Shown here piece after piece: positions 1-64,000 of a DNA stretch of 64,000 bases. The stretch comes from Actinomyces capricornis (GTDB lineage Bacteria > Actinomycetota > Actinomycetes > Actinomycetales > Actinomycetaceae). The notes beneath the pieces are model-generated. The model did no database searches, was not told the origin of the DNA, and saw nothing but the letters and a program-made list of their open reading frames with translations. Position 1 is the first letter of the stretch. Every line of letters starts with the position of its first letter. The stretch spans positions 744,001 to 808,000 of the forward strand of contig NZ_AP025017.1 of assembly GCF_019974135.1 (NCBI RefSeq), in the 5' to 3' direction. The translations under genes were made by a program, and so were the position numbers.

Positions 1-351
1 CCTCGGATCCTCCCCCGGAATAATCATCAACACCTCACGAACATTCCCACGAGGCTCATACCACAACCTTACAATTGGCCGAACATTCCCTAAAGTCGCG
101 AGACCACAGTAAAGGTCAGAATTAGCCGCCTGGTCACCCGGATAGTGACTATAGGAAAAATTTTTCACAGCGACCCCCAACGCCTCCTCCACCTGCGACG
201 GCTTGAGAAAACCACATACCTTGACATCCTCAGGCAAGCCTTTTGGCGAAGGGGAGGCCTCTCCAAGGCGACCGGCCTCCGCACACCCCGAAATACCCAG
301 CGCCACCACAGCACCGACCGACAGACACCAGGAGCCCACAGAACGAACCAT
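1..351 (-). CDS. lipoprotein paralog A (3' end cut by window edge)
   Basis: Probable surface lipoprotein of unknown function; 117 codons are visible and the gene runs out of the window at base 1. The N-terminus has a short positive stretch, a hydrophobic run and the lipobox ISGC, so a diacylglyceryl-Cys anchor outside the membrane is expected. After the low-complexity linker comes GLPEDVKVCGFL, shared almost exactly with the two genes upstream, then a second conserved Cys (LYCG) and a WYEP motif. I chose the ATG at 351, which aligns with the ATG of the next paralog; another in-frame ATG lies at 360. It is the last visible gene of a minus-strand operon. The two-Cys layout recalls DUF3558-type actinobacterial lipoproteins, but that is a guess from pattern only. 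Confidence 0.75.
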   Translation of the reverse strand, partial: MVRSVGSWCLSVGAVVALGISGCAEAGRLGEASPSPKGLPEDVKVCGFLKPSQVEEALGVAVKNFSYSHYPGDQAANSDLYCGLATLGNVRPIVRLWYEPRGNVREVLMIIPGEDPR

Positions 352-444
352 CCCTACCATCTCAAAAATCACCCTACCCCGCACCCCGCTCTGGCCCCGC
401 ACCCCGCTCTGGAGCCCCACAGACATCGATCGCGACAAGTAGAC

Positions 445-1226
445 CCGAATCGAACTCGTCCGTGCTTCCTCGACCCGAGTCGAGCCGATTGAGTCACTTG
501 CGGGAGCCAGGAATAGCATTCTGCCTACAATCATCCCGGATTAGGGGTCGCATACTCGATACCGGGCGCTGCTGAATCTGGAGGATACCCCGTCAAATCC
601 TGCTTCGGCTTGGAGGCCTGCTCCACGACACCACTGACCGAGGCCTCCACCAGGGCCCTGGCCTGCGGTCTTCGGTCAATAGCCTCCACCGGTCCAACAA
701 ATTTCATTTCAACGATCAGGACGTGATCATCAGGGTAGTGCCACATTGCAACCGACTGCCGCTTGCTGATAAGCGTCAACCCCTCACCCTCAACCCCCTC
801 AATACTGAACTCCTCAGCACTCTCAAGACCCTTCGCATCATCAAACACCGGAGGAAGCTCCGACGGCGCCACAGGGATAACGCTATCGATAATACCGCCA
901 GGCTCATACCAGACAGTCACATGAGGATCCTCAGCAACTGACGAAGATATACCACAAAACAAAGTCGAAGTCGCAGGATCCACATCCCCTCCATCGCCAG
1001 GACGATGCCAATAACTTACCTGTGTTATGGTGAAGTCTAGAGCTTTCTCCGCCTCTGACGGCGGAAGAAAACCACACACCTTGACATCCTCGGGCAGACC
1101 CGTCGGAGAAGAGGGTGACGACGACGTCGCCTCCACCGGTCCTCCCACGCAGCCCGAAATACCCAGCGCCACCACAGCACCGACCGACAGACACCAGGAG
1201 CCCACAGAACGAACCATCCGTACCAC
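445..1226. repeat. tandem duplication unit of the lipoprotein genes
   Basis: The stretch from the intergenic region before paralog A through paralog B is repeated with an offset of about 859 bp (compare 543-700 with 1402-1560). Not only codons but also the non-coding stretch at about 455-535, which recurs at 1314-1394, are nearly identical. That places the duplication at DNA level and makes it recent. Confidence 0.8.
531..1217 (-). CDS. lipoprotein paralog B
   Basis: Predicted lipoprotein of 228 residues, function unknown. The signal peptide ends in lipobox ISGC and is nearly identical to that of paralog A, while the mature domain is closer to paralog C. Conserved points are GLPEDVKVCGFLPPSEAEKA, a second Cys (LFCGI), a WYEP motif and a C-terminus ending GIEYATPNPG. 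The ATG at 1217 is preceded by GAGG at a good distance; a GTG at 1226 is the alternative. It sits 163 bp after paralog C and 179 bp before paralog A. The chimeric similarity (signal like A, body like C) suggests recombination or gene conversion among the copies. Confidence 0.85.
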   Translation of the reverse strand: MVRSVGSWCLSVGAVVALGISGCVGGPVEATSSSPSSPTGLPEDVKVCGFLPPSEAEKALDFTITQVSYWHRPGDGGDVDPATSTLFCGISSSVAEDPHVTVWYEPGGIIDSVIPVAPSELPPVFDDAKGLESAEEFSIEGVEGEGLTLISKRQSVAMWHYPDDHVLIVEMKFVGPVEAIDRRPQARALVEASVSGVVEQASKPKQDLTGYPPDSAAPGIEYATPNPG

Positions 1227-1389
1227 CTCAAAGAATCACCGAATCCACCCTGTCCTCTCACCCCGCTCCGGATCACCACAGGAACCGAGCGCGACAAGTA
1301 GGTCCGAATTGAATTCGTCCGTGCTTCCTCGACCCGAGTCGGGCCGATTGAGTCACTTGCGGGAGCCAGGAATGACACTCTGCCTACAA

Positions 1390-2112
1390 TCATCCCGGAT
1401 CAGGGGTCGCATACTCGATACCGGGCGCTGCCGAATCTGGAGGATATCCTGTCAGTTCCTGCTCCGGTTTGGAGGCCTGCTCCACGACACCACTGACCGA
1501 GGCCTCCACCAGGGCCTTGGCCTGCGGTCTTCGGTCAACGGTCTCCACCGGTCCAAAATACTGCATCTCGACGATCAGCACGTGATCATCAGGGTAGTGC
1601 CACATCGCAACCGATTGCCGCCCACTGACAAACGTCAACCCCTCACCCTCAACCCCTTCAATACTGAACTCCTCGGCACTCTCAAGAGCCTTCGCATCAT
1701 CAAATACCGGAGGAGGCTCCGACTGCGGCACAGCGATAACTTTATCAATAATACCGTCAGGCTCATACCAGACAGTCACATGAGGATCCTCAGCAACTGA
1801 GGAATATATAGTACAATACAAAGTCGCAGTCGCAGGATCCACGTCCCTTCCATCACCCGGACTATGCGAATAACTTACTTGCGTTACGGTAAACTCTAAG
1901 GCCTTCCCCGCCTCTGACGGGGAAAGAAAACCACACACCTTGACATCCTCGGGCAGACCCGTCGGCGCAACCGAAGGTGAAGGTGAGGCACTCCCGGAAA
2001 CGTCAATCTCGGAGCAGCCCGAAAGCCCTAGTGACACCATCCCGAATAGCAGTATGCAACCGATCGTGCACATTATTCGACGACCTATTTTCATCATCCC
2101 TACCTTTCTCAC
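1390..2112 (-). CDS. lipoprotein paralog C, overlaps the large upstream gene
   Basis: Predicted lipoprotein of about 240 residues with lipobox LSGC after a hydrophobic signal segment; the mature part repeats GLPEDVKVCGFL, the second Cys (LYCTI) and WYEP seen in paralogs A and B. The GTG at 2112 overlaps the TGA of the 703-residue gene (GTGA, bases 2109-2112), pointing to translational coupling; an ATG at 2097, preceded by AAAGG, is also possible. The signal peptide differs from those of A and B although the mature domain is close to B. Lying directly downstream of a secreted-protein candidate, these lipoproteins could be its partners or immunity proteins; this is inference only. Confidence 0.85.
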   Translation of the reverse strand: MRKVGMMKIGRRIMCTIGCILLFGMVSLGLSGCSEIDVSGSASPSPSVAPTGLPEDVKVCGFLSPSEAGKALEFTVTQVSYSHSPGDGRDVDPATATLYCTIYSSVAEDPHVTVWYEPDGIIDKVIAVPQSEPPPVFDDAKALESAEEFSIEGVEGEGLTFVSGRQSVAMWHYPDDHVLIVEMQYFGPVETVDRRPQAKALVEASVSGVVEQASKPEQELTGYPPDSAAPGIEYATPDPG

Positions 2113-4220
2113 TTGTTTCCGTCATTGTAACCATCATTATAGGCACGTCTCCGCGCATTTTTCATATCCTCCAGAATTGGATCGCCCTCTTTTTCAGGTG
2201 AATTAACGACAGCCTCCCAGTCATGCATCTGCTGATACGCCTCTTCTGTATCCCTAACATTTGAGAGATCAATCCTATAACTGCCATCTTCGTTCTGGGT
2301 GATCCAACTGTACTGATGACCATCCGGATCGGTCACATGTTCAAAATCACTGGGGTTGAGTAGTCCCGCGCTCGCTGCATCCCGTACCGACGCTGCCCAC
2401 ATCCCGTCCGACATGTAGTCCGGCGCGGCCGACTCGATTTCCGCCGCCTTCCCCTGGTCCGCAAGTACAGGCACCGCCAACGTGCTCCCTGCAGACCAAG
2501 CGGTGCTAACCGCAGGAGCTGCAGGACCACTGACAGCGCTCACCCCAGCCCCCACCACGGTGGAGAACACATTGAGAGCAGTCTGCGCGGATTGTGACTC
2601 GGCCTGCATCTTTTCCTTGTTCCCCTCATTCACAATATCGGCCTTAGCGTCCGCCATCCCCGCCAGCAGACCAACAGCATTCGCGCCGCGATCATAGGCG
2701 CGATCAATTTTTTCTCTCTGCAGATCAGGTTTCCCTGAATGAGTCTCAACGCCCACCTCCGCCTGTCTCTTCGCGTATTCACCAAGCGTGGCGGCAATGG
2801 TCCCTGTCGCAGTAGAGTTGTCAGCAACACGCCGCATGAGTTCCTCGACATGTTCTCCTTCAGCAACTGGCATGATAGTATTTGTGTCAGGATCCAAAAA
2901 ACTACCGTCATCAGCAACCTGAGTCAGCTCTGCAGGATTGTTCGCCAACAACAGGCCGATACGCGCCTTGGCATCATCAGTGTATTTACTCTCCTCAGTC
3001 TTCGTTGCGAAATCATGAATCGCATTACCGGAAAGAACACGCGCTCGCTCGGCTTCATCAGCATTCTCCGAACCCCGAAGTGAGGACACCGCCGCCACCG
3101 CAGCTGTGAAGCCCTCAAATCCTTGCTCATCCCACGTCCGCTCCATCAGCCGATTGTAGCGAGTCAGATCCACCTCTGATGGAGACTCCCCCTCAGGGGC
3201 GATGAACCTGCTCGCCGCCTCGGCATTGCCGCCCATGGCATCCAGCACTCCCGCCAGAGGATCGAACGACTGCTCAGAAAAATGCTCGCCAATGGCAGCC
3301 TTTGCATACTTTGAAACATCGCCATAACCGGATTGGTACGCGCCATCATTCTGAGAATCCTCCACTGCCCGCTGCACCTTCTCAAGATCGACCTTCTCCA
3401 TCTCCTCCCCCATGGAGACCAGGAAGTCCGTTCCGAAGCGCAGGTCGGTGACGCCATTGCCGTCAGCATCATGCCCGCCGATCATGGCATTGAGCACAGT
3501 GATGCGACCATACTCGCCCCTCTCATCAACAGAGGAACGAATATCCTCAGCAACATTCTGAGCCTTATCTGCACTCCATGTTCTCGACGATGTCGCGAGC
3601 ATCGTACCCAACAGATCCGCAAGCTCAGGACCCGCATCAGGCCTCACATTCACCTGGCCTCCAGAGCCGTAAGGGCTTTGCTGCATGAAGATTCCGTCAA
3701 TAACCAACGGCAACCCGGTGAGATTCTCAGCACCAATCGTATCAATGAAACTGTTGGTGTGATTCGAATTTGATTTATTAGCCTCCATCGAGGCGATCAC
3801 TTCATCATAGGTTCGACCGTCCTTCGTCTTATTTTTTCCAGACTTGGCCAACTGCTGCAGATCATGAGCGTCGGTAGCACCCTGCGCCCACTGATCGAAG
3901 CCTTCTTTCGACTCGATCGTCACCCCTTCGGGAATCTCGCAGGTGATCGTGCCGGTCTCCTTGTCCTTGACCCCGACACCGTTCTGGTTCAGTTGGACGA
4001 TCTTGTCCTTGATGTTCTTGATGGTGGTAGCACGATCGGCCACCGTCCTCGCCGCCTCCGGCACCGCCTCATAAAAATCAGTGAATTTCAAGTACGGATC
4101 CCCGTGAGACTCCGAGTCCGCGTCCAGCAGAACATTGACTCGTTTGCACTCATCCGCCATCGCCTGGAGACTATCAATTTTCCTTTGCAGTTTCTCAGGG
4201 TCAAGAAAGATCGAGGCCAT
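2109..4220 (-). CDS. large DUF6571-like protein with helical WXG-like N-terminus
   Basis: A 703-residue protein of unknown function. Residues 1-90 form an amphipathic, mostly helical segment starting MASIFLDPEKLQRKIDSLQ, similar in style to the helical-hairpin heads of type VII-secreted proteins. The body is Ala/Asp/Glu-rich, with a small Gly/Ala/Val-rich, moderately hydrophobic part near 545-590 (NVFSTVVGAGVSAVSG). The C-terminal region carries PDYMSDGMWAASVRDAASAG and a long acidic stretch. Overall it matches my memory of the DUF6571 family from Actinomyces and Streptomyces; no enzymatic motif is recognisable. It follows a small partner gene by 63 bp and overlaps the first lipoprotein gene. 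GC is lower than in the neighbouring men genes. A secreted effector or substrate-binding role is possible but unproven. Confidence 0.8.
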   Translation of the reverse strand: MASIFLDPEKLQRKIDSLQAMADECKRVNVLLDADSESHGDPYLKFTDFYEAVPEAARTVADRATTIKNIKDKIVQLNQNGVGVKDKETGTITCEIPEGVTIESKEGFDQWAQGATDAHDLQQLAKSGKNKTKDGRTYDEVIASMEANKSNSNHTNSFIDTIGAENLTGLPLVIDGIFMQQSPYGSGGQVNVRPDAGPELADLLGTMLATSSRTWSADKAQNVAEDIRSSVDERGEYGRITVLNAMIGGHDADGNGVTDLRFGTDFLVSMGEEMEKVDLEKVQRAVEDSQNDGAYQSGYGDVSKYAKAAIGEHFSEQSFDPLAGVLDAMGGNAEAASRFIAPEGESPSEVDLTRYNRLMERTWDEQGFEGFTAAVAAVSSLRGSENADEAERARVLSGNAIHDFATKTEESKYTDDAKARIGLLLANNPAELTQVADDGSFLDPDTNTIMPVAEGEHVEELMRRVADNSTATGTIAATLGEYAKRQAEVGVETHSGKPDLQREKIDRAYDRGANAVGLLAGMADAKADIVNEGNKEKMQAESQSAQTALNVFSTVVGAGVSAVSGPAAPAVSTAWSAGSTLAVPVLADQGKAAEIESAAPDYMSDGMWAASVRDAASAGLLNPSDFEHVTDPDGHQYSWITQNEDGSYRIDLSNVRDTEEAYQQMHDWEAVVNSPEKEGDPILEDMKNARRRAYNDGYNDGNK

Positions 4221-4283
4221 TACTGTCCATTCCTCTCGTCGTCACAGGACACTGTCGTCAGGTACTTCCGCACCGGCGTTGCG

Positions 4284-4604
4284 CTACCCCGCGCCATTGA
4301 TCTCAGCCTGGATGCCGCTGCTCAAACCGGTGAACAAGGAGGCGAGCGCATCCACCTCATCCTTCGCGAGGTTCTTCATCTCCAAAGCAAGCGGACCCGT
4401 CCACGTATCGTCGGCATTGATCCCCTTGGACAGATCCTCACCTGGCTGGGCGCCACCACCATCAGGGGACATCGAGAAGCCCAGCCCGGCGTTCCTGCGG
4501 TCAACATCCGCCTTGAAGGCCTCCAGCTTCTCCTTATCCTTGGAGGCGTCATCAGTCGCACTACTACTACCACCGTCTGACGTCGGGGTCATGATTGATG
4601 CCAT
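4284..4604 (-). CDS. small WXG100-like partner protein
   Basis: A 106-residue protein without a signal peptide, starting MASIMTPTSDGG. Residues 1-60 are polar and Asp/Ser/Gly-rich; the C-terminal 45 residues form an amphipathic helix (MKNLAKDEVDALASLFTGL) as in small Esx-type or effector-chaperone proteins. The start at ATG 4604 was chosen because the gene downstream also begins MASI and because the reading frame upstream of it is Arg/Cys-rich and unlike protein. It is the first gene of the operon with the DUF6571-like protein and the lipoproteins. No WXG tripeptide is present, so assignment to type VII secretion is tentative. Confidence 0.6.
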   Translation of the reverse strand: MASIMTPTSDGGSSSATDDASKDKEKLEAFKADVDRRNAGLGFSMSPDGGGAQPGEDLSKGINADDTWTGPLALEMKNLAKDEVDALASLFTGLSSGIQAEINGAG

Positions 4605-4775
4605 GAGGTCACGATCTCTCATTCGACTGCACGGGCACTTGCAGCGTAACCATAAGATCACAGAGAAGCAACGACCTCCGGAACTTATCTCAGCATGCGG
4701 CGGCGTTCAGGGTTTATCCAGTTCTGCGTTTTCGGCGTCATCACACCGATGAGGCGCCACCGCACCGTCGTCTGC

Positions 4776-4787
4776 GATGATGAGGCA
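4776..4787 (+). promoter_or_regulatory. leaderless -10 for menG
   Basis: GATGAT at 4776-4781 followed by exactly six bases and the ATG at 4788; no ribosome binding site fits. The -10 match is imperfect (G for T at position 1). Confidence 0.4.
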
Positions 4788-5525
4788 ATGAGCCCTTCCG
4801 CCAGCCGAGCCACCCTCGCCAAGGACCCGCGCGAGGTCGCCGGGATGTTCGACGCCGTCGCCCGCCGCTACGACCTGAGCAACGACGTCATGAGCCTGTT
4901 CCAGGTCCACATGTGGCGGGCCGTCACCCGCGCCGCCGTCGCCCCCGCCCCCGGGATGCGCATCCTCGACCTGGCCGCCGGCACCGGCACCTCCTCCGCC
5001 GAGTACGCGGCCGCAGGCGCCGACGTCGTCGCCTGCGACTTCTCCACCGGCATGGTCGCCGAGGGCCGCCGACGCCACCCCCGCATCAGCTTCGTCGCCG
5101 GGGACGCCACCGCCCTGCCCTTCGCCGATGAGTCCTTCGACGTCGTCACCATCTCCTACGGCCTGCGCAACGTGCAGGACACGCGCACCGCCCTGCGCGA
5201 GATGCACCGGGTGACCAGGCCCGGCGGCCGCCTCGTCATCGCCGAGTTCTCCACCCCCACCTCCCGCCCCTTCCGCGCCGTCTACCGCTACTACCTGGGC
5301 ACCGCCCTGCCCGCCGCCGCCCGCCTCATCTCCTCCAACACCGCCGCTTACGACTACCTGGGCGAATCCATCCTGGCCTGGCCCGACCAGCAGTCCCTGG
5401 CCGCCCTCATGCAGCACACCGGCTGGCGGGGCGTGGGCTACAAGAACCTCTCCGGCGGCATCGTCGCCATCCACCGCGCCACCAAGCCCCAGCGCCCCTC
5501 GCCCAGCGCCAGCACGCCCGCCTGA
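4788..5525 (+). CDS. menG: demethylmenaquinone methyltransferase
   Basis: Class I SAM-dependent C-methyltransferase that converts demethylmenaquinone to menaquinone, the last step of the pathway. The 245 residues fit the UbiE/MenG family: family motif [17 protein letters not shown] at 20-36, SAM-binding motif LDLAAGTG at 60-67, an acidic residue at the end of strand 2 (ACDFS), and the typical C-terminus [12 protein letters not shown]. The ATG at 4788 was chosen over upstream starts because the family motif then lies at its usual distance and a -10 box sits six bases before it. menF follows after 12 bp, so the two form one transcription unit. Confidence 0.93.
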
Positions 5526-5537
5526 GCACCCCCGCCC

Positions 5538-6950
5538 ATGCCACGCCACCGCCCCCAGTCGCGCCCTCGCACGACCCCACCCGCACCCACGCTCGACGCC
5601 GAGGCCTGCCGCTCGGCACCGCCCCGCCTGTCCTTCCTCACCCGCCCCCTGCCCGAAGAGCTCCTGGGCACCCGCTCCCCCGACCTGCTCAGCCTCCTCG
5701 AAGGCCGGGACGACGTGACCTCCTGGGTGCACCAAGGCCGGGGCCTCATCGGCCTGGGACGCGCCCTGACCCTCACCGCCCGCGGCCCCCAGCGCATCGA
5801 GGCCCTGCGCAGTGCCTGGCGCGCGGTGGTCTACGCCTCCTGGTGGCGCGACCCGCTCGTGCGGCCCGGCACCGGGCCCGTCGCCCTGGGCACCCTCACC
5901 TTCTCCCCCACCTCCGCCCAGTCCTCCGTCCTCCTCATCCCCCACGTGCTTGTGGGCCTGGACGACCAGGGGGCCTGGGCGACCACCGCCGTCCCCGAAG
6001 GCCAGGAGCACCCCGATCTCGCCGCCCTCCTGCCCACGCTCGCCCCCGCCCGCCCCGGTGCGCCGCCGCCGTCCCCGAGCACCCAGGCCCACCCGCAGGC
6101 CCAGCGCCATCTCCGCCCGCGCCAAGGAACCCTGAGCGCCCAGCAGTGGCAGGCCGCCGTCATCGCCGCACAGGAGCGCATGCGCCGCGGCGAGGCCGAC
6201 AAGGTCGTCCTGGCCCGCGACGTCCTCATCGACCCCCCGCCCACCATGACCACCGGGGACCTGCTGGCCCGCCTGGGCCGGGCCTACCCCACCTGCTGGA
6301 CCTTCGCCGTCGACGGGATGGTGGGCGCCAGCCCCGAGATGCTGGTGCGCCTGGAGAGCCGGCGCCTGTTCAGCCGGGTCCTGGCCGGCACCGCCCGGCT
6401 CCCCCGCGGCATGGTGCCCCAGCAGCGGGCCCAGGCCGTCACCGAGCTCGCCCAGTGGCTGCGGGCCTCGGGGAAGAACACCCGCGAGCATGCCCTGGCG
6501 CGCGCCTCGGTGCTGGAGGCCCTGGAGCCCCTGTGCTCGGTGGTGGAGGCCCAGGAGCCCCACGTGCTGGAGCTGCCCAACGTCCTGCACCTGGCCAGTG
6601 ACGTGCGCGGCGTCGTCGCCGGGGACACCGGGGCCCTGTCCCTCGTGGGCGCTCTCCACCCCACGGCCGCCGTGGGCGGGACCCCCACCGCGGCGGCCAC
6701 CGGCATCATCGAGTCCGTCGAGGGCATGGACCGGGGCCGCTACGCCGGGCCGGTGGGCTGGGTGGACTGGCACGGGGAGGGCCAGTGGTGCATCGCCCTG
6801 CGCAGCGCCCAACTCGGGGCGCAGCCGGGCGGGCCCCTGCGGGCCTTCGGGGGCTGCGGCATCATGCCGGACTCCGACCCGGCCGACGAGCTGGCCGAGA
6901 CCGAGGCCAAGATGCGCCCCGTCCTGGAGGCCCTGGCCGCCCTTCCCTGA
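5538..6950 (+). CDS. menF: isochorismate synthase
   Basis: Converts chorismate to isochorismate, the entry step into menaquinone synthesis; cytosolic and Mg-dependent. The 470 residues carry the chorismate-binding enzyme fold: GASPEMLVRLE near 264, HPTAAVGGTP near 375, GMDRGRYAGPVGWVD near 395 and CGIMPDSDP near 440, the last two lining the active site. The middle of the N-terminal half contains a Pro/Ala-rich stretch at about 165-200. Siderophore or salicylate synthases share this fold, but the position 12 bp after menG makes the menaquinone role much more likely. Confidence 0.92.
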   Translation: MPRHRPQSRPRTTPPAPTLDAEACRSAPPRLSFLTRPLPEELLGTRSPDLLSLLEGRDDVTSWVHQGRGLIGLGRALTLTARGPQRIEALRSAWRAVVYASWWRDPLVRPGTGPVALGTLTFSPTSAQSSVLLIPHVLVGLDDQGAWATTAVPEGQEHPDLAALLPTLAPARPGAPPPSPSTQAHPQAQRHLRPRQGTLSAQQWQAAVIAAQERMRRGEADKVVLARDVLIDPPPTMTTGDLLARLGRAYPTCWTFAVDGMVGASPEMLVRLESRRLFSRVLAGTARLPRGMVPQQRAQAVTELAQWLRASGKNTREHALARASVLEALEPLCSVVEAQEPHVLELPNVLHLASDVRGVVAGDTGALSLVGALHPTAAVGGTPTAAATGIIESVEGMDRGRYAGPVGWVDWHGEGQWCIALRSAQLGAQPGGPLRAFGGCGIMPDSDPADELAETEAKMRPVLEALAALP

Positions 6951-7013
6951 CCGGCGCGCAGACCGCGGAGGGCGGCCCGGGTAGGGCTGGACGGGCCCCG
7001 GGATGAGCCGGGC

Positions 7014-8759
7014 TCAGGAGTCGGGGCGCTCCACCAACGTGGCCTCCACGTCCTTCCTCTCCCCGTCGCGGATGACAGTGAGCTTGACGGTCTCCCCCGC
7101 CGAGTACTGGCGCACGAATCCGGTGAGCGCATCGGCTTGGGCCGTGGGCTTGCCGTCGATCGCGATGATGACGTCGTTCTCCTTCAAGCCCGCCTTATCC
7201 GCCGGCGCCCCGGACTCCACCTTGGTGACCTTGGCGCCACTGCGCACCTCATCGCCGACCTCACCCACACCATTGTCCAGCCCCACGCCCAGGTAGGCGT
7301 GGGTGGCCGAGCCGGAATCGATGAGCTGCTTGGCGACCTTATCGGCGAGGTTGACGGGGATGGCGAAGCCAATACCGATACTGCCCGGATTGTCCTCGCT
7401 GGCGGTGATGATCGAACTGGTCACCCCCACGACGTGCCCCCGCTCATCGAACAGGGGACCACCGGAGTTGCCCGGGTTGACGGCGGCGTCGATCTGGATG
7501 GCATTGGTGTAGACCGTCCCATCGCCCCCGGTGGACTCGCCCTTGCCCGTGACCACGGGCCGGTTGAGGGCCGAGACGATCCCGGTGGTGGCGGTGGAGG
7601 ACAGGCCCAGCGGGTTGCCGATGGCCATGACGTCCTGCCCGGTGACCATCTCATCGGAGTTGCCCAGCTGGACGACGGTGAGGTCCTTGGGCGCGCCCAC
7701 CAGCTCGATGACGGCCAGGTCGGTGGCCGGGTCGGTACCGGTGATCTCGGCGTCGTAGATGCGGCCGTCGGCCAGGGTCACCGCGACCCTGCTGGCACCG
7801 CCGACCACGTGATCATTGGTGATGATGTGCCCGGCCTTGTCGTAGATGAAGCCGGAGCCCTCTCCGCGCTGCCCGTCCTTCTCAATGGCGATGGCCACCA
7901 CCGCGTTGGAGACCGCCGCGGTCACGCCCTCCCAGTCGGGGGTCTGCCCCTGGGTGGTGACCGTCTGGGTGGTGTCCCCGGTGGCGATGGCGGTGGGGGC
8001 GGAGGAGGCGGCTGCGGCAGGCCCCTGGCCCGAGTCGGTGGCCTTGACCACGGCCACCGCACCGGCCGAGCCCAGGAGGGCGGCGACGACCGTGGCACCC
8101 ACGAGGGCCCCCCACCCGGGGCCGCGACGCTCCTGGCGGGCCTGGTAGCCGGCGTCGGCCGGGGCATAGGCCTGCTGGTGCTGGGCGGTGGGCGACGAGG
8201 CCCCCAGGTACGCCGGACCGGCCCCCGGCGCACCGGGAGCACCGGGGGCGGGGCCACCAGCCGCACCGGGGGCGCCCGCGGCACTGGCCGCATAGGGCCC
8301 CGAGGCGCTCGAGGCGGTCGAGGCGGTCGAGCCGTAGGCGCCGGTGGCGGCGCTCAGGCCCTGGGGGCGCGAGGAGGCGCGCGAGAAGTCGTAGCCGGCG
8401 GGGGTGGCGGGCACGCCCGTGTAGGGCGAGCCCGAGGAGCCGGACCCGCCGGGGGTGGGCGAGGGAGCGGGCCTGCCCGACGGCGGGATCGACGGCGGGG
8501 CGTAGCGGGAGTGGGAGTCCTGGGTCACCCCGTAGGACGAGCCCTGCGCCTGGGCACCGTGGGCCTGATCAGCACTGTGGGCCTGGCCAGCACTGCGGGC
8601 GTGGTCATGGGAGGGCTGGGGCTGCTGAGCCTGCTCGGGCGGGGCCTGGTGCTCCGCCTCCGAGCCGGTCTCCCCCTCCGGACCGCTCTCCGCCTGGGGG
8701 CCGGGGCTCTGCGGCTGGCGCCCATAGCCGTTGTCAGTGCTGTCATCGTGCGTGCTCAA
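7014..8759 (-). CDS. membrane-anchored HtrA/DegQ-type serine protease with PDZ domain
   Basis: Extracytoplasmic quality-control protease of 581 residues. Residues 1-210 are a Gln/Pro/Ser/Gly-rich cytosolic tail; one membrane helix lies at about 216-240 (VVAALLGSAGAVAVV); the trypsin-like domain follows with the catalytic triad visible as His317 (NDHVVGG), Asp347 (TDLAVIEL) and Ser432 (GNSGGPLFD); a single PDZ domain closes the protein at about 485-575. The start is a TTG at 8757-8759 preceded by GGGAGGA. The gene faces menF and is not part of the men pathway. A possible ECF-type promoter lies upstream. The length of the disordered tail is above average for the family. Confidence 0.93.
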   Translation of the reverse strand: MSTHDDSTDNGYGRQPQSPGPQAESGPEGETGSEAEHQAPPEQAQQPQPSHDHARSAGQAHSADQAHGAQAQGSSYGVTQDSHSRYAPPSIPPSGRPAPSPTPGGSGSSGSPYTGVPATPAGYDFSRASSRPQGLSAATGAYGSTASTASSASGPYAASAAGAPGAAGGPAPGAPGAPGAGPAYLGASSPTAQHQQAYAPADAGYQARQERRGPGWGALVGATVVAALLGSAGAVAVVKATDSGQGPAAAASSAPTAIATGDTTQTVTTQGQTPDWEGVTAAVSNAVVAIAIEKDGQRGEGSGFIYDKAGHIITNDHVVGGASRVAVTLADGRIYDAEITGTDPATDLAVIELVGAPKDLTVVQLGNSDEMVTGQDVMAIGNPLGLSSTATTGIVSALNRPVVTGKGESTGGDGTVYTNAIQIDAAVNPGNSGGPLFDERGHVVGVTSSIITASEDNPGSIGIGFAIPVNLADKVAKQLIDSGSATHAYLGVGLDNGVGEVGDEVRSGAKVTKVESGAPADKAGLKENDVIIAIDGKPTAQADALTGFVRQYSAGETVKLTVIRDGERKDVEATLVERPDS

Positions 8760-8808
8760 TGTCGTCCTCCCTGAGGCCCCAGGCCCTTACGTCAATCGAG
8801 CGTCAGAA

Positions 8809-8832
8809 AACACTCACGCCCTGGAGCGTTCC
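8809..8832 (-). promoter_or_regulatory. possible ECF-sigma promoter of the htrA-type gene
   Basis: On the minus strand GGAAC (8832-8828) is followed after 16 bases by GTT (8811-8809), the pattern of envelope-stress ECF promoters. It ends 49 bp before the TTG start. One short motif pair can arise by chance. Confidence 0.35.
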
Positions 8833-8928
8833 CGACCCCCGTCTGAGTCTTCACTGTGGATTCTGTAACTGTTGTGTCTCGTCAGCAACGGGGCGGCCTA
8901 CCCATATTCATAACCGCGCTTCATGGAC

Positions 8929-10857
8929 CTATTCATAGGCATCATTCTCCCGGGCCTCCCACACGATGACGCTCAGCCCGCGCACGGGCTGCTCCAGCAC
9001 CTCGCGCAGGCCGGGCAGGTCGGTGGGCCGGTGGACCCGGGCCCCCAACGCGGCGGCCAGGGCGGGGATATCAGCGGCCTGAGGCGTGGTGAACAGGCGC
9101 GTGAAGCGCTGGGCCGGTGGCAGCGCGGCGTACTCCAGGGTCGAGAAGATCGCACCCCCGCCGTCGTCGACGACCAGGACCTGAAGATCGGGCTCCTCCT
9201 CCATGGCGCCCCGGCCCAGGGACATGGCGTCGTGCAGGAAGGACAGGTCGCCCACGACGGCGCGCACGGGCCGCCGCGCGCCGAGCGCCACTCCCGTGGC
9301 GGTGGCCAGGGTGCCGTCGATACCGGCCAGGCCCCGGTTGGCCAGTGCTGTCGGGGGGCGGTGCGAGCCGAGGGCGGTAGCCGCCGAGTGGGCGGGGGCG
9401 GCGAGCCGGTCCAGGCGGCGCAGGGTCATGGAGGAGCCCAGGAACAGCAGCGGCCCGTCGTGGCCCAGAGCAGCGTCCCAGGCCGCGCCCGCAGCGGCAT
9501 CGGCCCGGCAGGCCCGGGCGTCCCGACCGGCCGGTCCGCCCTGAGCGGCCTCCCGCTCCTGGCGGCTCAGGCGGTGGGTCGCCTCCTTCCAGGCCCGCAC
9601 CCACTGCCGGGCCGGGCTCAGCCCGAGCGCGGCGATGATGCCGTCGACCTGCTGCGCCCCTGCCCGCACATCCACGGGCAGGACCGTTGCGGCCCTGCCC
9701 GCCGTATCGCTCCACCGGGCCCGCTCGGCCAGCACGTGCAGGCGGGCCCCGGTCCCCGACAGCAGGGCGCCGACCCCGCGCGAAAGAGTCGGGTGGCCGG
9801 CCACGACGATATCGGTCACCTGGTCGGCCAGCTCCCGCCCGGCAGGCGAGGCCAGCAGCTCGGCGTAGTGGGTCAGGGCATGGTCGCCGGCGCGGGCATG
9901 GGAGGTCGGCTCGGCCAGGAGCGGCCAGCCCAGCTGCTCGGCCAGGCCACGGGCCGCCTCCCCCACGCCCGGGAAGGGCGTATCCCCCGCGACCACCACG
10001 CCCCGGCACTCCCGCAGGCCCCGATGCTCTAAGGGCCGGCACTCCGGCGGGGCCGGCCAGGCCCGCGGGTCCGAGTGGCCCCCGGTGGCTGGCCCTGCCT
10101 GGCCGGGCCCTCCCGCATCGGCGGCGGCATCAGCGCCGCCGGCACCACCGGTGCTGACGACGCCATCAGCGTCGCCGGCACCGCCAGCACCGTGAGCACC
10201 ACCGACGTCACCGGCACCGACGTCGGCCGCGGACACCCCCGAGGGCGCCAGCGGCGGGCGGAAGCGGATGTTGATCTGCACCGGCCCCGGGTCGCGGCTG
10301 ATCTCCCCGGTGGCGGCGGCCACGCAGCGGCGCACCTGCCCGGCGATGGCCGCGCGGGCGGCCCCCTGCCCCAGGTCGCGCGACAGGTCGGCGGGAAGAT
10401 CGACCACCAGCCGGCTAGCCGCCCCGAAGACGCGCGTCTGCTCGGTGGTCTGGTTCGCCCCGGTGCCCACCAGCTCATGGGGCCGGTCGGCGGTGAGCAG
10501 CAGCAGGGGGATGCCCGCGGCGTCGGCCTCGCACACGGCGGGATGAAGGTTGGCCACGGCCGTGCCCGAGGTGGTCACCACCGCGGCGGGGCGCAGCTCG
10601 CCGGCCAGGGCGTGGGCCCGCGCCAGGCCCAGGGCCATGTAGGCGGCGCTGCGCTCATCGAGGACCACCCGCAGGCTCACGGCCCCCTCCTCCTGCGCCT
10701 GGGCCAGGGCGTAGGCCAGGGGGGCGCTGCGCGAGCCGGGGCACAGCACGACCTCGCGCACCCCCCGCTCCACCAGCGCCTCCACGAGACTGCACGCGGC
10801 CACCATCGAAGGATTCGGCGGCTCGGCGCTGACCGGCGCGCATGGATGGAGGGTCAT
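8929..10857 (-). CDS. menD: SEPHCHC synthase (2-succinyl-5-enolpyruvyl-6-hydroxy-3-cyclohexene-1-carboxylate synthase)
   Basis: ThDP-dependent enzyme joining isochorismate and 2-oxoglutarate in menaquinone synthesis. The 642 residues show the pyrimidine-binding N-domain with DERSAAYMALGLARA holding the ThDP-activating Glu, the central transhydrogenase-like domain, and the C-terminal ThDP/Mg motif GDLSFLHD with DDGGG near 540-565. Residues 205-270 are an inserted Gly/Ala/Asp/Val-rich stretch without counterpart in most MenD proteins, best seen as a surface loop. The ATG at 10857 lies six bases after a -10 box, so the mRNA is probably leaderless. menC lies 86 bp upstream on the same strand with its own promoter. 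Confidence 0.94.
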   Translation of the reverse strand: MTLHPCAPVSAEPPNPSMVAACSLVEALVERGVREVVLCPGSRSAPLAYALAQAQEEGAVSLRVVLDERSAAYMALGLARAHALAGELRPAAVVTTSGTAVANLHPAVCEADAAGIPLLLLTADRPHELVGTGANQTTEQTRVFGAASRLVVDLPADLSRDLGQGAARAAIAGQVRRCVAAATGEISRDPGPVQINIRFRPPLAPSGVSAADVGAGDVGGAHGAGGAGDADGVVSTGGAGGADAAADAGGPGQAGPATGGHSDPRAWPAPPECRPLEHRGLRECRGVVVAGDTPFPGVGEAARGLAEQLGWPLLAEPTSHARAGDHALTHYAELLASPAGRELADQVTDIVVAGHPTLSRGVGALLSGTGARLHVLAERARWSDTAGRAATVLPVDVRAGAQQVDGIIAALGLSPARQWVRAWKEATHRLSRQEREAAQGGPAGRDARACRADAAAGAAWDAALGHDGPLLFLGSSMTLRRLDRLAAPAHSAATALGSHRPPTALANRGLAGIDGTLATATGVALGARRPVRAVVGDLSFLHDAMSLGRGAMEEEPDLQVLVVDDGGGAIFSTLEYAALPPAQRFTRLFTTPQAADIPALAAALGARVHRPTDLPGLREVLEQPVRGLSVIVWEARENDAYE

Positions 10858-10869
10858 CGGCCAAGAATA
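10858..10869 (-). promoter_or_regulatory. leaderless -10 for menD
   Basis: TATTCT on the minus strand at 10869-10864, then TGGCCG (six bases), then the menD ATG. No ribosome binding site is present. Confidence 0.55.
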
Positions 10870-10943
10870 CGAGACCTGCCCGTGTTCCGTGACAAAGGCG
10901 GAAACGGGCCTTCCCCGCCCCCGCCCGGCCCGCGCCGCCGCGC

Positions 10944-12041
10944 TCAGAGCGGCAGCCCGGCAACCGCCGTCGAGGGGTCGCGGGCCTCCCGCTCGCGCCG
11001 CGCGCGCAGGGCGCCCAGCAGGTGGGTCATGCGCACCTGCCAGCGGGAGGTCAGGTCGTCGTCGGCCACCGTCGCCTCCAGCAGACGGGCGGAGACGTGG
11101 ACCTCGCGCACGGGCAGCTCGCCGTCCCGGGGCACGGCGCTGGGCACGGCGACATCACTGCGCATGAGGCGGACGGTGCCCAGCCCGCAGGCATGCCCCA
11201 GCACCGGCAGGGCCGAGGCCAGCGCCACCCCCGCCGAGATCCCCACCGAGGTGTCCAGGGCCGAGGAGACCACGGCCGGCAGCCCCAGGCGCTCGATGAG
11301 GTCCAGGGCGCGGTGCACCCCGCCCAGGGGCGCCACCTTGACCACCGCCACATCGGCGGCCTTGGAGCGCACCACCTCCATGGGGTCGGGCGACAGGCGG
11401 ATGGACTCATCGGCCGCGATGGGCACGTCCACCTTGCGGCGCAGCTCCGCCAGATCCTCCACGGTGGCGCAGGGCTGCTCGGCGTACTCCAGGCCCCCGG
11501 CGGCGCGGTCCAGCCGGGGCAGGATCCGCGTGGCGGCCTCCAGCTCCCAGCCGCCGTTGGCATCGATGCGGATCCTGCCCGAGCGCCCCAGGGCGTCACG
11601 CACGGCCTCCAGGCGCTCAATGTCCCGAGCCAGGTCCATGGCCGAGTCGCTGCCCGAGACCTTGACCTTGGCGGTGCCCGCCCCCGAGGTGGCCACGAGC
11701 TTGCCCGCCTGGGAGCCGGAGATCTCGGGGACGGTGACGTTGACGGGGATGGCATCGCGGTAGCGGGGCGGGGCCACCGCGCCCCGGGCCTGGGCCAGTC
11801 CCGCGGCGAGCCACGGCGCACCGGCCTCGGAGCCGTAGTTCCAGAAGGGGGCGACCTCGCCCCAGCCCCCGGGACCGTGCAGCAGCACGCCGTCGCGGCG
11901 GGTCAGGCCGCGGAATCGGGTGGTCAGCGGGATGTCCCAGACAACGGCGCGGTCGATGCCCTCCAGCAGACCAGTAGGGTCCTGGGCGCGCAGCGCCGCG
12001 AGGTCGAGCTCGCCACGTCGGGATGCGGGTTCAGGAGTCAC
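10944..12041 (-). CDS. menC: o-succinylbenzoate synthase
   Basis: Enolase-superfamily enzyme that dehydrates SHCHC to o-succinylbenzoate. The 365-residue product has the expected catalytic set in order: KVKVSG near 122 (catalytic Lys), RIDANGGW near 160 (metal Asp), YAEQP near 187 (metal Glu), IAADES near 208 (metal Asp) and VVKVAP near 234 (second catalytic Lys). I chose the GTG at 12041 because TATCCT lies exactly six bases before it and because sequence further upstream (an open frame to 12356) is low-complexity and overlaps menB. It stands divergent from menB and 86 bp ahead of menD. Confidence 0.9.
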   Translation of the reverse strand: MTPEPASRRGELDLAALRAQDPTGLLEGIDRAVVWDIPLTTRFRGLTRRDGVLLHGPGGWGEVAPFWNYGSEAGAPWLAAGLAQARGAVAPPRYRDAIPVNVTVPEISGSQAGKLVATSGAGTAKVKVSGSDSAMDLARDIERLEAVRDALGRSGRIRIDANGGWELEAATRILPRLDRAAGGLEYAEQPCATVEDLAELRRKVDVPIAADESIRLSPDPMEVVRSKAADVAVVKVAPLGGVHRALDLIERLGLPAVVSSALDTSVGISAGVALASALPVLGHACGLGTVRLMRSDVAVPSAVPRDGELPVREVHVSARLLEATVADDDLTSRWQVRMTHLLGALRARREREARDPSTAVAGLPL

Positions 12042-12053
12042 CGCGTCAGGATA
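12042..12053 (-). promoter_or_regulatory. leaderless -10 for menC
   Basis: TATCCT at 12053-12048 on the minus strand, six bases (GACGCG), then the GTG start. This spacing is what decides the start codon. Confidence 0.5.
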
Positions 12054-12220
12054 CGGAAAGGTCACGGGCGGGGAGGACGTTTGAGACGCGCGCGGGGCGG
12101 GCGCTGGCGGGCGGGCCAGGCAGATGCAGGCGGTCGGGCTCGCGCGCTGCCGGAGCGGGCGGGGCCGGCGGACACCCGTGGCCCGCGGGCCGGGTGAGCC
12201 ACCCGCCCGAGCAGTGCGCC

Positions 12221-12232
12221 TAGGCTGTGCCC
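12221..12232 (+). promoter_or_regulatory. leaderless -10 for menB
   Basis: TAGGCT at 12221-12226, then GTGCCC, then ATG at 12233; no Shine-Dalgarno sequence. Confidence 0.55.
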
Positions 12233-13360
12233 ATGTCTGAGGCCAGCACCGACGCCGTGTCCCTCCACCCCGTGCCCGCCCGGGTCTCCGAGATCTTCGA
12301 CCCGTCCCGCTGGCGGGAGGTCCCCGGCTTCCCCCATGCCGCTGTCGGCGCGGCACCCGCCGCGAGCGCCGTCGCCACCGGCCCGAGCACCGGGGGCGGC
12401 GCCGAGCCGGCCCTGACCGACGTCACCTACCACCGGGGCTGCCTGCGCGATGCCTCCGGCGCCTGGCTGCGGGACCTGCCGGTGGTGCGGGTCGCCCTCA
12501 ACCGCCCCGAGGTGCGCAACGCCTTCCGCCCCCGCACCGTCGATGAGCTCTACCGGGTCCTGGACCATGCGCGCATGAGCGGCGACGTCGGCGCCGTCAT
12601 CCTCACCGGTAACGGACCCTCCCCGCGCGACGGCGGCTGGGCCTTCTCCTCCGGCGGGGATCAGCGCATCCGCGGCCGCGACGGCTACCGCTACGAGTCC
12701 GAGCCGGCCCGCAGCGGCGGGCAGGCCGAGGATGCGGCCACCGCCGGGCCCTACTCCCATGAGGCCGATGTGGCCGCGGCCCGTGCCCGGGTGGACACGG
12801 CCCGGGCCGGGCGCCTGCACATCCTGGAGGTCCAGCGCCTCATCCGCACCATGCCCAAGGTGGTCATCGCCGCGGTGCCGGGCTGGGCGGCGGGCGGCGG
12901 GCACAGCCTCAACGTCGTCGCGGACCTGTCCCTGGCCTCGATCGAGCACGCCCGCTTCAAGCAGACCGATGCCGATGTGGGCTCCTTCGATGCGGGCTAC
13001 GGCTCGGCGCTGCTGGCGCGGCAGGTGGGCGACAAGCGGGCCCGGGAGATCTTCTTCCTGGCCCGCACCTACGATGCCGCCACCGCCGAGCGCTGGGGCG
13101 TGGTCAATGAGGCGGTGCCCCACGCCGAGTTGGAGGAGCGGGCCCTGGAGTGGGCGGCAACCGTGGCGGGCAAGTCTCCCCAGGCGATCCGCATGCTCAA
13201 GCTCGCCTTCAATCTGGCCGACGATGGCCTGGCGGGCCAGCAGGTCTTCGCCGGGGAGGCCACGCGCCTGGCCTACATGACCGATGAGGCGCTCGAGGGC
13301 CGCGACGCCTTCCTGGAGCGCCGCGACCCCGACTGGTCGCCCTTCCCCTACTACTTCTGA
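12233..13360 (+). CDS. menB: 1,4-dihydroxy-2-naphthoyl-CoA synthase
   Basis: Crotonase-family enzyme closing the second ring of the naphthoquinone from o-succinylbenzoyl-CoA. The 375 residues include an N-terminal region with EIFDPSRWREVPGF, the substrate loop SSGGDQRIRGRDGY typical of actinobacterial MenB, the oxyanion-hole segment GWAAGGGHSLNVVADLSLAS, and the C-terminal FLERRDPDWSPFPYYF expected for the family. A loop of about 20 residues rich in Ala/Gly/Glu follows the DQRIRGR motif. The ATG at 12233 was chosen over a GTG two codons upstream because of the -10 box six bases before it. It is divergent from menC. Confidence 0.95.
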   Translation: MSEASTDAVSLHPVPARVSEIFDPSRWREVPGFPHAAVGAAPAASAVATGPSTGGGAEPALTDVTYHRGCLRDASGAWLRDLPVVRVALNRPEVRNAFRPRTVDELYRVLDHARMSGDVGAVILTGNGPSPRDGGWAFSSGGDQRIRGRDGYRYESEPARSGGQAEDAATAGPYSHEADVAAARARVDTARAGRLHILEVQRLIRTMPKVVIAAVPGWAAGGGHSLNVVADLSLASIEHARFKQTDADVGSFDAGYGSALLARQVGDKRAREIFFLARTYDAATAERWGVVNEAVPHAELEERALEWAATVAGKSPQAIRMLKLAFNLADDGLAGQQVFAGEATRLAYMTDEALEGRDAFLERRDPDWSPFPYYF

Positions 13361-13444
13361 ACCCCTCCAGCCGGCCCTGGCCGGCTCTGGCCGGCCCCGA
13401 CCGGCTCTGACCTGCCGGCCCTGGCCCGGTGAGGGCCGGTGGGC

Positions 13445-13562
13445 GTCCAGATCGCTGACAAAGGCGCTCCGCGCGCCGATCAGGGGAATCGCGAGCCGCA
13501 TGATTCCGCAGATCCTGCTCGGCTAGCTGGGAGCAGCGCGGGCGTGTGTCAGCGATTCGGAC
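13445..13562. repeat. intergenic palindrome between menB and rskA ends
   Basis: Outer arms at 13445-13460 and 13547-13562 pair over 16 bases with two mismatches (core ATCGCTGACA against TGTCAGCGAT). Inside are smaller dyads: GAATC...GATTC and CTGCTC...GAGCAG. The flanking genes converge here, so it may terminate both, but its branched 118-nt form is larger than usual terminators. Confidence 0.5.
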
Positions 13563-13576
13563 ACCGCTTGGAGAGC

Positions 13577-14482
13577 TCAGGTGCTCTGCGCTCCCGGGGC
13601 GCCCACGCGCAGCACCACGAGGGGCTCACTGGTGGGCTGGGCCGAGCCGCCGGCCGGCTCCATGGTGATGACGACCTCCTGGCCCGCCTGGGGCATGATG
13701 TCGAGGAAGGAGAATCCGGTCTCGGAGTCGGGGTCGTAGATGCCCAGGGAGGTCAGCTGCTGCCCGTCGCGCAGCCAGACCTGGAGGCTGCGCTCACCGG
13801 CCGAATCCATCATCTGCGAGGGCAGGCTCAGGGCGGTCATGCTCATGTCCTGCGACCAGGTCAGAGTGGCCACATGCCCGTCGGGCATGGTGTCGGTCAC
13901 CCGCTGGACGTCCTGGGCCTGGTTGAGATCGGCGTAGTGCTCGGTGGGCTCCATGGACTCCATGGCGCTCCAGCGCCCCGCGCCGAAGCCGGCGCTGATG
14001 AGCACCAGGACGGCGGCCGCCTGCATGATCCAGGTGCGTCGACGGCGCCGCGAGCTCAGGGCGACCACCTGCGCGCCCTCCTGGGAGTCGGGGGGCGCAG
14101 GGGCGGCCTCCGCCTCGGCGCCGGCCCGCTGCGGGGCCTCCGCCGTCTCACCCGCCGGCTCGCCGGGGCTCCCGGCCGCCGGCTGGGACCTCGGGCGGGC
14201 GGGCTCCTGGGCGACGGCGGCCAGCAGCCGGGCGCGCAGGTCCTGCGGGGGCGGCACGGGCGTCAGGCCGGCGCCGAGGAGGGCTGCCGCCTCATCGTTG
14301 AAGTACTCCTCGGGCTGCGTGCCCTCGCGGCTCTCGATGTCCTCAGCGCCCGAGGCCCCCGTGGCGCCAGCAGCGCCCATCCCGCCGGCAGCGCCCGCGA
14401 GCGCCCCGGTCTCAAGCGGCGCCGTGCGGGGGGCCGGGCCCTGCTGGCCCGGCGCCCCGGTGCTGTCATCACGGTTCGTCAT
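13577..14482 (-). CDS. rskA: anti-sigma-K factor RskA family
   Basis: Membrane anti-sigma factor expected to hold the neighbouring ECF sigma factor inactive. 301 residues: an N-terminal low-complexity Gly/Ala region (1-60), a cytosolic anti-sigma part with EEYFNDEAAALLGAG and LRARLLAAVAQEP, a single membrane helix at about 147-170 (IMQAAAVLVLISAGFGAG), and an extracytoplasmic RskA domain ending GGSAQPTSEPLVVLRVGAPG, with the typical LQVWLRDGQQLTSLGIYDP. Its ATG overlaps the sigma gene stop (ATGA, 14479-14482). Family knowledge says regulated proteolysis of the RskA outer domain releases the sigma factor. Confidence 0.9.
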   Translation of the reverse strand: MTNRDDSTGAPGQQGPAPRTAPLETGALAGAAGGMGAAGATGASGAEDIESREGTQPEEYFNDEAAALLGAGLTPVPPPQDLRARLLAAVAQEPARPRSQPAAGSPGEPAGETAEAPQRAGAEAEAAPAPPDSQEGAQVVALSSRRRRRTWIMQAAAVLVLISAGFGAGRWSAMESMEPTEHYADLNQAQDVQRVTDTMPDGHVATLTWSQDMSMTALSLPSQMMDSAGERSLQVWLRDGQQLTSLGIYDPDSETGFSFLDIMPQAGQEVVITMEPAGGSAQPTSEPLVVLRVGAPGAQST

Positions 14483-15033
14483 TGCTCCACCCCCAGTTCC
14501 TTCCTCAGTCGTGCCATGCCGCCCCGGATGCGGGACTTGACGGTTCCCAGGGGGACCCCGGTGCGCTCGGCGATCTCCTGGTGGGTCAGGCCCGTGAAGT
14601 AGGCCAGTTCGATGGTGGAGCGGTGGGGCTCGCCGACGGCGGCCAGTGCCCGCCTGACCTCGGCGGCCTCGATGCGCTCCTCGACGCTCTGCAGGGTCAG
14701 GTCGGTGTCGGGCATGTAGGCCCTCCAGCGGCTCTCGCGGTCCCGCGCGGCCTGGGCGGCGCGCACCCGGTCGATCGCCCGGCGCCGGGCCATGGTGACC
14801 AGCCAGGCGCGGGCACTGCCCCGCTGGGGCGAGTAGGAGGCGGCGGTGCGCCACACCTCCAGGAAGAGCTCCTGGAGCACCTCCTCGCTCTGCGCACGAT
14901 CCACCACGATCTGGAGGATGAGGGCGAAGAGGCGGCCCGACCACCGGTCGTAGAGCCGGGCGAAGGCCTCGGCGTCACCCGCCGCCACCTGCTGGACGCA
15001 CTGCCCGTCCTCATCTGGGTTCTCCTTGGTCAC
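14479..15033 (-). CDS. sigK: ECF RNA polymerase sigma factor, SigK group
   Basis: A 184-residue extracytoplasmic-function sigma factor. Region 2 is at about 25-95 (AFARLYDRWSGRLFALILQI, VLQELFLEVWR, ARAWLVTMARRRAIDRVRA) and region 4 at about 125-182, with the helix-turn-helix LTHQEIAERTGVPLGTVKSR. Placement beside an RskA-domain anti-sigma factor and dipZ marks it as the SigK type. The GTG at 15033 follows TAGGAT by six bases, so the gene may be read both from its own leaderless promoter and from the dipZ promoter. Targets probably include dipZ and the facing lipoprotein gene. Confidence 0.9.
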   Translation of the reverse strand: MTKENPDEDGQCVQQVAAGDAEAFARLYDRWSGRLFALILQIVVDRAQSEEVLQELFLEVWRTAASYSPQRGSARAWLVTMARRRAIDRVRAAQAARDRESRWRAYMPDTDLTLQSVEERIEAAEVRRALAAVGEPHRSTIELAYFTGLTHQEIAERTGVPLGTVKSRIRGGMARLRKELGVEQ

Positions 15034-15045
15034 GCCGTGATCCTA
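15034..15045 (-). promoter_or_regulatory. leaderless -10 for sigK
   Basis: TAGGAT at 15045-15040, then CACGGC, then GTG at 15033 on the minus strand. Confidence 0.5.
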
Positions 15046-15053
15046 GACGCCGC

Positions 15054-15086
15054 CGGTGGCGGGCCCGGGATGCAGGTCCGCCACCG
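15054..15086. terminator. hairpin between dipZ and sigK
   Basis: CGGTGGCGG at 15054-15062 pairs perfectly with CCGCCACCG at 15078-15086 around a 15-nt loop. It lies 17 bp after the dipZ stop and before the sigK promoter, so it could be a partial terminator separating the two transcripts. Confidence 0.5.
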
Positions 15087-15102
15087 CGGGGTGCCGGACT
15101 CA

Positions 15103-16776
15103 TCACCCGAAGGTGAAGGAGTACAGGCTCAGGCCCGGGGATGCGGTGATCTCGACCACGCCCTCCTGGGTGTCCTCGGTGCTCACCAGTTCCAGCCCGT
15201 TGGGCACCCCTGAGATGTGCATGGTGCGCTCCTGGCCGCCCACGGTCCAGGTCAGGTCCCCCTCCCCGGAGACCACGAGGTTGACCTGCTTGCCGTGGTA
15301 GGACAGCCGCACGCGCCCGGGGCCGTCGACGGGCTCGATGTGCTGGGCCTCGATCCTCCAGGTCCCCTCCAGGGCGAAGGAGTCCTCGGGGAGGGTCTCG
15401 GGGAAGGCCAGGGCCTGCTCGCCCGTGGTCAGGTCGCCGCCGGCGAAGCCGGAGTCCCGCCCCGCGCCCAGGTAGAGCTCGGGGGTGCGCGATCCGGTGA
15501 CCGAGGGGTCGTCGTCGGAGAAGATGGGCGAGGGGAGTTGTGCCGAGGGGTTGGCCTCGGTGAGCAGCTCGCGGATGAGGCGCTCGGTGGTGGCCAGGCC
15601 GCCCTCGCCGTAGCCCAGCTGGCGCAGCTTGCCGGTGGAGTCGGCCAGGTAGTGGGCGGGCCAGTAGTGGTTGTCGAAGTTGGTCCAGGTGGTGAGGTCG
15701 GAGTCCACGGCCACCGGGTAGGTGATGCCCAGGTCCTTGACCCCGCCGCGCACGTTGTCCACGTCCTTCTCGAAGGCGTACTCCGGGGAGTGGACGCCGA
15801 TGACCTGCAGGCCCTGGTCGGCGTAGGTCTCGTGGAGCCGCTCGATGCTGGGGATATTGCGCTGGCAGTTGATGCAGGAGTAGGCGAAGAAGTCGATGAG
15901 GACGACCTTGCCCTGCCGGTCCTCGGCGCTCAGGGGGGCCTCCTGGGGGGTGTTGAGCCAGGCCAGGGCACCCTCGACCTGCGGCAGGGCGCCGCAGTCG
16001 GCCAGGGCGTCGGCTCCGGGCACGCAGCCGCCCAGGCCCTCGCCCCGCCCCTGCTGGAGGAGCTCGTCGGTGCCGGCCTGGAGGGAGGCGGTGTAGTCGG
16101 GCAGGAGGCGCTGGAGGGCGGCCGGGGCGTTGGTGACCAGGGCCAGGGCCAGGCCGATCATGACCACGCCGGCGGTGACGCGGATGGCGCGCTGGCGGGT
16201 GCGGAAGGCCTTGATGCGCTCGGTGATGCCGCGTCCGGCCAGGGCGAAGCCCAGCAGGGGGATGGCGGTGCCCAGGGCGAAGGAGATGGCCAGGACCAGG
16301 GTGTCGGTGCCGATCATGCCGGTGGAGCCGGCCACGGCCACGGCCGCCAGGACGGGGCCGGCGCAGGGCACGTAGGCGGCGCCGAGCACCAGGCCGAGGA
16401 GGAAGCCGTTGGAGGGGTTGGCCGAGCCGAAGCGCTGGAAGCGCAGGAAGGGCTTCTCCAGGATCTCCATGACGCGGGGCACGATCATGCCCACGCCGAT
16501 GGCGGCCAGCAGCACGATGCCGGTCCAGCGGATGAAGTCCTGGGGCAGGTGCAGCAGGGTCAGGAGGGTGGAGCCCAGGAGGGTGAAGACGGTGAAGCTG
16601 ATGACGAGCCCGCCCACCACCAGGTAGGGGCGCAGCCGTGAGGGCGGGGCGGCCTGCCCCTGTCCTGCCGCCCCTTGGGCTCCGGAGAGCAGGATGACGG
16701 GCAGGACGGGAAGCACGCAGGGCGAGATTCCCGTGATGAGGCCTCCCAGGAGGCCGATGAGCGCAAGGCTGGTCAT
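15103..16776 (-). CDS. dipZ: DipZ: CcdA-like membrane reductant conduit fused to thioredoxin domain
   Basis: Carries electrons across the membrane to extracytoplasmic thiols. The 557 residues begin with a CcdA/DsbD-type six-helix domain (about 1-240) holding the two redox cysteines in SPCVLPVLP and [11 protein letters not shown] linker is followed by a thioredoxin-like domain (about 265-420) with active site CINC near 302 ([13 protein letters not shown]), and a C-terminal beta-rich domain (430-557) of the kind found in mycobacterial DipZ. The ATG at 16776 is preceded by GAGAGG at nine bases. It is first in a dipZ-sigK-rskA series and faces the Met/Asp/Lys-repeat lipoprotein across a shared promoter region. 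Confidence 0.93.
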
Positions 16777-16785
16777 GAGGTGTGT

Positions 16786-16811
16786 CCTCTCGTTGAGCGT
16801 GTCGCGAGAGG
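16786..16811 (-). promoter_or_regulatory. hairpin covering the dipZ ribosome binding site
   Basis: CCTCTCG at the 5' side pairs with CGAGAGG, which contains the GAGAGG ribosome binding site of dipZ, across a 12-nt loop. Whether the 5' arm is transcribed depends on the start site, which would lie very close to it. Confidence 0.35.
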
Positions 16812-16921
16812 TTCGGAGCCGGGGGCCCGCCGGATCACCATCGGAGCCGGGATCAGTGATGTGACGATGATCACTGCGGGGTCGGGCTGGTGGGGCGATC
16901 CGGGGGCCCGCCGGCTCCGAA
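16812..16921. promoter_or_regulatory. divergent SigK-type promoter pair in a 25-bp inverted repeat
   Basis: Arms 16812-16836 and 16897-16921 are inverted copies over 25 bp with two mismatches. Each arm reads outward as a promoter: plus strand CGATCC (16896-16901), 15 bases, CCGAAT (16917-16922) toward the lipoprotein; minus strand TGATCC, 15 bases, CCGAAC toward dipZ. This resembles the mycobacterial SigK promoter as I remember it (CCATCC, 16-17 bases, CCGAAT). A small dyad CAGTGAT...ATCACTG lies between the arms. Confidence 0.55.
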
Positions 16922-16993
16922 TCACTCCTCGGACGGGCACGAGGCCCGCGCTCATATCTGAGAACCATGAACACCACGAGCAAGGAGATCGCC

Positions 16994-17287
16994 ATGCGAC
17001 TGACCACCTCCACCACCAGGACCCTGGCCACCGCGCTTCTCGCGGCCGGCGCCTGCCTGGGCCTGGCCGCCTGCGGGGGCGCCTCGGACTCCGGGAACGA
17101 TGACAAGGTCGAGGCCACCCCCTACATGACCGAGTCCGCCATGAGCGACGACAAGATGTCCGACGACAAGATGAGCGACGACAAGATGTCGGACAAGGAC
17201 GGGGCGATGAGCGACGGCGCCACCGACGGCGCCATGTCCGACAAGGACAAGGCCATGGACGACGCCACGATGAGCGACGGCAAGTAG
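16994..17287 (+). CDS. small lipoprotein with Met-Ser-Asp-Asp-Lys repeats (MXKDX type)
   Basis: A 97-residue secreted lipoprotein. Signal peptide with lipobox LAAC (Cys27), then a Met/Asp/Lys/Ser-rich tail with MSDDK three times in a row and several variants (MSDKD, MSDGA, MDDAT). The pattern matches the pentapeptide MXKDX repeat family, members of which often sit near ECF sigma/anti-sigma pairs. The ATG at 16994 has a strong AAGGAG at the right distance; an in-frame ATG at 16967 lacks one. Met- and Asp-rich repeats suggest metal or oxidant scavenging at the cell surface, which is inference. Its promoter appears to be SigK-type and shared with dipZ. Confidence 0.85.
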
Positions 17288-17327
17288 CCGATCGCCCCGG
17301 CTCTCCCCGCGGGGCCGGCTCACCCGT

Positions 17328-17372
17328 ACCGGCCCGGCGCCGCGGCTCACTGAGCCCGACTGCCGGGCCGGT
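17328..17372 (+). terminator. terminator after the MXKDX lipoprotein
   Basis: ACCGGCCCGGC (17328-17338) pairs perfectly with GCCGGGCCGGT (17362-17372), with an inner GGCTC/GAGCC stem. It begins 40 bp after the stop codon. No U-tract, as is usual in these genomes. Confidence 0.55.
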
Positions 17373-17521
17373 GCTGCACCGCCTCCCTGCTGGACCACGG
17401 GGGAAGATCCATGACACAGTCTGTTGAGTCGACTCGCCCCCTACCAGGCGGTTGACGGCCCCGGGGACTCGGGGCCCGCCTATCCCGGCGGCCCCTGGCC
17501 GCCAGCCCATGGAGGTTTCCC

Positions 17522-18097
17522 TTGTCCAGTTTCCTTGAGAAGACCGATCCGGCCCGCCGACGGGTCGGCGTGGCCATCGTCGTCGGCATCATCGGCGGCC
17601 TGTTCTCCGCCATCGTCAAGTTCGGCTGGGAGGTGCCCTTCCCTCCCCGCACCCCCGAGCGCAACGCCACCAACCCGCCCCAGACGATGCTGGAGTGGTT
17701 CGGGATGACCCCCGAGCAGTCGCACACGGCGGTGTCCTTCAACGGCAATGACGGCCTGCCGATCTACTCCTTCATCGTCCACTTCGCCTTCGCCATCGTC
17801 TTCGCCCTCATCTACTGCGTGGTGGCCGAGTACTACCCCAGGATCAAGCTGTGGCAGGGGGCGGCCTTCGGCATCCTGGTATGGATCGGCGCCCACGTGG
17901 TGGTCATGCCCCTGCTGGGCTGGGTGCCCTCCCCCTTCCCCTGGGTGGCCGGCGGCCAGACCTGGGCCGAGCACTTCTCCGAGATCCTCGGCCACGTCAT
18001 CTGGCTGTGGGCCATTGAGATCGTGCGCCGCGATCTGCGCAACCGCATCACCCATGAGCCCGATGCCGAGGTGCCCCTCAAGGACGCCACCCGCTGA
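17522..18097 (+). CDS. YagU-like (DUF1440) inner-membrane protein
   Basis: A 191-residue integral membrane protein with about four hydrophobic segments: 15-33 (VGVAIVVGIIGGLFSAIV), 82-105 (FIVHFAFAIVFALIYCVV), 115-135 (GAAFGILVWIGAHVVVMPLL) and 155-172. The motif KFGWEVPFPPRTPERNATNPP in the first loop is characteristic of YagU relatives, linked to acid resistance in E. coli; the role here is unproven. TTG start at 17522 with GGAGG nine bases upstream. It lies downstream of the SigK-type island but behind a terminator, so co-regulation is uncertain. Confidence 0.85.
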   Translation: MSSFLEKTDPARRRVGVAIVVGIIGGLFSAIVKFGWEVPFPPRTPERNATNPPQTMLEWFGMTPEQSHTAVSFNGNDGLPIYSFIVHFAFAIVFALIYCVVAEYYPRIKLWQGAAFGILVWIGAHVVVMPLLGWVPSPFPWVAGGQTWAEHFSEILGHVIWLWAIEIVRRDLRNRITHEPDAEVPLKDATR

Positions 18098-18123
18098 GCG
18101 CCCCGGCAGCCGTCAGGGCATGA

Positions 18124-18159
18124 GGGCGGGGGCAGTCACCATGGTGACTGCCCCCGCCC
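18124..18159. terminator. perfect 36-bp palindrome, likely bidirectional terminator
   Basis: A perfect 18-bp self-complementary stem with no loop bases, centred at 18141/18142 (core CAGTCACCATGGTGACTG). It lies 27 bp after the yagU-like stop, between convergent genes. Confidence 0.65.
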
Positions 18160-18183
18160 CTGTGAGAGGCCGGCTGCAGATCG

Positions 18184-18280
18184 CGGGGGTTGTCGGCACA
18201 TTGCAGGTGCTGTCGGCGCATTGGCGGGGTCCCAGACCTGCATAGTGCTGACAGCGCCTGCAATCCGGGGACAACCCCCG
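18184..18280. repeat. four-unit palindrome between yagU-like gene and menA
   Basis: Arms CGGGGGT (18184-18190) and ACCCCCG (18274-18280) flank four 20-nt units: two direct (18191-18210, 18211-18230, both starting TGTCGGC) and two inverted (18234-18253, 18254-18273, reading TGTCAGC and TGTCCCC on the minus strand). Unit consensus is near TGTCNGCNCATTGCAGG. The sequence differs from the palindromes elsewhere in the window, but the plan is the same. Confidence 0.7.
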
Positions 18281-18349
18281 TGAACTGCACCCCGGGCCGG
18301 GGACTACGGCCTGAAGCGGGCCACGGGGGAGCCCCGGGGCCCACGGGCC

Positions 18350-19324
18350 TCAGCGCAGGACGGCGGCCAGGCCCGCCACCAGGAGCAGGCTGTAGACCAG
18401 CTCCAGGAGACCGGCGTCGCGAAGCACGGGGATGAGGGCGAGACCCTGCGCCCCGCGCAGGACGGGACGCACCGCCCTCCAGGCCACGGCCCCGGTCAGC
18501 GCCAGGAAACCGGCCGTCACCGCGAGGACCACCGCCGCGCTCCGATCCGGGTGGAGCGCTCCGGCCGCCCAGACCAGGCAGGCCGCCCCCGCCGCCAGGG
18601 CCACGACGACCATGAGCACGAAGGCGCCCCGCGCCCGGGCCTGCCCCAGGCGCACCGCCAGGGTGCGCTTGCCGTGCGCGGGGTCGGTGCGGATGTCGCG
18701 CAGGTTGTTGACCATGAGCAGGCAGCAGGCGATGAGGCCGATCCCGCAGGCCGCCGGCCACAGCCACGGCGGCACTGAGCCGACCTGGACATAGGCGGTG
18801 CCGGCCGTGGCCACCAGCCCGAAGAAGATGAAGACGAAGACCTCCCCCAGGCCCGCATACCCGTAGGGGCGGGGGCCGCCGGTGTAGAACCAGGCCGCGG
18901 CCACGGCCGCCAGGCCCACGGCCACCAGCCACCACTGCCCCGAGAGCCCCACCAGGGCCAGGCCCAGCAGGCCCGCCGCACCGAAGCAGCCGAAGGCGGC
19001 GAGCTTGACGCTGCGGGGGTCGACCTGACCTGAGGCGGTCAGACGGGGCGGGCCGGTGCGCTCGTCGTCCGTGCCCCGCACCCCGTCGGAGTAGTCGTTG
19101 GCCAGGTTGGAGCCGATCTGCAGGGCCAGGGCCACGCCGGCGGCCAGCAGGGTGCGGGGCGCGGAGAAGGCGCCCAGGGCCCAGGCCGCTCCGGCCCCCA
19201 GGATGACGGGGGCGACGGCGGCGGGCAGGGTGCGCAGGCGGACCACCTCGCTCCAGCTGGTGGCGGAGGGCTGCGCGTCGGGCCTAGCGCCGTCGGGCCG
19301 GGCTGCGGGGCGGCCTGTGGTCAT
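18350..19324 (-). CDS. menA: 1,4-dihydroxy-2-naphthoate polyprenyltransferase
   Basis: UbiA-family integral membrane enzyme that prenylates DHNA to demethylmenaquinone. 324 residues with about eight to nine membrane helices; the first Asp-rich Mg/diphosphate motif is NLANDYSDGVRG near 73-84 and the second is NNLRDIRTDPAHGKRT near 205-220. The ATG at 19324 has GAGAGGA upstream. menE ends 43 bp before, same strand, so menE-menA are probably one unit and menG acts on the product. Confidence 0.94.
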   Translation of the reverse strand: MTTGRPAARPDGARPDAQPSATSWSEVVRLRTLPAAVAPVILGAGAAWALGAFSAPRTLLAAGVALALQIGSNLANDYSDGVRGTDDERTGPPRLTASGQVDPRSVKLAAFGCFGAAGLLGLALVGLSGQWWLVAVGLAAVAAAWFYTGGPRPYGYAGLGEVFVFIFFGLVATAGTAYVQVGSVPPWLWPAACGIGLIACCLLMVNNLRDIRTDPAHGKRTLAVRLGQARARGAFVLMVVVALAAGAACLVWAAGALHPDRSAAVVLAVTAGFLALTGAVAWRAVRPVLRGAQGLALIPVLRDAGLLELVYSLLLVAGLAAVLR

Positions 19325-19367
19325 GGTGTCCTCTCATCGTCATGGGTCTGCGGGGAGCCTGGGGAGC

Positions 19368-20942
19368 CTACCCCGCCCCGGCGCCGCCCGCCCCCAGCCG
19401 CGCGGCCAGGGCGCGCCGATCGACCTTGCCCGGGCCCAGCCGCGGCAGCGCCTCGACCACGACGACCCGCTTGGGGGCGTGGGCGCCGTCGAGCCGCTGA
19501 CGCGCGCCGCGCCTGAGGGCCTCGGGCAGGCCGGGCCGGGCGGCGGCCTGCGGCTCGGGGACGACGACGGCGGTAACCGCGGCCCCCCAGCGCGGATCGG
19601 GCAGGCCCAGCACGCAGCACTCGGCGACGCCGGGCAGGGCCGTCATCTCGGCCTCGACCCGGGCCGGGTCGACCTTGATGCCCCCGGTGATGATGATGTC
19701 GTCCAGGCGGCCCTCGACGATGAGGCGGGGGCGGCCGTCGGGGCCGGGCTCCAGGCGGCCGCGGTCGGTCGTGGCCAGCCACCGGCGGGCCCGTCGCGGG
19801 TCGGCTCCCGGATCCCCGGCCGGCGGTTCCGGAGCCGGCGCGGGCACAGGGGGCTCCTCGGGCATGACCGCGCGCGCCGGCCCCGCGGTCCGGGCGCCGT
19901 CCCGGGCCTCGGCCCCGGCGACACCCTCCCCCTCGGCGCTGTCCTCGACCAGGAGAGTGCCGGCTCCCTCGGCGTCGCCCCCCTTCTCGGCGTAGCCGGC
20001 GAACAGGGTGGGGCCGGACAGCAGGATGCGGCCCTGCCGCAGGCGCACCTGAACGCCCTCCAGCGGCAGGCCGTCGTAGACGCAGCCGCCCGCGGTCTCG
20101 CTCATGCCGTAGGTGGTCACCACCCGGATGCCCATATCGCGGGCACGGCGGAGCATCCCGGCGTCGGCCGCCGCTCCACCCACCAGGACCGCCCCCAGCC
20201 GCGCCAGGGCCGCGGCGGCGCGCTCCTGACCGGGGGCCAGGGCGGCCAGGAGCTGGGCAGGCACCAGGGAGGTGTAGACCGGGCTCGGGCCCGCGGCGGC
20301 CAGGGCGCGGGTCACGCCCCCGGCCAGGGCCACGGGGTCGAAGCCATCCGTGGTCTCGACGACGGTGGGCAGGTGGAGCCCCGGGCCGGCCCCGTCATCC
20401 TGGGGTATCCCGGGGCCGTGGTGGGTCCCGGCGCCACCGCGAGTCCCGGAGCCCCGGTCCGGCTCAGGACCCCGGAGCGGGCCCCCCGCGATGAGGCTGC
20501 GCAGGATGACCTGGAGTCCCGCCACATGGTGCGCCGGCAGCGCGAGCACCCAGTGCCCGGGGCCGTCGAGGCGCTCGTGGGTGGCGCGGGCCGAGGCGAG
20601 CATGGCGGCCGCGCTCATGGCCACCAGTCGCCCGGTGCCGGTGGTCGAGCCCGAGGTGCGCAGGAGCAGGTCGGTGCCCGGGTCGGTGCCGGGGCCATGG
20701 GGGTCGAGCCGTCGGGCGAGATCGGCGCGGACCCGGGCCGGGTCCTCCCTCGGGCCGATCGGCACGATGAGGGGCAGCGGCTGGGCGGCTCGACGGTCAG
20801 GCCTCTCATCGGGGCCGGGCCGCTGAAGACCGCGGTCCTCCAGGCGCTCGGCGAGGGCCCGGCCCAGCCGGGCGACGTCGTCGGGCCGGGTTCCGCCGCG
20901 CAGCAGCAGGAGGGGGCGGGGCGTGGTGGTCGGGGCGCTCAT
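19368..20942 (-). CDS. menE: o-succinylbenzoate-CoA ligase
   Basis: ATP-dependent acyl-CoA ligase activating o-succinylbenzoate for MenB. 524 residues of the ANL superfamily: P-loop LLLRTSGSTTGTGRLV near 95, YGMSETAGGCVYDG near 290, hinge DRGRL...LIVEGRLDDIIITGGIKV near 430 and the C-terminal catalytic Lys in GPGKVDRRAL. Two low-complexity insertions are present, around 155-190 and 340-395, the second just before the hinge. The ATG at 20942 is taken because upstream frame is compositionally unlike protein. It precedes menA by 43 bp. Confidence 0.9.
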   Translation of the reverse strand: MSAPTTTPRPLLLLRGGTRPDDVARLGRALAERLEDRGLQRPGPDERPDRRAAQPLPLIVPIGPREDPARVRADLARRLDPHGPGTDPGTDLLLRTSGSTTGTGRLVAMSAAAMLASARATHERLDGPGHWVLALPAHHVAGLQVILRSLIAGGPLRGPEPDRGSGTRGGAGTHHGPGIPQDDGAGPGLHLPTVVETTDGFDPVALAGGVTRALAAAGPSPVYTSLVPAQLLAALAPGQERAAAALARLGAVLVGGAAADAGMLRRARDMGIRVVTTYGMSETAGGCVYDGLPLEGVQVRLRQGRILLSGPTLFAGYAEKGGDAEGAGTLLVEDSAEGEGVAGAEARDGARTAGPARAVMPEEPPVPAPAPEPPAGDPGADPRRARRWLATTDRGRLEPGPDGRPRLIVEGRLDDIIITGGIKVDPARVEAEMTALPGVAECCVLGLPDPRWGAAVTAVVVPEPQAAARPGLPEALRRGARQRLDGAHAPKRVVVVEALPRLGPGKVDRRALAARLGAGGAGAG

Positions 20943-21083
20943 CGCGGGCCAGCATGTCACCACCGGGGACCGATGAGTACCACCGGGGGCCCATGAAGAG
21001 GGATGCGGGCAGGGGCGGGCGCAAGGGGCTCGGGCCACTGGTGGTGGAGGCGCCGGCGTGGACGGGCCGGCGCCGGGTTCCTC

Positions 21084-21095
21084 TATGGTGTGCCC
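21084..21095 (+). promoter_or_regulatory. leaderless -10 for the PLDc_N-like gene
   Basis: TATGGT at 21084-21089, then GTGCCC, then ATG at 21096. Confidence 0.5.
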
Positions 21096-21629
21096 ATGCG
21101 CATCGTGCTCATCGTCCTGGCGTTCGCCCTCGTCCTGTACTCGCTGCTGGACTGCGCCCGCACTCCTGAGGAGAGCATGCCCGCCCGGATGCCCAAGTTC
21201 CTGTGGATCGCGCTCATCATCCTCTTCCCCACGGTCGGGGCGATCGCCTGGATCATCGTCTCTCGGGTCAAGGCCGCCGAGGAGCGGGGCGGGTACGTGG
21301 AGCCGACCGTGTGGTCCTCCAAGGAGGGCACCACCTTGCGCCGCCCGGAACGACCGCGCCCGGTGGCGCCCGACGACGACCCGGAGTTCCTGCGGGACCT
21401 GGAGCAGGGCATCCGTCGCCGTCGGCACCACCCGGAGCAGGGCGATCAAGCACCGGGGAGCGCACAGCCCGGGCAGGCGGGCGGGGCCCCCGGCACCGGC
21501 GGCGCGAGGAGCCAGGACACGCCCGCAGCGGGCACCGAGGGGCCGGCTGACGGCACAGGCCCTGCCGACGGCACAGGCCCTGCCGACGAGGAGCCGGAGG
21601 ATCCCACCGCTGCCCCACCGGCGCCCTGA
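21096..21629 (+). CDS. small membrane protein with PLDc N-terminal-like domain
   Basis: A 177-residue protein. Residues 1-20 (IVLIVLAFALVLYSLLDC) and 34-54 (FLWIALIILFPTVGAIAWII) are two membrane helices; the pair, with the short loop RTPEESMPARMPKF, fits the phospholipase_D-nuclease N-terminal domain found alone in many actinobacteria. No HKD catalytic motif is present, so it is not a phospholipase. The C-terminal half is a hydrophilic Gly/Ala/Pro tail with two copies of DGTGPA. Function unknown. Transcribed without leader from its own promoter; converges on the next gene across a palindrome. Confidence 0.8.
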   Translation: MRIVLIVLAFALVLYSLLDCARTPEESMPARMPKFLWIALIILFPTVGAIAWIIVSRVKAAEERGGYVEPTVWSSKEGTTLRRPERPRPVAPDDDPEFLRDLEQGIRRRRHHPEQGDQAPGSAQPGQAGGAPGTGGARSQDTPAAGTEGPADGTGPADGTGPADEEPEDPTAAPPAP

Positions 21630-21659
21630 CCTGGAAGGCCCCACTGGGCCCCCGCCCGT

Positions 21660-21766
21660 CCTGCCTGCACATCTTCAGCACTGCCCCGGTCAGCAGATCG
21701 GCGCCATCCCAACAACCAGCCACCAGCAACCGCCCGCCCGGGCCCCGAAGATGTGCAACGGGCAGG
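21660..21766. repeat. TGCACATCTTC palindrome, copy 1
   Basis: TGCACATCTTC (21666-21676) and its complement GAAGATGTGCA (21747-21757) form the core arms, extended by CCTGCC/GGCAGG outside. It fills the 145-bp gap between two convergent genes. Related copies are at 42137-42241 and 51000-51052. Confidence 0.65.
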
Positions 21767-21774
21767 GCGCGACG

Positions 21775-22608
21775 TCAGGGCAGGTGGGCTCCCCCGCGGG
21801 GCCAGGGGCCGGTGTCGACCTCGTAGCCGTGGGCGGCGGCGTGGGTGAGCCAGTCGGCGGGCAGCCAGCTGCCGGAGACCAGCTGGGGATGGTTGGGCAG
21901 GTAGCGCACCGCCCACAGCACCAGGACCAGCTCGGCCCACTGGCCGCGCAGCTTCCAGCGCGCTGAGCCCGAGGCGTTGGTGGCGGCCATGACGATCTCG
22001 CCGGGCGCGGTGAGCTGGACCTCCTGGACCTGCTCGAAGGGAACCGGCATGATCCCCTCCCCCGTGCCCAGGTAGATGCCGTGGGTGGAGACGGTCAGGC
22101 GGGCGCGGGCCAGGTGGCGCCACTTCTCGACGGCGTCGGCCTCGGCGGCCTTCTTACGCCGGTTGTTGAGGTAGGCCTGACCGCCGAAGAAGGCGGCCGT
22201 CAGCGCCAGGCCCACGGCCCCCCCGGCGAGGAAGAAGCCCCGGGAGGGGTTGTAGGTGGCGTCGCCCCGCCGCCACATGAGCAGCTCTGCGTCGCAGGTG
22301 GCGAGCATGGTCTCATCGGCGGCGAACACACGGCGCACGGGGTCGATATGCGGGGAGACCGGGCTGGGCCGGTAGCCGCGGCGGGTGGCGGTCAGGACGG
22401 CAGCGGTGTTCCACCACACGAAGTCCTGCCCGGTCCAGGGCCGCCGCGGGGTGGGCCTGCGCGCCGTGGCGGCCAGGTCGCGCGCACCGGCCCGCACCAC
22501 CTCTCCCCCGGTGGGCCCGACGCCGTCCGGGCGCCCGTTGGTGCGACCCCCGCCGTCACGGCCCCCACCTGCGCCGCCCGTCGGTCGGGAGGGCGGCTGC
22601 TGCGTCAC
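21775..22608 (-). CDS. membrane protein with PH-like domain, unknown function
   Basis: A 277-residue protein with no confident family. N-terminal 55 residues are Gly/Arg-rich and disordered; one to two hydrophobic segments occur near 125-145 ([20 protein letters not shown]); then a beta-rich part with [35 protein letters not shown], which looks like a bacterial PH-like fold, and a Trp-rich C-terminus ([17 protein letters not shown]). The GTG at 22608 overlaps the stop of the phosphatase gene (GTGA, 22605-22608), so the pair is translationally coupled. Confidence 0.65.
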
Positions 22609-23339
22609 GCCGGGGCTCCCTGCGCGGGGGCCTGCGCGGCGTCGTCGTGCCCGGGGGTATAGACGCCGGTGCCGGCGGCAGTGCTGGCCGGGGAGGTGCC
22701 GGGGACCATGTCGCGGGCCTCGCGCAGCAGATCGCCGGCGGGCTCCCAGTAGGCCATGCCCACCAGGGTGCGCCCCTCGAAGGTCAGGGAGGTCAGGGAT
22801 GCCAGGGAGCACTGCCGGCGGCGGGGGTCGTGTGCCAGGGGCCGGCCCTCCAGGAACAGCCGCAGGGACCACACGGGCAGCTGGTGGGAGACCAGGAGGG
22901 CCTCGTGGCCGTGGGCGGCGGTCAGGGCCGAGACGACGGCGGCGCGCATGCGCGCCACGATGTCCCGATAAGGCTCGCCCCAGGAGGGGCGCATCGGGTT
23001 GATGTAGTAGCGCCAGTACCGGGGGCTGGCCAGCAGGCGGCGGTCGTCGTTGACGGCGACTCCCTCGAAGTGGCTTCCGGCCTCGATGAGCCGCTCGTCG
23101 ACGGTGGGGGTCAGGCCGAAGGCGGCGGCGGCGGGGGCGCCGGTCTCGCGGGCCCGCTCCAGGGGCGAGGTGATGACGTGGGTGAGGTCGTGGCCCGAGG
23201 CGGCCAGGACATCGGCGACCTGCTGGGCCATGCGGGAGCCGAGGTTGGACAGGTGGTAGCCGGGCAGGCGGCCGTACAGGACGCACTCGGGGTTGTGGAC
23301 CTCGCCGTGCCGCATCAGGTGGATCGTCGTACGCGCCAT
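22605..23339 (-). CDS. histidine phosphatase family protein
   Basis: A 244-residue phosphoglycerate-mutase-like phosphatase. The RHG catalytic motif is at the N-terminus ([13 protein letters not shown], His10 as phospho-acceptor), followed by [16 protein letters not shown] and the second catalytic His in [11 protein letters not shown]. Such proteins act on small phosphorylated metabolites; the substrate cannot be told from sequence. A C-terminal Ala/Gly tail of about 35 residues is added. GAGAAT lies six bases before the ATG, suggesting a leaderless start. Divergent from dapD. Confidence 0.88.
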
Positions 23340-23351
23340 GCGGTGATTCTC
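23340..23351 (-). promoter_or_regulatory. possible leaderless -10 for the histidine phosphatase
   Basis: GAGAAT at 23351-23346, then CACCGC, then ATG at 23339 on the minus strand; weaker match than most. Confidence 0.35.
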
Positions 23352-23428
23352 GCACGCCCCGACGACGGGTGGCACGAGCGCACGGCGCCCGGATCGCGGG
23401 CGAGGCGACGCCATGGGCGCGCCTGCCG

Positions 23429-23441
23429 TATCGTGGCGGCC
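23429..23441 (+). promoter_or_regulatory. leaderless -10 for dapD
   Basis: TATCGT at 23429-23434 and seven bases before the ATG at 23442. Confidence 0.5.
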
Positions 23442-24425
23442 ATGACGACTCGCAGTGCATGGGGCCTCGGTCTGGCGACCGTGACCGAAGACGGCAACAC
23501 CCTCGATGTGTGGTACCCGCGTCCGGTTCTGGGCGATGAGCCCGAGGACGGTCACGCCGACCTCCTGGAGACCCTCAGCGCCATGGAGCGCCGCGACGAG
23601 GCCCGCGGGGTGCGCACCGCCGTCGTGCGCACCTGGGCCGACCTCGACGACGCGCCTCTGACGGTGGCCGGCGCCTACCTGCGCCTCCACGTCCTGTCCC
23701 ACCGCCTGGCCCAGCCCAACACCGTCAACCTCGATGGGATCTTCTCCCGCCTGCCCAACGTGGTGTGGACCTCGGCCGGCCCCTGCCCCGCGGAGGACTT
23801 CGAGGCCACCCGCACCCGCCTGCGCGCCGCCCTGGGCCGCCCGGTCCAGGTCAACTCGGTGGACAAGTTCCCCCGCATGACCGACTACGTGCTGCCCTCG
23901 GGGGTGCGCATCGGCAACGCGGCGAATGTGCGCCTGGGCGCCTACCTGTCCGAGGGCACCACGGTCATGCACGCCGGCTTCGTCAACTACAACGCGGGCA
24001 CGCTGGGCCGCTCCATGGTCGAGGGCCGCATCTCCCAGGGCGTGGTCATCGGGGACGGCTCGGATGTGGGCGGGGGCGCCTCGACCATGGGCATGCTCTC
24101 GGGCGGCGGGCGCCAGCGCGTGGTCCTGGGCGAGCGCTGCCTGCTGGGCGCCAACTCCGGCCTGGGCATCCCCCTGGGCGACGACTGCGTGGTGGAGGCC
24201 GGCCTCTACCTCACGGCGGGCACGAAGGTCTCGGTCATGCCCCAGGGCGGCGTCGTCCCCGGTGCGCACGGCCTGTTCAAGGAGCCGCGCGTGGTCTCGG
24301 CCCGCGAGCTGGCGGGGGTCTCCAACGTCCTGTTCCGCCGCAACTCCCAGTCCGGCGCCGTCGAGGCCCTGGCGCGCGGAGGCAAGGGCATCGAACTGAA
24401 CACCGCCCTCCACGCCAACCAGTAG
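23442..24425 (+). CDS. dapD: 2,3,4,5-tetrahydropyridine-2,6-dicarboxylate N-succinyltransferase
   Basis: Adds succinyl from succinyl-CoA to tetrahydrodipicolinate in lysine and diaminopimelate synthesis. 327 residues of the actinobacterial (group 2) DapD: N-terminal domain to about 150, [20 protein letters not shown], then a left-handed beta-helix with hexapeptide repeats ([40 protein letters not shown]) and a C-terminal [20 protein letters not shown]. dapC, two steps further in the pathway, is at about 35 kb. The stop is seven bases from the first copy of the 72-bp palindrome. Confidence 0.94.
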
Positions 24426-24431
24426 CCCAAC

Positions 24432-24503
24432 CTTTCGACAATTTGCATGAGATCGGCCTTTTCCGGCGCTGGAAAAGGCCGATCTCATGCAAATTGTCGA
24501 AAG
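24432..24503. repeat. TTTCGACAATTTGCATG palindrome, copy 1 (perfect 33-bp stem)
   Basis: Left arm 24432-24464 and right arm 24471-24503 are perfectly complementary over 33 bp around a six-base loop. Seven bases after dapD and 73 bp before sdhC, both on the plus strand. Three other copies follow in the next 8.4 kb. No U-tract on either strand. Confidence 0.9.
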
Positions 24504-24576
24504 GAAGGGGGGCGGGTGCGCGCTGCTGTGATCCGCGATACACTTGTTGTCCGCGGGATCACATGGAGCGTGGGCC

Positions 24577-25356
24577 ATGAGCAGCACCGGTCAGCAACCA
24601 GCAGCACCTCCCCTGGGGGACTCCCCGCCCGCGCGCTCCCCCGCCACCCGCCCCTCCCCCGCCACCCGGCGCCTGCCGCACGCCGTGCTGAAGACCACGA
24701 TGGCGGTGACCGGCTCGATCATGGGGCTCTTCGTCCTGGTCCACATGATCGGCAACCTCAAGGTCTTCCAGGGCCCGCGCGCCTACGACGGCTACGCCGC
24801 CATGCTGCGCACCTTCGCCTACCCGCTCCTGCCCCACGAGGGGCTGCTGTGGGCCCTGCGCCTCGTGCTCCTGGCCTGCATCCTGGCCCACACCGCAGCC
24901 GGGGCCGCCCTGTGGCGCCGCGCCCGTCTCGCCCGCGGGCCGCACCGGCGCCGGGGCCTGCTGCCACGCTCCTTCGCCGCCCGCACCATGCTGCTCTCGG
25001 GCGCCGTCGTCGGGGTCTTCGTCGTCGTGCACCTGCTGGACCTGACCATCGGCCGCCTCGTGGCACCCCCCGCCTACCGGCCCCCATCGGGGCACGGCCC
25101 CCACCTGGAGGTCCACGCCTACGCCAACCTCGTGGCGAGCCTGTCGCGCCCCTGGATGGCACTGCTCTACACCGCCGTCATGGTGGTCATCGGCCTCCAC
25201 CTGGCCCAGGGCCTGTGGAGCGTCCTGCACGACCTGGGCGGCACCGCGCCCCGCCTGCGCCGCATCTGGCTGGCGCTGGCCCTCCTGGTGGCCCTGGCCA
25301 TCGCCGTGGGCAACGGCTCCCTCCCCCTCCTCGTCCTGACCGGAGTGATCTCATGA
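24577..25356 (+). CDS. sdhC: succinate dehydrogenase cytochrome b subunit
   Basis: Membrane anchor of the succinate:menaquinone/fumarate reductase complex. 259 residues with about five transmembrane helices, the single-subunit b-type family that binds two hemes; candidate heme ligands are His in LVHMIGNLKVF, LPHEG, LAHTAAG, VVHLLDL and IGLHLAQG. A 35-residue Pro-rich N-terminus precedes the first helix. The ATG at 24577 has GGAG eight bases upstream. Its stop overlaps sdhA (ATGA). Confidence 0.9.
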   Translation: MSSTGQQPAAPPLGDSPPARSPATRPSPATRRLPHAVLKTTMAVTGSIMGLFVLVHMIGNLKVFQGPRAYDGYAAMLRTFAYPLLPHEGLLWALRLVLLACILAHTAAGAALWRRARLARGPHRRRGLLPRSFAARTMLLSGAVVGVFVVVHLLDLTIGRLVAPPAYRPPSGHGPHLEVHAYANLVASLSRPWMALLYTAVMVVIGLHLAQGLWSVLHDLGGTAPRLRRIWLALALLVALAIAVGNGSLPLLVLTGVIS

Positions 25357-27431
25357 GCCGCCTGCGCTGGGTCCTCGACGCCGTCCGCTCCCACGGCACC
25401 GCCGAATCCGATGAACCCCCTCCCGGGCCCGACGGCGCCGCGAGCACCCCCGGTGAGCCGGGGGCCCGCCCCGCGCCCCGCCCGCCGGGCCCCGCCACCC
25501 CCGACTACCGCGTCGGGGAGGACCTCGACCCCCACCTGCCCGAGGGGGACCCGATGGGGGCCTGGCAGTCCCGCCGCGACTCCTACCGGCTCGTCAGCCC
25601 CGCCAACCGCCGTCGGCTCACGGTCATCGTGGTGGGCACGGGCCTGGCCGGCTCGGGGGCCGCCGCCGCCCTGGGGCGCCTGGGCTACCGGGTGGAGTGC
25701 TTCAGCCTGCACGACGCCGCCCGCCGCGCCCACTCGGTGGCCGCCCAGGGCGGCATCAACGCCGCCCGCGCCCGCAAGGTCGACGGCGACACCCTGCGCC
25801 GATTCGTCAAGGACACCATCAAGGGCGGGGACTTCCGGGCGCGGGAGGCCGACGTGGTGCGCCTGGCCCAGGAGTCGGGGCGCGTCATCGACCACATGTA
25901 CGCCATCGGGGCGCCCTTCGCCCGGGAGTACGGCGGCCAGCTCGCCACCCGCTCCTTCGGCGGCGTGCAGGTCTCGCGCACCTACTACACGCGCGGGGAG
26001 ACCGGCCAGCAGCTGGAGGTGGCCTGCGCCCAGGCCCTCCAGGAGCAGGTGGCCGCCGGCACCGTCACCCTGCACACGCGCACCGAGATGCTCGACCTCA
26101 TCGTGGCCGACGGCCGCGCCCAGGGCATCGTTACCCGCGACCTGCTCTCCGGGCAGATCCGGGCCTGGGGCGCGCACGCCGTCGTCCTGTGCACGGGCGG
26201 CTACGGCTCGGTCTTCCACTTCTCCACCCTGGCCATGGCCTCCAACGCCACCGCCACCTGGAGGGCCCACCGCGCCGGGGCCGCCTTCGCCTCCCCCAGC
26301 TACATCCAGTTCCACCCCACGGCCCTGCCGGTCAGCTCCCACTGGCAGTCCAAGACCACGCTCATGAGCGAGTCCCTGCGCAACGACGGGCGCATCTGGG
26401 TGCCGGCCCAGCCCGGGGACGAGCGGGCCCCGGGCGACATCCCCGAGGAGGAGCGCGACTACTACCTGGAGCGGCGCTACCCGGCCTTCGGCAACCTCAC
26501 GCCGCGCGATGTGGCCTCGCGCAACGCCCGCGAGCGTATCGAGTCCGGCCACGGCGTGGGGCCGCTGCGCAACTCGGTCTACCTGGACTTCCGCGACGCC
26601 CTGGAGCGCCTGGGGCGCGAGACCATCGCCGCGCGCTACGGCAACCTGTTCGCCATGTACCTCGATGCCACCGGCGAGGACCCCTACGAGATGCCGATGC
26701 GCATCGCGCCGGGGGCCCACTTCACGATGGGCGGCCTGTGGGTGGACTTCGACCAGATGACCACCATCCCCGGGCTCTTCGTGGGCGGGGAGGCCTCGAA
26801 CAATTACCACGGGGCCAACCGCCTGGGGGCCAACTCGCTGCTGAGCGCCTGCGTGGATGGCTGGTTCACCCTGCCCCTGGCGGTGCCCGACTACCTGGCG
26901 GGCCTGGTGGGCGCCCCGGTGCTGGATACGGGCGCCCCCGAGGCGCTCGACGCCGTCGAGCGGGCCTCGCAGCGGGTGGCGCGGCTCCTGGCGGTGGGCG
27001 GCAGCCGCCGGCCGGTGTGGTTCCACCGCCGTCTGGGCGAGATCCTCTACGCCGGCTGCGGGGTGAGCCGCACCGAGGAGGGGCTGATCGAGGCACTGGC
27101 GCAGGTGCGGGCGCTGCGCGAGGAGTTCTGGCGGGATGTGCGCGTCGTCGGCGGGGAGCACCGCCTCAACCAGGAGCTGGAGAGGGCCGGGCGGGTGGCG
27201 GACTTCCTGGAGCTGGCCGAGCTCATGGTGCTCGACGCCCTGGATCGCCGCGAGTCCGCGGGCGCCCACTTCCGGGAGGAGTTCGCCACCGAGGGCGGGG
27301 AGGCCCGGCGCGACGACGAGGCCTGGCGCACCGTGTCGGCCTGGATCACCGAGCCCGACGGCGCCCATGTGCGCCGCAGTGAGCCCCTGGACTTCCGCGT
27401 CGTCGAGTTGCAGGAGAGGGACTACCGATGA
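25353..27431 (+). CDS. sdhA: succinate dehydrogenase/fumarate reductase flavoprotein subunit
   Basis: Catalytic subunit oxidising succinate or reducing fumarate. 692 residues: FAD-binding VIVVGTGLAGSGAAAALG near 92, covalent FAD His127 in RAHSVAAQGGINAA, active-site segments SYIQFHPTALP and GGLWVDFDQMTTIPGLFVGG, and ASNNYHGANRLGANSLLSAC. It belongs to the Bacillus/Bacteroides-like SdhA type that pairs with a five-helix SdhC. The first 50 residues are a Pro/Gly/Ala-rich extension absent from most homologs. ATGA overlaps join it to sdhC upstream and sdhB downstream. With menaquinone as partner, either direction is possible in vivo. Confidence 0.95.
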   Translation: MSRLRWVLDAVRSHGTAESDEPPPGPDGAASTPGEPGARPAPRPPGPATPDYRVGEDLDPHLPEGDPMGAWQSRRDSYRLVSPANRRRLTVIVVGTGLAGSGAAAALGRLGYRVECFSLHDAARRAHSVAAQGGINAARARKVDGDTLRRFVKDTIKGGDFRAREADVVRLAQESGRVIDHMYAIGAPFAREYGGQLATRSFGGVQVSRTYYTRGETGQQLEVACAQALQEQVAAGTVTLHTRTEMLDLIVADGRAQGIVTRDLLSGQIRAWGAHAVVLCTGGYGSVFHFSTLAMASNATATWRAHRAGAAFASPSYIQFHPTALPVSSHWQSKTTLMSESLRNDGRIWVPAQPGDERAPGDIPEEERDYYLERRYPAFGNLTPRDVASRNARERIESGHGVGPLRNSVYLDFRDALERLGRETIAARYGNLFAMYLDATGEDPYEMPMRIAPGAHFTMGGLWVDFDQMTTIPGLFVGGEASNNYHGANRLGANSLLSACVDGWFTLPLAVPDYLAGLVGAPVLDTGAPEALDAVERASQRVARLLAVGGSRRPVWFHRRLGEILYAGCGVSRTEEGLIEALAQVRALREEFWRDVRVVGGEHRLNQELERAGRVADFLELAELMVLDALDRRESAGAHFREEFATEGGEARRDDEAWRTVSAWITEPDGAHVRRSEPLDFRVVELQERDYR

Positions 27432-28183
27432 GGATCACCCTGGAGATCTGGCGGCAGGACGGCCCGAGGGCCGAGGGCCGCTTCGAGACGCACGTGGTGG
27501 AGGACGCCACCGCGGAGATGAGCCTGCTCGAGCTGCTGGACCGGCTCAATGACCAGATCATCGAGGCCGGTGGGGAGCCGGTGGTCTTCGAATCGGACTG
27601 CCGTGAGGGCGTGTGCGGGGCCTGCGGCTTCCTGGTCAACGGCCGCCCGCATGGGCCGGTGGACAACACGCCTGCCTGCCGCCAGCACCTGCGGGCCTTC
27701 CCGGGGGTGACCACGGTGCGCATCGAGCCGCTGCGGGCGGGGGCCTTCCCGGTGATCCGGGATCTGGTGGTGGATCGCACCGCTCTGGATGAGCTGGTGC
27801 GCGCCGGCGGCACGGTGGATGTCGCGGCCGGGACCGCGCCGGATGCCGATGCGGTGGCCCAGCCCCGTGCCGATGCCGAGGCGGCGCTGGATTTCGCGGT
27901 GTGCATCGGCTGCGGGGCCTGTGTGGCGGCATGCCCCAATGGTGCGGCGATGCTGTTCGCGGGGGCGAAGCTGGCCCACCTGGCGCTCATGCCGCAGGGC
28001 GCTCATGAGCGCTCGCGCCGGGCGCGGGGGATGGCCCGGGCGCTGGATGAGCATTTCGGGCCGTGCTCGGTCTATGGGGAGTGCGTGCCCACCTGCCCGG
28101 CGGGCATCCCACTGGAGGCGATCGCGGCGGCGAATCGGGAGGTGCTGCGTGCCGCCTGGCGCGGCCCCACCCACGACGACTAA
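27428..28183 (+). CDS. sdhB: succinate dehydrogenase/fumarate reductase iron-sulfur subunit
   Basis: Carries electrons from the SdhA flavin to the quinone site. 251 residues with all three cluster sites: [2Fe-2S] at CREGVCGACG plus a distal Cys (NTPACRQH), [4Fe-4S] at CIGCGACVAACP, and [3Fe-4S] at CSVYGECVPTCP. Starts at ATG 27428 overlapping the sdhA stop. The stop is seven bases before the second copy of the long palindrome. Confidence 0.95.
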   Translation: MRITLEIWRQDGPRAEGRFETHVVEDATAEMSLLELLDRLNDQIIEAGGEPVVFESDCREGVCGACGFLVNGRPHGPVDNTPACRQHLRAFPGVTTVRIEPLRAGAFPVIRDLVVDRTALDELVRAGGTVDVAAGTAPDADAVAQPRADAEAALDFAVCIGCGACVAACPNGAAMLFAGAKLAHLALMPQGAHERSRRARGMARALDEHFGPCSVYGECVPTCPAGIPLEAIAAANREVLRAAWRGPTHDD

Positions 28184-28190
28184 CCCCTAT

Positions 28191-28264
28191 CTTTCGACAA
28201 TTTGCATGAGATCGGCCTTTTCCGGGCCTGGAGAAGTACGATCTCATGCAAATTGTCGAAAAGA
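28191..28264. repeat. TTTCGACAATTTGCATG palindrome, copy 2
   Basis: Outer 23 bp of the stem are perfect; the inner part pairs with mismatches and G-U pairs. It lies between convergent sdhB and the DUF2087 gene. Bases 28191-28291 are identical to 28903-29003, including the last codons of the minus-strand gene. Confidence 0.88.
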
Positions 28265-28276
28265 AGGGGCGGCGGG

Positions 28277-28723
28277 TCAGGGCTTGCGGGCCGCGGCGGC
28301 GAAGCGGCGCTCGACGTCGTGGGGCAGTTCGCTGAGCACGTTGCCCTGTGCCTGCGGCAGTTCTTCGGCCACGCGGTAGACCGAGGAGCTGCGGGTCATG
28401 AAGCCGTAGTCGACCAGCTCGCGGCGCAGGTAGGCGACGTCGTCGTGCACGGGGCGCAGGATGTCGCCGACCTCGGCCTCGGTGTAGTCGCGGCCTGTCT
28501 CGAACCGGCTGAGGAGCTCCAGGAGGATGACGACGCGGGCCCGCCGCTTGGCGGGGATGGAGACCAGCCGCCCCTGGCGCAGGAAGGAGCTCAGGGTGCG
28601 GCGGTGGAAGCGCTCAGCCTCCTGGCGCTGGGCGAGCAATTGGGCCCGGGCGGTCGTGTAGTTCTCGCCGGTGGTGGCCATGCGGGCTCGCACGAGCCTC
28701 TTGAAGTCATGGTCGGTGGTCAT
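28277..28723 (-). CDS. DUF2087 domain protein
   Basis: A 148-residue soluble protein, probably DNA-binding or regulatory but uncharacterised. Residues 1-30 (HDFKRLVRARMATTGENYTT) match a short helical head common in actinobacterial proteins; residues 50-125 fit DUF2087 (LVSIPAKRRARVVILLELLS, FETGRDYTEAEVGDILRP, LRRELVDYGFMTRSSSVYRV). The ATG at 28723 has AAGGG upstream. The C-terminus ARKP is encoded within a 101-bp repeat shared with the next gene. Confidence 0.85.
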   Translation of the reverse strand: MTTDHDFKRLVRARMATTGENYTTARAQLLAQRQEAERFHRRTLSSFLRQGRLVSIPAKRRARVVILLELLSRFETGRDYTEAEVGDILRPVHDDVAYLRRELVDYGFMTRSSSVYRVAEELPQAQGNVLSELPHDVERRFAAAARKP

Positions 28724-28902
28724 GGTCGGCCCTTCGGGCGGTCGCGATCCCGGCCATCGCCGCCACGGGTGGAAGGACTCGGTGCGGACTGCCGGAGGAT
28801 TCGCTCCCCTTCGCGGGATCGCCGACAGGACCGGGCTGTCGTCCGCTCGGCGTTGGCTCGCCGTGGCGGACATGGTAGCAGCCCGACTCACCCCCTCCCC
28901 CA

Positions 28903-28976
28903 CTTTCGACAATTTGCATGAGATCGGCCTTTTCCGGGCCTGGAGAAGTACGATCTCATGCAAATTGTCGAAAAGA
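28903..28976. repeat. TTTCGACAATTTGCATG palindrome, copy 3
   Basis: Identical to copy 2 across the stem. It lies 13 bp beyond the stop of the methyltransferase gene (minus) and upstream of the DUF2087 gene, so only one gene ends here. Confidence 0.88.
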
Positions 28977-28988
28977 AGGGGCGGCGGG

Positions 28989-29852
28989 TCAGGGCTTGCG
29001 GGCGACCAGGGCGATGCCGGCCATGTCCTTCTCCCATGCCTTGAAGGTGCGCCGCATGCTCAGGACGCGGGCGCGCAGCTCCTTGTCGCCCAGCACGTTG
29101 CGGGCGATGCGCAGGAAGCCGCCCACGCCCTCGTCGCGGAGGTTGCGCCCCACCTTGAGCAGGGCCATGGGGGCGGTGCTCGTCCACTCGACCTCCAGGC
29201 CGGCCTCCTCCATGAGCCGTCTCCATGCGGCGGGGGTCATGGGGCGGGCGTTGACGTGGATGGCGCGGGCCAGGTCCTTGCGCAGCTCGGTGTAGCGCTC
29301 CTCGGGGATGTCGTCGGGGGTGACGGCGAGCTCGTGGATGGCGTAACGCCCGCCGGGGCGCAGGATGCGGGCGGCCTCGGAGACGATGGCGGCCTTGCCC
29401 TTGTCGCCCTGCATGGTGAGCATGGCCTCACCGATGACGACGTCGGCGCTGGCGTCACCCAGGCCGGTCCTGGCCGCCTCGCCCTGGCGGACGCTGCCGC
29501 GAGTGCCGACGACGGTGGCGACTCGCCGGGCGGCGTCGGGGTCGCGGTCGATGGCGGTGTAGGAGGCCGGGCCGGCCTTGAGGATCTCGGCGGCAGTGCG
29601 CCCCAGGCCGGGGGCGAGCTCGACGACGTCGGCGCCGGGGAGCCCTGCCTGCTGGAGCATCGCGGCGGACAGGGCGGCGCCACCGGGGCGCAGGACGCGC
29701 TTGCCGGCGCGGGCCAGCACCCAGTGGCCGGGGGCGGTGGCCATGGGCCGACCCGCCTGGGGCAGGGGGAGGCCGGCAGGGTCGGAGCCGTGGGAGGAGG
29801 CGCTGGCTGGAGTGGTGGGGACCGGAGAGGGGGCATCATCAGGCACTGACAT
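28989..29852 (-). CDS. SAM-dependent methyltransferase, substrate unknown
   Basis: A 287-residue class I methyltransferase. SAM motif I is VVELAPGLGRTAAEIL near 76, with the acidic strand-2 end in YTAIDRDPDAARR and motif IV/post I in VVIGEAMLTMQGDKG. A 40-residue Pro/Ser/Ala N-terminus precedes. The sequence after about 180 (IHVNARPMTPAAWRRLMEEA) is typical of small-molecule methyltransferases related to the UbiE/Coq5 group. Its -10 box overlaps a 13-of-19 match to the DtxR/IdeR iron box, so iron regulation is a possibility. C-terminus LVARKP lies in the 101-bp repeat. Confidence 0.85.
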   Translation of the reverse strand: MSVPDDAPSPVPTTPASASSHGSDPAGLPLPQAGRPMATAPGHWVLARAGKRVLRPGGAALSAAMLQQAGLPGADVVELAPGLGRTAAEILKAGPASYTAIDRDPDAARRVATVVGTRGSVRQGEAARTGLGDASADVVIGEAMLTMQGDKGKAAIVSEAARILRPGGRYAIHELAVTPDDIPEERYTELRKDLARAIHVNARPMTPAAWRRLMEEAGLEVEWTSTAPMALLKVGRNLRDEGVGGFLRIARNVLGDKELRARVLSMRRTFKAWEKDMAGIALVARKP

Positions 29853-29870
29853 ACGCTAAGCCTAGCCTTA
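29852..29870 (-). promoter_or_regulatory. possible DtxR/IdeR iron box over a leaderless promoter
   Basis: TAAGGCTAGGCTTAGCGTA matches 13 of 19 positions of the iron-box consensus TTAGGTTAGSCTAACCTAA. The -10 TAGGCT (29864-29859) lies inside it, six bases before the ATG at 29852. Confidence 0.4.
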
Positions 29871-30014
29871 CCACGATCACGAAAGCAGGGGTTTCTCACT
29901 GCTCACAGCCCTTGCTACCCACGATCACCTGCCGATGCAGGACTCCGCAGACAGTGGGCTGAGGTCCACCGCGAGACAGCAGAGATCTGCCGCTACGCCG
30001 TTGTTACGTGATCT

Positions 30015-30049
30015 TTGACACGTTGTTATTGGGTCGTTATCGTCGGGCC
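30015..30049 (+). promoter_or_regulatory. strong leaderless promoter (TTGACA/TATCGT)
   Basis: TTGACA at 30015-30020, a 17-bp spacer, TATCGT at 30038-30043, then six bases to the ATG at 30050. This is the clearest complete promoter in the window. Confidence 0.65.
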
Positions 30050-30571
30050 ATGGCCGCTTCACAGCCTCAGGACCACCACCTCGAGCTGCAGCCGCGACGA
30101 CGCTCGCGCAGGTGGGTCATCGCGAGTGCGGCCCTTGCGGGGATCACGGTGGTCCCCACCGGCCTGGCGTGGGCCTTCGGCCCGGGGGGCTACCTGGGCG
30201 AGAACGCCCGCAAACTACGGGCCCTGGAGAACGACCCCATGGGAGCCGAGACCATCCTCGGCCACACCGCCTTCCACACAGAGAGAGCCAGACTCCCCGG
30301 ATGGTTGGAAAAGACAACGTCAATGTATCTAAGGCGCTACTTTCAGACCGAACAACCACCGGCCGCCTTCATGCAAGAATTCATCACCCACGCAGAAGGT
30401 CATGGCTGGACAAAGGACGAAAAGTTCTCCAGTGATGACCTCTGGTCTGCGCGTCACACCGAGAGAGACTCCGATGACTACATGCACCTCGGCATTGCGA
30501 TGACGGACGAAGACTCATATGCCCCCTCGAATCTCCAAGGAGCGATTCTTGTCATCCTAGACTATCGCTAA
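30050..30571 (+). CDS. single-pass membrane protein, unknown function
   Basis: A 173-residue protein of no recognised family. Residues 17-25 are Arg-rich, 22-43 form one membrane helix (WVIASAALAGITVVPTGLAW), and the rest is an outside domain with HTERARLPGWLEKTTSMYLR, an acidic DWSARH-like region and the end GAILVILDY. GC falls sharply from about base 30290 onward, so the first third looks native and the remainder foreign or diverged. It is 30 bp ahead of the SGNH/vWA gene, in one operon, and may be its partner. Confidence 0.7.
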   Translation: MAASQPQDHHLELQPRRRSRRWVIASAALAGITVVPTGLAWAFGPGGYLGENARKLRALENDPMGAETILGHTAFHTERARLPGWLEKTTSMYLRRYFQTEQPPAAFMQEFITHAEGHGWTKDEKFSSDDLWSARHTERDSDDYMHLGIAMTDEDSYAPSNLQGAILVILDYR

Positions 30572-30601
30572 CCTTCAATCACCCAGAGAGAGGAAGTCAG
30601 C

Positions 30602-32794
30602 ATGCGGTCGCACACCAAGAATACCATCAGCCTCTTCCTCATTGCGATTCTAACCCTTATTACAATTGCTACCCCGCCCACAATCACCCCTACCGCGATG
30701 GCAGACGTATCCAAGAACACCTTGCACATCACTCTCCTGGGAGACTCCTACTCAGCGGGAACTGGAGCTGGAGATTATTACGGCGACAGGGCTTATTATA
30801 GGAGCCGCAACAACTGGGCGCACAAGTATGTTGATTGGATCAACAGCCAGGGAACGCCGGCAATCCTCACCAATCTTGCCGCAAACGGACATACGACACA
30901 ACAATTATTGGAACGAGATGGTCAAATCGACAATATTCCCACAGACTCCGACGTCGTCATGTTCACGATCGGCGGCAACGATGTGCATTTCAGTGACATC
31001 GTCAAGCAGTGCTTCACCCTCGGCATCAGAGACCCGGAAACCTGCAAGCAGAAGGTTGATGCAGCAAATTCCGGACTAGCGGACGTGAGGACGCACACGG
31101 AGGAGATCCTACAGAAGATCGATGACAAACTTCTGGATGGCGCCCAAGTGATTCTCGTCGGCTACCCCCGCCTGGCAACCGACAATGAGTATATCCTTAG
31201 CGAATGGGGCTCCACATACGATGCTGGCACTGGTGTTCGAGGTCTCAGCGATGCCGCCAGAACAGTGCAGTCGGAGCTCGTCAACAACTGGAACGCCGCA
31301 CACCCCGGACTCAAGGTCACCTACATCGACGGTGTCATCGACGCTTTTAACGAGCACGAGCCAGATCCCTCCGTGAGAAATAAGAATGACTACCGCTGGC
31401 TCAACGAGTTCTTCGAGACAGAAGGCGTACAGGGCAAGGACGGGAAGACGGAATCAAAGGCGAGCAAGGACACGAACGTGTTCTACCACCCGAACCTCAT
31501 CGGCCATGCCCAGATCGCCGAGCTGATTCAGGCGAAGGTCGGCATTCCCAACTCTGTGAGGCCCCAGGACCTCAGGGGAACAGTCGACATCGTCTTCGTC
31601 ATGGACTCCACCGGCTCCATGCAGGACGATGCCACGGCTGCGCGGAACAACATACGCTCCATCATGGATCAGACCAGCAAGCGATCCTCCTCCTACCGAT
31701 TCGCCCTCGTGGATTACAAGGACCACCCCCAGTTCGATCAGAATAACTACCTGGCACGCACCGACGTAGACTTCACCACCGATCCTGCAGCGATCGAGCG
31801 GGGATTCGACTCACTCACCTTCGAGGGCGGAAATCTCTTCAACACCAACGCCACGGTCTACAGCGGCACGATGCAGGCCCTGGGGCTCACGTGGCGCGAC
31901 GGGGCCAAGAAGATCGCCCTCGTTATCGGAGACGCCCCTCCCCGCGACCCGGAGCCCGGAACCGGATACACAGCTGAATCTGTCGCAAAGGCAGCCTATG
32001 ATGTCGACCCAGTGAGTGTTTATGGGATCAACACCAATGGCGCCTTGAATTCCACCGAATTCCAATCACTAGTGTCTCAAAGCGGGGGCACCATCACCGA
32101 CGCCGCCTCACCGGACGACATCACGGGGCTCATCAATCAGGCAATCGACGCCGAGCTCAATAAACCGTTCGCCTGGATTCAAGGGCCCTACGTCACCAAG
32201 GCAGGTGAGGCTATCGAGATCGATGCTGCCGCCTCCCATGCGACCAAGGGAGAGATCACGAAGATCGAGTGGGACTTCAACGGCGACGGCACCTATGAGG
32301 AAACCTCCTCCTCAACCCGCATTCACCACACCTTCTCAGAGGTGTACAGCGGGGTCATCGGACTCCGCGTCACTCAAACCGATGGGCAGACGGCCACCGC
32401 AACGACCCGGGTAGACGTCACCGATGACGGCGACATCACTCCACGTGAGAGCGACAACTGCCCCGACGTCAACAACTACGGCCAGAGCGACTATGACGGC
32501 GACGGCATCGGTGACGACTGCGATGCCGATCCGGGCTTCCCCACGCAGGATCTGCCGGGGGTGTGCGTCGTGGGCGAGACCTGCTCGAACAACCCCTCGA
32601 ACACTCCCCCCAGCACCACCCCCACGCCGTCGCCCTCGGCCGATCCGTCCAGCGACTCTGCACCGGCAACACCGACTGGGGCTGATTCGTCCTCGACCCG
32701 AAGGCAAGACGGAGACCGGGCGGCAGAAGCCGAGACGGCTCTCTTCACACAGACAGGCCAGGCATGGCCGGCACCTGAGCCCTCGATGACATAG
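30602..32794 (+). CDS. secreted SGNH-hydrolase / vWA / PKD / TSP3 multidomain protein
   Basis: A 730-residue exported protein with an unusual domain order. Signal peptide 1-34, cleavage likely after AMA. SGNH esterase/lipase domain 40-320 with nucleophile Ser49 (LGDSYSAGTG), GGNDV (Asn126) and the catalytic His in YHPNLIGH (His296, or His302). vWA domain about 327-520 with MIDAS start DSTGSM (Asp335). PKD-like domain about 535-610 (WDFNGDGTYEETSSS, RIHHTFSEVYSG). One calcium-binding thrombospondin type 3 repeat near 618-645 (DGDGIGDDCD). A Ser/Thr/Pro-rich tail follows; no LPXTG or C-terminal helix is present, so it is probably released. ATG 30602 has AGGA upstream. Composition is AT-richer than the surroundings. 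Confidence 0.88.
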   Translation: MRSHTKNTISLFLIAILTLITIATPPTITPTAMADVSKNTLHITLLGDSYSAGTGAGDYYGDRAYYRSRNNWAHKYVDWINSQGTPAILTNLAANGHTTQQLLERDGQIDNIPTDSDVVMFTIGGNDVHFSDIVKQCFTLGIRDPETCKQKVDAANSGLADVRTHTEEILQKIDDKLLDGAQVILVGYPRLATDNEYILSEWGSTYDAGTGVRGLSDAARTVQSELVNNWNAAHPGLKVTYIDGVIDAFNEHEPDPSVRNKNDYRWLNEFFETEGVQGKDGKTESKASKDTNVFYHPNLIGHAQIAELIQAKVGIPNSVRPQDLRGTVDIVFVMDSTGSMQDDATAARNNIRSIMDQTSKRSSSYRFALVDYKDHPQFDQNNYLARTDVDFTTDPAAIERGFDSLTFEGGNLFNTNATVYSGTMQALGLTWRDGAKKIALVIGDAPPRDPEPGTGYTAESVAKAAYDVDPVSVYGINTNGALNSTEFQSLVSQSGGTITDAASPDDITGLINQAIDAELNKPFAWIQGPYVTKAGEAIEIDAAASHATKGEITKIEWDFNGDGTYEETSSSTRIHHTFSEVYSGVIGLRVTQTDGQTATATTRVDVTDDGDITPRESDNCPDVNNYGQSDYDGDGIGDDCDADPGFPTQDLPGVCVVGETCSNNPSNTPPSTTPTPSPSADPSSDSAPATPTGADSSSTRRQDGDRAAEAETALFTQTGQAWPAPEPSMT

Positions 32795-32806
32795 CCCAGC
32801 CCCCAA

Positions 32807-32880
32807 CCTTCGACAATTTGCATGAGATCGGCGTTTTCCAGGCCCGGAAAGGTACGATCTCATGCAAATTGTCGAAAAGA
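32807..32880. repeat. TTTCGACAATTTGCATG palindrome, copy 4
   Basis: Lies between the converging SGNH/vWA gene (stop 32794) and gltA (stop 32890). The outer stem is the same as in the other copies; the inner part differs (GGCGTTTTCCAGGCCCGG). Confidence 0.88.
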
Positions 32881-32889
32881 AGGGCGGGG

Positions 32890-34311
<1,422 letters not shown>

Positions 34312-34988
34312 GGTGCTCCTTGGGTGCCGGCTCTGTGCCGGCCTTGGCCGGCGGGGTATCGACGTCGTCCCCCGGGTCTCGTGGCCGGGGCTGGTCCTAC
34401 TGTACGGGCTCGCGCAGGGCACGCGCCCGCTCGTCCCACCGGGGCTCTTGGGCCGACGACGGCGGGGCCCGGGTCGCTCCGGGCACCGGGGCCGGAGTTG
34501 CGTCCTGGTGGGGCGGCCGACGACGCAGCCCGGGGCGGAGGGGAAAGCGCTGCTCACACCCGCCGCCTGAAGGCCCCGCCGACGCCCTCGGGGCGGACGG
34601 TGTGGCCCCTGTGCGCTGGGGCCCTGGCTCCTGGGCGCCTGGGGCCGGCGATCCGGGCGACCCGGGCCCTCCTCCCCCGCCCGGAGGGCCATCTGGATGA
34701 CGCCGGGGCACCACGCGACGGGCCCTCCACGGCCCGGCAAGAGCTTCAAAGAACTCGCAACAACTCCACCCGGGCCTCGGATCCCTTGGCATTGCAGGGA
34801 AAACCGCCTCTCCCTCACGCCGATCCCTCCCCCTGGGTCCGCCGTGAGTTCTTGACGAGTTCTTTCAACAACTCCACAACAACTCACCAGCAACTCCGCC
34901 GGACCCCCGGGACCCGCCTCCCCGGCGCCCTCCAGCCGCGCGGCTCACCGCGCATGCGGCCCGCCGCCCGCACGGCCCGCAGCGCGCC
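34312..34988. other. 677-bp region without a supported gene
   Basis: Between gltA and dapC (both minus). Open frames of up to 133 codons exist, but they lack ribosome sites and look like GC-driven chance frames. The stretch holds the gltA upstream region, including repeats of AACTC spaced by 10-11 bp. Confidence 0.6.
34744..34897. promoter_or_regulatory. helically phased GAGTT/AACTC boxes upstream of gltA
   Basis: GAGTT occurs at 34846 and 34857 (11 bp apart); AACTC at 34870, 34881 and 34892 (11 bp apart); a further pair AACTC lies at 34752 and 34762. Together 34844-34887 forms an inverted repeat (GTGAGTTCTTG against CAACAACTCAC). All boxes face one side of the helix. Confidence 0.5.
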
Positions 34989-36218
34989 TCAGCGGCGGAA
35001 GAGGTCGGTGGAGCGCAGGCGCTCGACGGCGGCGGCGACCCGCTCATCGGTGTCGGTCAGCGACATGCGCACCCGCCCGGCACCGGCCCGGCCGTAGAAG
35101 TCCCCGGGGGCCACGACGATCCCCAGCTCGGCGAAGGCCCCCACCAGGTCGTAGGCGCTCATCCCGGCCGGCCCGCTCAGCCACAGGTAGAGGCCGGCCA
35201 CGGAGGCCGGGTCGTTGACCAGACCGGCGGCCGCCGTCGCCTCCACCAGGGCCTCGCGGCGGCGTCGGTAGACGGCCTTCTGGGCCTCCACATGCTCCTC
35301 ATCGCCCAGGGCCGCGGCCAGCGCCGCCTGCACGGGGGCGGGCACGAGCAGCCCCGCATGCTTGCGCACCTCGGTGACCGCCGCGACCAGCACCGGGTCG
35401 CCCGCCAGAAGGGCGGCCCGGTATCCGGCCAGGTTGGACTGCTTGGACAGGGAGTAGAGCGCCAGCAGGCCCTCGCGCCCGGCCGCTCCCCCCACGCCGG
35501 GGTCCAGGAGGCTGGGAACGCCCCGGCTGGCCCACGGCTCCTCCCACGCCAGCTCGGCGTAGCACTCATCGGAGACGACGACGGCGCCGCGCTCGCGCGC
35601 CCAGGAGGCGATCCGGGCCATCTGCTCCACGCTGAGCACATGCCCGTCGGGGTTCCCGGGGCTGTTGAGCCAGACCATCGCCACCCGCCCCTGCTCGGGC
35701 AGGGTCCAGGTGGTGGGGTCGGCGTCGGTGTCCACGGGCACGGGCACGGCACCCACAAGGCGGGCCCCGACGTCGTAGGTGGGGTAGGCGGCGCGGGGGT
35801 GGAGCACGAGGTCGCCAGGGCCGGCCCCCAGTTGGAGGGGCAGGAGGGCCACCGACTCCTTCGACCCGATGGTCGGCAGGACCTCGGCCTCACCCAGCCC
35901 CTCCACGCCGCGGCGCCGCGCCATCCACTCGATGATGGCGGCCCGCACCTGGGGCGTGCCCACGGTGGTGGGGTAGCCGGGGGCGTTGGCCGCTCCCGTG
36001 AGGGCCGCCCGCGCCACCTCGGGGGTGGGGTCCACGGGAGTGCCCACGGCCAGGTCGACGACGCCGTCGGGGTGTTCGGCGGCGCGGGCCCGGTAGGGGC
36101 GCAGGGAGTCCCAGGGGAAGTCGGGCAGGACCGAGGCCCGGGGCAGGATCCGGGCGGGGCGGGCGTCGGGAGTGGTGGGGGCGGCGGCACTGGAGGCGGC
36201 GTTGGAAGTGGCGTTCAC
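34989..36218 (-). CDS. dapC: succinyldiaminopimelate aminotransferase
   Basis: PLP-dependent class I/II aminotransferase, third step of the succinylase branch to lysine. 409 residues with VVDLAVGTPVDPTPEVARAA, GYPTTVGTPQVRAAI, VWLNSPGNPDGHVLS, Asp of VVSDECYAELAW and the PLP Lys in LYSLSKQSNLAGYR, plus Arg of RVRMSLTDTDERV. GTG start at 36218 with AGGAGGG upstream. The fdxA-dapC order is common in actinobacteria. The gap to fdxA (233 bp) holds a palindrome, so independent transcription is possible. Confidence 0.93.
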   Translation of the reverse strand: MNATSNAASSAAAPTTPDARPARILPRASVLPDFPWDSLRPYRARAAEHPDGVVDLAVGTPVDPTPEVARAALTGAANAPGYPTTVGTPQVRAAIIEWMARRRGVEGLGEAEVLPTIGSKESVALLPLQLGAGPGDLVLHPRAAYPTYDVGARLVGAVPVPVDTDADPTTWTLPEQGRVAMVWLNSPGNPDGHVLSVEQMARIASWARERGAVVVSDECYAELAWEEPWASRGVPSLLDPGVGGAAGREGLLALYSLSKQSNLAGYRAALLAGDPVLVAAVTEVRKHAGLLVPAPVQAALAAALGDEEHVEAQKAVYRRRREALVEATAAAGLVNDPASVAGLYLWLSGPAGMSAYDLVGAFAELGIVVAPGDFYGRAGAGRVRMSLTDTDERVAAAVERLRSTDLFRR

Positions 36219-36310
36219 CGGGCCATTGTCCCTCCTGTGTCCACCTGGGTGGGCCCGGCGTCCTGCAGGCCGGCCCCGGGCGGCCCGCCCTGCGCGCGGC
36301 CGGGGATGGA

Positions 36311-36379
36311 AAGCGAGTGCGGGGTGCAGAAAGCGAGTGCGGGGTACTCGCATTCTGCACCCCGCACTCGCATACTGCG
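36311..36379. repeat. GCGAGTGCGGGGTGCAG palindrome between fdxA and dapC
   Basis: Two direct 20-nt units (36313-36332 and 36333-36352) begin GCGAGTGCGGGGT; an inverted unit is at 36352-36371 and a partial one next to it. Arms 36313-36338 and 36346-36371 pair over 26 bp with one mismatch. Both neighbouring genes run on the minus strand. Confidence 0.8.
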
Positions 36380-36451
36380 AAAGGGGCTGCGGTGGAAAGG
36401 GCCAGGCGGGTGGTCCCGGTTCAGCGTGGATGGGGCCCGGCCGGCGCGGTC

Positions 36452-36790
36452 TCAGCCCTGGAGGTGCTGGTTCTGCGGCGGCAGGGCGGCGATCATGGGG
36501 TCGTCGTAGGACTGGGGCCCCGCCGCCTGGGCGCCGCCGGGCGAGCCCAGGCCCTGGATCTCGAAGAAGTCGATGTTGGCGCGGGTGTAGTCCGCCCACT
36601 CCTCGGGCACGTCGTCCTCGTAGAAGATCGCCTCGGTGGGGCACACCGGCTCGCAGGCCCCGCAGTCCACGCACTCGTCGGCGTTGATGTAGAGGCTGCG
36701 TTCGCCCTCGTAGATGCAGTCGACGGGACATTCGTCGACGCAGGCGCGGTCCTTGACGTCGACACAGGGCTGGGCGATGACATACGTCAT
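36452..36790 (-). CDS. fdxA: ferredoxin, 7Fe/8Fe type
   Basis: Small electron carrier of 112 residues. Cluster ligands: Cys in [19 protein letters not shown] (first cluster, with the 3Fe-4S spacing) and [13 protein letters not shown] (4Fe-4S). The C-terminal 45 residues ([16 protein letters not shown]) are the usual actinobacterial extension. ATG at 36790 with GAGAGGA upstream. Confidence 0.94.
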
Positions 36791-36912
36791 GGCTGCGTGT
36801 CCTCTCGATGCTGTTGTGCCGACGGCGTGCGGCACTGGTGTACGGACAAGTATCGTCTCCCGCGCCCCTGGACCCAAGAGCGCGCTGACGTGGGCATGAG
36901 CACTGCCGCGCC

Positions 36913-39900
36913 TCACCCGCAGACGATGTTGTTGTCCGGGTAGTAGGCGGTGGTCAGGACGTCGTCGGGCACGGCCTGGCCGTTGTGGCTGCGCTTGCGG
37001 GTGATGGTGATGTCGAAGCCCGGATTGCCGCCGGTGTAGGGCTGGCACTGGGGGCCGGACTTTCGCTCGGTGACCACGGGGCGGAAGTTGTAGCGCTCGG
37101 ACTCGGTGATGGTCACGTCGTAGTACTTGGTGGACCACAGGCGCACGTGGATCTGCTCACCATCGAGCCAGGCCTGGACCAGGACGCCGTGAGTGGTGGA
37201 GTTGGTGAACTTCACGTCGAGCTTGCCGGTCCACAGGGTGGCCTCGCGGCCCGCGGGGTAGCGGTCGAAGTAGTACTGGTGGGGGTGGTGCTCGGTGTCG
37301 TCCATCCCGGCCTCGAATCCGGCGTTGAACACGGTGGTGGCCACCTGGCTCAGCCCTCCGCCCAGGGAGTCCACGTGCTCCCCGTTGGAGATCACCCCGG
37401 CGTCGGCGAATCCGTGCTCGTAGTCCACCTCGCCCAAGGCCTCCTCCAGGGAGAAGACCTCGCCGGGCTTGACCACGGAGCCGTTGATGAGCTCGGCGCC
37501 GCGGCGGAGGTTCTGGGTGCGCGGCAGGTCGTCGGCGTTGTAGGGCGTGGCGTACTCCCCCACGACCTCCTTGACCCCCCAGTCGGCCTCGGGGGTGGTG
37601 TCCTCGGGCTTGAGCACGGCCAGCGGCAGGGCGACGGTGCGCGAGGCGGGGTCGGTGCCCTGGGCGGCGGTGGTGGTCAGGGACTGGGTCAGGGAGTCCA
37701 TGTCGATGCCCATGCCCTCGGCGGGGGCCACGTACTGGGGCTTGTCCCCCGCGGCTCCGGCCTGCGTGCCGTCGATGGTCCAGGAGGCGTCGATGGCGGG
37801 CTTCTCCACGTCCCCCATGGTGCCCACGATGGTGTCGTGGAGCATGGTGGTGTCGATGGTGGCCGTCAGGCGCCCGCCGTCGGTGCTGATGGAGGTCATG
37901 GAGGCGGTCTGCTCAGGGGCGAGGGTGACGGTGGGGGTGGTGGCCTTGGACTCCACCTGGGTGCCCACCGCGGTGATGGTCATGTCGGCCGAGAGCATGG
38001 GGCTCAGGGTGGAGTCGACGAAGTCCTTGGCCTCCTGGTCGGTGATCGCCGGGACGGCCACGCCCTCGGCCAGGGCGATGCTCTGCTGCCCCAGCGGCCA
38101 GCCCTGGGAGAGCTGTGCCACGGAGGCCTTGACGTCCAGGCCCACGCCGTCCTGGGCGGGGGTGGTGGTCACCTCGGTGCCCTCCAGGGAGACGGTGGCT
38201 GAGACGGCGCCGTTGGCCATGGAGTCGATGCGGTCCTCCAGCGCGCCGGTGAGGGTCTCGGAGTCCACGCGCAGGACGGCGTCGCTCTGGGCCCCGCCCA
38301 GGCGCTGGGCGATGGTCAGGGGGTTGAGGGTGAAGCCGGCGACCTCATCCATGGTGGCCTCGGCGTCCAGGGAGACGCCGGACTCGGCGGGGACGAGCTC
38401 GGAGCTGCCCTGCCCGACGGTGAGGGTGACGGGCTGGGCGAGCTGGGTGCCGATCTGGTCGCTCAGGCGGGTGCTGGCCTGCTCGGGGCTGAGCCCGGAC
38501 AGGTCGACGCCGGAGACGGTGGTGCCCGAGGCGATGTGCTGCGTGGTCCACCAGGCAAGCCCGCCCCAGACCAGGAGGATCGCGATGCCGGCGGCCGCGC
38601 CCAGGGGCAGCAGACGGCGACGGCGGGGGGCGGTCTTGGCCCCACCGGCGGTCTTGGCGCTCCCGGCAGTATCCGCGGCGGGCCCGCCGTCACCGGCCGC
38701 ACCGCCCTGATCGTCGCCATCCTGGCCAGAAGCGGCGGCGGCCTCCTCGGCGTCGTCCGCATCGACCCTGGCCGTCTCGGCACTGGCCTGATCACTGCTG
38801 AACTGGCCGCTGCCACCCTGGCGGGCGTCAGTGCCGGCGGCGCCGGTGGCACCCTCGCCGTCCTGAGCGCCCGAGTCTCCCGTGGCCAGGGGCCAGGCGG
38901 GGGCTGTGGCCCAGTTGGCGGTGGAGGGGGAGGCGGCGGCCCCGGCCCGAGCCGGCGAGCCGGCGGCCGGGCCTCCGGCATCCGGCTGTCCCGGCGACGG
39001 CGTGGCGCCGGACTGCCCCGCGCCGGCCGGAGCGGCGCCCGCCGGGGCTGCCGGGGCCGCTGAGCCGGCGGAGTCCGCCGAGGACTCCGCGGCGCCGTCC
39101 CGGGTGGTCTCGCCGCGCAGCGCGGGCCAGCGCGCCTCCCCCAGGACGGTCTCGCTGGCGTCGTGGCCCGGCTCGGACCAGACCCGCTCGGCGTGGTGGG
39201 CAACCACTGCGGGGGTGATGGAGGACTCGAAGCCGCCCTCCCGGGGGGCGGGGTCCTCCTGCGGGGCGGGGTCGGGGTCGTCACTGGGCTGGGATGCGGC
39301 CACCGGCGGCATGGCCGGCGCGATCGAGGGCGGGAGCTTGCCGCCGCCGTGCTGGATCCAGCTGATCATGTGGGCGCCCCGGTCCGGCGCCGGCATGATG
39401 CCGTAGTCATCGGGGCCCGGCTCGGCGGGGGTCGCGGCCTCATCGGAGGAGGCCGACGACGGCGGCCGGGCCACCTCATCGGCCGGGCCGCCGGGGCTGT
39501 CGGGACTCGCCCCGCCGGGACCGGCACTGCCGGAGGCCGCGCCGCCGGCATCCTCGGCGCCATCACCGGTGCTGGCGGACGGGGCCTCGCCGGCCGCGCC
39601 TGCGGCGTCGTCGGAGCCGCTGGCATCCTCGGCGCCCGTACCGCTGGAGCTGGCGATGCCAGCACCCGTGCCACCGGGGCTGTCTGGGCTCGCTCCGCCG
39701 GGGCCCGTGCCGTCATCGGCGCGCTCCACGCCGACCGGGCCGGCGCTATCGGCACCCGCGCCATCAGCAGTGTCAGGTCCCGCGCCGCCGGAGGCCGCGC
39801 CGTCGACGCCGGTGCCCTCAGCCTCCACGGTGCTCCCAGCCTCCGCTGCGTCCTGGGCGCCCCCGCTCACGGCGGCGTCCTGCCCCGCGACGGGGCCGGC

Positions 39901-40032
39901 GCCCCCGGCCTCGGGGGCCTCCGGGGGGCTGAGGGCCTCCTCAGTCGCGGGACCATCGGCCACGGCCTCGGGCTCGGCACCCCCGTGGCTGGCGTCGGGA
40001 TGCTCGCCCTGGCTGCGCGGGGTCTGGCTCAT
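36913..40032 (-). CDS. VanW-family protein with giant disordered N-terminus
   Basis: A 1039-residue membrane protein. Residues 1-465 are extreme low complexity (Gly/Ala/Asp/Glu/Ser/Pro) on the cytosolic side; one membrane helix at about 470-492 ([22 protein letters not shown]); outside are YoaR-type peptidoglycan-binding-like repeats (about 505-800, [18 protein letters not shown]) and the VanW domain (about 830-965, [17 protein letters not shown] and [12 protein letters not shown]). VanW proteins occur in some glycopeptide-resistance clusters, but their role is unknown and nothing here indicates resistance. ATG 40032 with GAGGAG; 14 bp after typA, same strand. Confidence 0.88.
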
Positions 40033-40046
40033 GGGCTGGGCTCCTC

Positions 40047-41969
40047 TCAGGCCTCGGCCCGGCGGCGCCGGGCGGCATCACGGAAGCGCTCCTGGGAGTT
40101 GAGGATGACCTTGCGGATGCGAACCGCCTCGGGAGTGACCTCCACGCACTCGTCGTCGGCGGCGAACTCCAGGGCCTCCTCCAGGGTGAGGCGCCGCGGC
40201 GGGGTGAGGCCCTCGAAGGAGTCGGCGGTGGAGGAGCGCATATTGGTCTGCTGCTTCTCGCGCACCACGTTGACGTCCATGTCCTCGCCCCGGGGATTCT
40301 CCCCCACGACCTGGCCCTCGTAGGTCTCCTGGGTGGGCTCGACGAAGAAGGTCCCCCGGTCCTGGAGGCGGATGAGGGCGTAGGCGGTGATGGCCCCGGC
40401 GCGGTCGGAGACCAGGGAGCCGGTGGTGCGCGAGTCGATGGGGCCGGCCCAGGGCTCGTAGCCCTCGGCGATGGAGGAGGCGATGCCGGTGCCGCGGGTC
40501 TCGGTGAGGAACTGGGTGCGCAGGCCGATGAGGCCGCGGGCCGGGATGAGGAACTCCATGCGGATCCAGCCCGTGCCGTGGTTGGTCATGGTCTCCATGC
40601 GGCCCTTGCGGGCGGCCATGAGCTGGGTGACGGCGCCCAGGTACTCCTCGGGCACGTCGATGGTCATGCGCTCCACGGGCTCGTGCCGCTTGCCGTCCAC
40701 GGTGCGGGTGACCACCTGGGGCTTGCCGACCGTCAGCTCGAAGCCCTCGCGGCGCATCTGCTCCACCAGGATCGCCAGTGCCAGCTCGCCGCGCCCCTGC
40801 ACCTCCCAGGCGTCGGGGCGGGAGGTGGGCAGGACGCGCAGGGAGACGTTGCCCACCAGCTCGCGGTCCAGGCGGTCCTTGACCTGGCGGGCGGTCACCT
40901 TGGCGCCCTTGGTGCGCCCGGCCATGGGGGAGGTGTTGATGCCGATGGTCATGGAGATGGCCGGGTCGTCCACGGTGATGAGAGGCAGGGGGCGCGGGTC
41001 CTCGGGGTCCACGAGGGACTCCCCGATGGTGATGTCCTCGATGCCGGCGATGGCCACGATGTCCCCGGCGTGGGCCTCCTCGGCGGGCTTGCGGTCCAGG
41101 CCCTCGGTGACGAGCAGCTCGGAGATGCGCGCCGAGGCCAGGGTGCCGTCGTGGCGGGCCCAGGCCACGGACTGCCCCTTGCGGATGGTCCCGTTGTGGA
41201 TGCGCAGCAGGGCCAGGCGCCCCAGGAAGGGGGAGGCGTCGAGGTTGGTCACGTGAGCCTGGAGGGGGGCGCCCTCGTCGTAGGAGGGCCCGGGGATGCG
41301 CTCGATGATGGTGCGGAAGAGCGGCTCGAGGTCGTCGTTGTCCGGCAGGGCGCCGTCGGCGGGGGCGGTGGTGCCGGCGCGGCGGGCCTTGGCCGAGGCG
41401 TAGATGACGGGCACGTCCAGGACGGCGTCGAGGTCGATGTCGGGGTGCTCGTCGGCCAGGTCGCTGGCCAGGGACAGCAGCAGGTCGGTGGACTCCGAGA
41501 CCACCTCGGCCAGGCGGGAGTCGGGGCGGTCGACCTTGTTGACCACCAGGATGACCGGCAGGTTGGCGGCCAGGGCCTTGCGCAGCACGAAGCGGGTCTG
41601 GGGCAGGGGCCCCTCGGAGGCGTCCACGAGCAGGACGACGCCGTCGACCATGGACAGGCCCCGCTCGACCTCCCCGCCGAAGTCCGCGTGGCCGGGGGTG
41701 TCGATGACGTTGATGGTGATGCCCTCGGGGCAGCCGGCGTCCGCCGCGGCGGGACCGGCGTAGTGGACGGCCGTGTTCTTGGCCAGGATGGTGATGCCCT
41801 TCTCCCGCTCCAGCTCCCCGGAGTCCATGACGCGCTCGCCGGTGGACTCGGTGGTGGCGCGGGCCCCGAAGGCGCCGGCCTCCCAGAGCATGGCGTCCAC
41901 GAGGGTGGTCTTGCCGTGGTCGACGTGGGCGACGATGGCGACATTGCGCAGGTCCTGGCGCAGGCTCAT
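40047..41969 (-). CDS. typA: ribosome-associated translational GTPase TypA/BipA
   Basis: Elongation-factor-like GTPase acting on the ribosome, especially under stress. 640 residues with G1 [19 protein letters not shown]2 near [15 protein letters not shown]3 [15 protein letters not shown]4 NKVDRPDSR and G5 YASAKA, then domain II and the BipA-specific C-terminal domain ([18 protein letters not shown]). ATG at 41969 with GAGGAAG. Followed by the VanW-family gene in the same unit. Confidence 0.95.
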
Positions 41970-42066
41970 ACGGGGTTCTTCCTCAGGTCAAGCGGCCCCG
42001 GGTCCGGCGCGCCTGTGCGGCGACCGCACCGATGGGCGGGAAACAGGGCAAGGCTAGGCGACGGCG

Positions 42067-42090
42067 GGCCTGACCTGCCATGGTCAGGCC
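42067..42090. other. 9-bp perfect dyad upstream of typA
   Basis: GGCCTGACC (42067-42075) and GGTCAGGCC (42082-42090) with a six-base loop. It lies 98 bp upstream of typA; operator or terminator cannot be told apart. Confidence 0.4.
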
Positions 42091-42136
42091 TACACCCGTG
42101 CTGTGCCGCTCGCCACGGGGCCGGCGGCCCACCCGG

Positions 42137-42241
42137 CCCCGCTGCACATCTTCGGCACCCAACGGCAGGACTGCGCTGAGGCGAACCGCGGAGTCATGCG
42201 GATCCACCAGGCGGTCGATTCTTGAAGATGTGCAGCAGGGG
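42137..42241. repeat. TGCACATCTTC palindrome, copy 2
   Basis: GCTGCACATCTTC (42141-42153) pairs with GAAGATGTGCAGC (42224-42236); CCCC/GGGG extend the stem outward. It begins seven bases after the stop (42248, minus) of the PH-like gene. Confidence 0.7.
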
Positions 42242-42247
42242 TTGGGG

Positions 42248-43051
42248 TTACAGCAGGATAGCCAGGGCCAGGAGGAGGGCCGTCAGGCCGGTGCCCACGA
42301 CGACGCCCCAGTTGGTGCGCGCCAGCGGCGCGCCCTGCTGCGGGGGGTCCGCCTCCGGCCGGACGGCCCGCCCTGCCGGCTCCGGATGCTGGCGGCCCCG
42401 GGGCCGGGCCTGGCCGCTGCGGCCCGCGCCTGGGGAGTCCTGGGAGGCCAGGGCCAGGGCCTGCTCCCGGTAGAGCTCGATGAGGTCCATCGCCCCGGCC
42501 GCGTCGAGCTGGACGCGGTGGGTGCCCTGTCCCGGGGTGATCAGCTCCTCGCGCGCCACCGGCCCCCCGCGCACTCGGGAGCGGCTGGCCAGCGCCCCCG
42601 CTGTCGATCCCCGGCCGCGCCCGGCGGAGTCCCGATCCGCCTGCTGCTCGCGCTGCTCGGCGTGGTAGCGCAGCCCCGCGGCCAGGCCTCCTTCCCGGGG
42701 GGCCGCCGCGGCGCGCACGCGCCTGCCGTCATCCAGGACGATCTCCACCCCCCAGCGCCCCGCGCAGCGCTCGATCCGCGCCCAGGGCAGCACCCAGGTG
42801 CGCCAGGCGTTGCGGACGGTGAGGCCATGAGTCTCCAGGCGCAGCTCGGGCATCCACCACAGCACGATGGCCGCGCCGGTGAGCAGGGCGCCCCAGGCGG
42901 TCACCTGCACCGCCATCCGGCCGCCACCAGGGCCTCCCGGACCGCTCGGGCTGCCGGGAATGAGCACGACGGCGATGACGAGCGCGCACAGGGCGGCCAC
43001 CAGGAGGGTCGCGGCGCGGGCGGTCCAGGAGCGGATGACGACGGTGGGCAC
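42248..43051 (-). CDS. membrane protein with PH-like domain
   Basis: A 267-residue protein. Two N-terminal helices (about 12-30 LLVAALCALVIAVVLIPG and 45-65 AWGALLTGAAIVLWWMP) are followed by a short PH-like beta domain, LRLETHGLTVRNAWRTWVLPW with IERCAGRWGVEIVLDDGRRV, a charged low-complexity stretch and a final membrane helix (GVVVGTGLTALLLALAILL). Function unknown. The GTG at 43051 is six bases after CATGAT; longer frames upstream are Arg/Pro-rich and unlikely. Confidence 0.75.
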   Translation of the reverse strand: MPTVVIRSWTARAATLLVAALCALVIAVVLIPGSPSGPGGPGGGRMAVQVTAWGALLTGAAIVLWWMPELRLETHGLTVRNAWRTWVLPWARIERCAGRWGVEIVLDDGRRVRAAAAPREGGLAAGLRYHAEQREQQADRDSAGRGRGSTAGALASRSRVRGGPVAREELITPGQGTHRVQLDAAGAMDLIELYREQALALASQDSPGAGRSGQARPRGRQHPEPAGRAVRPEADPPQQGAPLARTNWGVVVGTGLTALLLALAILL

Positions 43052-43063
43052 CGCCCCATCATG
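43052..43063 (-). promoter_or_regulatory. possible leaderless -10 for the PH-like gene
   Basis: CATGAT at 43063-43058 on the minus strand, six bases, then GTG. Confidence 0.4.
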
Positions 43064-43188
43064 CCCCAGGAGTGCCAGCCCCCTGAATGCCGGCCCCCTC
43101 CTCCGAGGAGCCGGGGCCCTCACCCGCATACGGCGGCCCCCTGGGCCGCACGGCGATGAGGCGCAGGGGGCATGAGCCGTGAAGAGGT

Positions 43189-43229
43189 GGGCTCCCGGAC
43201 CCACCGCTGACGGGTGGGGCCGGGAGCCC
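43189..43229. terminator. terminator after dppA
   Basis: GGGCTCCCGGACCCACC (43189-43205) pairs with the complementary arm at 43212-43229 around a six-base loop, with one bulge. It lies 58 bp past the dppA stop. Confidence 0.6.
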
Positions 43230-43286
43230 GCCGGTGGCCCTGGCCGGTCGGCTGCCAGAGCCTCCGGCCCGGCCGGTGTCAGCCGA

Positions 43287-44957
43287 TCACTCGGCGACGT
43301 AGCCGATGCGCTCGGGGCGGTAGGAGGCCAGGCCCTGGGCGCCGAAGTTCGCCAGGCGCTTGGGCACGGCGGTGAACTCGCGGCGCTCGTACATGGGGAA
43401 GTTGAGCACGTGCTCCCAGACGAGCTCGTCGACCTGATTGGTCAGCTCCACGCGCTTGGCGTTGTCCGTCTCGACGTCGATCTTGGCGATGAGATCGTCG
43501 ATCTCGGGAACGGACTGGCCGGAGTAGTTCGAGCCACTGCCCGTGCCGTAGATCTGGCCGACATTGGCCATGGGGTACTGGGTCTTCTGCCAGGTGAAGG
43601 CGGTCATCTCGTAGTTGCCGACCTGGACGTACTCGGTGAAGTACTTGTCGCTCTCGACCGAGTTGAGGCTCAGGGAGATGCCGACCTCCTTGAGCTGGGA
43701 CTGCAGGAGGGTCCCCTCGTTGGCCGAGGCGGAGGCGCCCTGCGGGTAGGTGAAGACGATCTCCAGCTTCTTGCCGTCCTTCTCGCGCACCTCCCCGCCC
43801 TCGGGCAGCATCCAGCCGGCCTCGTCGAGGAGCTTCTTGGCGGCCTCGACGTCGTAGGACCAGGGCCCGGAGTTGTCCTTGTAGCCCTCCTGGCTGGGCA
43901 TGAAGAAGCGGTTGCCCAGCATGACCTCGGAGATGTCCTCCACCGGCAGGCCCGCCAGGTCGGACTTGGCGATGGCCTCGCGGTCGCAGGCGCGCATGAT
44001 GGCCTGGCGGACCTTCTCCTCGGACAGGGGTCCACTGGCGGCGTTGATGGTGAAGTGGCGCCACTGGAGCCCTCCCGCCTGGCGCACCTCGGCGTCGGAG
44101 CGGCCCGAGGCCTGGGAGTAGGCGTCGGCGTTAATGATGTACTGGATGACGTCGATCTCACTATTGGCGAAGGAGGTGGCCACGGCGGAGTCGTCGAGGA
44201 CCCTGAAGGTCACCTTGTCCAGCTTGGGGGCCTCCCCCCACCACTTGTCATTGGGGGTGAGGGTGACCACCTCCTGGGTGGCGTCCCAGGACTCGATCTT
44301 GAAGGGGCCGGAGAAGAAGTCGTTGTTGAAGTCCTTCTCCATGGAGGTGTTGAAGGTCTCGGCGTCCTTCATGAGCTCCACTGGGGCGCAGCTGGCGAGG
44401 ACAGCAGTCCAGTCGGGATAGGGGGACTCGAAGATCACCTTGAACTTCGTGTCGGACTCCTTCTCCACCTTCTCCACCTTCTCAATGCCGTCGGTGGAGG
44501 CCCAGGAGTAGTCCTCGCTCTTGGCGGCGGCATAGAAGGCCTCGAAGTCCTCGGGGGAGATCGGCTTGCCCGAGCCCCACACAGCCTTGGGGTTGAGCTC
44601 GATACTCACCACCGTCTTGCCGTCGACCTCCTCGGCCTCGGCCGAGGCCAGGAAGTCGGGGTTGGGGGTGGCCACGCCCTTGTCGTCATAGTCGAAGAAG
44701 TAGGGGAAGACGAAGTTGTAGATATTGCGCAGATCCACGCCGTTGCCCGCCACCGTATTGGCATTCCAGTTGGCGATGGGCGCCGTGATGGCGAACTTCA
44801 GCTCCCCGCCCTGCTCGATCTTGTCCGGCTCGACGGCGTTGATGCCCTCAGCGCCCCCGGAGCCCGAGGAGCCGTCCGTCTTGGAGCAGGCGGCCAGGGC
44901 GAGGAGGGCGGCAGTGGAGGCACTGCCAGCCAGGAACATGCGGCGGTTGATCTTCAT
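43287..44957 (-). CDS. peptide ABC transporter substrate-binding lipoprotein
   Basis: Extracytoplasmic family 5 solute-binding protein (DppA/OppA type), 556 residues. Twin-arginine-like signal (NRRMFLAGSASTAALLAL) with lipobox LAAC, then Ser/Gly linker and the two-lobed domain with NPKAVWGSGKPISPEDFEAF and FNPLY-like features. It follows the ATPase gene by 258 bp and has its own promoter region, which allows the binding protein to be made in excess. ATG 44957 with GGAGAT upstream. Confidence 0.9.
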   Translation of the reverse strand: MKINRRMFLAGSASTAALLALAACSKTDGSSGSGGAEGINAVEPDKIEQGGELKFAITAPIANWNANTVAGNGVDLRNIYNFVFPYFFDYDDKGVATPNPDFLASAEAEEVDGKTVVSIELNPKAVWGSGKPISPEDFEAFYAAAKSEDYSWASTDGIEKVEKVEKESDTKFKVIFESPYPDWTAVLASCAPVELMKDAETFNTSMEKDFNNDFFSGPFKIESWDATQEVVTLTPNDKWWGEAPKLDKVTFRVLDDSAVATSFANSEIDVIQYIINADAYSQASGRSDAEVRQAGGLQWRHFTINAASGPLSEEKVRQAIMRACDREAIAKSDLAGLPVEDISEVMLGNRFFMPSQEGYKDNSGPWSYDVEAAKKLLDEAGWMLPEGGEVREKDGKKLEIVFTYPQGASASANEGTLLQSQLKEVGISLSLNSVESDKYFTEYVQVGNYEMTAFTWQKTQYPMANVGQIYGTGSGSNYSGQSVPEIDDLIAKIDVETDNAKRVELTNQVDELVWEHVLNFPMYERREFTAVPKRLANFGAQGLASYRPERIGYVAE

Positions 44958-45019
44958 AGGGATCTCCGTTCATCAATCGTTGATGCTGTCCCGGGCGGGT
45001 GGGTTACCTGCCCCAGGGG

Positions 45020-45080
45020 ATGAGGTAGTGAATCATACAATTGTTTCCATAGTGATCACGCTGCGCTCAGATAGTGATCA
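45020..45080 (-). promoter_or_regulatory. dppA promoter region with paired ATAGTGATCA boxes
   Basis: ATAGTGATCA occurs at 45049-45058 and 45071-45080, 22 bp apart (two helical turns). Just downstream on the minus strand is TATGAT-type -10 sequence (GTATGATTC). The boxes sit where an activator or repressor would bind. Confidence 0.5.
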
Positions 45081-45215
45081 GTGGCGGGTCGGGCCGGTTC
45101 TGGACTGCTCCTGACCCCCACCCGCTCGACTCCTCCTCCCGGGTCGGGCAGGAGGGAGCCGACTCCCCGGTCCTGGCCACCCATTCGGCCTGGGGTGCCA
45201 GGACCGGAGCGGGGC

Positions 45216-47405
45216 TCAGAACACCGCCTGGTGCTCGGGGAAGTAGCAGGCGGCCTCATGGTCCGGCCCCATGGAGTGGTGCTCGGGCATCGCCTCCAGG
45301 CACTGGGCCTGCTGGGACTCGTTGAGCAGGGAGAACTTGGGGCAGCGGGTGCGGAAGCGGCAGCCGCTGGGCGGATTGGCCGGACTGGGCAGGTCCCCCT
45401 CCAGGATGATCCGCTCACGCCCGCGCTCCTTGGCCGGGTCGGGGATGGGGATCGCCGAGAGCAGCGCCTGGGTGTAGGGGTGGGCCGGGGCCTCGAAGAC
45501 GGAGTCGACGTCGCCGATCTCCACGATCTTGCCCAGGTACATCACCGCCACCCGGTCGGCGATATGCCGCACCACGGACAGGTCGTGGGCCACGAAGAGG
45601 TAGCTCAGCTTCTGGGTGGCGCGCAGCTCATCGAGCAGGTTGATGACACCGGCCTGGATCGAGACGTCCAGGGCCGAGACCGGCTCATCGAGCACCAGCA
45701 GCCTCGGCTCCAGGGCCAGGGCGCGGGCGATGCCGATGCGCTGGCGCTGGCCGCCGGAGAAGTTGCGCGGGTAGCGGTTGGCGTGGCTGGGCTCCAGGCC
45801 CACCAGGCTCATGAGCTCCTCGATGCGCCCCGGGATGTCCGCCTTGGCCCAGCCGTTGTGCCGCAGCGGCTCGGCGATGATGTCGAAGATCGGCAGGCGG
45901 GGGTCCAGGGAGGCCATGGGGTCCTGGAATACGATCTGGAGGTCGCGGCGCACCCGCTTGCGCTCCTGGCGCCCCAGCTCGCGCGTGTCCTTGCCCAGCA
46001 CCACGATCGTGCCCTCCTGGGGGGCGCTGAGGGACAGCACCTCCATGAGGGAGGTGGTCTTGCCGCAGCCCGACTCCCCCACCAGCGCCAGGGTCTCGCC
46101 CTCGCGCACATCGAAGGAGACGCCGTCCACGGCGTGGACCGTGCCCACGCGGCGCTTGAACACCGCGCCCTTGAGCAGCGGGAACTCCTTGACCATATCG
46201 GTCACCCTCAGGACCTCCTCGCGCTCGGCGCGCGGCAGATCCAGGGCGGCGGGCGTCTTGAGCGAGGGGACCGGGAAGATATCGGTGTAGTCCAGCCCCT
46301 CCCCCAGGATCTGCGCCGACTTCACGCAGGCCGTCCGGTGGCCCGCCGTCACGCCGCCCTCGGGCAACTCGGTGGCACCCGTCCGCAGCGAGTCGGCCCC
46401 CGGCAGGTCCGCCAGTGCCACCAGCCCCGGCTCCGCCGAGGTGCAGCCCTCGTCGGCCAGGGGGCAGCGGGGGGCGAAGGGGCAGCCCGGCGGGAGGCTG
46501 AGCAGGGAGGGCGGGTTGCCCTCCAGGGTGGCCAGGGCCGAATCCTTGCGGGCGTCGAGGCGCGGCAGGGCCCCCAGCAGGCCGATGGTGTAGGGCATCG
46601 CCGGGCGGTAGAAGATCTCGTCGACGCTGCCGGTCTCCACGATCCGGCCCGCGTACATGACGGCCACCCGGTCCGCCAGGCCCGCCACCACGCCCAGGTC
46701 GTGGGTGATCATGATGACGCCCGCGCCCGTCTCCCTCTGCGCCGTGCGCAGCACGTCGAGGATCTGGGCCTGGATCGTGACATCCAGGGCCGTGGTGGGC
46801 TCATCGGCGATGATGAGGTCGGGGTTGTTGGCGATGGCGATGGCGATGACCGCCCGCTGGCGCATGCCCCCGGAGAACTCGTGCGGGTAGTTCTTGGCCC
46901 GCACCTCCGGGTTGGGGATGCCCACCAGGTCGAGCAGCTCGACGGCGCGCTTCCAGGCATCGGCCTCGGAGATCTCCTGGTGGATCCTCAGCGCCTCGAC
47001 GATCTGGCCGCCCACCGTGTAGACGGGCGTCAGCGCCGAGAGCGGGTCCTGGAAGACCATGGAGAGCTGGACGCCGCGGATCTTGGACATGTAGTCGTCC
47101 GAGCGGCCCAGGAGCTCGGTGCCGTGCAGGCGGATCGAGCCCGAGACATCCGCGGAGTCGTCCAGCAGTCCCATGACCGCCGTCGAGGTCACCGACTTGC
47201 CCGAGCCGGACTCGCCCACGAGGGCCAGGACCTCACCGCGGGCCACGGACAGGTTCACCCCGCGCACCGCGTTGACGCGGCCATCCTCGGAGGGGAAGGA
47301 GACCTTGAGGTCGGTGACCTCCAGCAGGGGTGCACCGGCAGAGGGGTCGGGCAGGGCGGCCGAGGCGTCAGCATCCTTCTCAGCGCGCTTCTTCGAGGTC
47401 ATCAT
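45216..47405 (-). CDS. fused peptide ABC transporter ATPase (DppD-DppF)
   Basis: Energises peptide import. 729 residues with two complete ABC domains in one chain. First: Walker [13 protein letters not shown], signature [12 protein letters not shown], Walker [13 protein letters not shown], and the Cys-rich oligopeptide C-domain ([14 protein letters not shown]). Second, from about 390: [38 protein letters not shown] and a second Cys-rich tail ([10 protein letters not shown]). In many bacteria these are two genes. ATG 47405 overlaps the dppC stop (ATGA). Confidence 0.94.
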
Positions 47406-48352
47406 GCCTTGCCTCCGGACTTGGACGAGGGGTCGATCGCGTCACGAAGACCGTCACCCATGAAGTTGACGCACAGCAGCATGAGGACCAGGACCGCGGC
47501 CGGGGCCAGGAAGATCCACGGGTAGGTGGTGGCCGAGCGCTGCCCCTCGGCGATGAGCGTGCCCAGGGAGGTGTTGGGCGACTGCACCCCGAAGCCGAAG
47601 TAGGACAGAGTGGTCTCACTGATGACCGCGTAGGCCACATTGACCGTGGCATCCACGATGAGCAGTGAGGCGATATTGGGGATGATGTGCCGGGCGATGA
47701 TGATCGGGCTGGGCACGCTCATGAAGCGCGCGGCCGTGACATAGTCCAGGCTCTTCACACTCAGCGTCAAGGAGCGCACCACGCGCGCCGTGAGCATCCA
47801 GCCGAAGCCCGCCAGCAGCACGATGAACAGGGTGATCGAGCCCCGCTGAGCACCGAAGCGCTGGGAGAGGATCGCGATGATGAGGAAGGAGGGGATGACC
47901 AGGAGCATATCGGTGAACCACAGCGCCACCTTCTCCCACCAGCCGCCGAAGTAGGCGGCCGAGGAGCCCACCAGTGCGGCGATGCCCGTCTGGAGCAGGG
48001 CCACGCTCAGCCCGATGATCATGGACTTGCGGGTGCCCTCCACCACCATGGCGAAGACGTCGCGCCCGCCCTGGGTGGTGCCGAACCAGTGGTCGGCGCT
48101 GGGCGCCTCCAGGAAGTGGCCCGAGTCCACCTCGCTGTAGCCCCACGGGGTGAGCAGGTTGCCGAAGGCCGCGAAGGCCACCAGCAGGATGAGGCCCACC
48201 AGGCCCACCACCGCCGAGCGGTTGCGCAGGAAGCGGCGGGTGATGATCTGCCGGCGGCTCAGGCGCCGGGTCTCGCGGGAGCCGTCATTCGGCGCCCCGG
48301 TCTGGTCGGCCTCCGCAGCGTCGGCGGCGGCGATGAGGATGTCAGCGGCCAT
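47402..48352 (-). CDS. dppC: peptide ABC transporter permease, DppC type
   Basis: Inner-membrane permease of 316 residues with an N-terminal cytosolic part, a first helix (VVGLVGLILLVAFAAFGNLL), an outside loop, and five further helices holding the EAA motif region (SLDYVTAARFMSVPSPIIIARHIIPN). Pairs with DppB. Starts two bases after the dppB stop region and overlaps the ATPase gene. Confidence 0.92.
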   Translation of the reverse strand: MAADILIAAADAAEADQTGAPNDGSRETRRLSRRQIITRRFLRNRSAVVGLVGLILLVAFAAFGNLLTPWGYSEVDSGHFLEAPSADHWFGTTQGGRDVFAMVVEGTRKSMIIGLSVALLQTGIAALVGSSAAYFGGWWEKVALWFTDMLLVIPSFLIIAILSQRFGAQRGSITLFIVLLAGFGWMLTARVVRSLTLSVKSLDYVTAARFMSVPSPIIIARHIIPNIASLLIVDATVNVAYAVISETTLSYFGFGVQSPNTSLGTLIAEGQRSATTYPWIFLAPAAVLVLMLLCVNFMGDGLRDAIDPSSKSGGKA

Positions 48353-48354
48353 GG

Positions 48355-49314
48355 TCAGCTCACTCTCACTCGCGGGTCCACGATGGCCACGAAGACGTCG
48401 GACAGCAGCGCGCCCGCCAGGGTGCAGGTGCCGGTGAAGGCCACCACCGCCACGGTGCCGTTGATGTCCATCTGGGAGATGGCGTTGATGGAGTACTCGC
48501 CCATGCCGTGCCAGCCGTAGACGCGCTCGGTGATGGCGGCGCCGGTGAACAGGGTGGCCAGGGCGAAGGCGAAGTAGGTGGCCATGGGGATGAGGGCGGT
48601 GCGCAGCGCGTGCCGGGTGACGGCCGCGCGCTTGACCAGGCCCTTGGCGCGGGCGGTGCGCACATAGTCCGCGCCCAGGGTGTCGAGCATGAGGTTGCGC
48701 TGGAACCGCGAATAGGAGGCGATCGCCCCCAGGGACATCGATAGCGTGGGCAGGAGGAGATGCTGGGCCCTATCGGCGAAGCCATCCCCCTCCCCGACGA
48801 ACTCGAAGATCTGGTAGCCGGTGGCGCTGTTGATCCGCACGGCGATGACCTGCAGGAGGATCGCGATGACCATGGCGGGCATGGAGATGACGACCATCGA
48901 GGCCAGCGAGAAGCCGCGGTCGGACAGGGAGTACTGGCGCGTGGCCGTCCAGGCGCCCAGGGCCACACCGCCCACCATGCCCAGGAGGGCGCCGATGATC
49001 ACCAGGCGCAGGGAGACCCCGATCTTGATGCCGATGAGGGCGTTGATCGCCTCACCCTTGGGGGTCTTGCCCCAGTCCCAGTGGAGGAGGACCTGTTGGA
49101 GCCAGGTGGTGTAGCGCTCCCAGACGGGCATATCCGGGTGGATGTTGTATGCCATGAGGGAGGCGTTGATGGCATCCCAGTTGAGCTTGGGATCCTCTCG
49201 GTTCCACAGCGCTGTGGGGTCGAGGGAGGAAGAGGCCATGAGATAGGCCAGGGAGGTCGCTATGAACAGCAGGAGCACGTAATTCGCGAGCCGCCGCGCT
49301 AGATAGGGGAGCAT
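48355..49314 (-). CDS. dppB: peptide ABC transporter permease, DppB type
   Basis: First gene of the transporter operon: 319 residues, six membrane helices, EAA-type loop (GADYVRTARAKGLVKRAAVTRHALRTALIP). N-terminal helix YVLLLFIATSLAYLMASS. ATG 49314 preceded by GGAAGAG. Its stop is two bases ahead of dppC. Confidence 0.92.
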   Translation of the reverse strand: MLPYLARRLANYVLLLFIATSLAYLMASSSLDPTALWNREDPKLNWDAINASLMAYNIHPDMPVWERYTTWLQQVLLHWDWGKTPKGEAINALIGIKIGVSLRLVIIGALLGMVGGVALGAWTATRQYSLSDRGFSLASMVVISMPAMVIAILLQVIAVRINSATGYQIFEFVGEGDGFADRAQHLLLPTLSMSLGAIASYSRFQRNLMLDTLGADYVRTARAKGLVKRAAVTRHALRTALIPMATYFAFALATLFTGAAITERVYGWHGMGEYSINAISQMDINGTVAVVAFTGTCTLAGALLSDVFVAIVDPRVRVS

Positions 49315-49702
49315 ATGGTCTTCTCTTCCGGGATACCCCCAGGCCCCACTGCCGCAGAGGACAGAGCGCCCCAGGGGTGTACGGACATCACCGTCCGATC
49401 AGGTGCACACCGTCGCGACACCGTGTCCGGATGGTGTGGAGAACCATACCCTCAGAGTGAAACCTGCCGTACACCTAGGGTGTGCTACAGATAACAGGAA
49501 TGAACAGACTTAAGGTGGTCCGGTTCCGCCCCTCGCCCTCCCGACGGCGGCGGCCCGACGATGCCCACGGCCCCGTGCGCCCGCACCACCACTGGCGCGG
49601 CAAGACCAGGACCGACGACGGGGAGCCATCCGCGGAGCCCGGCCCCCGGCGCCATCGCACCCCCGCAGATGCGACCAAGACCACCATGCGGACGCCAGTC
49701 GC
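49315..49702. other. 388-bp region without a supported gene
   Basis: Upstream of dppB. It holds a small dyad ACACC-TAG-GGTGT at 49471-49483, which could be an operator of the dpp operon. Open frames here (70-88 codons, Arg/Pro-rich, no ribosome site) are not convincing. Confidence 0.5.
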
Positions 49703-50929
49703 TCAGGAGGTGGCCGGCCTGGCCATGGCCTGGGCGAGCAGCTCATAGGAGCGGCGCCGCGCCGCGGCGTCGTGGACGTGGCAGACCACGAGGATCTCGT
49801 CGAGGTCCCAGCGCAGGGCCAGGTCGCGCAGGCCCGCAGCGACGTCGTCGGGAGCGCCCACATACGACAGGGCCATGGCGCCCTCCACCATCGCCTCCCG
49901 GCCGGGCGCCAGGGCACGCCATGCCCCCGGAGCGGGGTCGGGCGGGTCCAGCGGGCCGGGGCGGCCCCCGAGGATCCGCGCCGCCGCCGCCATCGCCGTG
50001 GAGAACAGCAGCTCCGCCTCCTGGGCGGTGGGGGCGACGACGGCGTTAACCGCCGCCGCGATCCGCGGGGCGCCCTGACTGGTGGGGGCCTGGGCGTCGA
50101 AGACCGAGCGGTAGCTGGTGATCGCGGCCCCCGCCTGGGAGGGGGCGAAGTGCGAGGCCACCGCGAAGGGCAGGCCCAGGCTGCCGGCCACCCGGGCCCC
50201 ATTGACCGAGGATCCCAGGATCCACACGGCCGGGGCCGTCCCCTCCCCCGGGATGGCCCGCACGCGCGCGGGCGCGGCACCCGCCGGGGCCGGAGCCTGT
50301 GCGCCCGCCGTTGACGTGGCTGCGCCCGGGCCGCCGGCGGTGCGAGGCGCGCCGGGCTGCATGGCGCAGGAGTGCTGCTCGCCGGGAGCCGAGGCCCCGG
50401 ACGGCATCGGGGATGCCGGGGAGTCCGAGCCCAGCAGCAGGGAGCCGGGCACCGCGCCGTCGCCATCCTGCGGCACCGCCCCCAGGTAGGTGAGGACCTC
50501 CAGGATCCCCTCAACGAAATGGCGGGGGGAGGCGTTGCGCCGCCGCAAGGCCGCCGCAGTGAGGCGGTCAGTGCCGGGCGCGCGCCCCAGGCCCAGGCCC
50601 ACGCGCGAGGGGTAGAGGGTGGCCAGGGTGCCGATCTGCTCAGCGATGACCAGCGGGGCATGATTGGGCAGCATGACCCCGCCCGAGCACACCCCCATGC
50701 GCTCGGTGGCCGCCAGGACCTGACCCATGAGAATCGTCGTGGCCGAGGAGAGGTAGGTGGTCGAGCCGTGGTGCTCGGTCAGCCAGTAGCGCCGGTAGCC
50801 CGCCGCCTCCGCGCAGCGCGCCAGGGAGACCATCTCCTCCAGGGCATCGCGGCGGCTCCTACCGGCACTGACCGGCACCATGTCCAGGACGGACAGGACG
50901 GGGCCACCGCCCCTGTGCGACTGAGTCAT
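49703..50929 (-). CDS. LLM-class (luciferase-like) flavin-dependent monooxygenase
   Basis: FMN/F420-type oxidoreductase of 408 residues, bacterial-luciferase fold: VLDMVPVSAGRSRRDALEEM, RYWLTEHHGSTTYLSSATT, GGVMLPNHAPLVIAEQ and GLGLGRAPGTDRLT, all hallmarks of the MsnO8-like subgroup. A low-complexity Ala/Pro/Gly insertion lies at about 185-235. Substrate unknown. The ATG at 50929 lies six bases after TAGAGT. Confidence 0.9.
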   Translation of the reverse strand: MTQSHRGGGPVLSVLDMVPVSAGRSRRDALEEMVSLARCAEAAGYRRYWLTEHHGSTTYLSSATTILMGQVLAATERMGVCSGGVMLPNHAPLVIAEQIGTLATLYPSRVGLGLGRAPGTDRLTAAALRRRNASPRHFVEGILEVLTYLGAVPQDGDGAVPGSLLLGSDSPASPMPSGASAPGEQHSCAMQPGAPRTAGGPGAATSTAGAQAPAPAGAAPARVRAIPGEGTAPAVWILGSSVNGARVAGSLGLPFAVASHFAPSQAGAAITSYRSVFDAQAPTSQGAPRIAAAVNAVVAPTAQEAELLFSTAMAAAARILGGRPGPLDPPDPAPGAWRALAPGREAMVEGAMALSYVGAPDDVAAGLRDLALRWDLDEILVVCHVHDAAARRRSYELLAQAMARPATS

Positions 50930-50941
50930 GACGGCACTCTA
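50930..50941 (-). promoter_or_regulatory. leaderless -10 for the LLM oxidoreductase
   Basis: TAGAGT at 50941-50936, GCCGTC, then ATG at 50929 on the minus strand. Confidence 0.5.
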
Positions 50942-50999
50942 ACCCCGCCGTCACCCACCGGCCGTGCGGGGCCGCCACCCCTGACGTCACCGGGCCGCC

Positions 51000-51052
51000 C
51001 GCTGCACATCCTCAGCACCGCCACGCCCGCTCCAGGGGCGGAAGACGTGCAA
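51000..51052. repeat. TGCACATCTTC palindrome, copy 3 (short, diverged)
   Basis: Left arm TGCACATCCTCAGCACCGCC; right arm reads CTTGCACGTCTTCCGCCCC on the minus strand. Shorter than the other two copies and with mismatches. Between the LLM start and the bioY stop. Confidence 0.45.
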
Positions 51053-51184
51053 GCCCCGGGCAGCTGCGCCCTCCCTCGCGCGGAGAATCAGCAGAGCATC
51101 ACGCGGCACACACACGCCCGCACAGCCGGGTGGGGGCTGTGCGGGCGATGAGCCCGAGGATCTCAGGGCCGCGTGGCCCCGATC

Positions 51185-51796
51185 TCAATGGAGACGACCA
51201 CGGAAGGGCAGCAGGCTGGTGGCCGCCATCGCCTTGATGACGTCACCCACCAGGAAGGGCACGAGGCCCAGGCCCAGGGCGGAGCCCCAGTCCATGCCAG
51301 TGGCGAGCTTGAGCCAGATGACGCCGGGGACGAAGACGATGGAGGAGGCCACGAGCATGACCGCGAAGGCCACCAGGGTGCGGTGCAGCGCAGAGGCGTC
51401 GGCGCTGCGGGTCCACAGTCGCGCCGCCCGGCCCGCGATGTCGGCGATGAGGGCGTAGCCCAGGACGTAGCCGAAGGTCACGCCGACCCCCGAGGTCCAG
51501 CCGGCCAACACGGGGGCGCCCGCAGCGGCCAGCGCTGCCAGGAGGAGGGAGGCTGCCACGCCGCGGCGCGAGCCCAGGACGACACCCACCGCCAGGGCGG
51601 CGAAGGTGCCCAGAGTGATGGGGACAGGAGTGAAGGGAAGCGGAATGGCCAGCTGGCCGATGAGGGCGATGGCGGCGGTACCGGACAGGATGAGGGCGGA
51701 TTCGCGCGCGATGGCTCGCAGCGGGCTCAGGGGGCGGACGCCTGCCTGCGCAGCGAGCTCCCCGGCGGAGGCGGATGAGGTGTTCTTCGTCGTCAT
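51185..51796 (-). CDS. bioY: biotin transporter BioY
   Basis: Substrate-binding membrane subunit of an ECF-type vitamin transporter, 203 residues with about six helices. Family motifs: IPLPFTPVPITLGTFAALAVG, ASLLLAALAAAGAPVLAG and FVPGVIWLKLATGMDW. No bioM/bioN genes are adjacent, so it must use a shared ECF module or act alone. ATG 51796 six bases after TAGGGT. No biotin-responsive operator was recognised. Confidence 0.93.
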   Translation of the reverse strand: MTTKNTSSASAGELAAQAGVRPLSPLRAIARESALILSGTAAIALIGQLAIPLPFTPVPITLGTFAALAVGVVLGSRRGVAASLLLAALAAAGAPVLAGWTSGVGVTFGYVLGYALIADIAGRAARLWTRSADASALHRTLVAFAVMLVASSIVFVPGVIWLKLATGMDWGSALGLGLVPFLVGDVIKAMAATSLLPFRGRLH

Positions 51797-51808
51797 GCCA
51801 CAACCCTA
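51797..51808 (-). promoter_or_regulatory. leaderless -10 for bioY
   Basis: TAGGGT at 51808-51803, TGTGGC, then ATG at 51796 on the minus strand. Confidence 0.5.
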
Positions 51809-51915
51809 AGGGCAGCGAGCACCCAGCGCTTGGCCACATTGCTCCGAGAAGCACCGGCTCATCTTGTAGGAATCACACAACACGGGTGGGTTCCGCCGTC
51901 CACGGGAGCGCTGGG

Positions 51916-52917
51916 TCAACCGCCTACGGCAGTGCTGGGTCCGAGGTGGGCGGTGATCCAGGCCAGGAGGTCGGCCACGACCTGCTCGCGGTTGGTCTCG
52001 TTGAGCAGCTCGTGGCGCGCGCCCGGGTAGAGGGTGAGGGCCACCTCGCGCACGCCGGCATGGCGGTACATCGTGGCCACTCGGCGCACCCCGGCTCCCA
52101 TGGCGCCCACCGGGTCGTGGTCGCCCGAGGCCAGGAGCATCGGCAGGCCCTGCGGCATGGAGCGCGCATGATCGCGACTGCTGACCGTAGCCATCCCTGC
52201 CAGGAGGTCGAGGAAGAAGCCGGAGGTGGTCACGAAGCCGCACAGGGGGTCGGCGACGTAGCGGTCGACCTCCACCGGGTCGCGGCTGAGCCAGTCGACC
52301 TCGGTACGGTTGGGGGTGAAGTGCCTGCGGTAGGGGCCGAAGGCCAGGGCGTGCAGGAGGCGGCTGGGACGGCTCCTGCCGCGCATGCGCGACTCGGCCG
52401 AGGCCAGGGCCATGCCCGGTGCGGTCAGCGTCCCCACCCCCGAGCCGGTGCCCAGGAGGATGAGGCCCGCGAGCTCCTCCCCACGGCGGGTGGCCAGATC
52501 CCGCGCCAGGAAGGAGCCCCAGGAGTGGCCCATGAGAACGACGGGCACGCCGGGGTAGGCGGCCCGAATCCGGTCCAGGAGGGCGGACAGGTCGCCGACC
52601 ACCAGGCTCCAGCCGTCCTCGTCGGCCAGGTGGCCCCGGTCCTCGGCGGCGGCCGTGGCGCCATGGCCGCGGTGGTCGTCGGCGTAGACCGCGTAGCCGG
52701 CCTTCACGGCCGCCGCGGCGAAGCGCCCATAGCGGGCGGCGTGCTCGGCCATACCGTGGACGACCTGGATGACGGCCCGGGGCCGGGCCGCGGCGGGGGC
52801 CTGAGGCCGGGCCTCGGGGCCCTCGTCCCGCAGGGGCGCCACGCCGTCGGGCAGCCAGGAGTGGATGGCCAGCCGGGCGCCGTCGGCCGCCGTCATATGG
52901 GTGATCTGGGTGTGCAT
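51916..52917 (-). CDS. alpha/beta hydrolase, monoacylglycerol-lipase-like
   Basis: Serine hydrolase of 333 residues. Nucleophile elbow VVLMGHSWGSFLARDLA near 130, acid in LASGDHDPVGAMG near 269, and His in YPGARHELLNE near 303; oxyanion part VVHGMAEHAARY near 55. This set is typical of monoglyceride lipases and lysophospholipases. ATG 52917 with AGGAGG. The kinase-like gene lies 20 bp upstream on the same strand, so they likely form one unit. A MenH function was considered but the lipase-like HGMAEH motif argues against it. Confidence 0.88.
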   Translation of the reverse strand: MHTQITHMTAADGARLAIHSWLPDGVAPLRDEGPEARPQAPAAARPRAVIQVVHGMAEHAARYGRFAAAAVKAGYAVYADDHRGHGATAAAEDRGHLADEDGWSLVVGDLSALLDRIRAAYPGVPVVLMGHSWGSFLARDLATRRGEELAGLILLGTGSGVGTLTAPGMALASAESRMRGRSRPSRLLHALAFGPYRRHFTPNRTEVDWLSRDPVEVDRYVADPLCGFVTTSGFFLDLLAGMATVSSRDHARSMPQGLPMLLASGDHDPVGAMGAGVRRVATMYRHAGVREVALTLYPGARHELLNETNREQVVADLLAWITAHLGPSTAVGG

Positions 52918-52937
52918 GGGTCCTCCTGGCGCCGAGG

Positions 52938-53522
52938 CTACCCGTCAGCGCCCCGGTGCCGGCCCAGGCCGGCCAGGAGGCGGTCGAGCTCGTGGGGGCG
53001 GTGCAGGCGCAGCACAGGGGGGCCTTGGGCGGAGTCCTCCAGCTCGCGCACAAAGCGGCGCTTGCGCGAGAAGGTCCGGGCGTGCCACAGCAGGATCGAC
53101 TCCGGTCCCACCGCCCGGGCCCATGACTCGGTGTTGCCGTTGCAGACCCGCTCCTGGTCACGGACCCGGCGGGCGGTGCGGCGCACGAGCCGCGCCAAGG
53201 AGACCACCCGCGGGTAGTCCAGGGCGACCACCACCTGGGCGCGCTCCAGGACGCTGTCCTGCCAGAGGCCATAGGCGGAATCGAGCACCCACTCGTCCTG
53301 GGCTACCAGGGTGCGGGCCAGGGCCAGCTGCCGGCCCCGCGGAGGATTGGTCCACGCCGCCTCCTGCGCCGGCAGGAAGCCGATCTCCTCATCGGCCAGG
53401 TGCAGCGGCAGGCCCAGGGCGCGGGAGAGGCGCGCGGCCGCCGTGGACTTGCCCGAGCCGGTGACCCCGTAGAGGAGGATGCGCCTGGCGCGGGCCACAT
53501 CCTCGATCCTCGCGCGGGGCAT
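52938..53522 (-). CDS. P-loop kinase-like protein (FlaR / topology-modulation type)
   Basis: A 194-residue P-loop NTPase: Walker A ILLYGVTGSGKSTAAARL near 16, then HLADEEIGFLP, WVLDSAYGLWQDSVLERAQ and VVVALDYPRVVSLARLVRRT with a Walker-B-like strand. It matches small adenylate-kinase-like proteins annotated as DNA topology modulation protein; the real substrate is unknown. ATG 53522 with AGGAGG. The gene is divergent from the Nudix gene across a four-unit palindrome. Confidence 0.82.
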   Translation of the reverse strand: MPRARIEDVARARRILLYGVTGSGKSTAAARLSRALGLPLHLADEEIGFLPAQEAAWTNPPRGRQLALARTLVAQDEWVLDSAYGLWQDSVLERAQVVVALDYPRVVSLARLVRRTARRVRDQERVCNGNTESWARAVGPESILLWHARTFSRKRRFVRELEDSAQGPPVLRLHRPHELDRLLAGLGRHRGADG

Positions 53523-53619
53523 GGGGCCTCCTGGGGCTCGGGCTCGATGCGAGCGGCCAGGCTACCGGGCAGGGACGACGCGAGGCCACCGTGCGGGGCC
53601 CACCGCAGGTCGAGCTCCA

Positions 53620-53688
53620 CGATCTCATACCCCTGCACTCGATCTCGTCAGTCAGGGGTACGAGCCGGCGGGCCAGGGTACGAGATCG
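53620..53688. repeat. four-unit palindrome in a divergent promoter region
   Basis: Direct 20-nt units at 53620-53639 (CGATCTCATACCCC) and 53640-53659 (CGATCTCGT); inverted units at 53649-53668 and 53669-53688, reading CCGGCTCGTACCCC and CGATCTCGTACCCT on the minus strand. It ends 31 bp before the Nudix -10 box; no gene ends here. Confidence 0.7.
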
Positions 53689-53718
53689 CGAGCGGGGGCG
53701 CCGCCGGCGTCGACCACC

Positions 53719-53730
53719 TAGTGTTGCCCC
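53719..53730 (+). promoter_or_regulatory. leaderless -10 for the Nudix gene
   Basis: TAGTGT at 53719-53724, TGCCCC, then GTG at 53731. Confidence 0.5.
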
Positions 53731-54270
53731 GTGCCCGCTCATTCCTTCGCCCTCATCCCGGCCGCCTACATCCTGCTCCTGCGACCCTGCCCCGAGGGCG
53801 GGGCCGACCAGGTGCTCCTCCAGCTGCGGCAGCGCACCGGCTATATGGACGGGTACTGGGCCTGCGGGGCCGCCGGCCATGTGGAGGACGGGGAGAGCGT
53901 CGTGGCCACCGCGCTGCGCGAGCTGGGTGAGGAGCTCGGAGTCAGTGCCGGGGCCGGCGACCTGGCTCCCCTGACCGCCATGCACCGCAGCAACGACCCC
54001 GGCGGGGCGCCCCGGGAGCAGCGAGTGGACTTCTTCTTCACCCTGCGCTCATGGTCGGGGGAGCCGCGCATCCAGGAGCCAGGCAAGACCGCTGCCCTTG
54101 AGTGGTTCGCCCTCGACCGCCTGCCCGAGCCCACGCCCCCGCATGAGCGCCGCGTGCTCGCCCTCCTGGCCGACCATCTGGACGGCGGGGCCGCCCTGCC
54201 CGCGATCATGACCATGGGCTTCGATCCCGGCGAGCGCCTCGACCGCTACGGGACGGCACTGCCCCACTGA
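53731..54270 (+). CDS. Nudix hydrolase
   Basis: A 179-residue pyrophosphohydrolase. The Nudix box GX5EX7REUXEEXGU is seen as GHVEDGESVVATALRELGEE near 45-65. Residues after the box (MHRSNDPGGAPREQRVDFFF) are typical of the family of NTP or nucleotide-sugar cleaners; the substrate is unknown. GTG start set by the -10 box. Stands alone. Confidence 0.9.
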   Translation: MPAHSFALIPAAYILLLRPCPEGGADQVLLQLRQRTGYMDGYWACGAAGHVEDGESVVATALRELGEELGVSAGAGDLAPLTAMHRSNDPGGAPREQRVDFFFTLRSWSGEPRIQEPGKTAALEWFALDRLPEPTPPHERRVLALLADHLDGGAALPAIMTMGFDPGERLDRYGTALPH

Positions 54271-54375
54271 GGGGCACTGGGGCCGCACAGGCGCGGAGGA
54301 GCGGGGCGGCGCCCACGAGGGCGAACCGCCCGCACCCGGCCTTGGAGGCGCAGGCCCGACGAGCACAGGGCGGCG

Positions 54376-54404
54376 GATCCGCGTCTCAGGGGGAACCGCG
54401 GATC
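54376..54404. other. GATCCGCG dyad
   Basis: GATCCGCG (54376-54383) and CGCGGATC (54397-54404) form an 8-bp stem with a 13-nt loop between the converging Nudix and patatin genes; probably a terminator. GACGCGGATCC also occurs at about 56912. Confidence 0.4.
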
Positions 54405-54464
54405 AATCCGGGCCCGGGCTCCCGGCCACGCCTCAGGCAGTCACGGTCCTGCGCCCCGAGCCCC

Positions 54465-55562
54465 TCAACCCGCTAGGAAGTCCTCGATGGCGGGCAGCTC
54501 CCGGTGGGCCTGCGCCAGCCCCGCCTCGAAGGCCGAGACGATGCGGTCGTAGCGCAGCTCGCCGTTGGCCACCGACATGCGCTCGGGGCGGAAGAGGTAG
54601 GCCCGGCCCTGCCGGCTCAGCGCCTCGAGCTCGGCCACGGTCCGGTTGTAGTTCGCGGGGCGCTCGATGATGCCCCGGGCCAGCGCCGGGTAGCGCGCGA
54701 AGAGCCGCCGGTAGGCGGCGGGCCGCCCCACAGGAGGCTTGACGTAGCCCCGCGGACGGGTCATCACCACCAGGAAGCGCTCATAGCCGGCCCCGCGCGC
54801 CGCATCCAGGGCGAATCCCCCGGTGGGCCCCAGGGCCCCGTCCATGTAGGGAACACCGTCGATGCGCACCATCGGCATGAGCACCGGCATGGAGGACGAG
54901 GCGCGGGCGCGCACCAGCAGGTCCCCCATGGCCGGCATGTCCTCCAGCCCCCAGTAGACGCTGCGCCCCGTGTCGCAGCGCAGGGCGCCGATGCGCACCG
55001 TGGAGGCCGAGGAGCTGAAGGAGGGCCAGTCGAAGGGCAGGGCCTCCTGGGGCGCCGAGGTGTGCTCGTAGATGTACTCGGAGTTGAAGTAGCCCCGGCC
55101 CCGCAGGAAGCTCCCCCAGCCCCCGGCCCTCGGGTCGGCGGCCAGGGACACGAAGGCCTCCCGGGTGCGCCAGGTGTCGCGCGAGACGAAGTTGCAGGTG
55201 TGCGTGCAGCCGGCGGAGATGCCGCCCACCCAGGGGAAGGACAGGCCGGCCTCCAGCATCACCCGCACCAGTGCGGCGGTGTAGGCCCCGCGCATGCCCC
55301 CGCCCTCGAAGATCAGGGCGACATCGTCGGGCCCATGGGTGATGGGGGCGGGCCGGTGGTCGGGGTGGCCGAAGGGCACCCGTGGGGCGGGGGGCGCGGG
55401 CCTGCCGCGCTCGGGGCGCGCCGTGGCCGAGGCGGCGTGGGCGGTGCCGGCAGCGCGCGCCGTCGTCAGGGCTGTGGCGCGGGCACTGGCAGGGCGGGCC
55501 TCCGGCGTCGGGCGCGGCGGGATCGGGGGTGGGGAGTCGGTCTGGCTGCTGGGACTCGGCAT
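54465..55562 (-). CDS. patatin-like phospholipase
   Basis: Serine acyl hydrolase of 365 residues with the Ser-Asp dyad: oxyanion loop FEGGGMRGAYTAALV near 90, nucleophile in VGGISAGCTHTCNF near 113, and Asp in MDGALGPTGGF near 240. The first 75 residues are Pro/Ala/Thr-rich. Related to RssA/YlbK-type bacterial proteins. ATG 55562 six bases after TAGGGT, which decides the start. Divergent from the OYE gene. Confidence 0.9.
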   Translation of the reverse strand: MPSPSSQTDSPPPIPPRPTPEARPASARATALTTARAAGTAHAASATARPERGRPAPPAPRVPFGHPDHRPAPITHGPDDVALIFEGGGMRGAYTAALVRVMLEAGLSFPWVGGISAGCTHTCNFVSRDTWRTREAFVSLAADPRAGGWGSFLRGRGYFNSEYIYEHTSAPQEALPFDWPSFSSSASTVRIGALRCDTGRSVYWGLEDMPAMGDLLVRARASSSMPVLMPMVRIDGVPYMDGALGPTGGFALDAARGAGYERFLVVMTRPRGYVKPPVGRPAAYRRLFARYPALARGIIERPANYNRTVAELEALSRQGRAYLFRPERMSVANGELRYDRIVSAFEAGLAQAHRELPAIEDFLAG

Positions 55563-55574
55563 GCCCGCACCCTA
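55563..55574 (-). promoter_or_regulatory. leaderless -10 for the patatin gene
   Basis: TAGGGT at 55574-55569, GCGGGC, then ATG at 55562 on the minus strand. Confidence 0.5.
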
Positions 55575-55662
55575 TTGCGGCATCCCGGCTATTCCCGCCC
55601 GCGGCGCTGTCCGCTGCCCGCGCACCGCCGCATCGGCCGACGACGGCGCCCGGGCACCGGCG

Positions 55663-55675
55663 TAGCGTGACCGGC
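55663..55675 (+). promoter_or_regulatory. leaderless -10 for the OYE gene
   Basis: TAGCGT at 55663-55668, seven bases, then ATG at 55676. Confidence 0.5.
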
Positions 55676-56782
55676 ATGAGCCCTTCTCACGCCTCCCCCC
55701 GCATCCTGGAGCCCCTGACGATCCGCGGCACCCGGGCGCGCAACCGCCTGTGGCTGCCGCCCATGTGCATGTACAGCGCCGAGGCCGGCGACGGACGGGT
55801 GTCCGACTGGCACCTCACCCACTACGCCAGCCGGTCGGTGGGCGGCTTCGGGACCGTCATCGTGGAGGCCACCGCGGTCTCCCCCGAGGGCCGGCTCTCG
55901 CCCCAGGATCTGGGCCTGTGGGATGACCGGCAGGTCGAGGGCCACCGCCGCCTGGCCCGGGCCATCGCCAAGGGCGGTGCCCTGCCCGGCATCCAGCTGG
56001 GGCACGGGGGCCGCAAGGCCGGCACCCCGGCGATGTGCCCGGCCGCCCCGGGGGCGCGGCGCACCACCCTGGAGGGCTGGGAGCTGCTCGCCCCCTCCCC
56101 CATCGCCTACCCCGGGCATGCCGAGCCCGCCGAGCTCGACGCCGCCGGGATCGACCGCCTGGTCGAGGCCTTCGCCGCCGCGGCCCGGCGTGCAGTGCGG
56201 GCCGGATACGAGGTCATCGAGCTCCATGGGGCGCACGGCTACCTCATCCACGAGTTCCTCTCCCCGCTGTCCAATGAGCGGCACGACGACTACGGCGGCG
56301 ATGCGGTGGGTCGACGGCGCTTCGCGCTGCGCGTGGCGCAGGCCGTGCGCGAGGCGATCGGGGAGGAGCGGGCCCTGGGAGTGCGCCTGTCGGCCACCGA
56401 CTGGCTGGAGGGCGGGCTGACCCTGGAGGAGACCGCTGGGCTGGCGGGCGAGCTGGTGACGGCGGGGGTCGATGTCCTGCACATCTCCAGCGGCGGCAAT
56501 GCCCCCGCCGAAGTGCCGGTGGGGCCGGGCTACCAGCTGCCGCTGTCCGAGGGCGTGCGCCGGGCGGTGGAGGGGCGGGCCCCGGTGGTGGGCGTGGGGC
56601 TCATCCAGCAGGCCGCCCAGGCGGAGCAGGCGCTGGTGAGCGGGCAGGCCGACGCCATCGCCGTGGGCCGTGCGGCCCTGCGCGACCCCTACCTGCCGCT
56701 GCGCTGGGCCGCGGACCTGGGGGCCCGCGCCTGGGACGAGGCCCCGTGGCCCATCCAGTACTGGCGCGGGACCTGGCAGTAG
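55676..56782 (+). CDS. NADH:flavin oxidoreductase / old yellow enzyme family (YqjM-like)
   Basis: FMN-dependent ene-reductase of 368 residues in the thermophilic-like OYE group: RNRLWLPPMCMYSAEAGDGR, SDWHLTHYASRSVGGFG, PGIQLGHGGRKAGT, VIELHGAHGYLIHEFLSPLSN and YGGDAVGRRRFALRV. The catalytic Tyr region and FMN-binding Arg are in place; the natural substrate is unknown. The start is fixed by the leaderless -10. Alone between divergent patatin and convergent YchJ-like genes. Confidence 0.93.
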   Translation: MSPSHASPRILEPLTIRGTRARNRLWLPPMCMYSAEAGDGRVSDWHLTHYASRSVGGFGTVIVEATAVSPEGRLSPQDLGLWDDRQVEGHRRLARAIAKGGALPGIQLGHGGRKAGTPAMCPAAPGARRTTLEGWELLAPSPIAYPGHAEPAELDAAGIDRLVEAFAAAARRAVRAGYEVIELHGAHGYLIHEFLSPLSNERHDDYGGDAVGRRRFALRVAQAVREAIGEERALGVRLSATDWLEGGLTLEETAGLAGELVTAGVDVLHISSGGNAPAEVPVGPGYQLPLSEGVRRAVEGRAPVVGVGLIQQAAQAEQALVSGQADAIAVGRAALRDPYLPLRWAADLGARAWDEAPWPIQYWRGTWQ

Positions 56783-56982
56783 GCGGGGCCCCGCCCGGGA
56801 CGGCCGGGCCGCCTGGGCGCTGCCCCTTCCCGCCGCGGGGCCGTCCTCGGCGGCAGGCCTGCGGCTGGCCGGCCCGGGCCCTGCGCGGCTCTCCCGCTCC
56901 TAGCGCTCCTAGACGCGGATCCGACGCCTGCCGGGGTGGCGACCCGCATCTTGAAGGGGCAATCCGCAGAAGGGGGCAGGGC

Positions 56983-57456
56983 TCAGCGGGGCAGGGCCTC
57001 CAGGTAGAGCCAGCGCCCGGCGCGGCGCACGAAGCGGGAGCGCTCCCGCAGCTCGTCGACGGCGATGCCTCCCCGCCCATCGACCGCCCGGTAGCGGGCG
57101 GTGAACTCCACGATGCCCGCCTCATCATCCGCCTGCCCGGCCACGACCTCCTCGATGCGCAGCCCCAGCCACTGCGTGCCGGGATGGCAGTAGGGGCCGG
57201 GCGGGCGGGTGCGCGGGTGCCAGGTGCGGAAGATGTGGTCCTCATCCCCGACGGCGAAGGCCGAGTACCGCGAGCGCATGAGCGCCTCAGCGGTGGGGGC
57301 GACCCGACCATCGTGGATGGGCTCGCAGCACGTGGCGAAGCTGGCGCCGGTGCCGCAGGGGCAGGGGTCGGCGCCCCGCACGCCTGCGCTGCGCACCGGC
57401 GAGGCCCCGGCATCCGCGCTCGCGCGAGTACCGGCCTGCCGTGCTCGCCGCCCCAT
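56983..57456 (-). CDS. YchJ-family SEC-C domain protein
   Basis: A 157-residue protein. N-terminal SEC-C-like Cys motif DPCPCGTGASFATCCEPI (about 30-47), then the YchJ domain with EALMRSRYSAFAVGDEDHIF and RTWHPRTRPP, a cystatin/NTF2-like fold (VEFTARYRAVDGRG). Metal-binding and possibly nucleic-acid or ribosome linked; function unknown. ATG at 57456, two bases after the aminopeptidase stop, so it is the second gene of that unit. Confidence 0.88.
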   Translation of the reverse strand: MGRRARQAGTRASADAGASPVRSAGVRGADPCPCGTGASFATCCEPIHDGRVAPTAEALMRSRYSAFAVGDEDHIFRTWHPRTRPPGPYCHPGTQWLGLRIEEVVAGQADDEAGIVEFTARYRAVDGRGGIAVDELRERSRFVRRAGRWLYLEALPR

Positions 57457-57458
57457 GC

Positions 57459-58886
57459 TCAGGCCCCCAGCCAGTAGGCGTGCAGGGCGCGGGCCAGGAG
57501 GGGCCCGTCGGCCACGGCGCACATCTCGCGCTGGGAGTGCATGGACAGCAGGGCCTGGCCGACGTCGATGGTGGTGATGCCGAGCCGGGTGGCGGTGATG
57601 GGGCCGATGGTCGAGCCGCAGGCAACCGCATTGTTCGATACGAAGTCCTGGCTGGGCACGCCGGCAACCGCGCAGGCCCGGGCCCACACGGCCGCGCCGA
57701 CGGCGTCGGTGGCGTAGCGCTGCTGGGCGTTGATCTTGAGCACCGGCCCCCCGCCCAGGACCGGCCGGACCACCGGGTCGTGGAGGTGGCCGTAGGCGGG
57801 GTGGGCGGCGTGGGCGGCGTCGGCCGAGACGCACAGGGAGCGGGCGATCATGGCGGCCCGGGCCTCGCCCTCGACGCCCAGGGCCCGGGACAGGCGCTCA
57901 AGGATGCTCTCCAGGAAGGGCCCGCCGGCACCCGAGCGGGTGCTCGACCCCACCTCCTCATGGTCGTTGGCCACCATGAGGAGGGGCCCGGTGGGGGTGT
58001 GCCCGCCGGGTGCGGCGGCCTCCTCCAGGGCGCACAGGGCGGCGTGGACGGAGGAGAGGTTGTCCAGCCTGGCCGAGGCCAGCATCTCCCCGCGCAGCCC
58101 GAAGCGCGCCGGGGCCTGCGTGGGGTAGGTGACGACGTCGTGGAGGGCCAGGTCGTGCGGGTCGATCCCGGCCAGCTCGCACAGGTGGCGCTCGGGGGCG
58201 TCGGGGCGGGCCCACTGGCGCAGGGCCTCGGGGTCGGAGCCCGGGGCCGGCAGCGACCACAGGGGCATGAGGTGGGCCTGGCGGTCCAGGTGGAGGGAGT
58301 CGTTGACGCTGCGGTCCAGGTGGGGGGCCACCTGGGCGACGCGCGCCACGGGGCCGGTGCGCACGAGGCGGACGGCGCCGTCGCGGGTGACCAGGCGCCC
58401 GGCCAGCCCGAGCTCGCGGTCCAGGAAGGAGTTGAGCAGGGGCCCGCCGTAGACCTCCACGCCCAGGGCCTGGATGCCGTCGCGCACGACGGCGGCCCGC
58501 GGCTTGAGCTTGAGGGCCGGGGAGTCGGTGTGGGCGCCGACGATCCTCCAGCCCGCATCGGCCTCCAGCCGCTCGGGCAGGAGCCAGGCGATGATGGCGC
58601 CGTCGCGGACGGCGTAGCCGCGGGCAGGCGCCCCCTCCCAGGCCTCGGTCTCCCGCATCCGCTGGAAGCCGGCTGCCTCCAGGCGGCGCGCCGTCTCGGC
58701 GGCGGCGTGGTAGCTGGAGGGGGAGGCGGTCACGAAGCTGATGAGGGAGTTGGTGTAGGCCTCCTCATCGCGCAGGGGGCCGGGAGCGGCGGCCGAGGCT
58801 GCGGGGCCGGGGCTGTCGGCGACGGCGGTGCCTGTGGGCTCAGTGGGCTCAGACGAGGTGGCGGGCTCGGAGTCGGGGGTCGTCAT
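57459..58886 (-). CDS. M18 family aspartyl aminopeptidase
   Basis: Zinc metallopeptidase of 475 residues that removes acidic N-terminal residues. Metal and catalytic segments: VGAHTDSPALKLKPR near 118, LLMVANDHEEVGSS near 305, and LCVSADAAHAAHP near 345, with His of the last metal site near the C-terminus (TTIDVGQALLSMHSQREM). The first 40 residues are Ser/Thr/Pro-rich. ATG 58886 with a weak -10. YchJ-like gene follows by two bases. Confidence 0.92.
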   Translation of the reverse strand: MTTPDSEPATSSEPTEPTGTAVADSPGPAASAAAPGPLRDEEAYTNSLISFVTASPSSYHAAAETARRLEAAGFQRMRETEAWEGAPARGYAVRDGAIIAWLLPERLEADAGWRIVGAHTDSPALKLKPRAAVVRDGIQALGVEVYGGPLLNSFLDRELGLAGRLVTRDGAVRLVRTGPVARVAQVAPHLDRSVNDSLHLDRQAHLMPLWSLPAPGSDPEALRQWARPDAPERHLCELAGIDPHDLALHDVVTYPTQAPARFGLRGEMLASARLDNLSSVHAALCALEEAAAPGGHTPTGPLLMVANDHEEVGSSTRSGAGGPFLESILERLSRALGVEGEARAAMIARSLCVSADAAHAAHPAYGHLHDPVVRPVLGGGPVLKINAQQRYATDAVGAAVWARACAVAGVPSQDFVSNNAVACGSTIGPITATRLGITTIDVGQALLSMHSQREMCAVADGPLLARALHAYWLGA

Positions 58887-58898
58887 GGGCCCAGTGTG
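58887..58898 (-). promoter_or_regulatory. weak leaderless -10 for the M18 aminopeptidase
   Basis: CACACT at 58898-58893, GGGCCC, then ATG at 58886; only a partial match. Confidence 0.3.
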
Positions 58899-59294
58899 TC
58901 ACTGGGGCGGTGTGTTTCAGTGTGTTGCTGCGCTGCCGCACGGCCGGGGCCCGGCCCTGCGCCGCCCGGCCGCCGCACCGCGCCTCCCAGCCGCACCGCC
59001 CGGCCGCCATGCCGCCCAACTGCCCCACGAGCGGGCCCCAAGCACCAGGGCAGGAACAGCACCGCGCAGCCAGGTGCACCTCCCCGGGCGGTGGTCGACG
59101 CCGTCGGCGCGGGCAGGGCCTGGGTGCGCACCAGGAGGGTCCGGCGCTCCGGGAGGCTGGTGGGCGCGGCCGGCAGGGTGCAGCATGGCTGCTGCTCGGC
59201 TGGAGCCCAGTCGGGCCTGTTGAGCGCCTGGGATCGCCTGTCCGGGGCCTCTGGGGCCTCTGGGGCTCAGGATCGGCGTCGGTTGGCGGAAAGA

Positions 59295-59367
59295 GCGTCG
59301 CTTCGCGACTTCGACGCCACCTACAGGGTACGTCCATTCCGCGAAGTGACGCCCTTGTCGCGAAGTG
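59295..59367. repeat. GTCACTTCGCGAC palindrome, copy 1
   Basis: Four 19-nt units: direct 59295-59313 (GTCGCTTCGCGAC) and degenerate 59314-59332; inverted 59330-59348 and 59349-59367, both with GTCACTTCGCG on the minus strand. Lies in the divergent gap, 300 bp from the nearest start. Confidence 0.7.
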
Positions 59368-59676
59368 ACGCCCAACCGCGCCCCCTCACCGCCGGCACTG
59401 GCCCGGCCCGCTCCAGCCCGCGCCCCCGGGCGGCGCGGCTCCCCCGGCACAGCCTCCGCCCAGCCGATCCAGCGCTCCGGGACGAGCCCGGCCCCGGTGG
59501 ATCGTCCCGGCCACGCCGCCCCCGCACCACGAGCTGTCCCTCGCACCGGGGTGGAAGCCGGCAGGAGAGGCGGCACCAGGAGCACACGTCGGCAGCGGCC
59601 CCCGAGGGCCGGAGGCCAACGAGCTCACCGCCGTCGCCCTGGACCCAGCGGGCGCTTCCCCACCGGGGGCGGGTGG

Positions 59677-59688
59677 CAGACTTCGCCC
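59677..59688 (+). promoter_or_regulatory. leaderless -10 for the HAD gene
   Basis: CAGACT at 59677-59682, TCGCCC, then ATG at 59689. Confidence 0.4.
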
Positions 59689-60378
59689 ATGACTCCGATG
59701 CCCCCTGCCGCAGCAGACGACCCCTCCGCAGCCGCCCCCGCAGCTTTTCCGCCCGCGAGCGCCGTGCGCGCCGTTCTGCTGGATGCCGACGGCGTCCTCC
59801 AGCTCATCGGCACCCCCTGGGAGCAGGCCCTGGCCGCAGGCGGCGGCCCGAGCTTCGCCCGGGCCCTGCTCGATGAGGAGGTCGACGCGCTGGAGGGCCG
59901 CGAGGACCTGCGCGACCTGCTGGCCCGCCTGGTCGAGCGCCTGGGGCTGGAGGCCGGCACCGAGGAGCTGCTCGACCTGTGGTGGCGGGCCACCCCCGAC
60001 CCCACCGCCTGGCAGGTGGTGCGCGACCTGCGCGCCAGCGGCTACCTCACAGTCCTGGCCACCAATCAGCAGCATGAGCGCCGGGACTGGATGCGCACCG
60101 TGCTGGGCTATGACGGCCTGTGCGACCTGGACGCCTACTCCTGCGAGGTGGGAGCGGCCAAGCCCAGCCCCGACTTCTTCCACCGGGTCCTCGCCCTGGC
60201 GGGGGTCAGCGCCGAGCAGGCCCTCTTCGTCGATGACAATGCCGAGAACATCTCCGTGGCCCAGAGCCTGGGCATCCGCTCCATCCACCACCCGGCCGAC
60301 GCCGGAGGCCGGGTGCTGCGCCGCGAGCTGGCCGAGGAGCTGGGCCGGGCCCAGCCCCCGGTGCGCCCCGAGGCCTGA
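59689..60378 (+). CDS. HAD-family hydrolase
   Basis: A 229-residue haloacid-dehalogenase-type phosphatase. Motif I LLDADGVLQL (nucleophile Asp near 35), motif II in VLATNQQHERRDWM, motif III Lys in EVGAAKPSPDFFHRVL and motif IV in FVDDNAENISVAQSLG. It is of the epoxide-hydrolase/phosphoglycolate-like subfamily; the substrate is unknown. Starts with a short Ala/Pro tail and is transcribed without leader. Confidence 0.9.
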   Translation: MTPMPPAAADDPSAAAPAAFPPASAVRAVLLDADGVLQLIGTPWEQALAAGGGPSFARALLDEEVDALEGREDLRDLLARLVERLGLEAGTEELLDLWWRATPDPTAWQVVRDLRASGYLTVLATNQQHERRDWMRTVLGYDGLCDLDAYSCEVGAAKPSPDFFHRVLALAGVSAEQALFVDDNAENISVAQSLGIRSIHHPADAGGRVLRRELAEELGRAQPPVRPEA

Positions 60379-60460
60379 GCCATCGGGGCACCAGCACTGC
60401 CCTGCGCCGGTGCCGAGCAGGCCCCGCCCGGGGCCGGCCGGGCACCGCACCCACGCGGGT

Positions 60461-60482
60461 CTCCTCCTCCGTCGGGAGGAGG
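60461..60482 (+). terminator. short terminator after the HAD gene
   Basis: CTCCTCC (60464-60470) pairs with GGAGGAG (60475-60481), four-base loop. It is 85 bp after the stop and ahead of gtrA. Confidence 0.4.
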
Positions 60483-60648
60483 GGACGACGTCGTCGAACT
60501 CATCCTGAAGGAGACTTGCCACCGGGACCGGGCGGGGGAAGACTCGCCCACAGTGCCCGCATCGCCGACGTCGAGTGCCCCGCACCACCAGGTGCGACAA
60601 CGACGCAGGCAGGGGCCGTTCAGAACAGCCCAGAGAAACGGAGGCCCC

Positions 60649-61191
60649 ATGGCGACCACGACGCACACCGACCCGGTGCCGTTGGAGCGCCTGCGGGTAC
60701 AGGACCCGCAGCCGGGCTCCTCGCGTCGTGCCCCCATGCGCTTCCAGGCGCTCATCCACGCCATCCACCGCCGTCTGCCCGCAGTGCTGCGCCGCCGCGT
60801 GCCGGTGACCTTCATCGGCTACGCGATCATCAACGGCTCGGCCTTCCTGCTGGACATCGCCTTCCTGTGGTTCCTCTACGAGAAGCTGCACTGGTTCTAC
60901 CCGCTGGCGGTCACCGTGGGCTACGCCATCGCCGGGCTCTACTCCCTGCTGCTCAACCGGTGGCTGAACTTCCAGGCCCACGGCCACCTGGTGGCCCAGG
61001 GCTCGCGCTACGTGGTGGGCCTCATCAGCCAGTACGTCATCTTCATCCTGGGGCTGTCCTCCCTGCTGCACTGGCTGGGGATGAACGCCGAGCTGGCACG
61101 GTTCCTGTCGGCCTGCTGCGAGGGCGTCTACCTGTATGTGCTCATGCGTCTGTGGGTCTTCCGCGGTGTTCCCGAGCCCGAGGGCTCCTGA
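60649..61191 (+). CDS. GtrA-like membrane protein
   Basis: A 180-residue protein with four membrane helices in the pattern of the GtrA/DPMS flippase family: FIGYAIINGSAFLLDIAFLW, FYPLAVTVGYAIAGLYSLLL followed by NRWLNF (a family hallmark), YVVGLISQYVIFILGLSSLL, and FLSACCEGVYLYVLMRLWVF. Such proteins move lipid-linked sugars across the membrane or help wall teichoic or glycan transfer. ATG 60649 with GGAGG. No glycosyltransferase neighbour was seen. Confidence 0.9.
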   Translation: MATTTHTDPVPLERLRVQDPQPGSSRRAPMRFQALIHAIHRRLPAVLRRRVPVTFIGYAIINGSAFLLDIAFLWFLYEKLHWFYPLAVTVGYAIAGLYSLLLNRWLNFQAHGHLVAQGSRYVVGLISQYVIFILGLSSLLHWLGMNAELARFLSACCEGVYLYVLMRLWVFRGVPEPEGS

Positions 61192-61291
61192 ATCACAGGG
61201 CCCTGCGGCGCCCGGCCCAGGGGGCGCGGGCCCCGGCTCCCCTCACTGCCCCGCCGGCGCCTCCCGGGAGCTGAGGAGGCTCAAGAACGAC

Positions 61292-61383
61292 GTCGTTTCG
61301 CGAAAAGCGCGTCACTTCGCGACGTGAACACCCCTCACAGGTGTCGCCTCCGTCGCGAAGTGACGCCTCCGTCGTGAAGTGAC
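61292..61383. repeat. GTCACTTCGCGAC palindrome, copy 2
   Basis: Direct 19-nt units at 61292-61310 (GTCGTTTCGCGAA) and 61311-61329 (GTCACTTCGCGAC); inverted units at 61346-61364 and 61365-61383, reading GTCACTTCGCGACGG and GTCACTTCACGACGG on the minus strand. Between converging gtrA-like and pth2 genes. Confidence 0.8.
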
Positions 61384-61429
61384 GCCCAACCTGTCCCGCC
61401 GTCCTGTCCCGCCGTCGACCGGCGACCCC

Positions 61430-62254
61430 TCACCAGTAGGCGCGGGTGGTGAGCGTGGGGCCGTCGAGCTCGGTGTAGCCCGCATCGGTGACACTGACGG
61501 GGCGGCGGGTGGCCTCCCACTGCTCGCGGGAGGGCCGCACGACGCGCACCCGGTAGCCGTCGCGCTCCCAGGCCCGCCGCAGCCCCTCCCCCATGTCCGG
61601 GCTCTCCCAGGCCAGCTGGGCGGCGTGGGCGCACTGGGCGGCGAGCTTGCCGGAGGTCATCTCGTGGAAGGGCGTGACCTCGATAGTCACCAGGGCGTCG
61701 ACGGTGGTCGACTCCGCCCCCAGGTCGATGACACCGCCTGCCTGCGCCAGGTCGGCGAGGCCGGCGGTCACGGCGGCAGGCGGGGGCGGCAGATCCTCAC
61801 CGCTGGGGAAGTGGGTGCCCTCCACCTGGGTCCTGGCCAGCGCCGCGGGCAGTGGCCGCACGGGGGCGGGCACGAAGGCACGGGCGGCTGCCGTCCCCCA
61901 CCCCAGCGGCCCCTCCTGGGTGACGGTGACGCCGGGGAGCCGCCCGATCTCCTCCCACCGCTTGCCCCGGGCTCGGCGCACGAGCTTGCGGATGCGCCCG
62001 TCGCGCCAGTGGACGACGTCGTCGTGCCAGGGGCCGCCGGGGGCCGACTCGGGGGCGGCCAGGAGTGAGACGACCGCCCTGGCGGCAGCCTCGGCGACGT
62101 CGATGCGGCGGGGCGGGTGGACCTTGTCGTAGCGCACGGCGATCTGCATGCCCCAGGGCACCGGGTGGTCAGCGCCCGGGGGTATGGCGGCGGGGCGCTC
62201 AGTCGTGGGACGCTCGGGGTGCGGGGCGGGCGGTGGCGCTGCTGGATCGGGCAC
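61430..62254 (-). CDS. peptidyl-tRNA hydrolase of the Pth2 type
   Basis: Releases tRNA from stalled peptidyl-tRNA; the archaeal/eukaryotic Pth2 fold. 274 residues, with the Pth2 core at the C-terminus (about 150-274): VTIEVTPFHEMTSGKLAAQC, CAHAAQLAWESPDMG and GYTELDGPTLTTRAYW. The Lys in GKLAAQ is catalytic in the family. The N-terminal 150 residues are an actinobacterial extension with GMQIAVRYDKVHPPRRIDVA. The GTG at 62254 was chosen because TAGGCT lies seven bases upstream. Convergent with the gtrA-like gene; divergent from the M48 gene. Confidence 0.85.
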   Translation of the reverse strand: MPDPAAPPPAPHPERPTTERPAAIPPGADHPVPWGMQIAVRYDKVHPPRRIDVAEAAARAVVSLLAAPESAPGGPWHDDVVHWRDGRIRKLVRRARGKRWEEIGRLPGVTVTQEGPLGWGTAAARAFVPAPVRPLPAALARTQVEGTHFPSGEDLPPPPAAVTAGLADLAQAGGVIDLGAESTTVDALVTIEVTPFHEMTSGKLAAQCAHAAQLAWESPDMGEGLRRAWERDGYRVRVVRPSREQWEATRRPVSVTDAGYTELDGPTLTTRAYW

Positions 62255-62267
62255 GGCCACGAGCCTA
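62255..62267 (-). promoter_or_regulatory. leaderless -10 for pth2
   Basis: TAGGCT at 62267-62262, seven bases, then GTG at 62254 on the minus strand. Confidence 0.5.
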
Positions 62268-62400
62268 CGGCGGGGCTGACCGGAGTGGCGGTACCGCCCC
62301 GGCCCTGGCCCGCAGACCTCTGCCCGCCCTCCTCCCGTGGTCGGATGAGGAGCAGGCGCCTCTCCTCCTCCAGCCGCAGGGCAGGGCCGCCACCGAGCAC

Positions 62401-62412
62401 TAGATTCCTCCC
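62401..62412 (+). promoter_or_regulatory. leaderless -10 for the M48 gene
   Basis: TAGATT at 62401-62406, CCTCCC, then ATG at 62413. Confidence 0.5.
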
Positions 62413-63825
62413 ATGACATTCACCCAACCGTCGTCGCCCACGACCCCCGGCGCCGACCCGACTCACGCCCCGTCCTCCCCCGCCATCGAGCGGCCCACGC
62501 TGTTCAACGGCGCCACCACCCATGGAATGATGGGGATACGCCAGCTCCGGCACCGCTGCGAGATCCCCCTGGTGACCGCGGCTTCCATCGTGGCGGTGCT
62601 GCTCTACACGACCTGGATCGCCCTGGTCGTCTGGCTCATCGCCGTTCCCGACCCCACGGGCACCGGAGCGGACCTCCGCCGCCTCATCATCGACGATGCG
62701 CAGGGCACCGAGCTGCTCCTGGCGCTGCCCGCCCTGCCCCTGATCATCTGGATGGGGCGCGCCCTGCTGTACGCCGACCTGCGCGCACGGTCGGTGCAGA
62801 TGAGCCCCACGCAGTTCCCGGAGGGCTACCGGATGGTGGTCGAGGCGGCCCAGAGCTACGGCCTGCGCCGGGTCCCCGACGCCTATGTGGTCCTGGGGCA
62901 GGGGCAGATCAACGCCTTCGCCTCCGGGCACGGCTTCCGGCGCTTCGTGGCGGTCAACTCCGACCTGTTCGAGGTGGGTGGCAAGGCCCGCGACCCCGAG
63001 GCGCTGCGCTTCGTCATCGGCCATGAGGTGGGCCACCTGGCCGCGGGGCACGTGTCCTTCGGACGTACGCTGCTCAGCTCGCTCATCGGCCAGGTCCCCC
63101 TGCTGGGGCCGGCGCTGTCGCGGGCCCAGGAGTACACGGCGGACAACCACGGCTACTCCCAGGCGCCCCGGGGCGTGACCGGGGTGATCGGCCTGCTGGG
63201 GGCGGGCAAGTACCTGGGCGCCCAGGTCAACCTGCACGCGGTGGCCGACCGCGCCACCCGCGAGAGGGGCTGGTGGCTGCACCTGGCCGCATGGTCGGGC
63301 TCCCACCCGGTGCTGACCTGGCGCGCGCATGCCCTGCGCGACCGCAGCCGTCACGGGCGGCTCATGATCCGGCCCCCGGAGTCCACGGCCTGGTTCCCAC
63401 CGGTCCAGCCCTCGGGCAGCATGTTCTCCTCCCTGTGGCCCACGCCCAGTGAGGTCCTGGCCCGCTTGGACTCCACCACGCCTCGCGTTCACGCCGAGGA
63501 GCAGTTCGGGCGCTACCCGGGTGTGGACTACCGCGTGCCGCGCGACGAGGTGCGCCTGGCCGACCCGACGCCGGTGCCGCTCGTCGGCGCCGTGCAGTCG
63601 GCCGGTCCCGCGGTGGGCTCCGGTTCGCTCGACGGCGGGGCGGCGTCCCAGGCGCCAGTCGGCTACGGGACCACCGTGACCGGGCCCGACGCCGGCCCGG
63701 TGGGCTACGGCACGACGCCGACCGGGGCCGCGGGCTCAGGCTCGCCCGACGCCGGAGGGGGCCACGGTCCCCTTCCCGGGGCGTCGTCGGGGCCGGGCGC
63801 CGAGCCGACGACGCCCCAGCCCTGA
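62413..63825 (+). CDS. M48 family membrane metalloprotease
   Basis: A 470-residue peptidase of the HtpX/Ste24-like M48 clan. Two membrane helices near 55-80 (VTAASIVAVLLYTTWIALVVWL) and 98-118; zinc site HEVGH at 204-208 in FVIGHEVGHLAAGHVSF and the third ligand in AQEYTADNHGYSQ. The substrate is probably misfolded membrane proteins. The last 80 residues are a Gly/Pro/Ala tail. Leaderless; divergent from pth2. Confidence 0.9.
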   Translation: MTFTQPSSPTTPGADPTHAPSSPAIERPTLFNGATTHGMMGIRQLRHRCEIPLVTAASIVAVLLYTTWIALVVWLIAVPDPTGTGADLRRLIIDDAQGTELLLALPALPLIIWMGRALLYADLRARSVQMSPTQFPEGYRMVVEAAQSYGLRRVPDAYVVLGQGQINAFASGHGFRRFVAVNSDLFEVGGKARDPEALRFVIGHEVGHLAAGHVSFGRTLLSSLIGQVPLLGPALSRAQEYTADNHGYSQAPRGVTGVIGLLGAGKYLGAQVNLHAVADRATRERGWWLHLAAWSGSHPVLTWRAHALRDRSRHGRLMIRPPESTAWFPPVQPSGSMFSSLWPTPSEVLARLDSTTPRVHAEEQFGRYPGVDYRVPRDEVRLADPTPVPLVGAVQSAGPAVGSGSLDGGAASQAPVGYGTTVTGPDAGPVGYGTTPTGAAGSGSPDAGGGHGPLPGASSGPGAEPTTPQP

Positions 63826-64000
63826 GCTGAGGCCACTGGGGCCCGCTGCCGCGCCGGGAGCACGGGGTGCGCTCGGCGCGGCGGCGTCCCCGGCCCAACT
63901 CATGACGGGGCCCGGCGTGGCCGGCATGACGAGGCGGGGCTGGGCCCGGCGTGGCCGGCGGGGCTGGTGCGCGCTCTGCGGCTCCTCCACCCTGTGGGGC
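63826..64000. other. GC-rich end of window with two 18-bp direct repeats
   Basis: GGGCCCGGCGTGGCCGGC occurs at 63908-63925 and again at 63942-63959, 34 bp apart. No gene can be supported before the window ends. Confidence 0.5.

Follow-up and report, generated by a model that had tools for sequence, protein, structure and literature searches.

Mirrored arrays of short units form dispersed, lineage-private intergenic elements in Actinomyces

Five intergenic elements in the window (the whole 64-kb stretch of Actinomyces capricornis DNA analysed here) are members of four dispersed multi-copy families, each built from tandem units that are then repeated in inverted orientation. The architecture recurs with unrelated units in other Actinomyces species, unit sequences are private to lineages, copies are intergenic and biased to positions downstream of genes, and individual copies are gained or lost between related species. 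In one further Actinomyces genome, G033, single units are conserved even where they have no pairing partner. Our favoured, though tentative, reading is that these mirrored arrays are REP-like, short, dispersed, non-autonomous DNA elements composed of putative protein-binding sites; they seem to represent a class, so far little known, of DNA that spreads and is read by a protein.

Four families of mirrored arrays in the window

All five elements reported in the initial annotation are present at the coordinates it gave, and its description of their flanking genes holds (Table 1). Its statement that the unit sequences differ is correct across four families; however, E4 and E5 use one unit, so there are four families and not five. 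E4 had been placed at 59295-59367, where an element indeed lies, and an additional outer unit at 59277-59290 sets its extent at 59277-59370. E1 consists of two forward and two reverse units flanking a G/C-rich centre and lies directly behind a separate, perfect 36-nt palindrome (18124-18159). The number of units per element ranges from one to five. Family A copies show weaker G-rich/C-rich conservation for ~20 nt beyond either side, and the dyad within the unit itself, as read from the sequence, is imperfect and just 5 bp long. The centre of family A can be oriented in 34/49 cases, and its polarity is unrelated to the direction of the genes (same in 4 cases, opposite in 4).

Table 1. Mirrored elements of the window, with flanking gene arrangement and score for forward-forward-reverse-reverse units (FFRR)
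Element	Family	Coordinates	Units	Flanking genes	FFRR score
E1	D	18184..18280	20-nt units; by-eye consensus ~TGTCNGCAGATCGCAGGGGT	convergent	64
E2	B	36311..36379	20-nt unit AATGCGAGTGCGGGGTGCAG; outer forward 36313-36329; inner forward starts 36333; outer reverse 36355-36371	tandem	68
E3	C	53620..53688	20-nt unit GATCTCGTACC plus variable part	divergent	58
Probable degenerate member	further family	56838..56967	20-nt unit, by eye about AAACCGCGTCCTGAAGGGGC
E4	A	59277..59370	one strand 59277-59290, 59296-59309; other strand 59338-59351, 59357-59370; centre 59315-59332	divergent	71
E5	A	61291..61384	61291-61304, 61310-61323 / 61352-61365, 61371-61384; centre 61329-61346	convergent	72

Applied to the 64-kb window, the FFRR score places E5, E4, E2 and E1 as the top four, and ten Markov-1 shuffles peak at 53-58. 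E3 is at chance level by score alone and was accepted as an element because related copies built on its plan are found at other sites of the genome. The probable degenerate member is missing from the FFRR matches of the window; it has 79% identity to the A. bowdenii copies, and one A. bowdenii counterpart comprises, by eye, about five tandem units.

The comparison with shuffled sequence proposed in the initial annotation was run on 400 kb of the same genome (20 evenly spaced 20-kb stretches, one containing E4 and E5) and bears out an intergenic excess. All 14 mirrored matches with a period of 19-20 are intergenic, in a sample of which intergenic DNA makes up 16.6%, and ten intergenic shuffles give none; the three mirrored matches with other periods are all coding. 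Dispersal is chromosome-wide: one family A 14-mer (≤1 mismatch) has 55 matches versus 1 control match, and a family B 17-mer (≤2 mismatches) has 35 versus 3, with 42 strand matches for family B in its own genome. Most of the A and B unit matches listed lie in compact elements, with a few single matches (for example, at 51382). For family D relatives in the same genome, BLAST gave 18 rows at E ≤ 1, a figure that includes the self match and matches on either strand; ten places were kept by eye.

Fixed register and head-to-head orientation

Same-strand neighbours at own-genome loci are 19 nt apart in 40/41 cases in family A and 20 nt apart in 13/16, 3/3 and 4/5 cases in families B, C and D. Forward-to-reverse distances (number of cases in brackets) are 42 (26), 61 (6) and 80 (1) in family A; 24 (13), 44 (2) and 93 (1) in family B; 37 (2), 57 (2), 17 (1) and 56 (1) in family C; and 40, 60 and 80 (1 each) in family D. 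Outward-facing (reverse-to-forward) neighbours are absent from the four window families in this genome. In G033, same-strand spacing is 20 nt in 58/67 cases, with one overlapping reverse-to-forward call, and the offset from the last forward to the first reverse unit is 9, 19 or 29 in 16/17 arrays and 18 in the other. Unit periods in other species span 19-23 bp. The putative recognition sites would be 10-14 bp long and recur after about two turns of the double helix; an argument from helical phase is suggestive only, because the period in most families is 19-20 and not 21.

Elements favour gene 3' ends

None of 67 elements lies inside a gene; 27 are in convergent, 31 in tandem and 7 in divergent gaps, with 2 undetermined. 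Ordinary gaps of at least 100 bp comprise 22 convergent gaps, 95 tandem gaps and 29 divergent gaps. Within tandem gaps, 26/31 elements lie on the side of the upstream gene, closer to its 3' end. The view that the elements do not mark a gene end, drawn from the five in the window, finds no support genome-wide. This bias extends to 7/7 tandem-gap arrays in G033, two of them being closer by a margin of <10 bp if distances are taken from the array edges, and both family B and G033 elements sit very close to gene ends, as terminators would. Genes between close arrays in G033 are ordinary, by eye. Gene calls in the sample from other genera are unreliable (70% called intergenic), and these calls were set aside.

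Private families are gained and lost between relatives

Family A is present in 2 and family B in 4 of the 49 genus genomes, under filters that drop weak matches, and a G033 12-mer has 39 matches in G033, none in the other 48 genus genomes and 2 control matches elsewhere; lineage-privacy of the unit sequence was tested for these three families. Unrelated units with an identical head-to-head plan in several Actinomyces species uphold the proposal that what is shared is architecture and not sequence, and one genome from another genus also has head-to-head arrays of unrelated unit sequence.

Orthologous junctions, a comparison the initial annotation had suggested, reveal both gain or loss and retention. 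E5 is absent from the matching junction in A. bowdenii and in G020 (46 and 22 bp, versus 235 bp in the window), and G029 has an FFRR element of different sequence there. Three additional family A sites are empty in A. bowdenii. E3 is common to A. bowdenii at the matching junction, as is one family D copy at a site other than E1. An 8-mer, CCCCTCAC, flanks E5 but recurs inside it, and was dropped as a candidate target-site duplication; the other empty sites are too diverged for a duplication to be read.

DNA sites, folded RNA or mobile elements

The predicted folds of the elements are very stable, and base-pair covariation exceeds that of shuffles in the inner stem of family A and the whole stem of family B, by a measure that is inflated by relatedness; in family A, pairs with a double change are no more numerous than in shuffles (7 vs 6.5; 255 of 500). 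Together with the downstream position and the convergent enrichment, these features, and a sense-strand fold that in family B is better by a mean of 2.15 kcal/mol (10 elements; range -12.9 to +3.8), would suit transcribed 3'-end hairpins, that is, bidirectional terminators or mRNA-stabilizing structures of a high-GC organism that spread as copies. We nevertheless regard such hairpins as unlikely. Elements between co-directional genes show no strand bias of G-U versus A-C (15 vs 15 in the family A inner stem, 21 vs 17 in its outer arms, 3 vs 1 in family B), and the sense and antisense folds of family A do not differ (mean -0.05 kcal/mol; 13 elements). The outer arms of family A do not covary and are less complementary than shuffled partners (z -4.0), E1 stands behind a palindrome of its own, and the 18 Actinomyces rRNA operon ends sampled carry no array immediately after 5S (see below). 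Lacking a partner does not lower the conservation of a unit in G033 (1.00 mismatches of 12 in unpartnered units, n = 16, vs 1.14 in paired ones, n = 74), and spacers there pair no better than shuffled ones (3.8 vs 4.07 ± 0.23 of 8; n = 20). The fixed register, the lack of outward-facing neighbours and these conserved unpartnered units and unpaired spacers favour protein-read DNA sites over an RNA fold. Rfam gives no match at gathering score in the window. Arm-to-arm covariation free of an RNA wobble bias is also what neutral quasi-palindromes would produce, as copies that arise by inverted duplication, whose arms are kept alike by replication template switching or gene conversion and that bind no protein. 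This account is quite unlikely: it predicts neither the 19-20-nt register nor a head-to-head-only orientation, nor the non-covarying outer arms, the unequal centre (c1/c2 z -4.8) and the single units that stay conserved while their spacers diverge.

Several known systems share part of the design. The ends of Tn7-, Tn402- and Mu-type elements each bear a tandem series of transposase sites (~19-22 bp), inverted with respect to each other; MITEs are short and non-coding, with inverted halves and presence or absence between relatives; and plasmid centromere or iteron arrays are tandem short protein sites at fixed spacing. The Actinomyces elements match MITEs in all these traits but differ in that sharp ends were not recognised, no target duplication is proven and no partner transposase was found. 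Unlike the multi-site transposon ends, they carry no cargo. Their two-ends geometry and the insertion-like E5 would fit MITEs of a Tn7/Tn402/Mu-type transposon, yet this origin is very improbable given that unit number varies and a conserved terminal TGT..ACA is not visible by eye. Moreover, Mu-transpos_C (PF09299, Mu/TniA-type) was found in 1/49 genus genomes, G019, and not in the carriers of families A and B; 0/14 controls were positive, and G019 alone shows that the search can detect the domain. Plasmid arrays share the fixed spacing, whereas here dozens of copies are dispersed over a chromosome in mirrored halves. A phage or plasmid origin was rejected on exact matching: E5 has no match in plasmids, three patterns have none in viral_contigs and a G033 array has none in phages. 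As a possible autonomous partner, a 4.4-kb A. bowdenii insert beside the further family was rejected; it holds, by eye, an ABC transporter, a kinase and a regulator, and no transposase. REPs, including GTAG and CGTC, are described in PMC3733652 as short, dispersed, extragenic inverted units with 3'-end or convergent bias and lineage-specific families, a likeness to REP/BIME/REPIN elements that the Actinomyces arrays share along with dispersed short inverted unit pairs in intergenic DNA. Mobilization as REPINs by a RAYT (TnpA-REP, Y1 family) transposase was nonetheless rejected as barely credible, Y1_Tnp (PF01797) being found in 0/49 genus genomes and in 5/14 control genomes. Actinomyces units also iterate in tandem at a 19-23-nt register before inverting, and their families have no visible common tag; family A units start with CGTC but lack the 8-9-bp stem that, with a 4-5-nt loop, follows the CGTC tag in the part of PMC3733652 describing that unit. 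DNA uptake sequences, species-specific 10-12-mers whose inverted pairs behind genes act as terminators in Neisseria (PMC2397512), are similar in motif length and placement. Their probability here is minimal: such sequences number hundreds to thousands and lie within genes as well, and Neisseria has ~2,000 copies per genome (PMC2397512), versus tens here (39 exact 12-mers in G033, 55 near-exact 14-mers in the present genome), with 0/67 elements in genes and tandem arrays of 20-bp period.

A putative protein-read element

Of the three roles offered in the initial annotation, protein-binding sites and mobile non-coding elements are both compatible with the data and may be one thing, whereas a transcribed folded RNA fits least. 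Under the favoured reading of REP-like protein-site elements, a 10-14-bp site would recur every 19-20 bp in two halves facing each other, and a sequence-specific DNA-binding protein would occupy the units cooperatively along one DNA face. The halves may serve as opposite ends, either of a mobile element reduced to a minimum or of a complex that is bridged, and each lineage could have its own family because the specificity of the protein, or the protein itself, changes fast. We count against this reading the covariation in family B and the family A inner stem, which a pure duplex-site array does not need; the sense-strand fold advantage of family B and the closeness of family B and G033 elements to gene ends; and the target-site duplication and protein partner, neither of which emerged, the latter from the PF01797 and PF09299 searches.

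More speculatively, a class of mirrored iterated sites may extend across Actinomyces and into at least one further genus in its family, with the layout inherited, the 'word' replaced in each lineage and a fast-changing DNA-binding protein (a recombinase, bridging or roadblock protein) having its own arrays behind genes. A literature search of limited reach met no published description of such a class. Should the reading hold, the dispersed non-coding elements present in many Actinomyces genomes would obey a geometric and not a sequence rule, and similarity searches between species would therefore miss them. The elements would be ready baits for a DNA-binding or mobilizing protein, and the private families a natural series for following how binding specificity changes together with dozens of genomic sites.

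Arrays and 5S rRNA genes

In G112, arrays lie behind all three 5S genes. The idea taken from this genome, that the arrays are rRNA operon terminators, was rejected: 18 pieces behind 5S genes (9 genomes; one piece of 76 nt), drawn from 32 5S genes in 11 Actinomyces searched, have no array directly behind the 5S gene, so such a role is not general. With the FFRR threshold lowered to 56, these pieces yield a score of 64 at 524 nt in G023 and of 59, with a period of 30, in G000. Behind Actinomyces 5S genes there is, by eye, mostly an ordinary hairpin.

Mirrored arrays in the window and the chromosome

All five mirrored elements of the initial annotation could be read in the sequence, and four of them (E5, E4, E2 and E1) are the top-scoring stretches of the window for units in the order forward, forward, reverse, reverse (FFRR); ten shuffles of the window gave maxima of 53-58, and E3 lies at the top of this range. 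The alternative raised there, that 19-20-nt periodicity is no commoner than in shuffled intergenic DNA, was put to 20 evenly spaced 20-kb stretches of the 3.17-Mb Actinomyces capricornis genome (one contig, with the window at C1:744001-808000), one of which includes E4 and E5. At a threshold score of ≥62, matches with a period of 19-20 were intergenic in 14/14 cases, against no FFRR match in ten shuffles of the sample's intergenic sequence, and those with other periods were coding in 3/3. An earlier scan of the stretches and the window with periods of 17-23 gave 19 matches against 1 in 800 kb of shuffled sequence, with E4 and E5 each counted twice because one stretch overlaps the window.

Mirrored elements and further palindromes of the window
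Feature	Position	FFRR score	Location
E1 (family D)	18184..18280	64	
E2 (family B)	36311..36379	68	
E3 (family C)	53620..53688	58	
E4 (family A)	59277..59370	71	
E5 (family A)	61291..61384	72	
TTTCGACAATTTGCATGAGATCG ... CGATCTCATGCAAATTGTCGAAA palindrome, copy 1	24431-24504		near gene end
TTTCGACAATTTGCATGAGATCG ... CGATCTCATGCAAATTGTCGAAA palindrome, copy 2	28184-28269		near gene end
TTTCGACAATTTGCATGAGATCG ... CGATCTCATGCAAATTGTCGAAA palindrome, copy 3	28904-28973		near gene end
TTTCGACAATTTGCATGAGATCG ... CGATCTCATGCAAATTGTCGAAA palindrome, copy 4	32809-32876		near gene end
Perfect 36-nt palindrome	18124-18159		directly 3' of gene ending 18097, just before E1

The four-copy palindrome is without a 20-nt period and has two additional copies in a genome that is probably A. 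bowdenii DSM 15435 (A. bowdenii below; L164 and L168); the 36-nt palindrome is probably an ordinary terminator.

Families and gene context

Family A has a 14-nt core recurring every 19 nt, and one such 14-mer has 55 chromosomal matches at ≤1 mismatch versus 1 for the control. Its 106-nt consensus comprises an outer unit, a unit, an 18-nt centre, an inverted unit and an inverted outer unit, with 5-nt spacers; 49 of the 54 copies in the loci examined from A. capricornis and A. bowdenii score ≥100, and by eye the remaining five lack an outer unit. A family B 17-mer has 35 matches versus 3 for its control. Relatives of families D and C were selected by eye from 18 and 16 BLAST rows, respectively (E ≤ 1; self and both strands included). 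Same-strand neighbours are spaced by 19 nt in family A (40/41) and by 20 nt in B (13/16), C (3/3) and D (4/5). Forward-to-reverse distances (A: 42, 61, 80; B: 24, 44, one 93; C: 17, 37, 57, one 56; D: 40, 60, 80) differ mostly by steps of one unit, and no reverse-to-forward neighbours were seen in the four families.

With genes called by a simple codon-usage caller made for this analysis, none of 67 elements (35, 15, 7 and 10 from families A-D, C and D being picked by eye) lies within a gene. The earlier claim that a gene end is not the shared feature is not supported by these elements: 27 lie in convergent, 31 in tandem, 7 in divergent and 2 in undetermined gaps (background gaps of ≥100 bp: 22 convergent, 95 tandem, 29 divergent), and distances place the upstream gene's 3' end closer in 26/31 tandem cases (A 12/13, B 9/10, C 1/1, D 4/7).

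Lineage-private families across the genus

Among 49 genus genomes, the family A model matched only A. capricornis and A. bowdenii, with filters that lose weak matches; all 80 scored candidates match in each, so each genome holds about 40 or more elements. With filters that likewise lose weak matches, the family B model gave 42 strand matches in each of these two genomes; of the remaining 47, only G048 (22 matches, from a diverged subfamily) and G029 (2) had any. Other Actinomyces carry separate families, which supports the proposal of a shared plan with differing unit sequences: G029 (unit GTCTACCTCGGCGGAAAAT, two occurrences in 16 kb), G033 (unit GACGTACCTTAG plus 8), A. gerencseriae, A. urogenitalis, A. 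ruminis / succiniciruminis / glycerinitolerans, A. dentalis and others, with the genome-wide count covering the G033 family alone. Across 40 stretches from 18 genus genomes, 19% intergenic, matches with periods of 19-23 were intergenic in 13/14 cases and those with other periods in 4/12; when period is disregarded, 10/18 genomes had at least one intergenic match. Among 19 named loci, which sample one chromosomal region because they were fetched via one neighbouring gene, period 19-23 matches were intergenic in 12/12 cases and 12 loci had an intergenic match of any period. Some of the matches in these samples (for example, L220:19043 and L231:18071) resemble plain GC-rich tandem repeats.

The clearest case of mirrored arrays is G033, whose 12-mer has 39 matches there and none in 48 other genomes (a reversed control had two in other genomes). 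Seventeen arrays, read from the 30/39 matches with surrounding sequence, contain between one and five units in each half, with same-strand spacing of 20 nt in 58/67 cases, a forward-to-reverse offset of 9, 19 or 29 in 16/17 and one overlapping reverse-to-forward call. Units that extend past the balanced part show as much conservation as those within it (mean mismatches of 12: 1.00, n=16, versus 1.14, n=74; cut-off of 3 mismatches for both), and the spacers showed no pairing (matches of 8: 3.8 versus 4.07 after shuffling, n=20). Nine arrays lie in convergent, seven in tandem and one in divergent gaps; the upstream 3' end is closer in all seven tandem cases, two of them within <10 bp of the array edge. 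Tandem-only intergenic arrays of 22-23-nt units (L215:13111 in G033, L185:12014 in G024, L190:155 in G034) are perhaps one-sided members of the mirrored class.

Twenty genomes of other genera (800 kb) gave 7 matches versus 1 shuffled, and only four, all from G112, are convincing arrays. In G112, rows of mirrored 20-nt arrays stand behind all three 5S rRNA genes (L312:8572-9410, L317, L318), and in the Actinomyces genome G023 a period-20 mirrored match lies ~0.5 kb behind a 5S gene (L336:524).

Pairing, recognition and classification

Against a shuffle control that ignores kinship among copies, the inner stem of 24 family A copies covaries by cells altered on both sides (31 versus 20.0 ± 3.7; reached in 0/500 shuffles) but not by the number of pairs with such change (7 versus 6.5; 255/500), and the family B stem also covaries (13 versus 5.6 cells; 0/500; 14 copies). 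The outer stem of family A is opposite to the inner (18 versus 32.3 cells; 500/500 shuffles at least as high). Across 49 copies, z was +4.5 for the inner pair, -4.0 for the outer pair and -4.8 for the centre halves; the two halves of the centre thus mostly differ, which lends the element a polarity, with orientation assignable in 34/49. Elements between co-directional genes showed no wobble bias pointing to a transcribed strand, and their mean sense-strand folding advantage was 2.15 kcal/mol in family B and 0.05 in family A.

Unit-wise conservation, register, fixed facing and the lack of wobble bias favour putative recognition of each unit as DNA. Such recognition leaves the stem covariation of families A (inner) and B unexplained, which could stem from template switching during replication or from a hairpin or cruciform step in copying. 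Y1 transposases were found in 0/49 genus genomes (controls 5/14) and Mu/TniA-type transposases in 1/49 (controls 0/14). Broadly, the elements can be placed among dispersed extragenic palindromic repeats but, unlike REPINs, fail the REPIN-defining enzyme test, and we therefore class them as a variant of such repeats. In the literature listings searched and the parts consulted of PMC3733652, PMC2397512 and PMC4679880, arrays that are both iterated and mirrored were not described for Actinomyces.

Gain and loss at matching junctions

At the E5 junction, matched stretches are 235 bp apart in the window, 46 in A. bowdenii, 22 in G020, 107 in G029 and 153 in G048; alignment shows no family A element in these four, and G029 has an FFRR element of different sequence. 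By eye, 14 of the 19 named loci, A. bowdenii included, have a short array-free gap here; A. dentalis has a GC-rich period-18 match at threshold, A. oricola direct repeats, and three A. oris strains (L230:10480, L232, L233) another hairpin element, which was not seen in A. oris P6N. By eye, its complementary units seemingly run a b c c' a' b', which means that pairing follows unit type, not mirror position. Family A elements at 624056, 633200 and 620377 are likewise absent from A. bowdenii, and the two genomes have in common five sites of family A, five of family B and one of family D together with E3, as well as E4 (only one flank covered); these counts are not a rate, because the A. bowdenii stretches were mostly picked at its own elements. 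No target duplication was established. In A. bowdenii, a 4.4-kb segment absent from the window (L160:2478-7001; by eye an ABC transporter, histidine kinase and response regulator) lies between two direct copies of an iterated-repeat element, whose sole remaining relative in the window is at 56838-56967.
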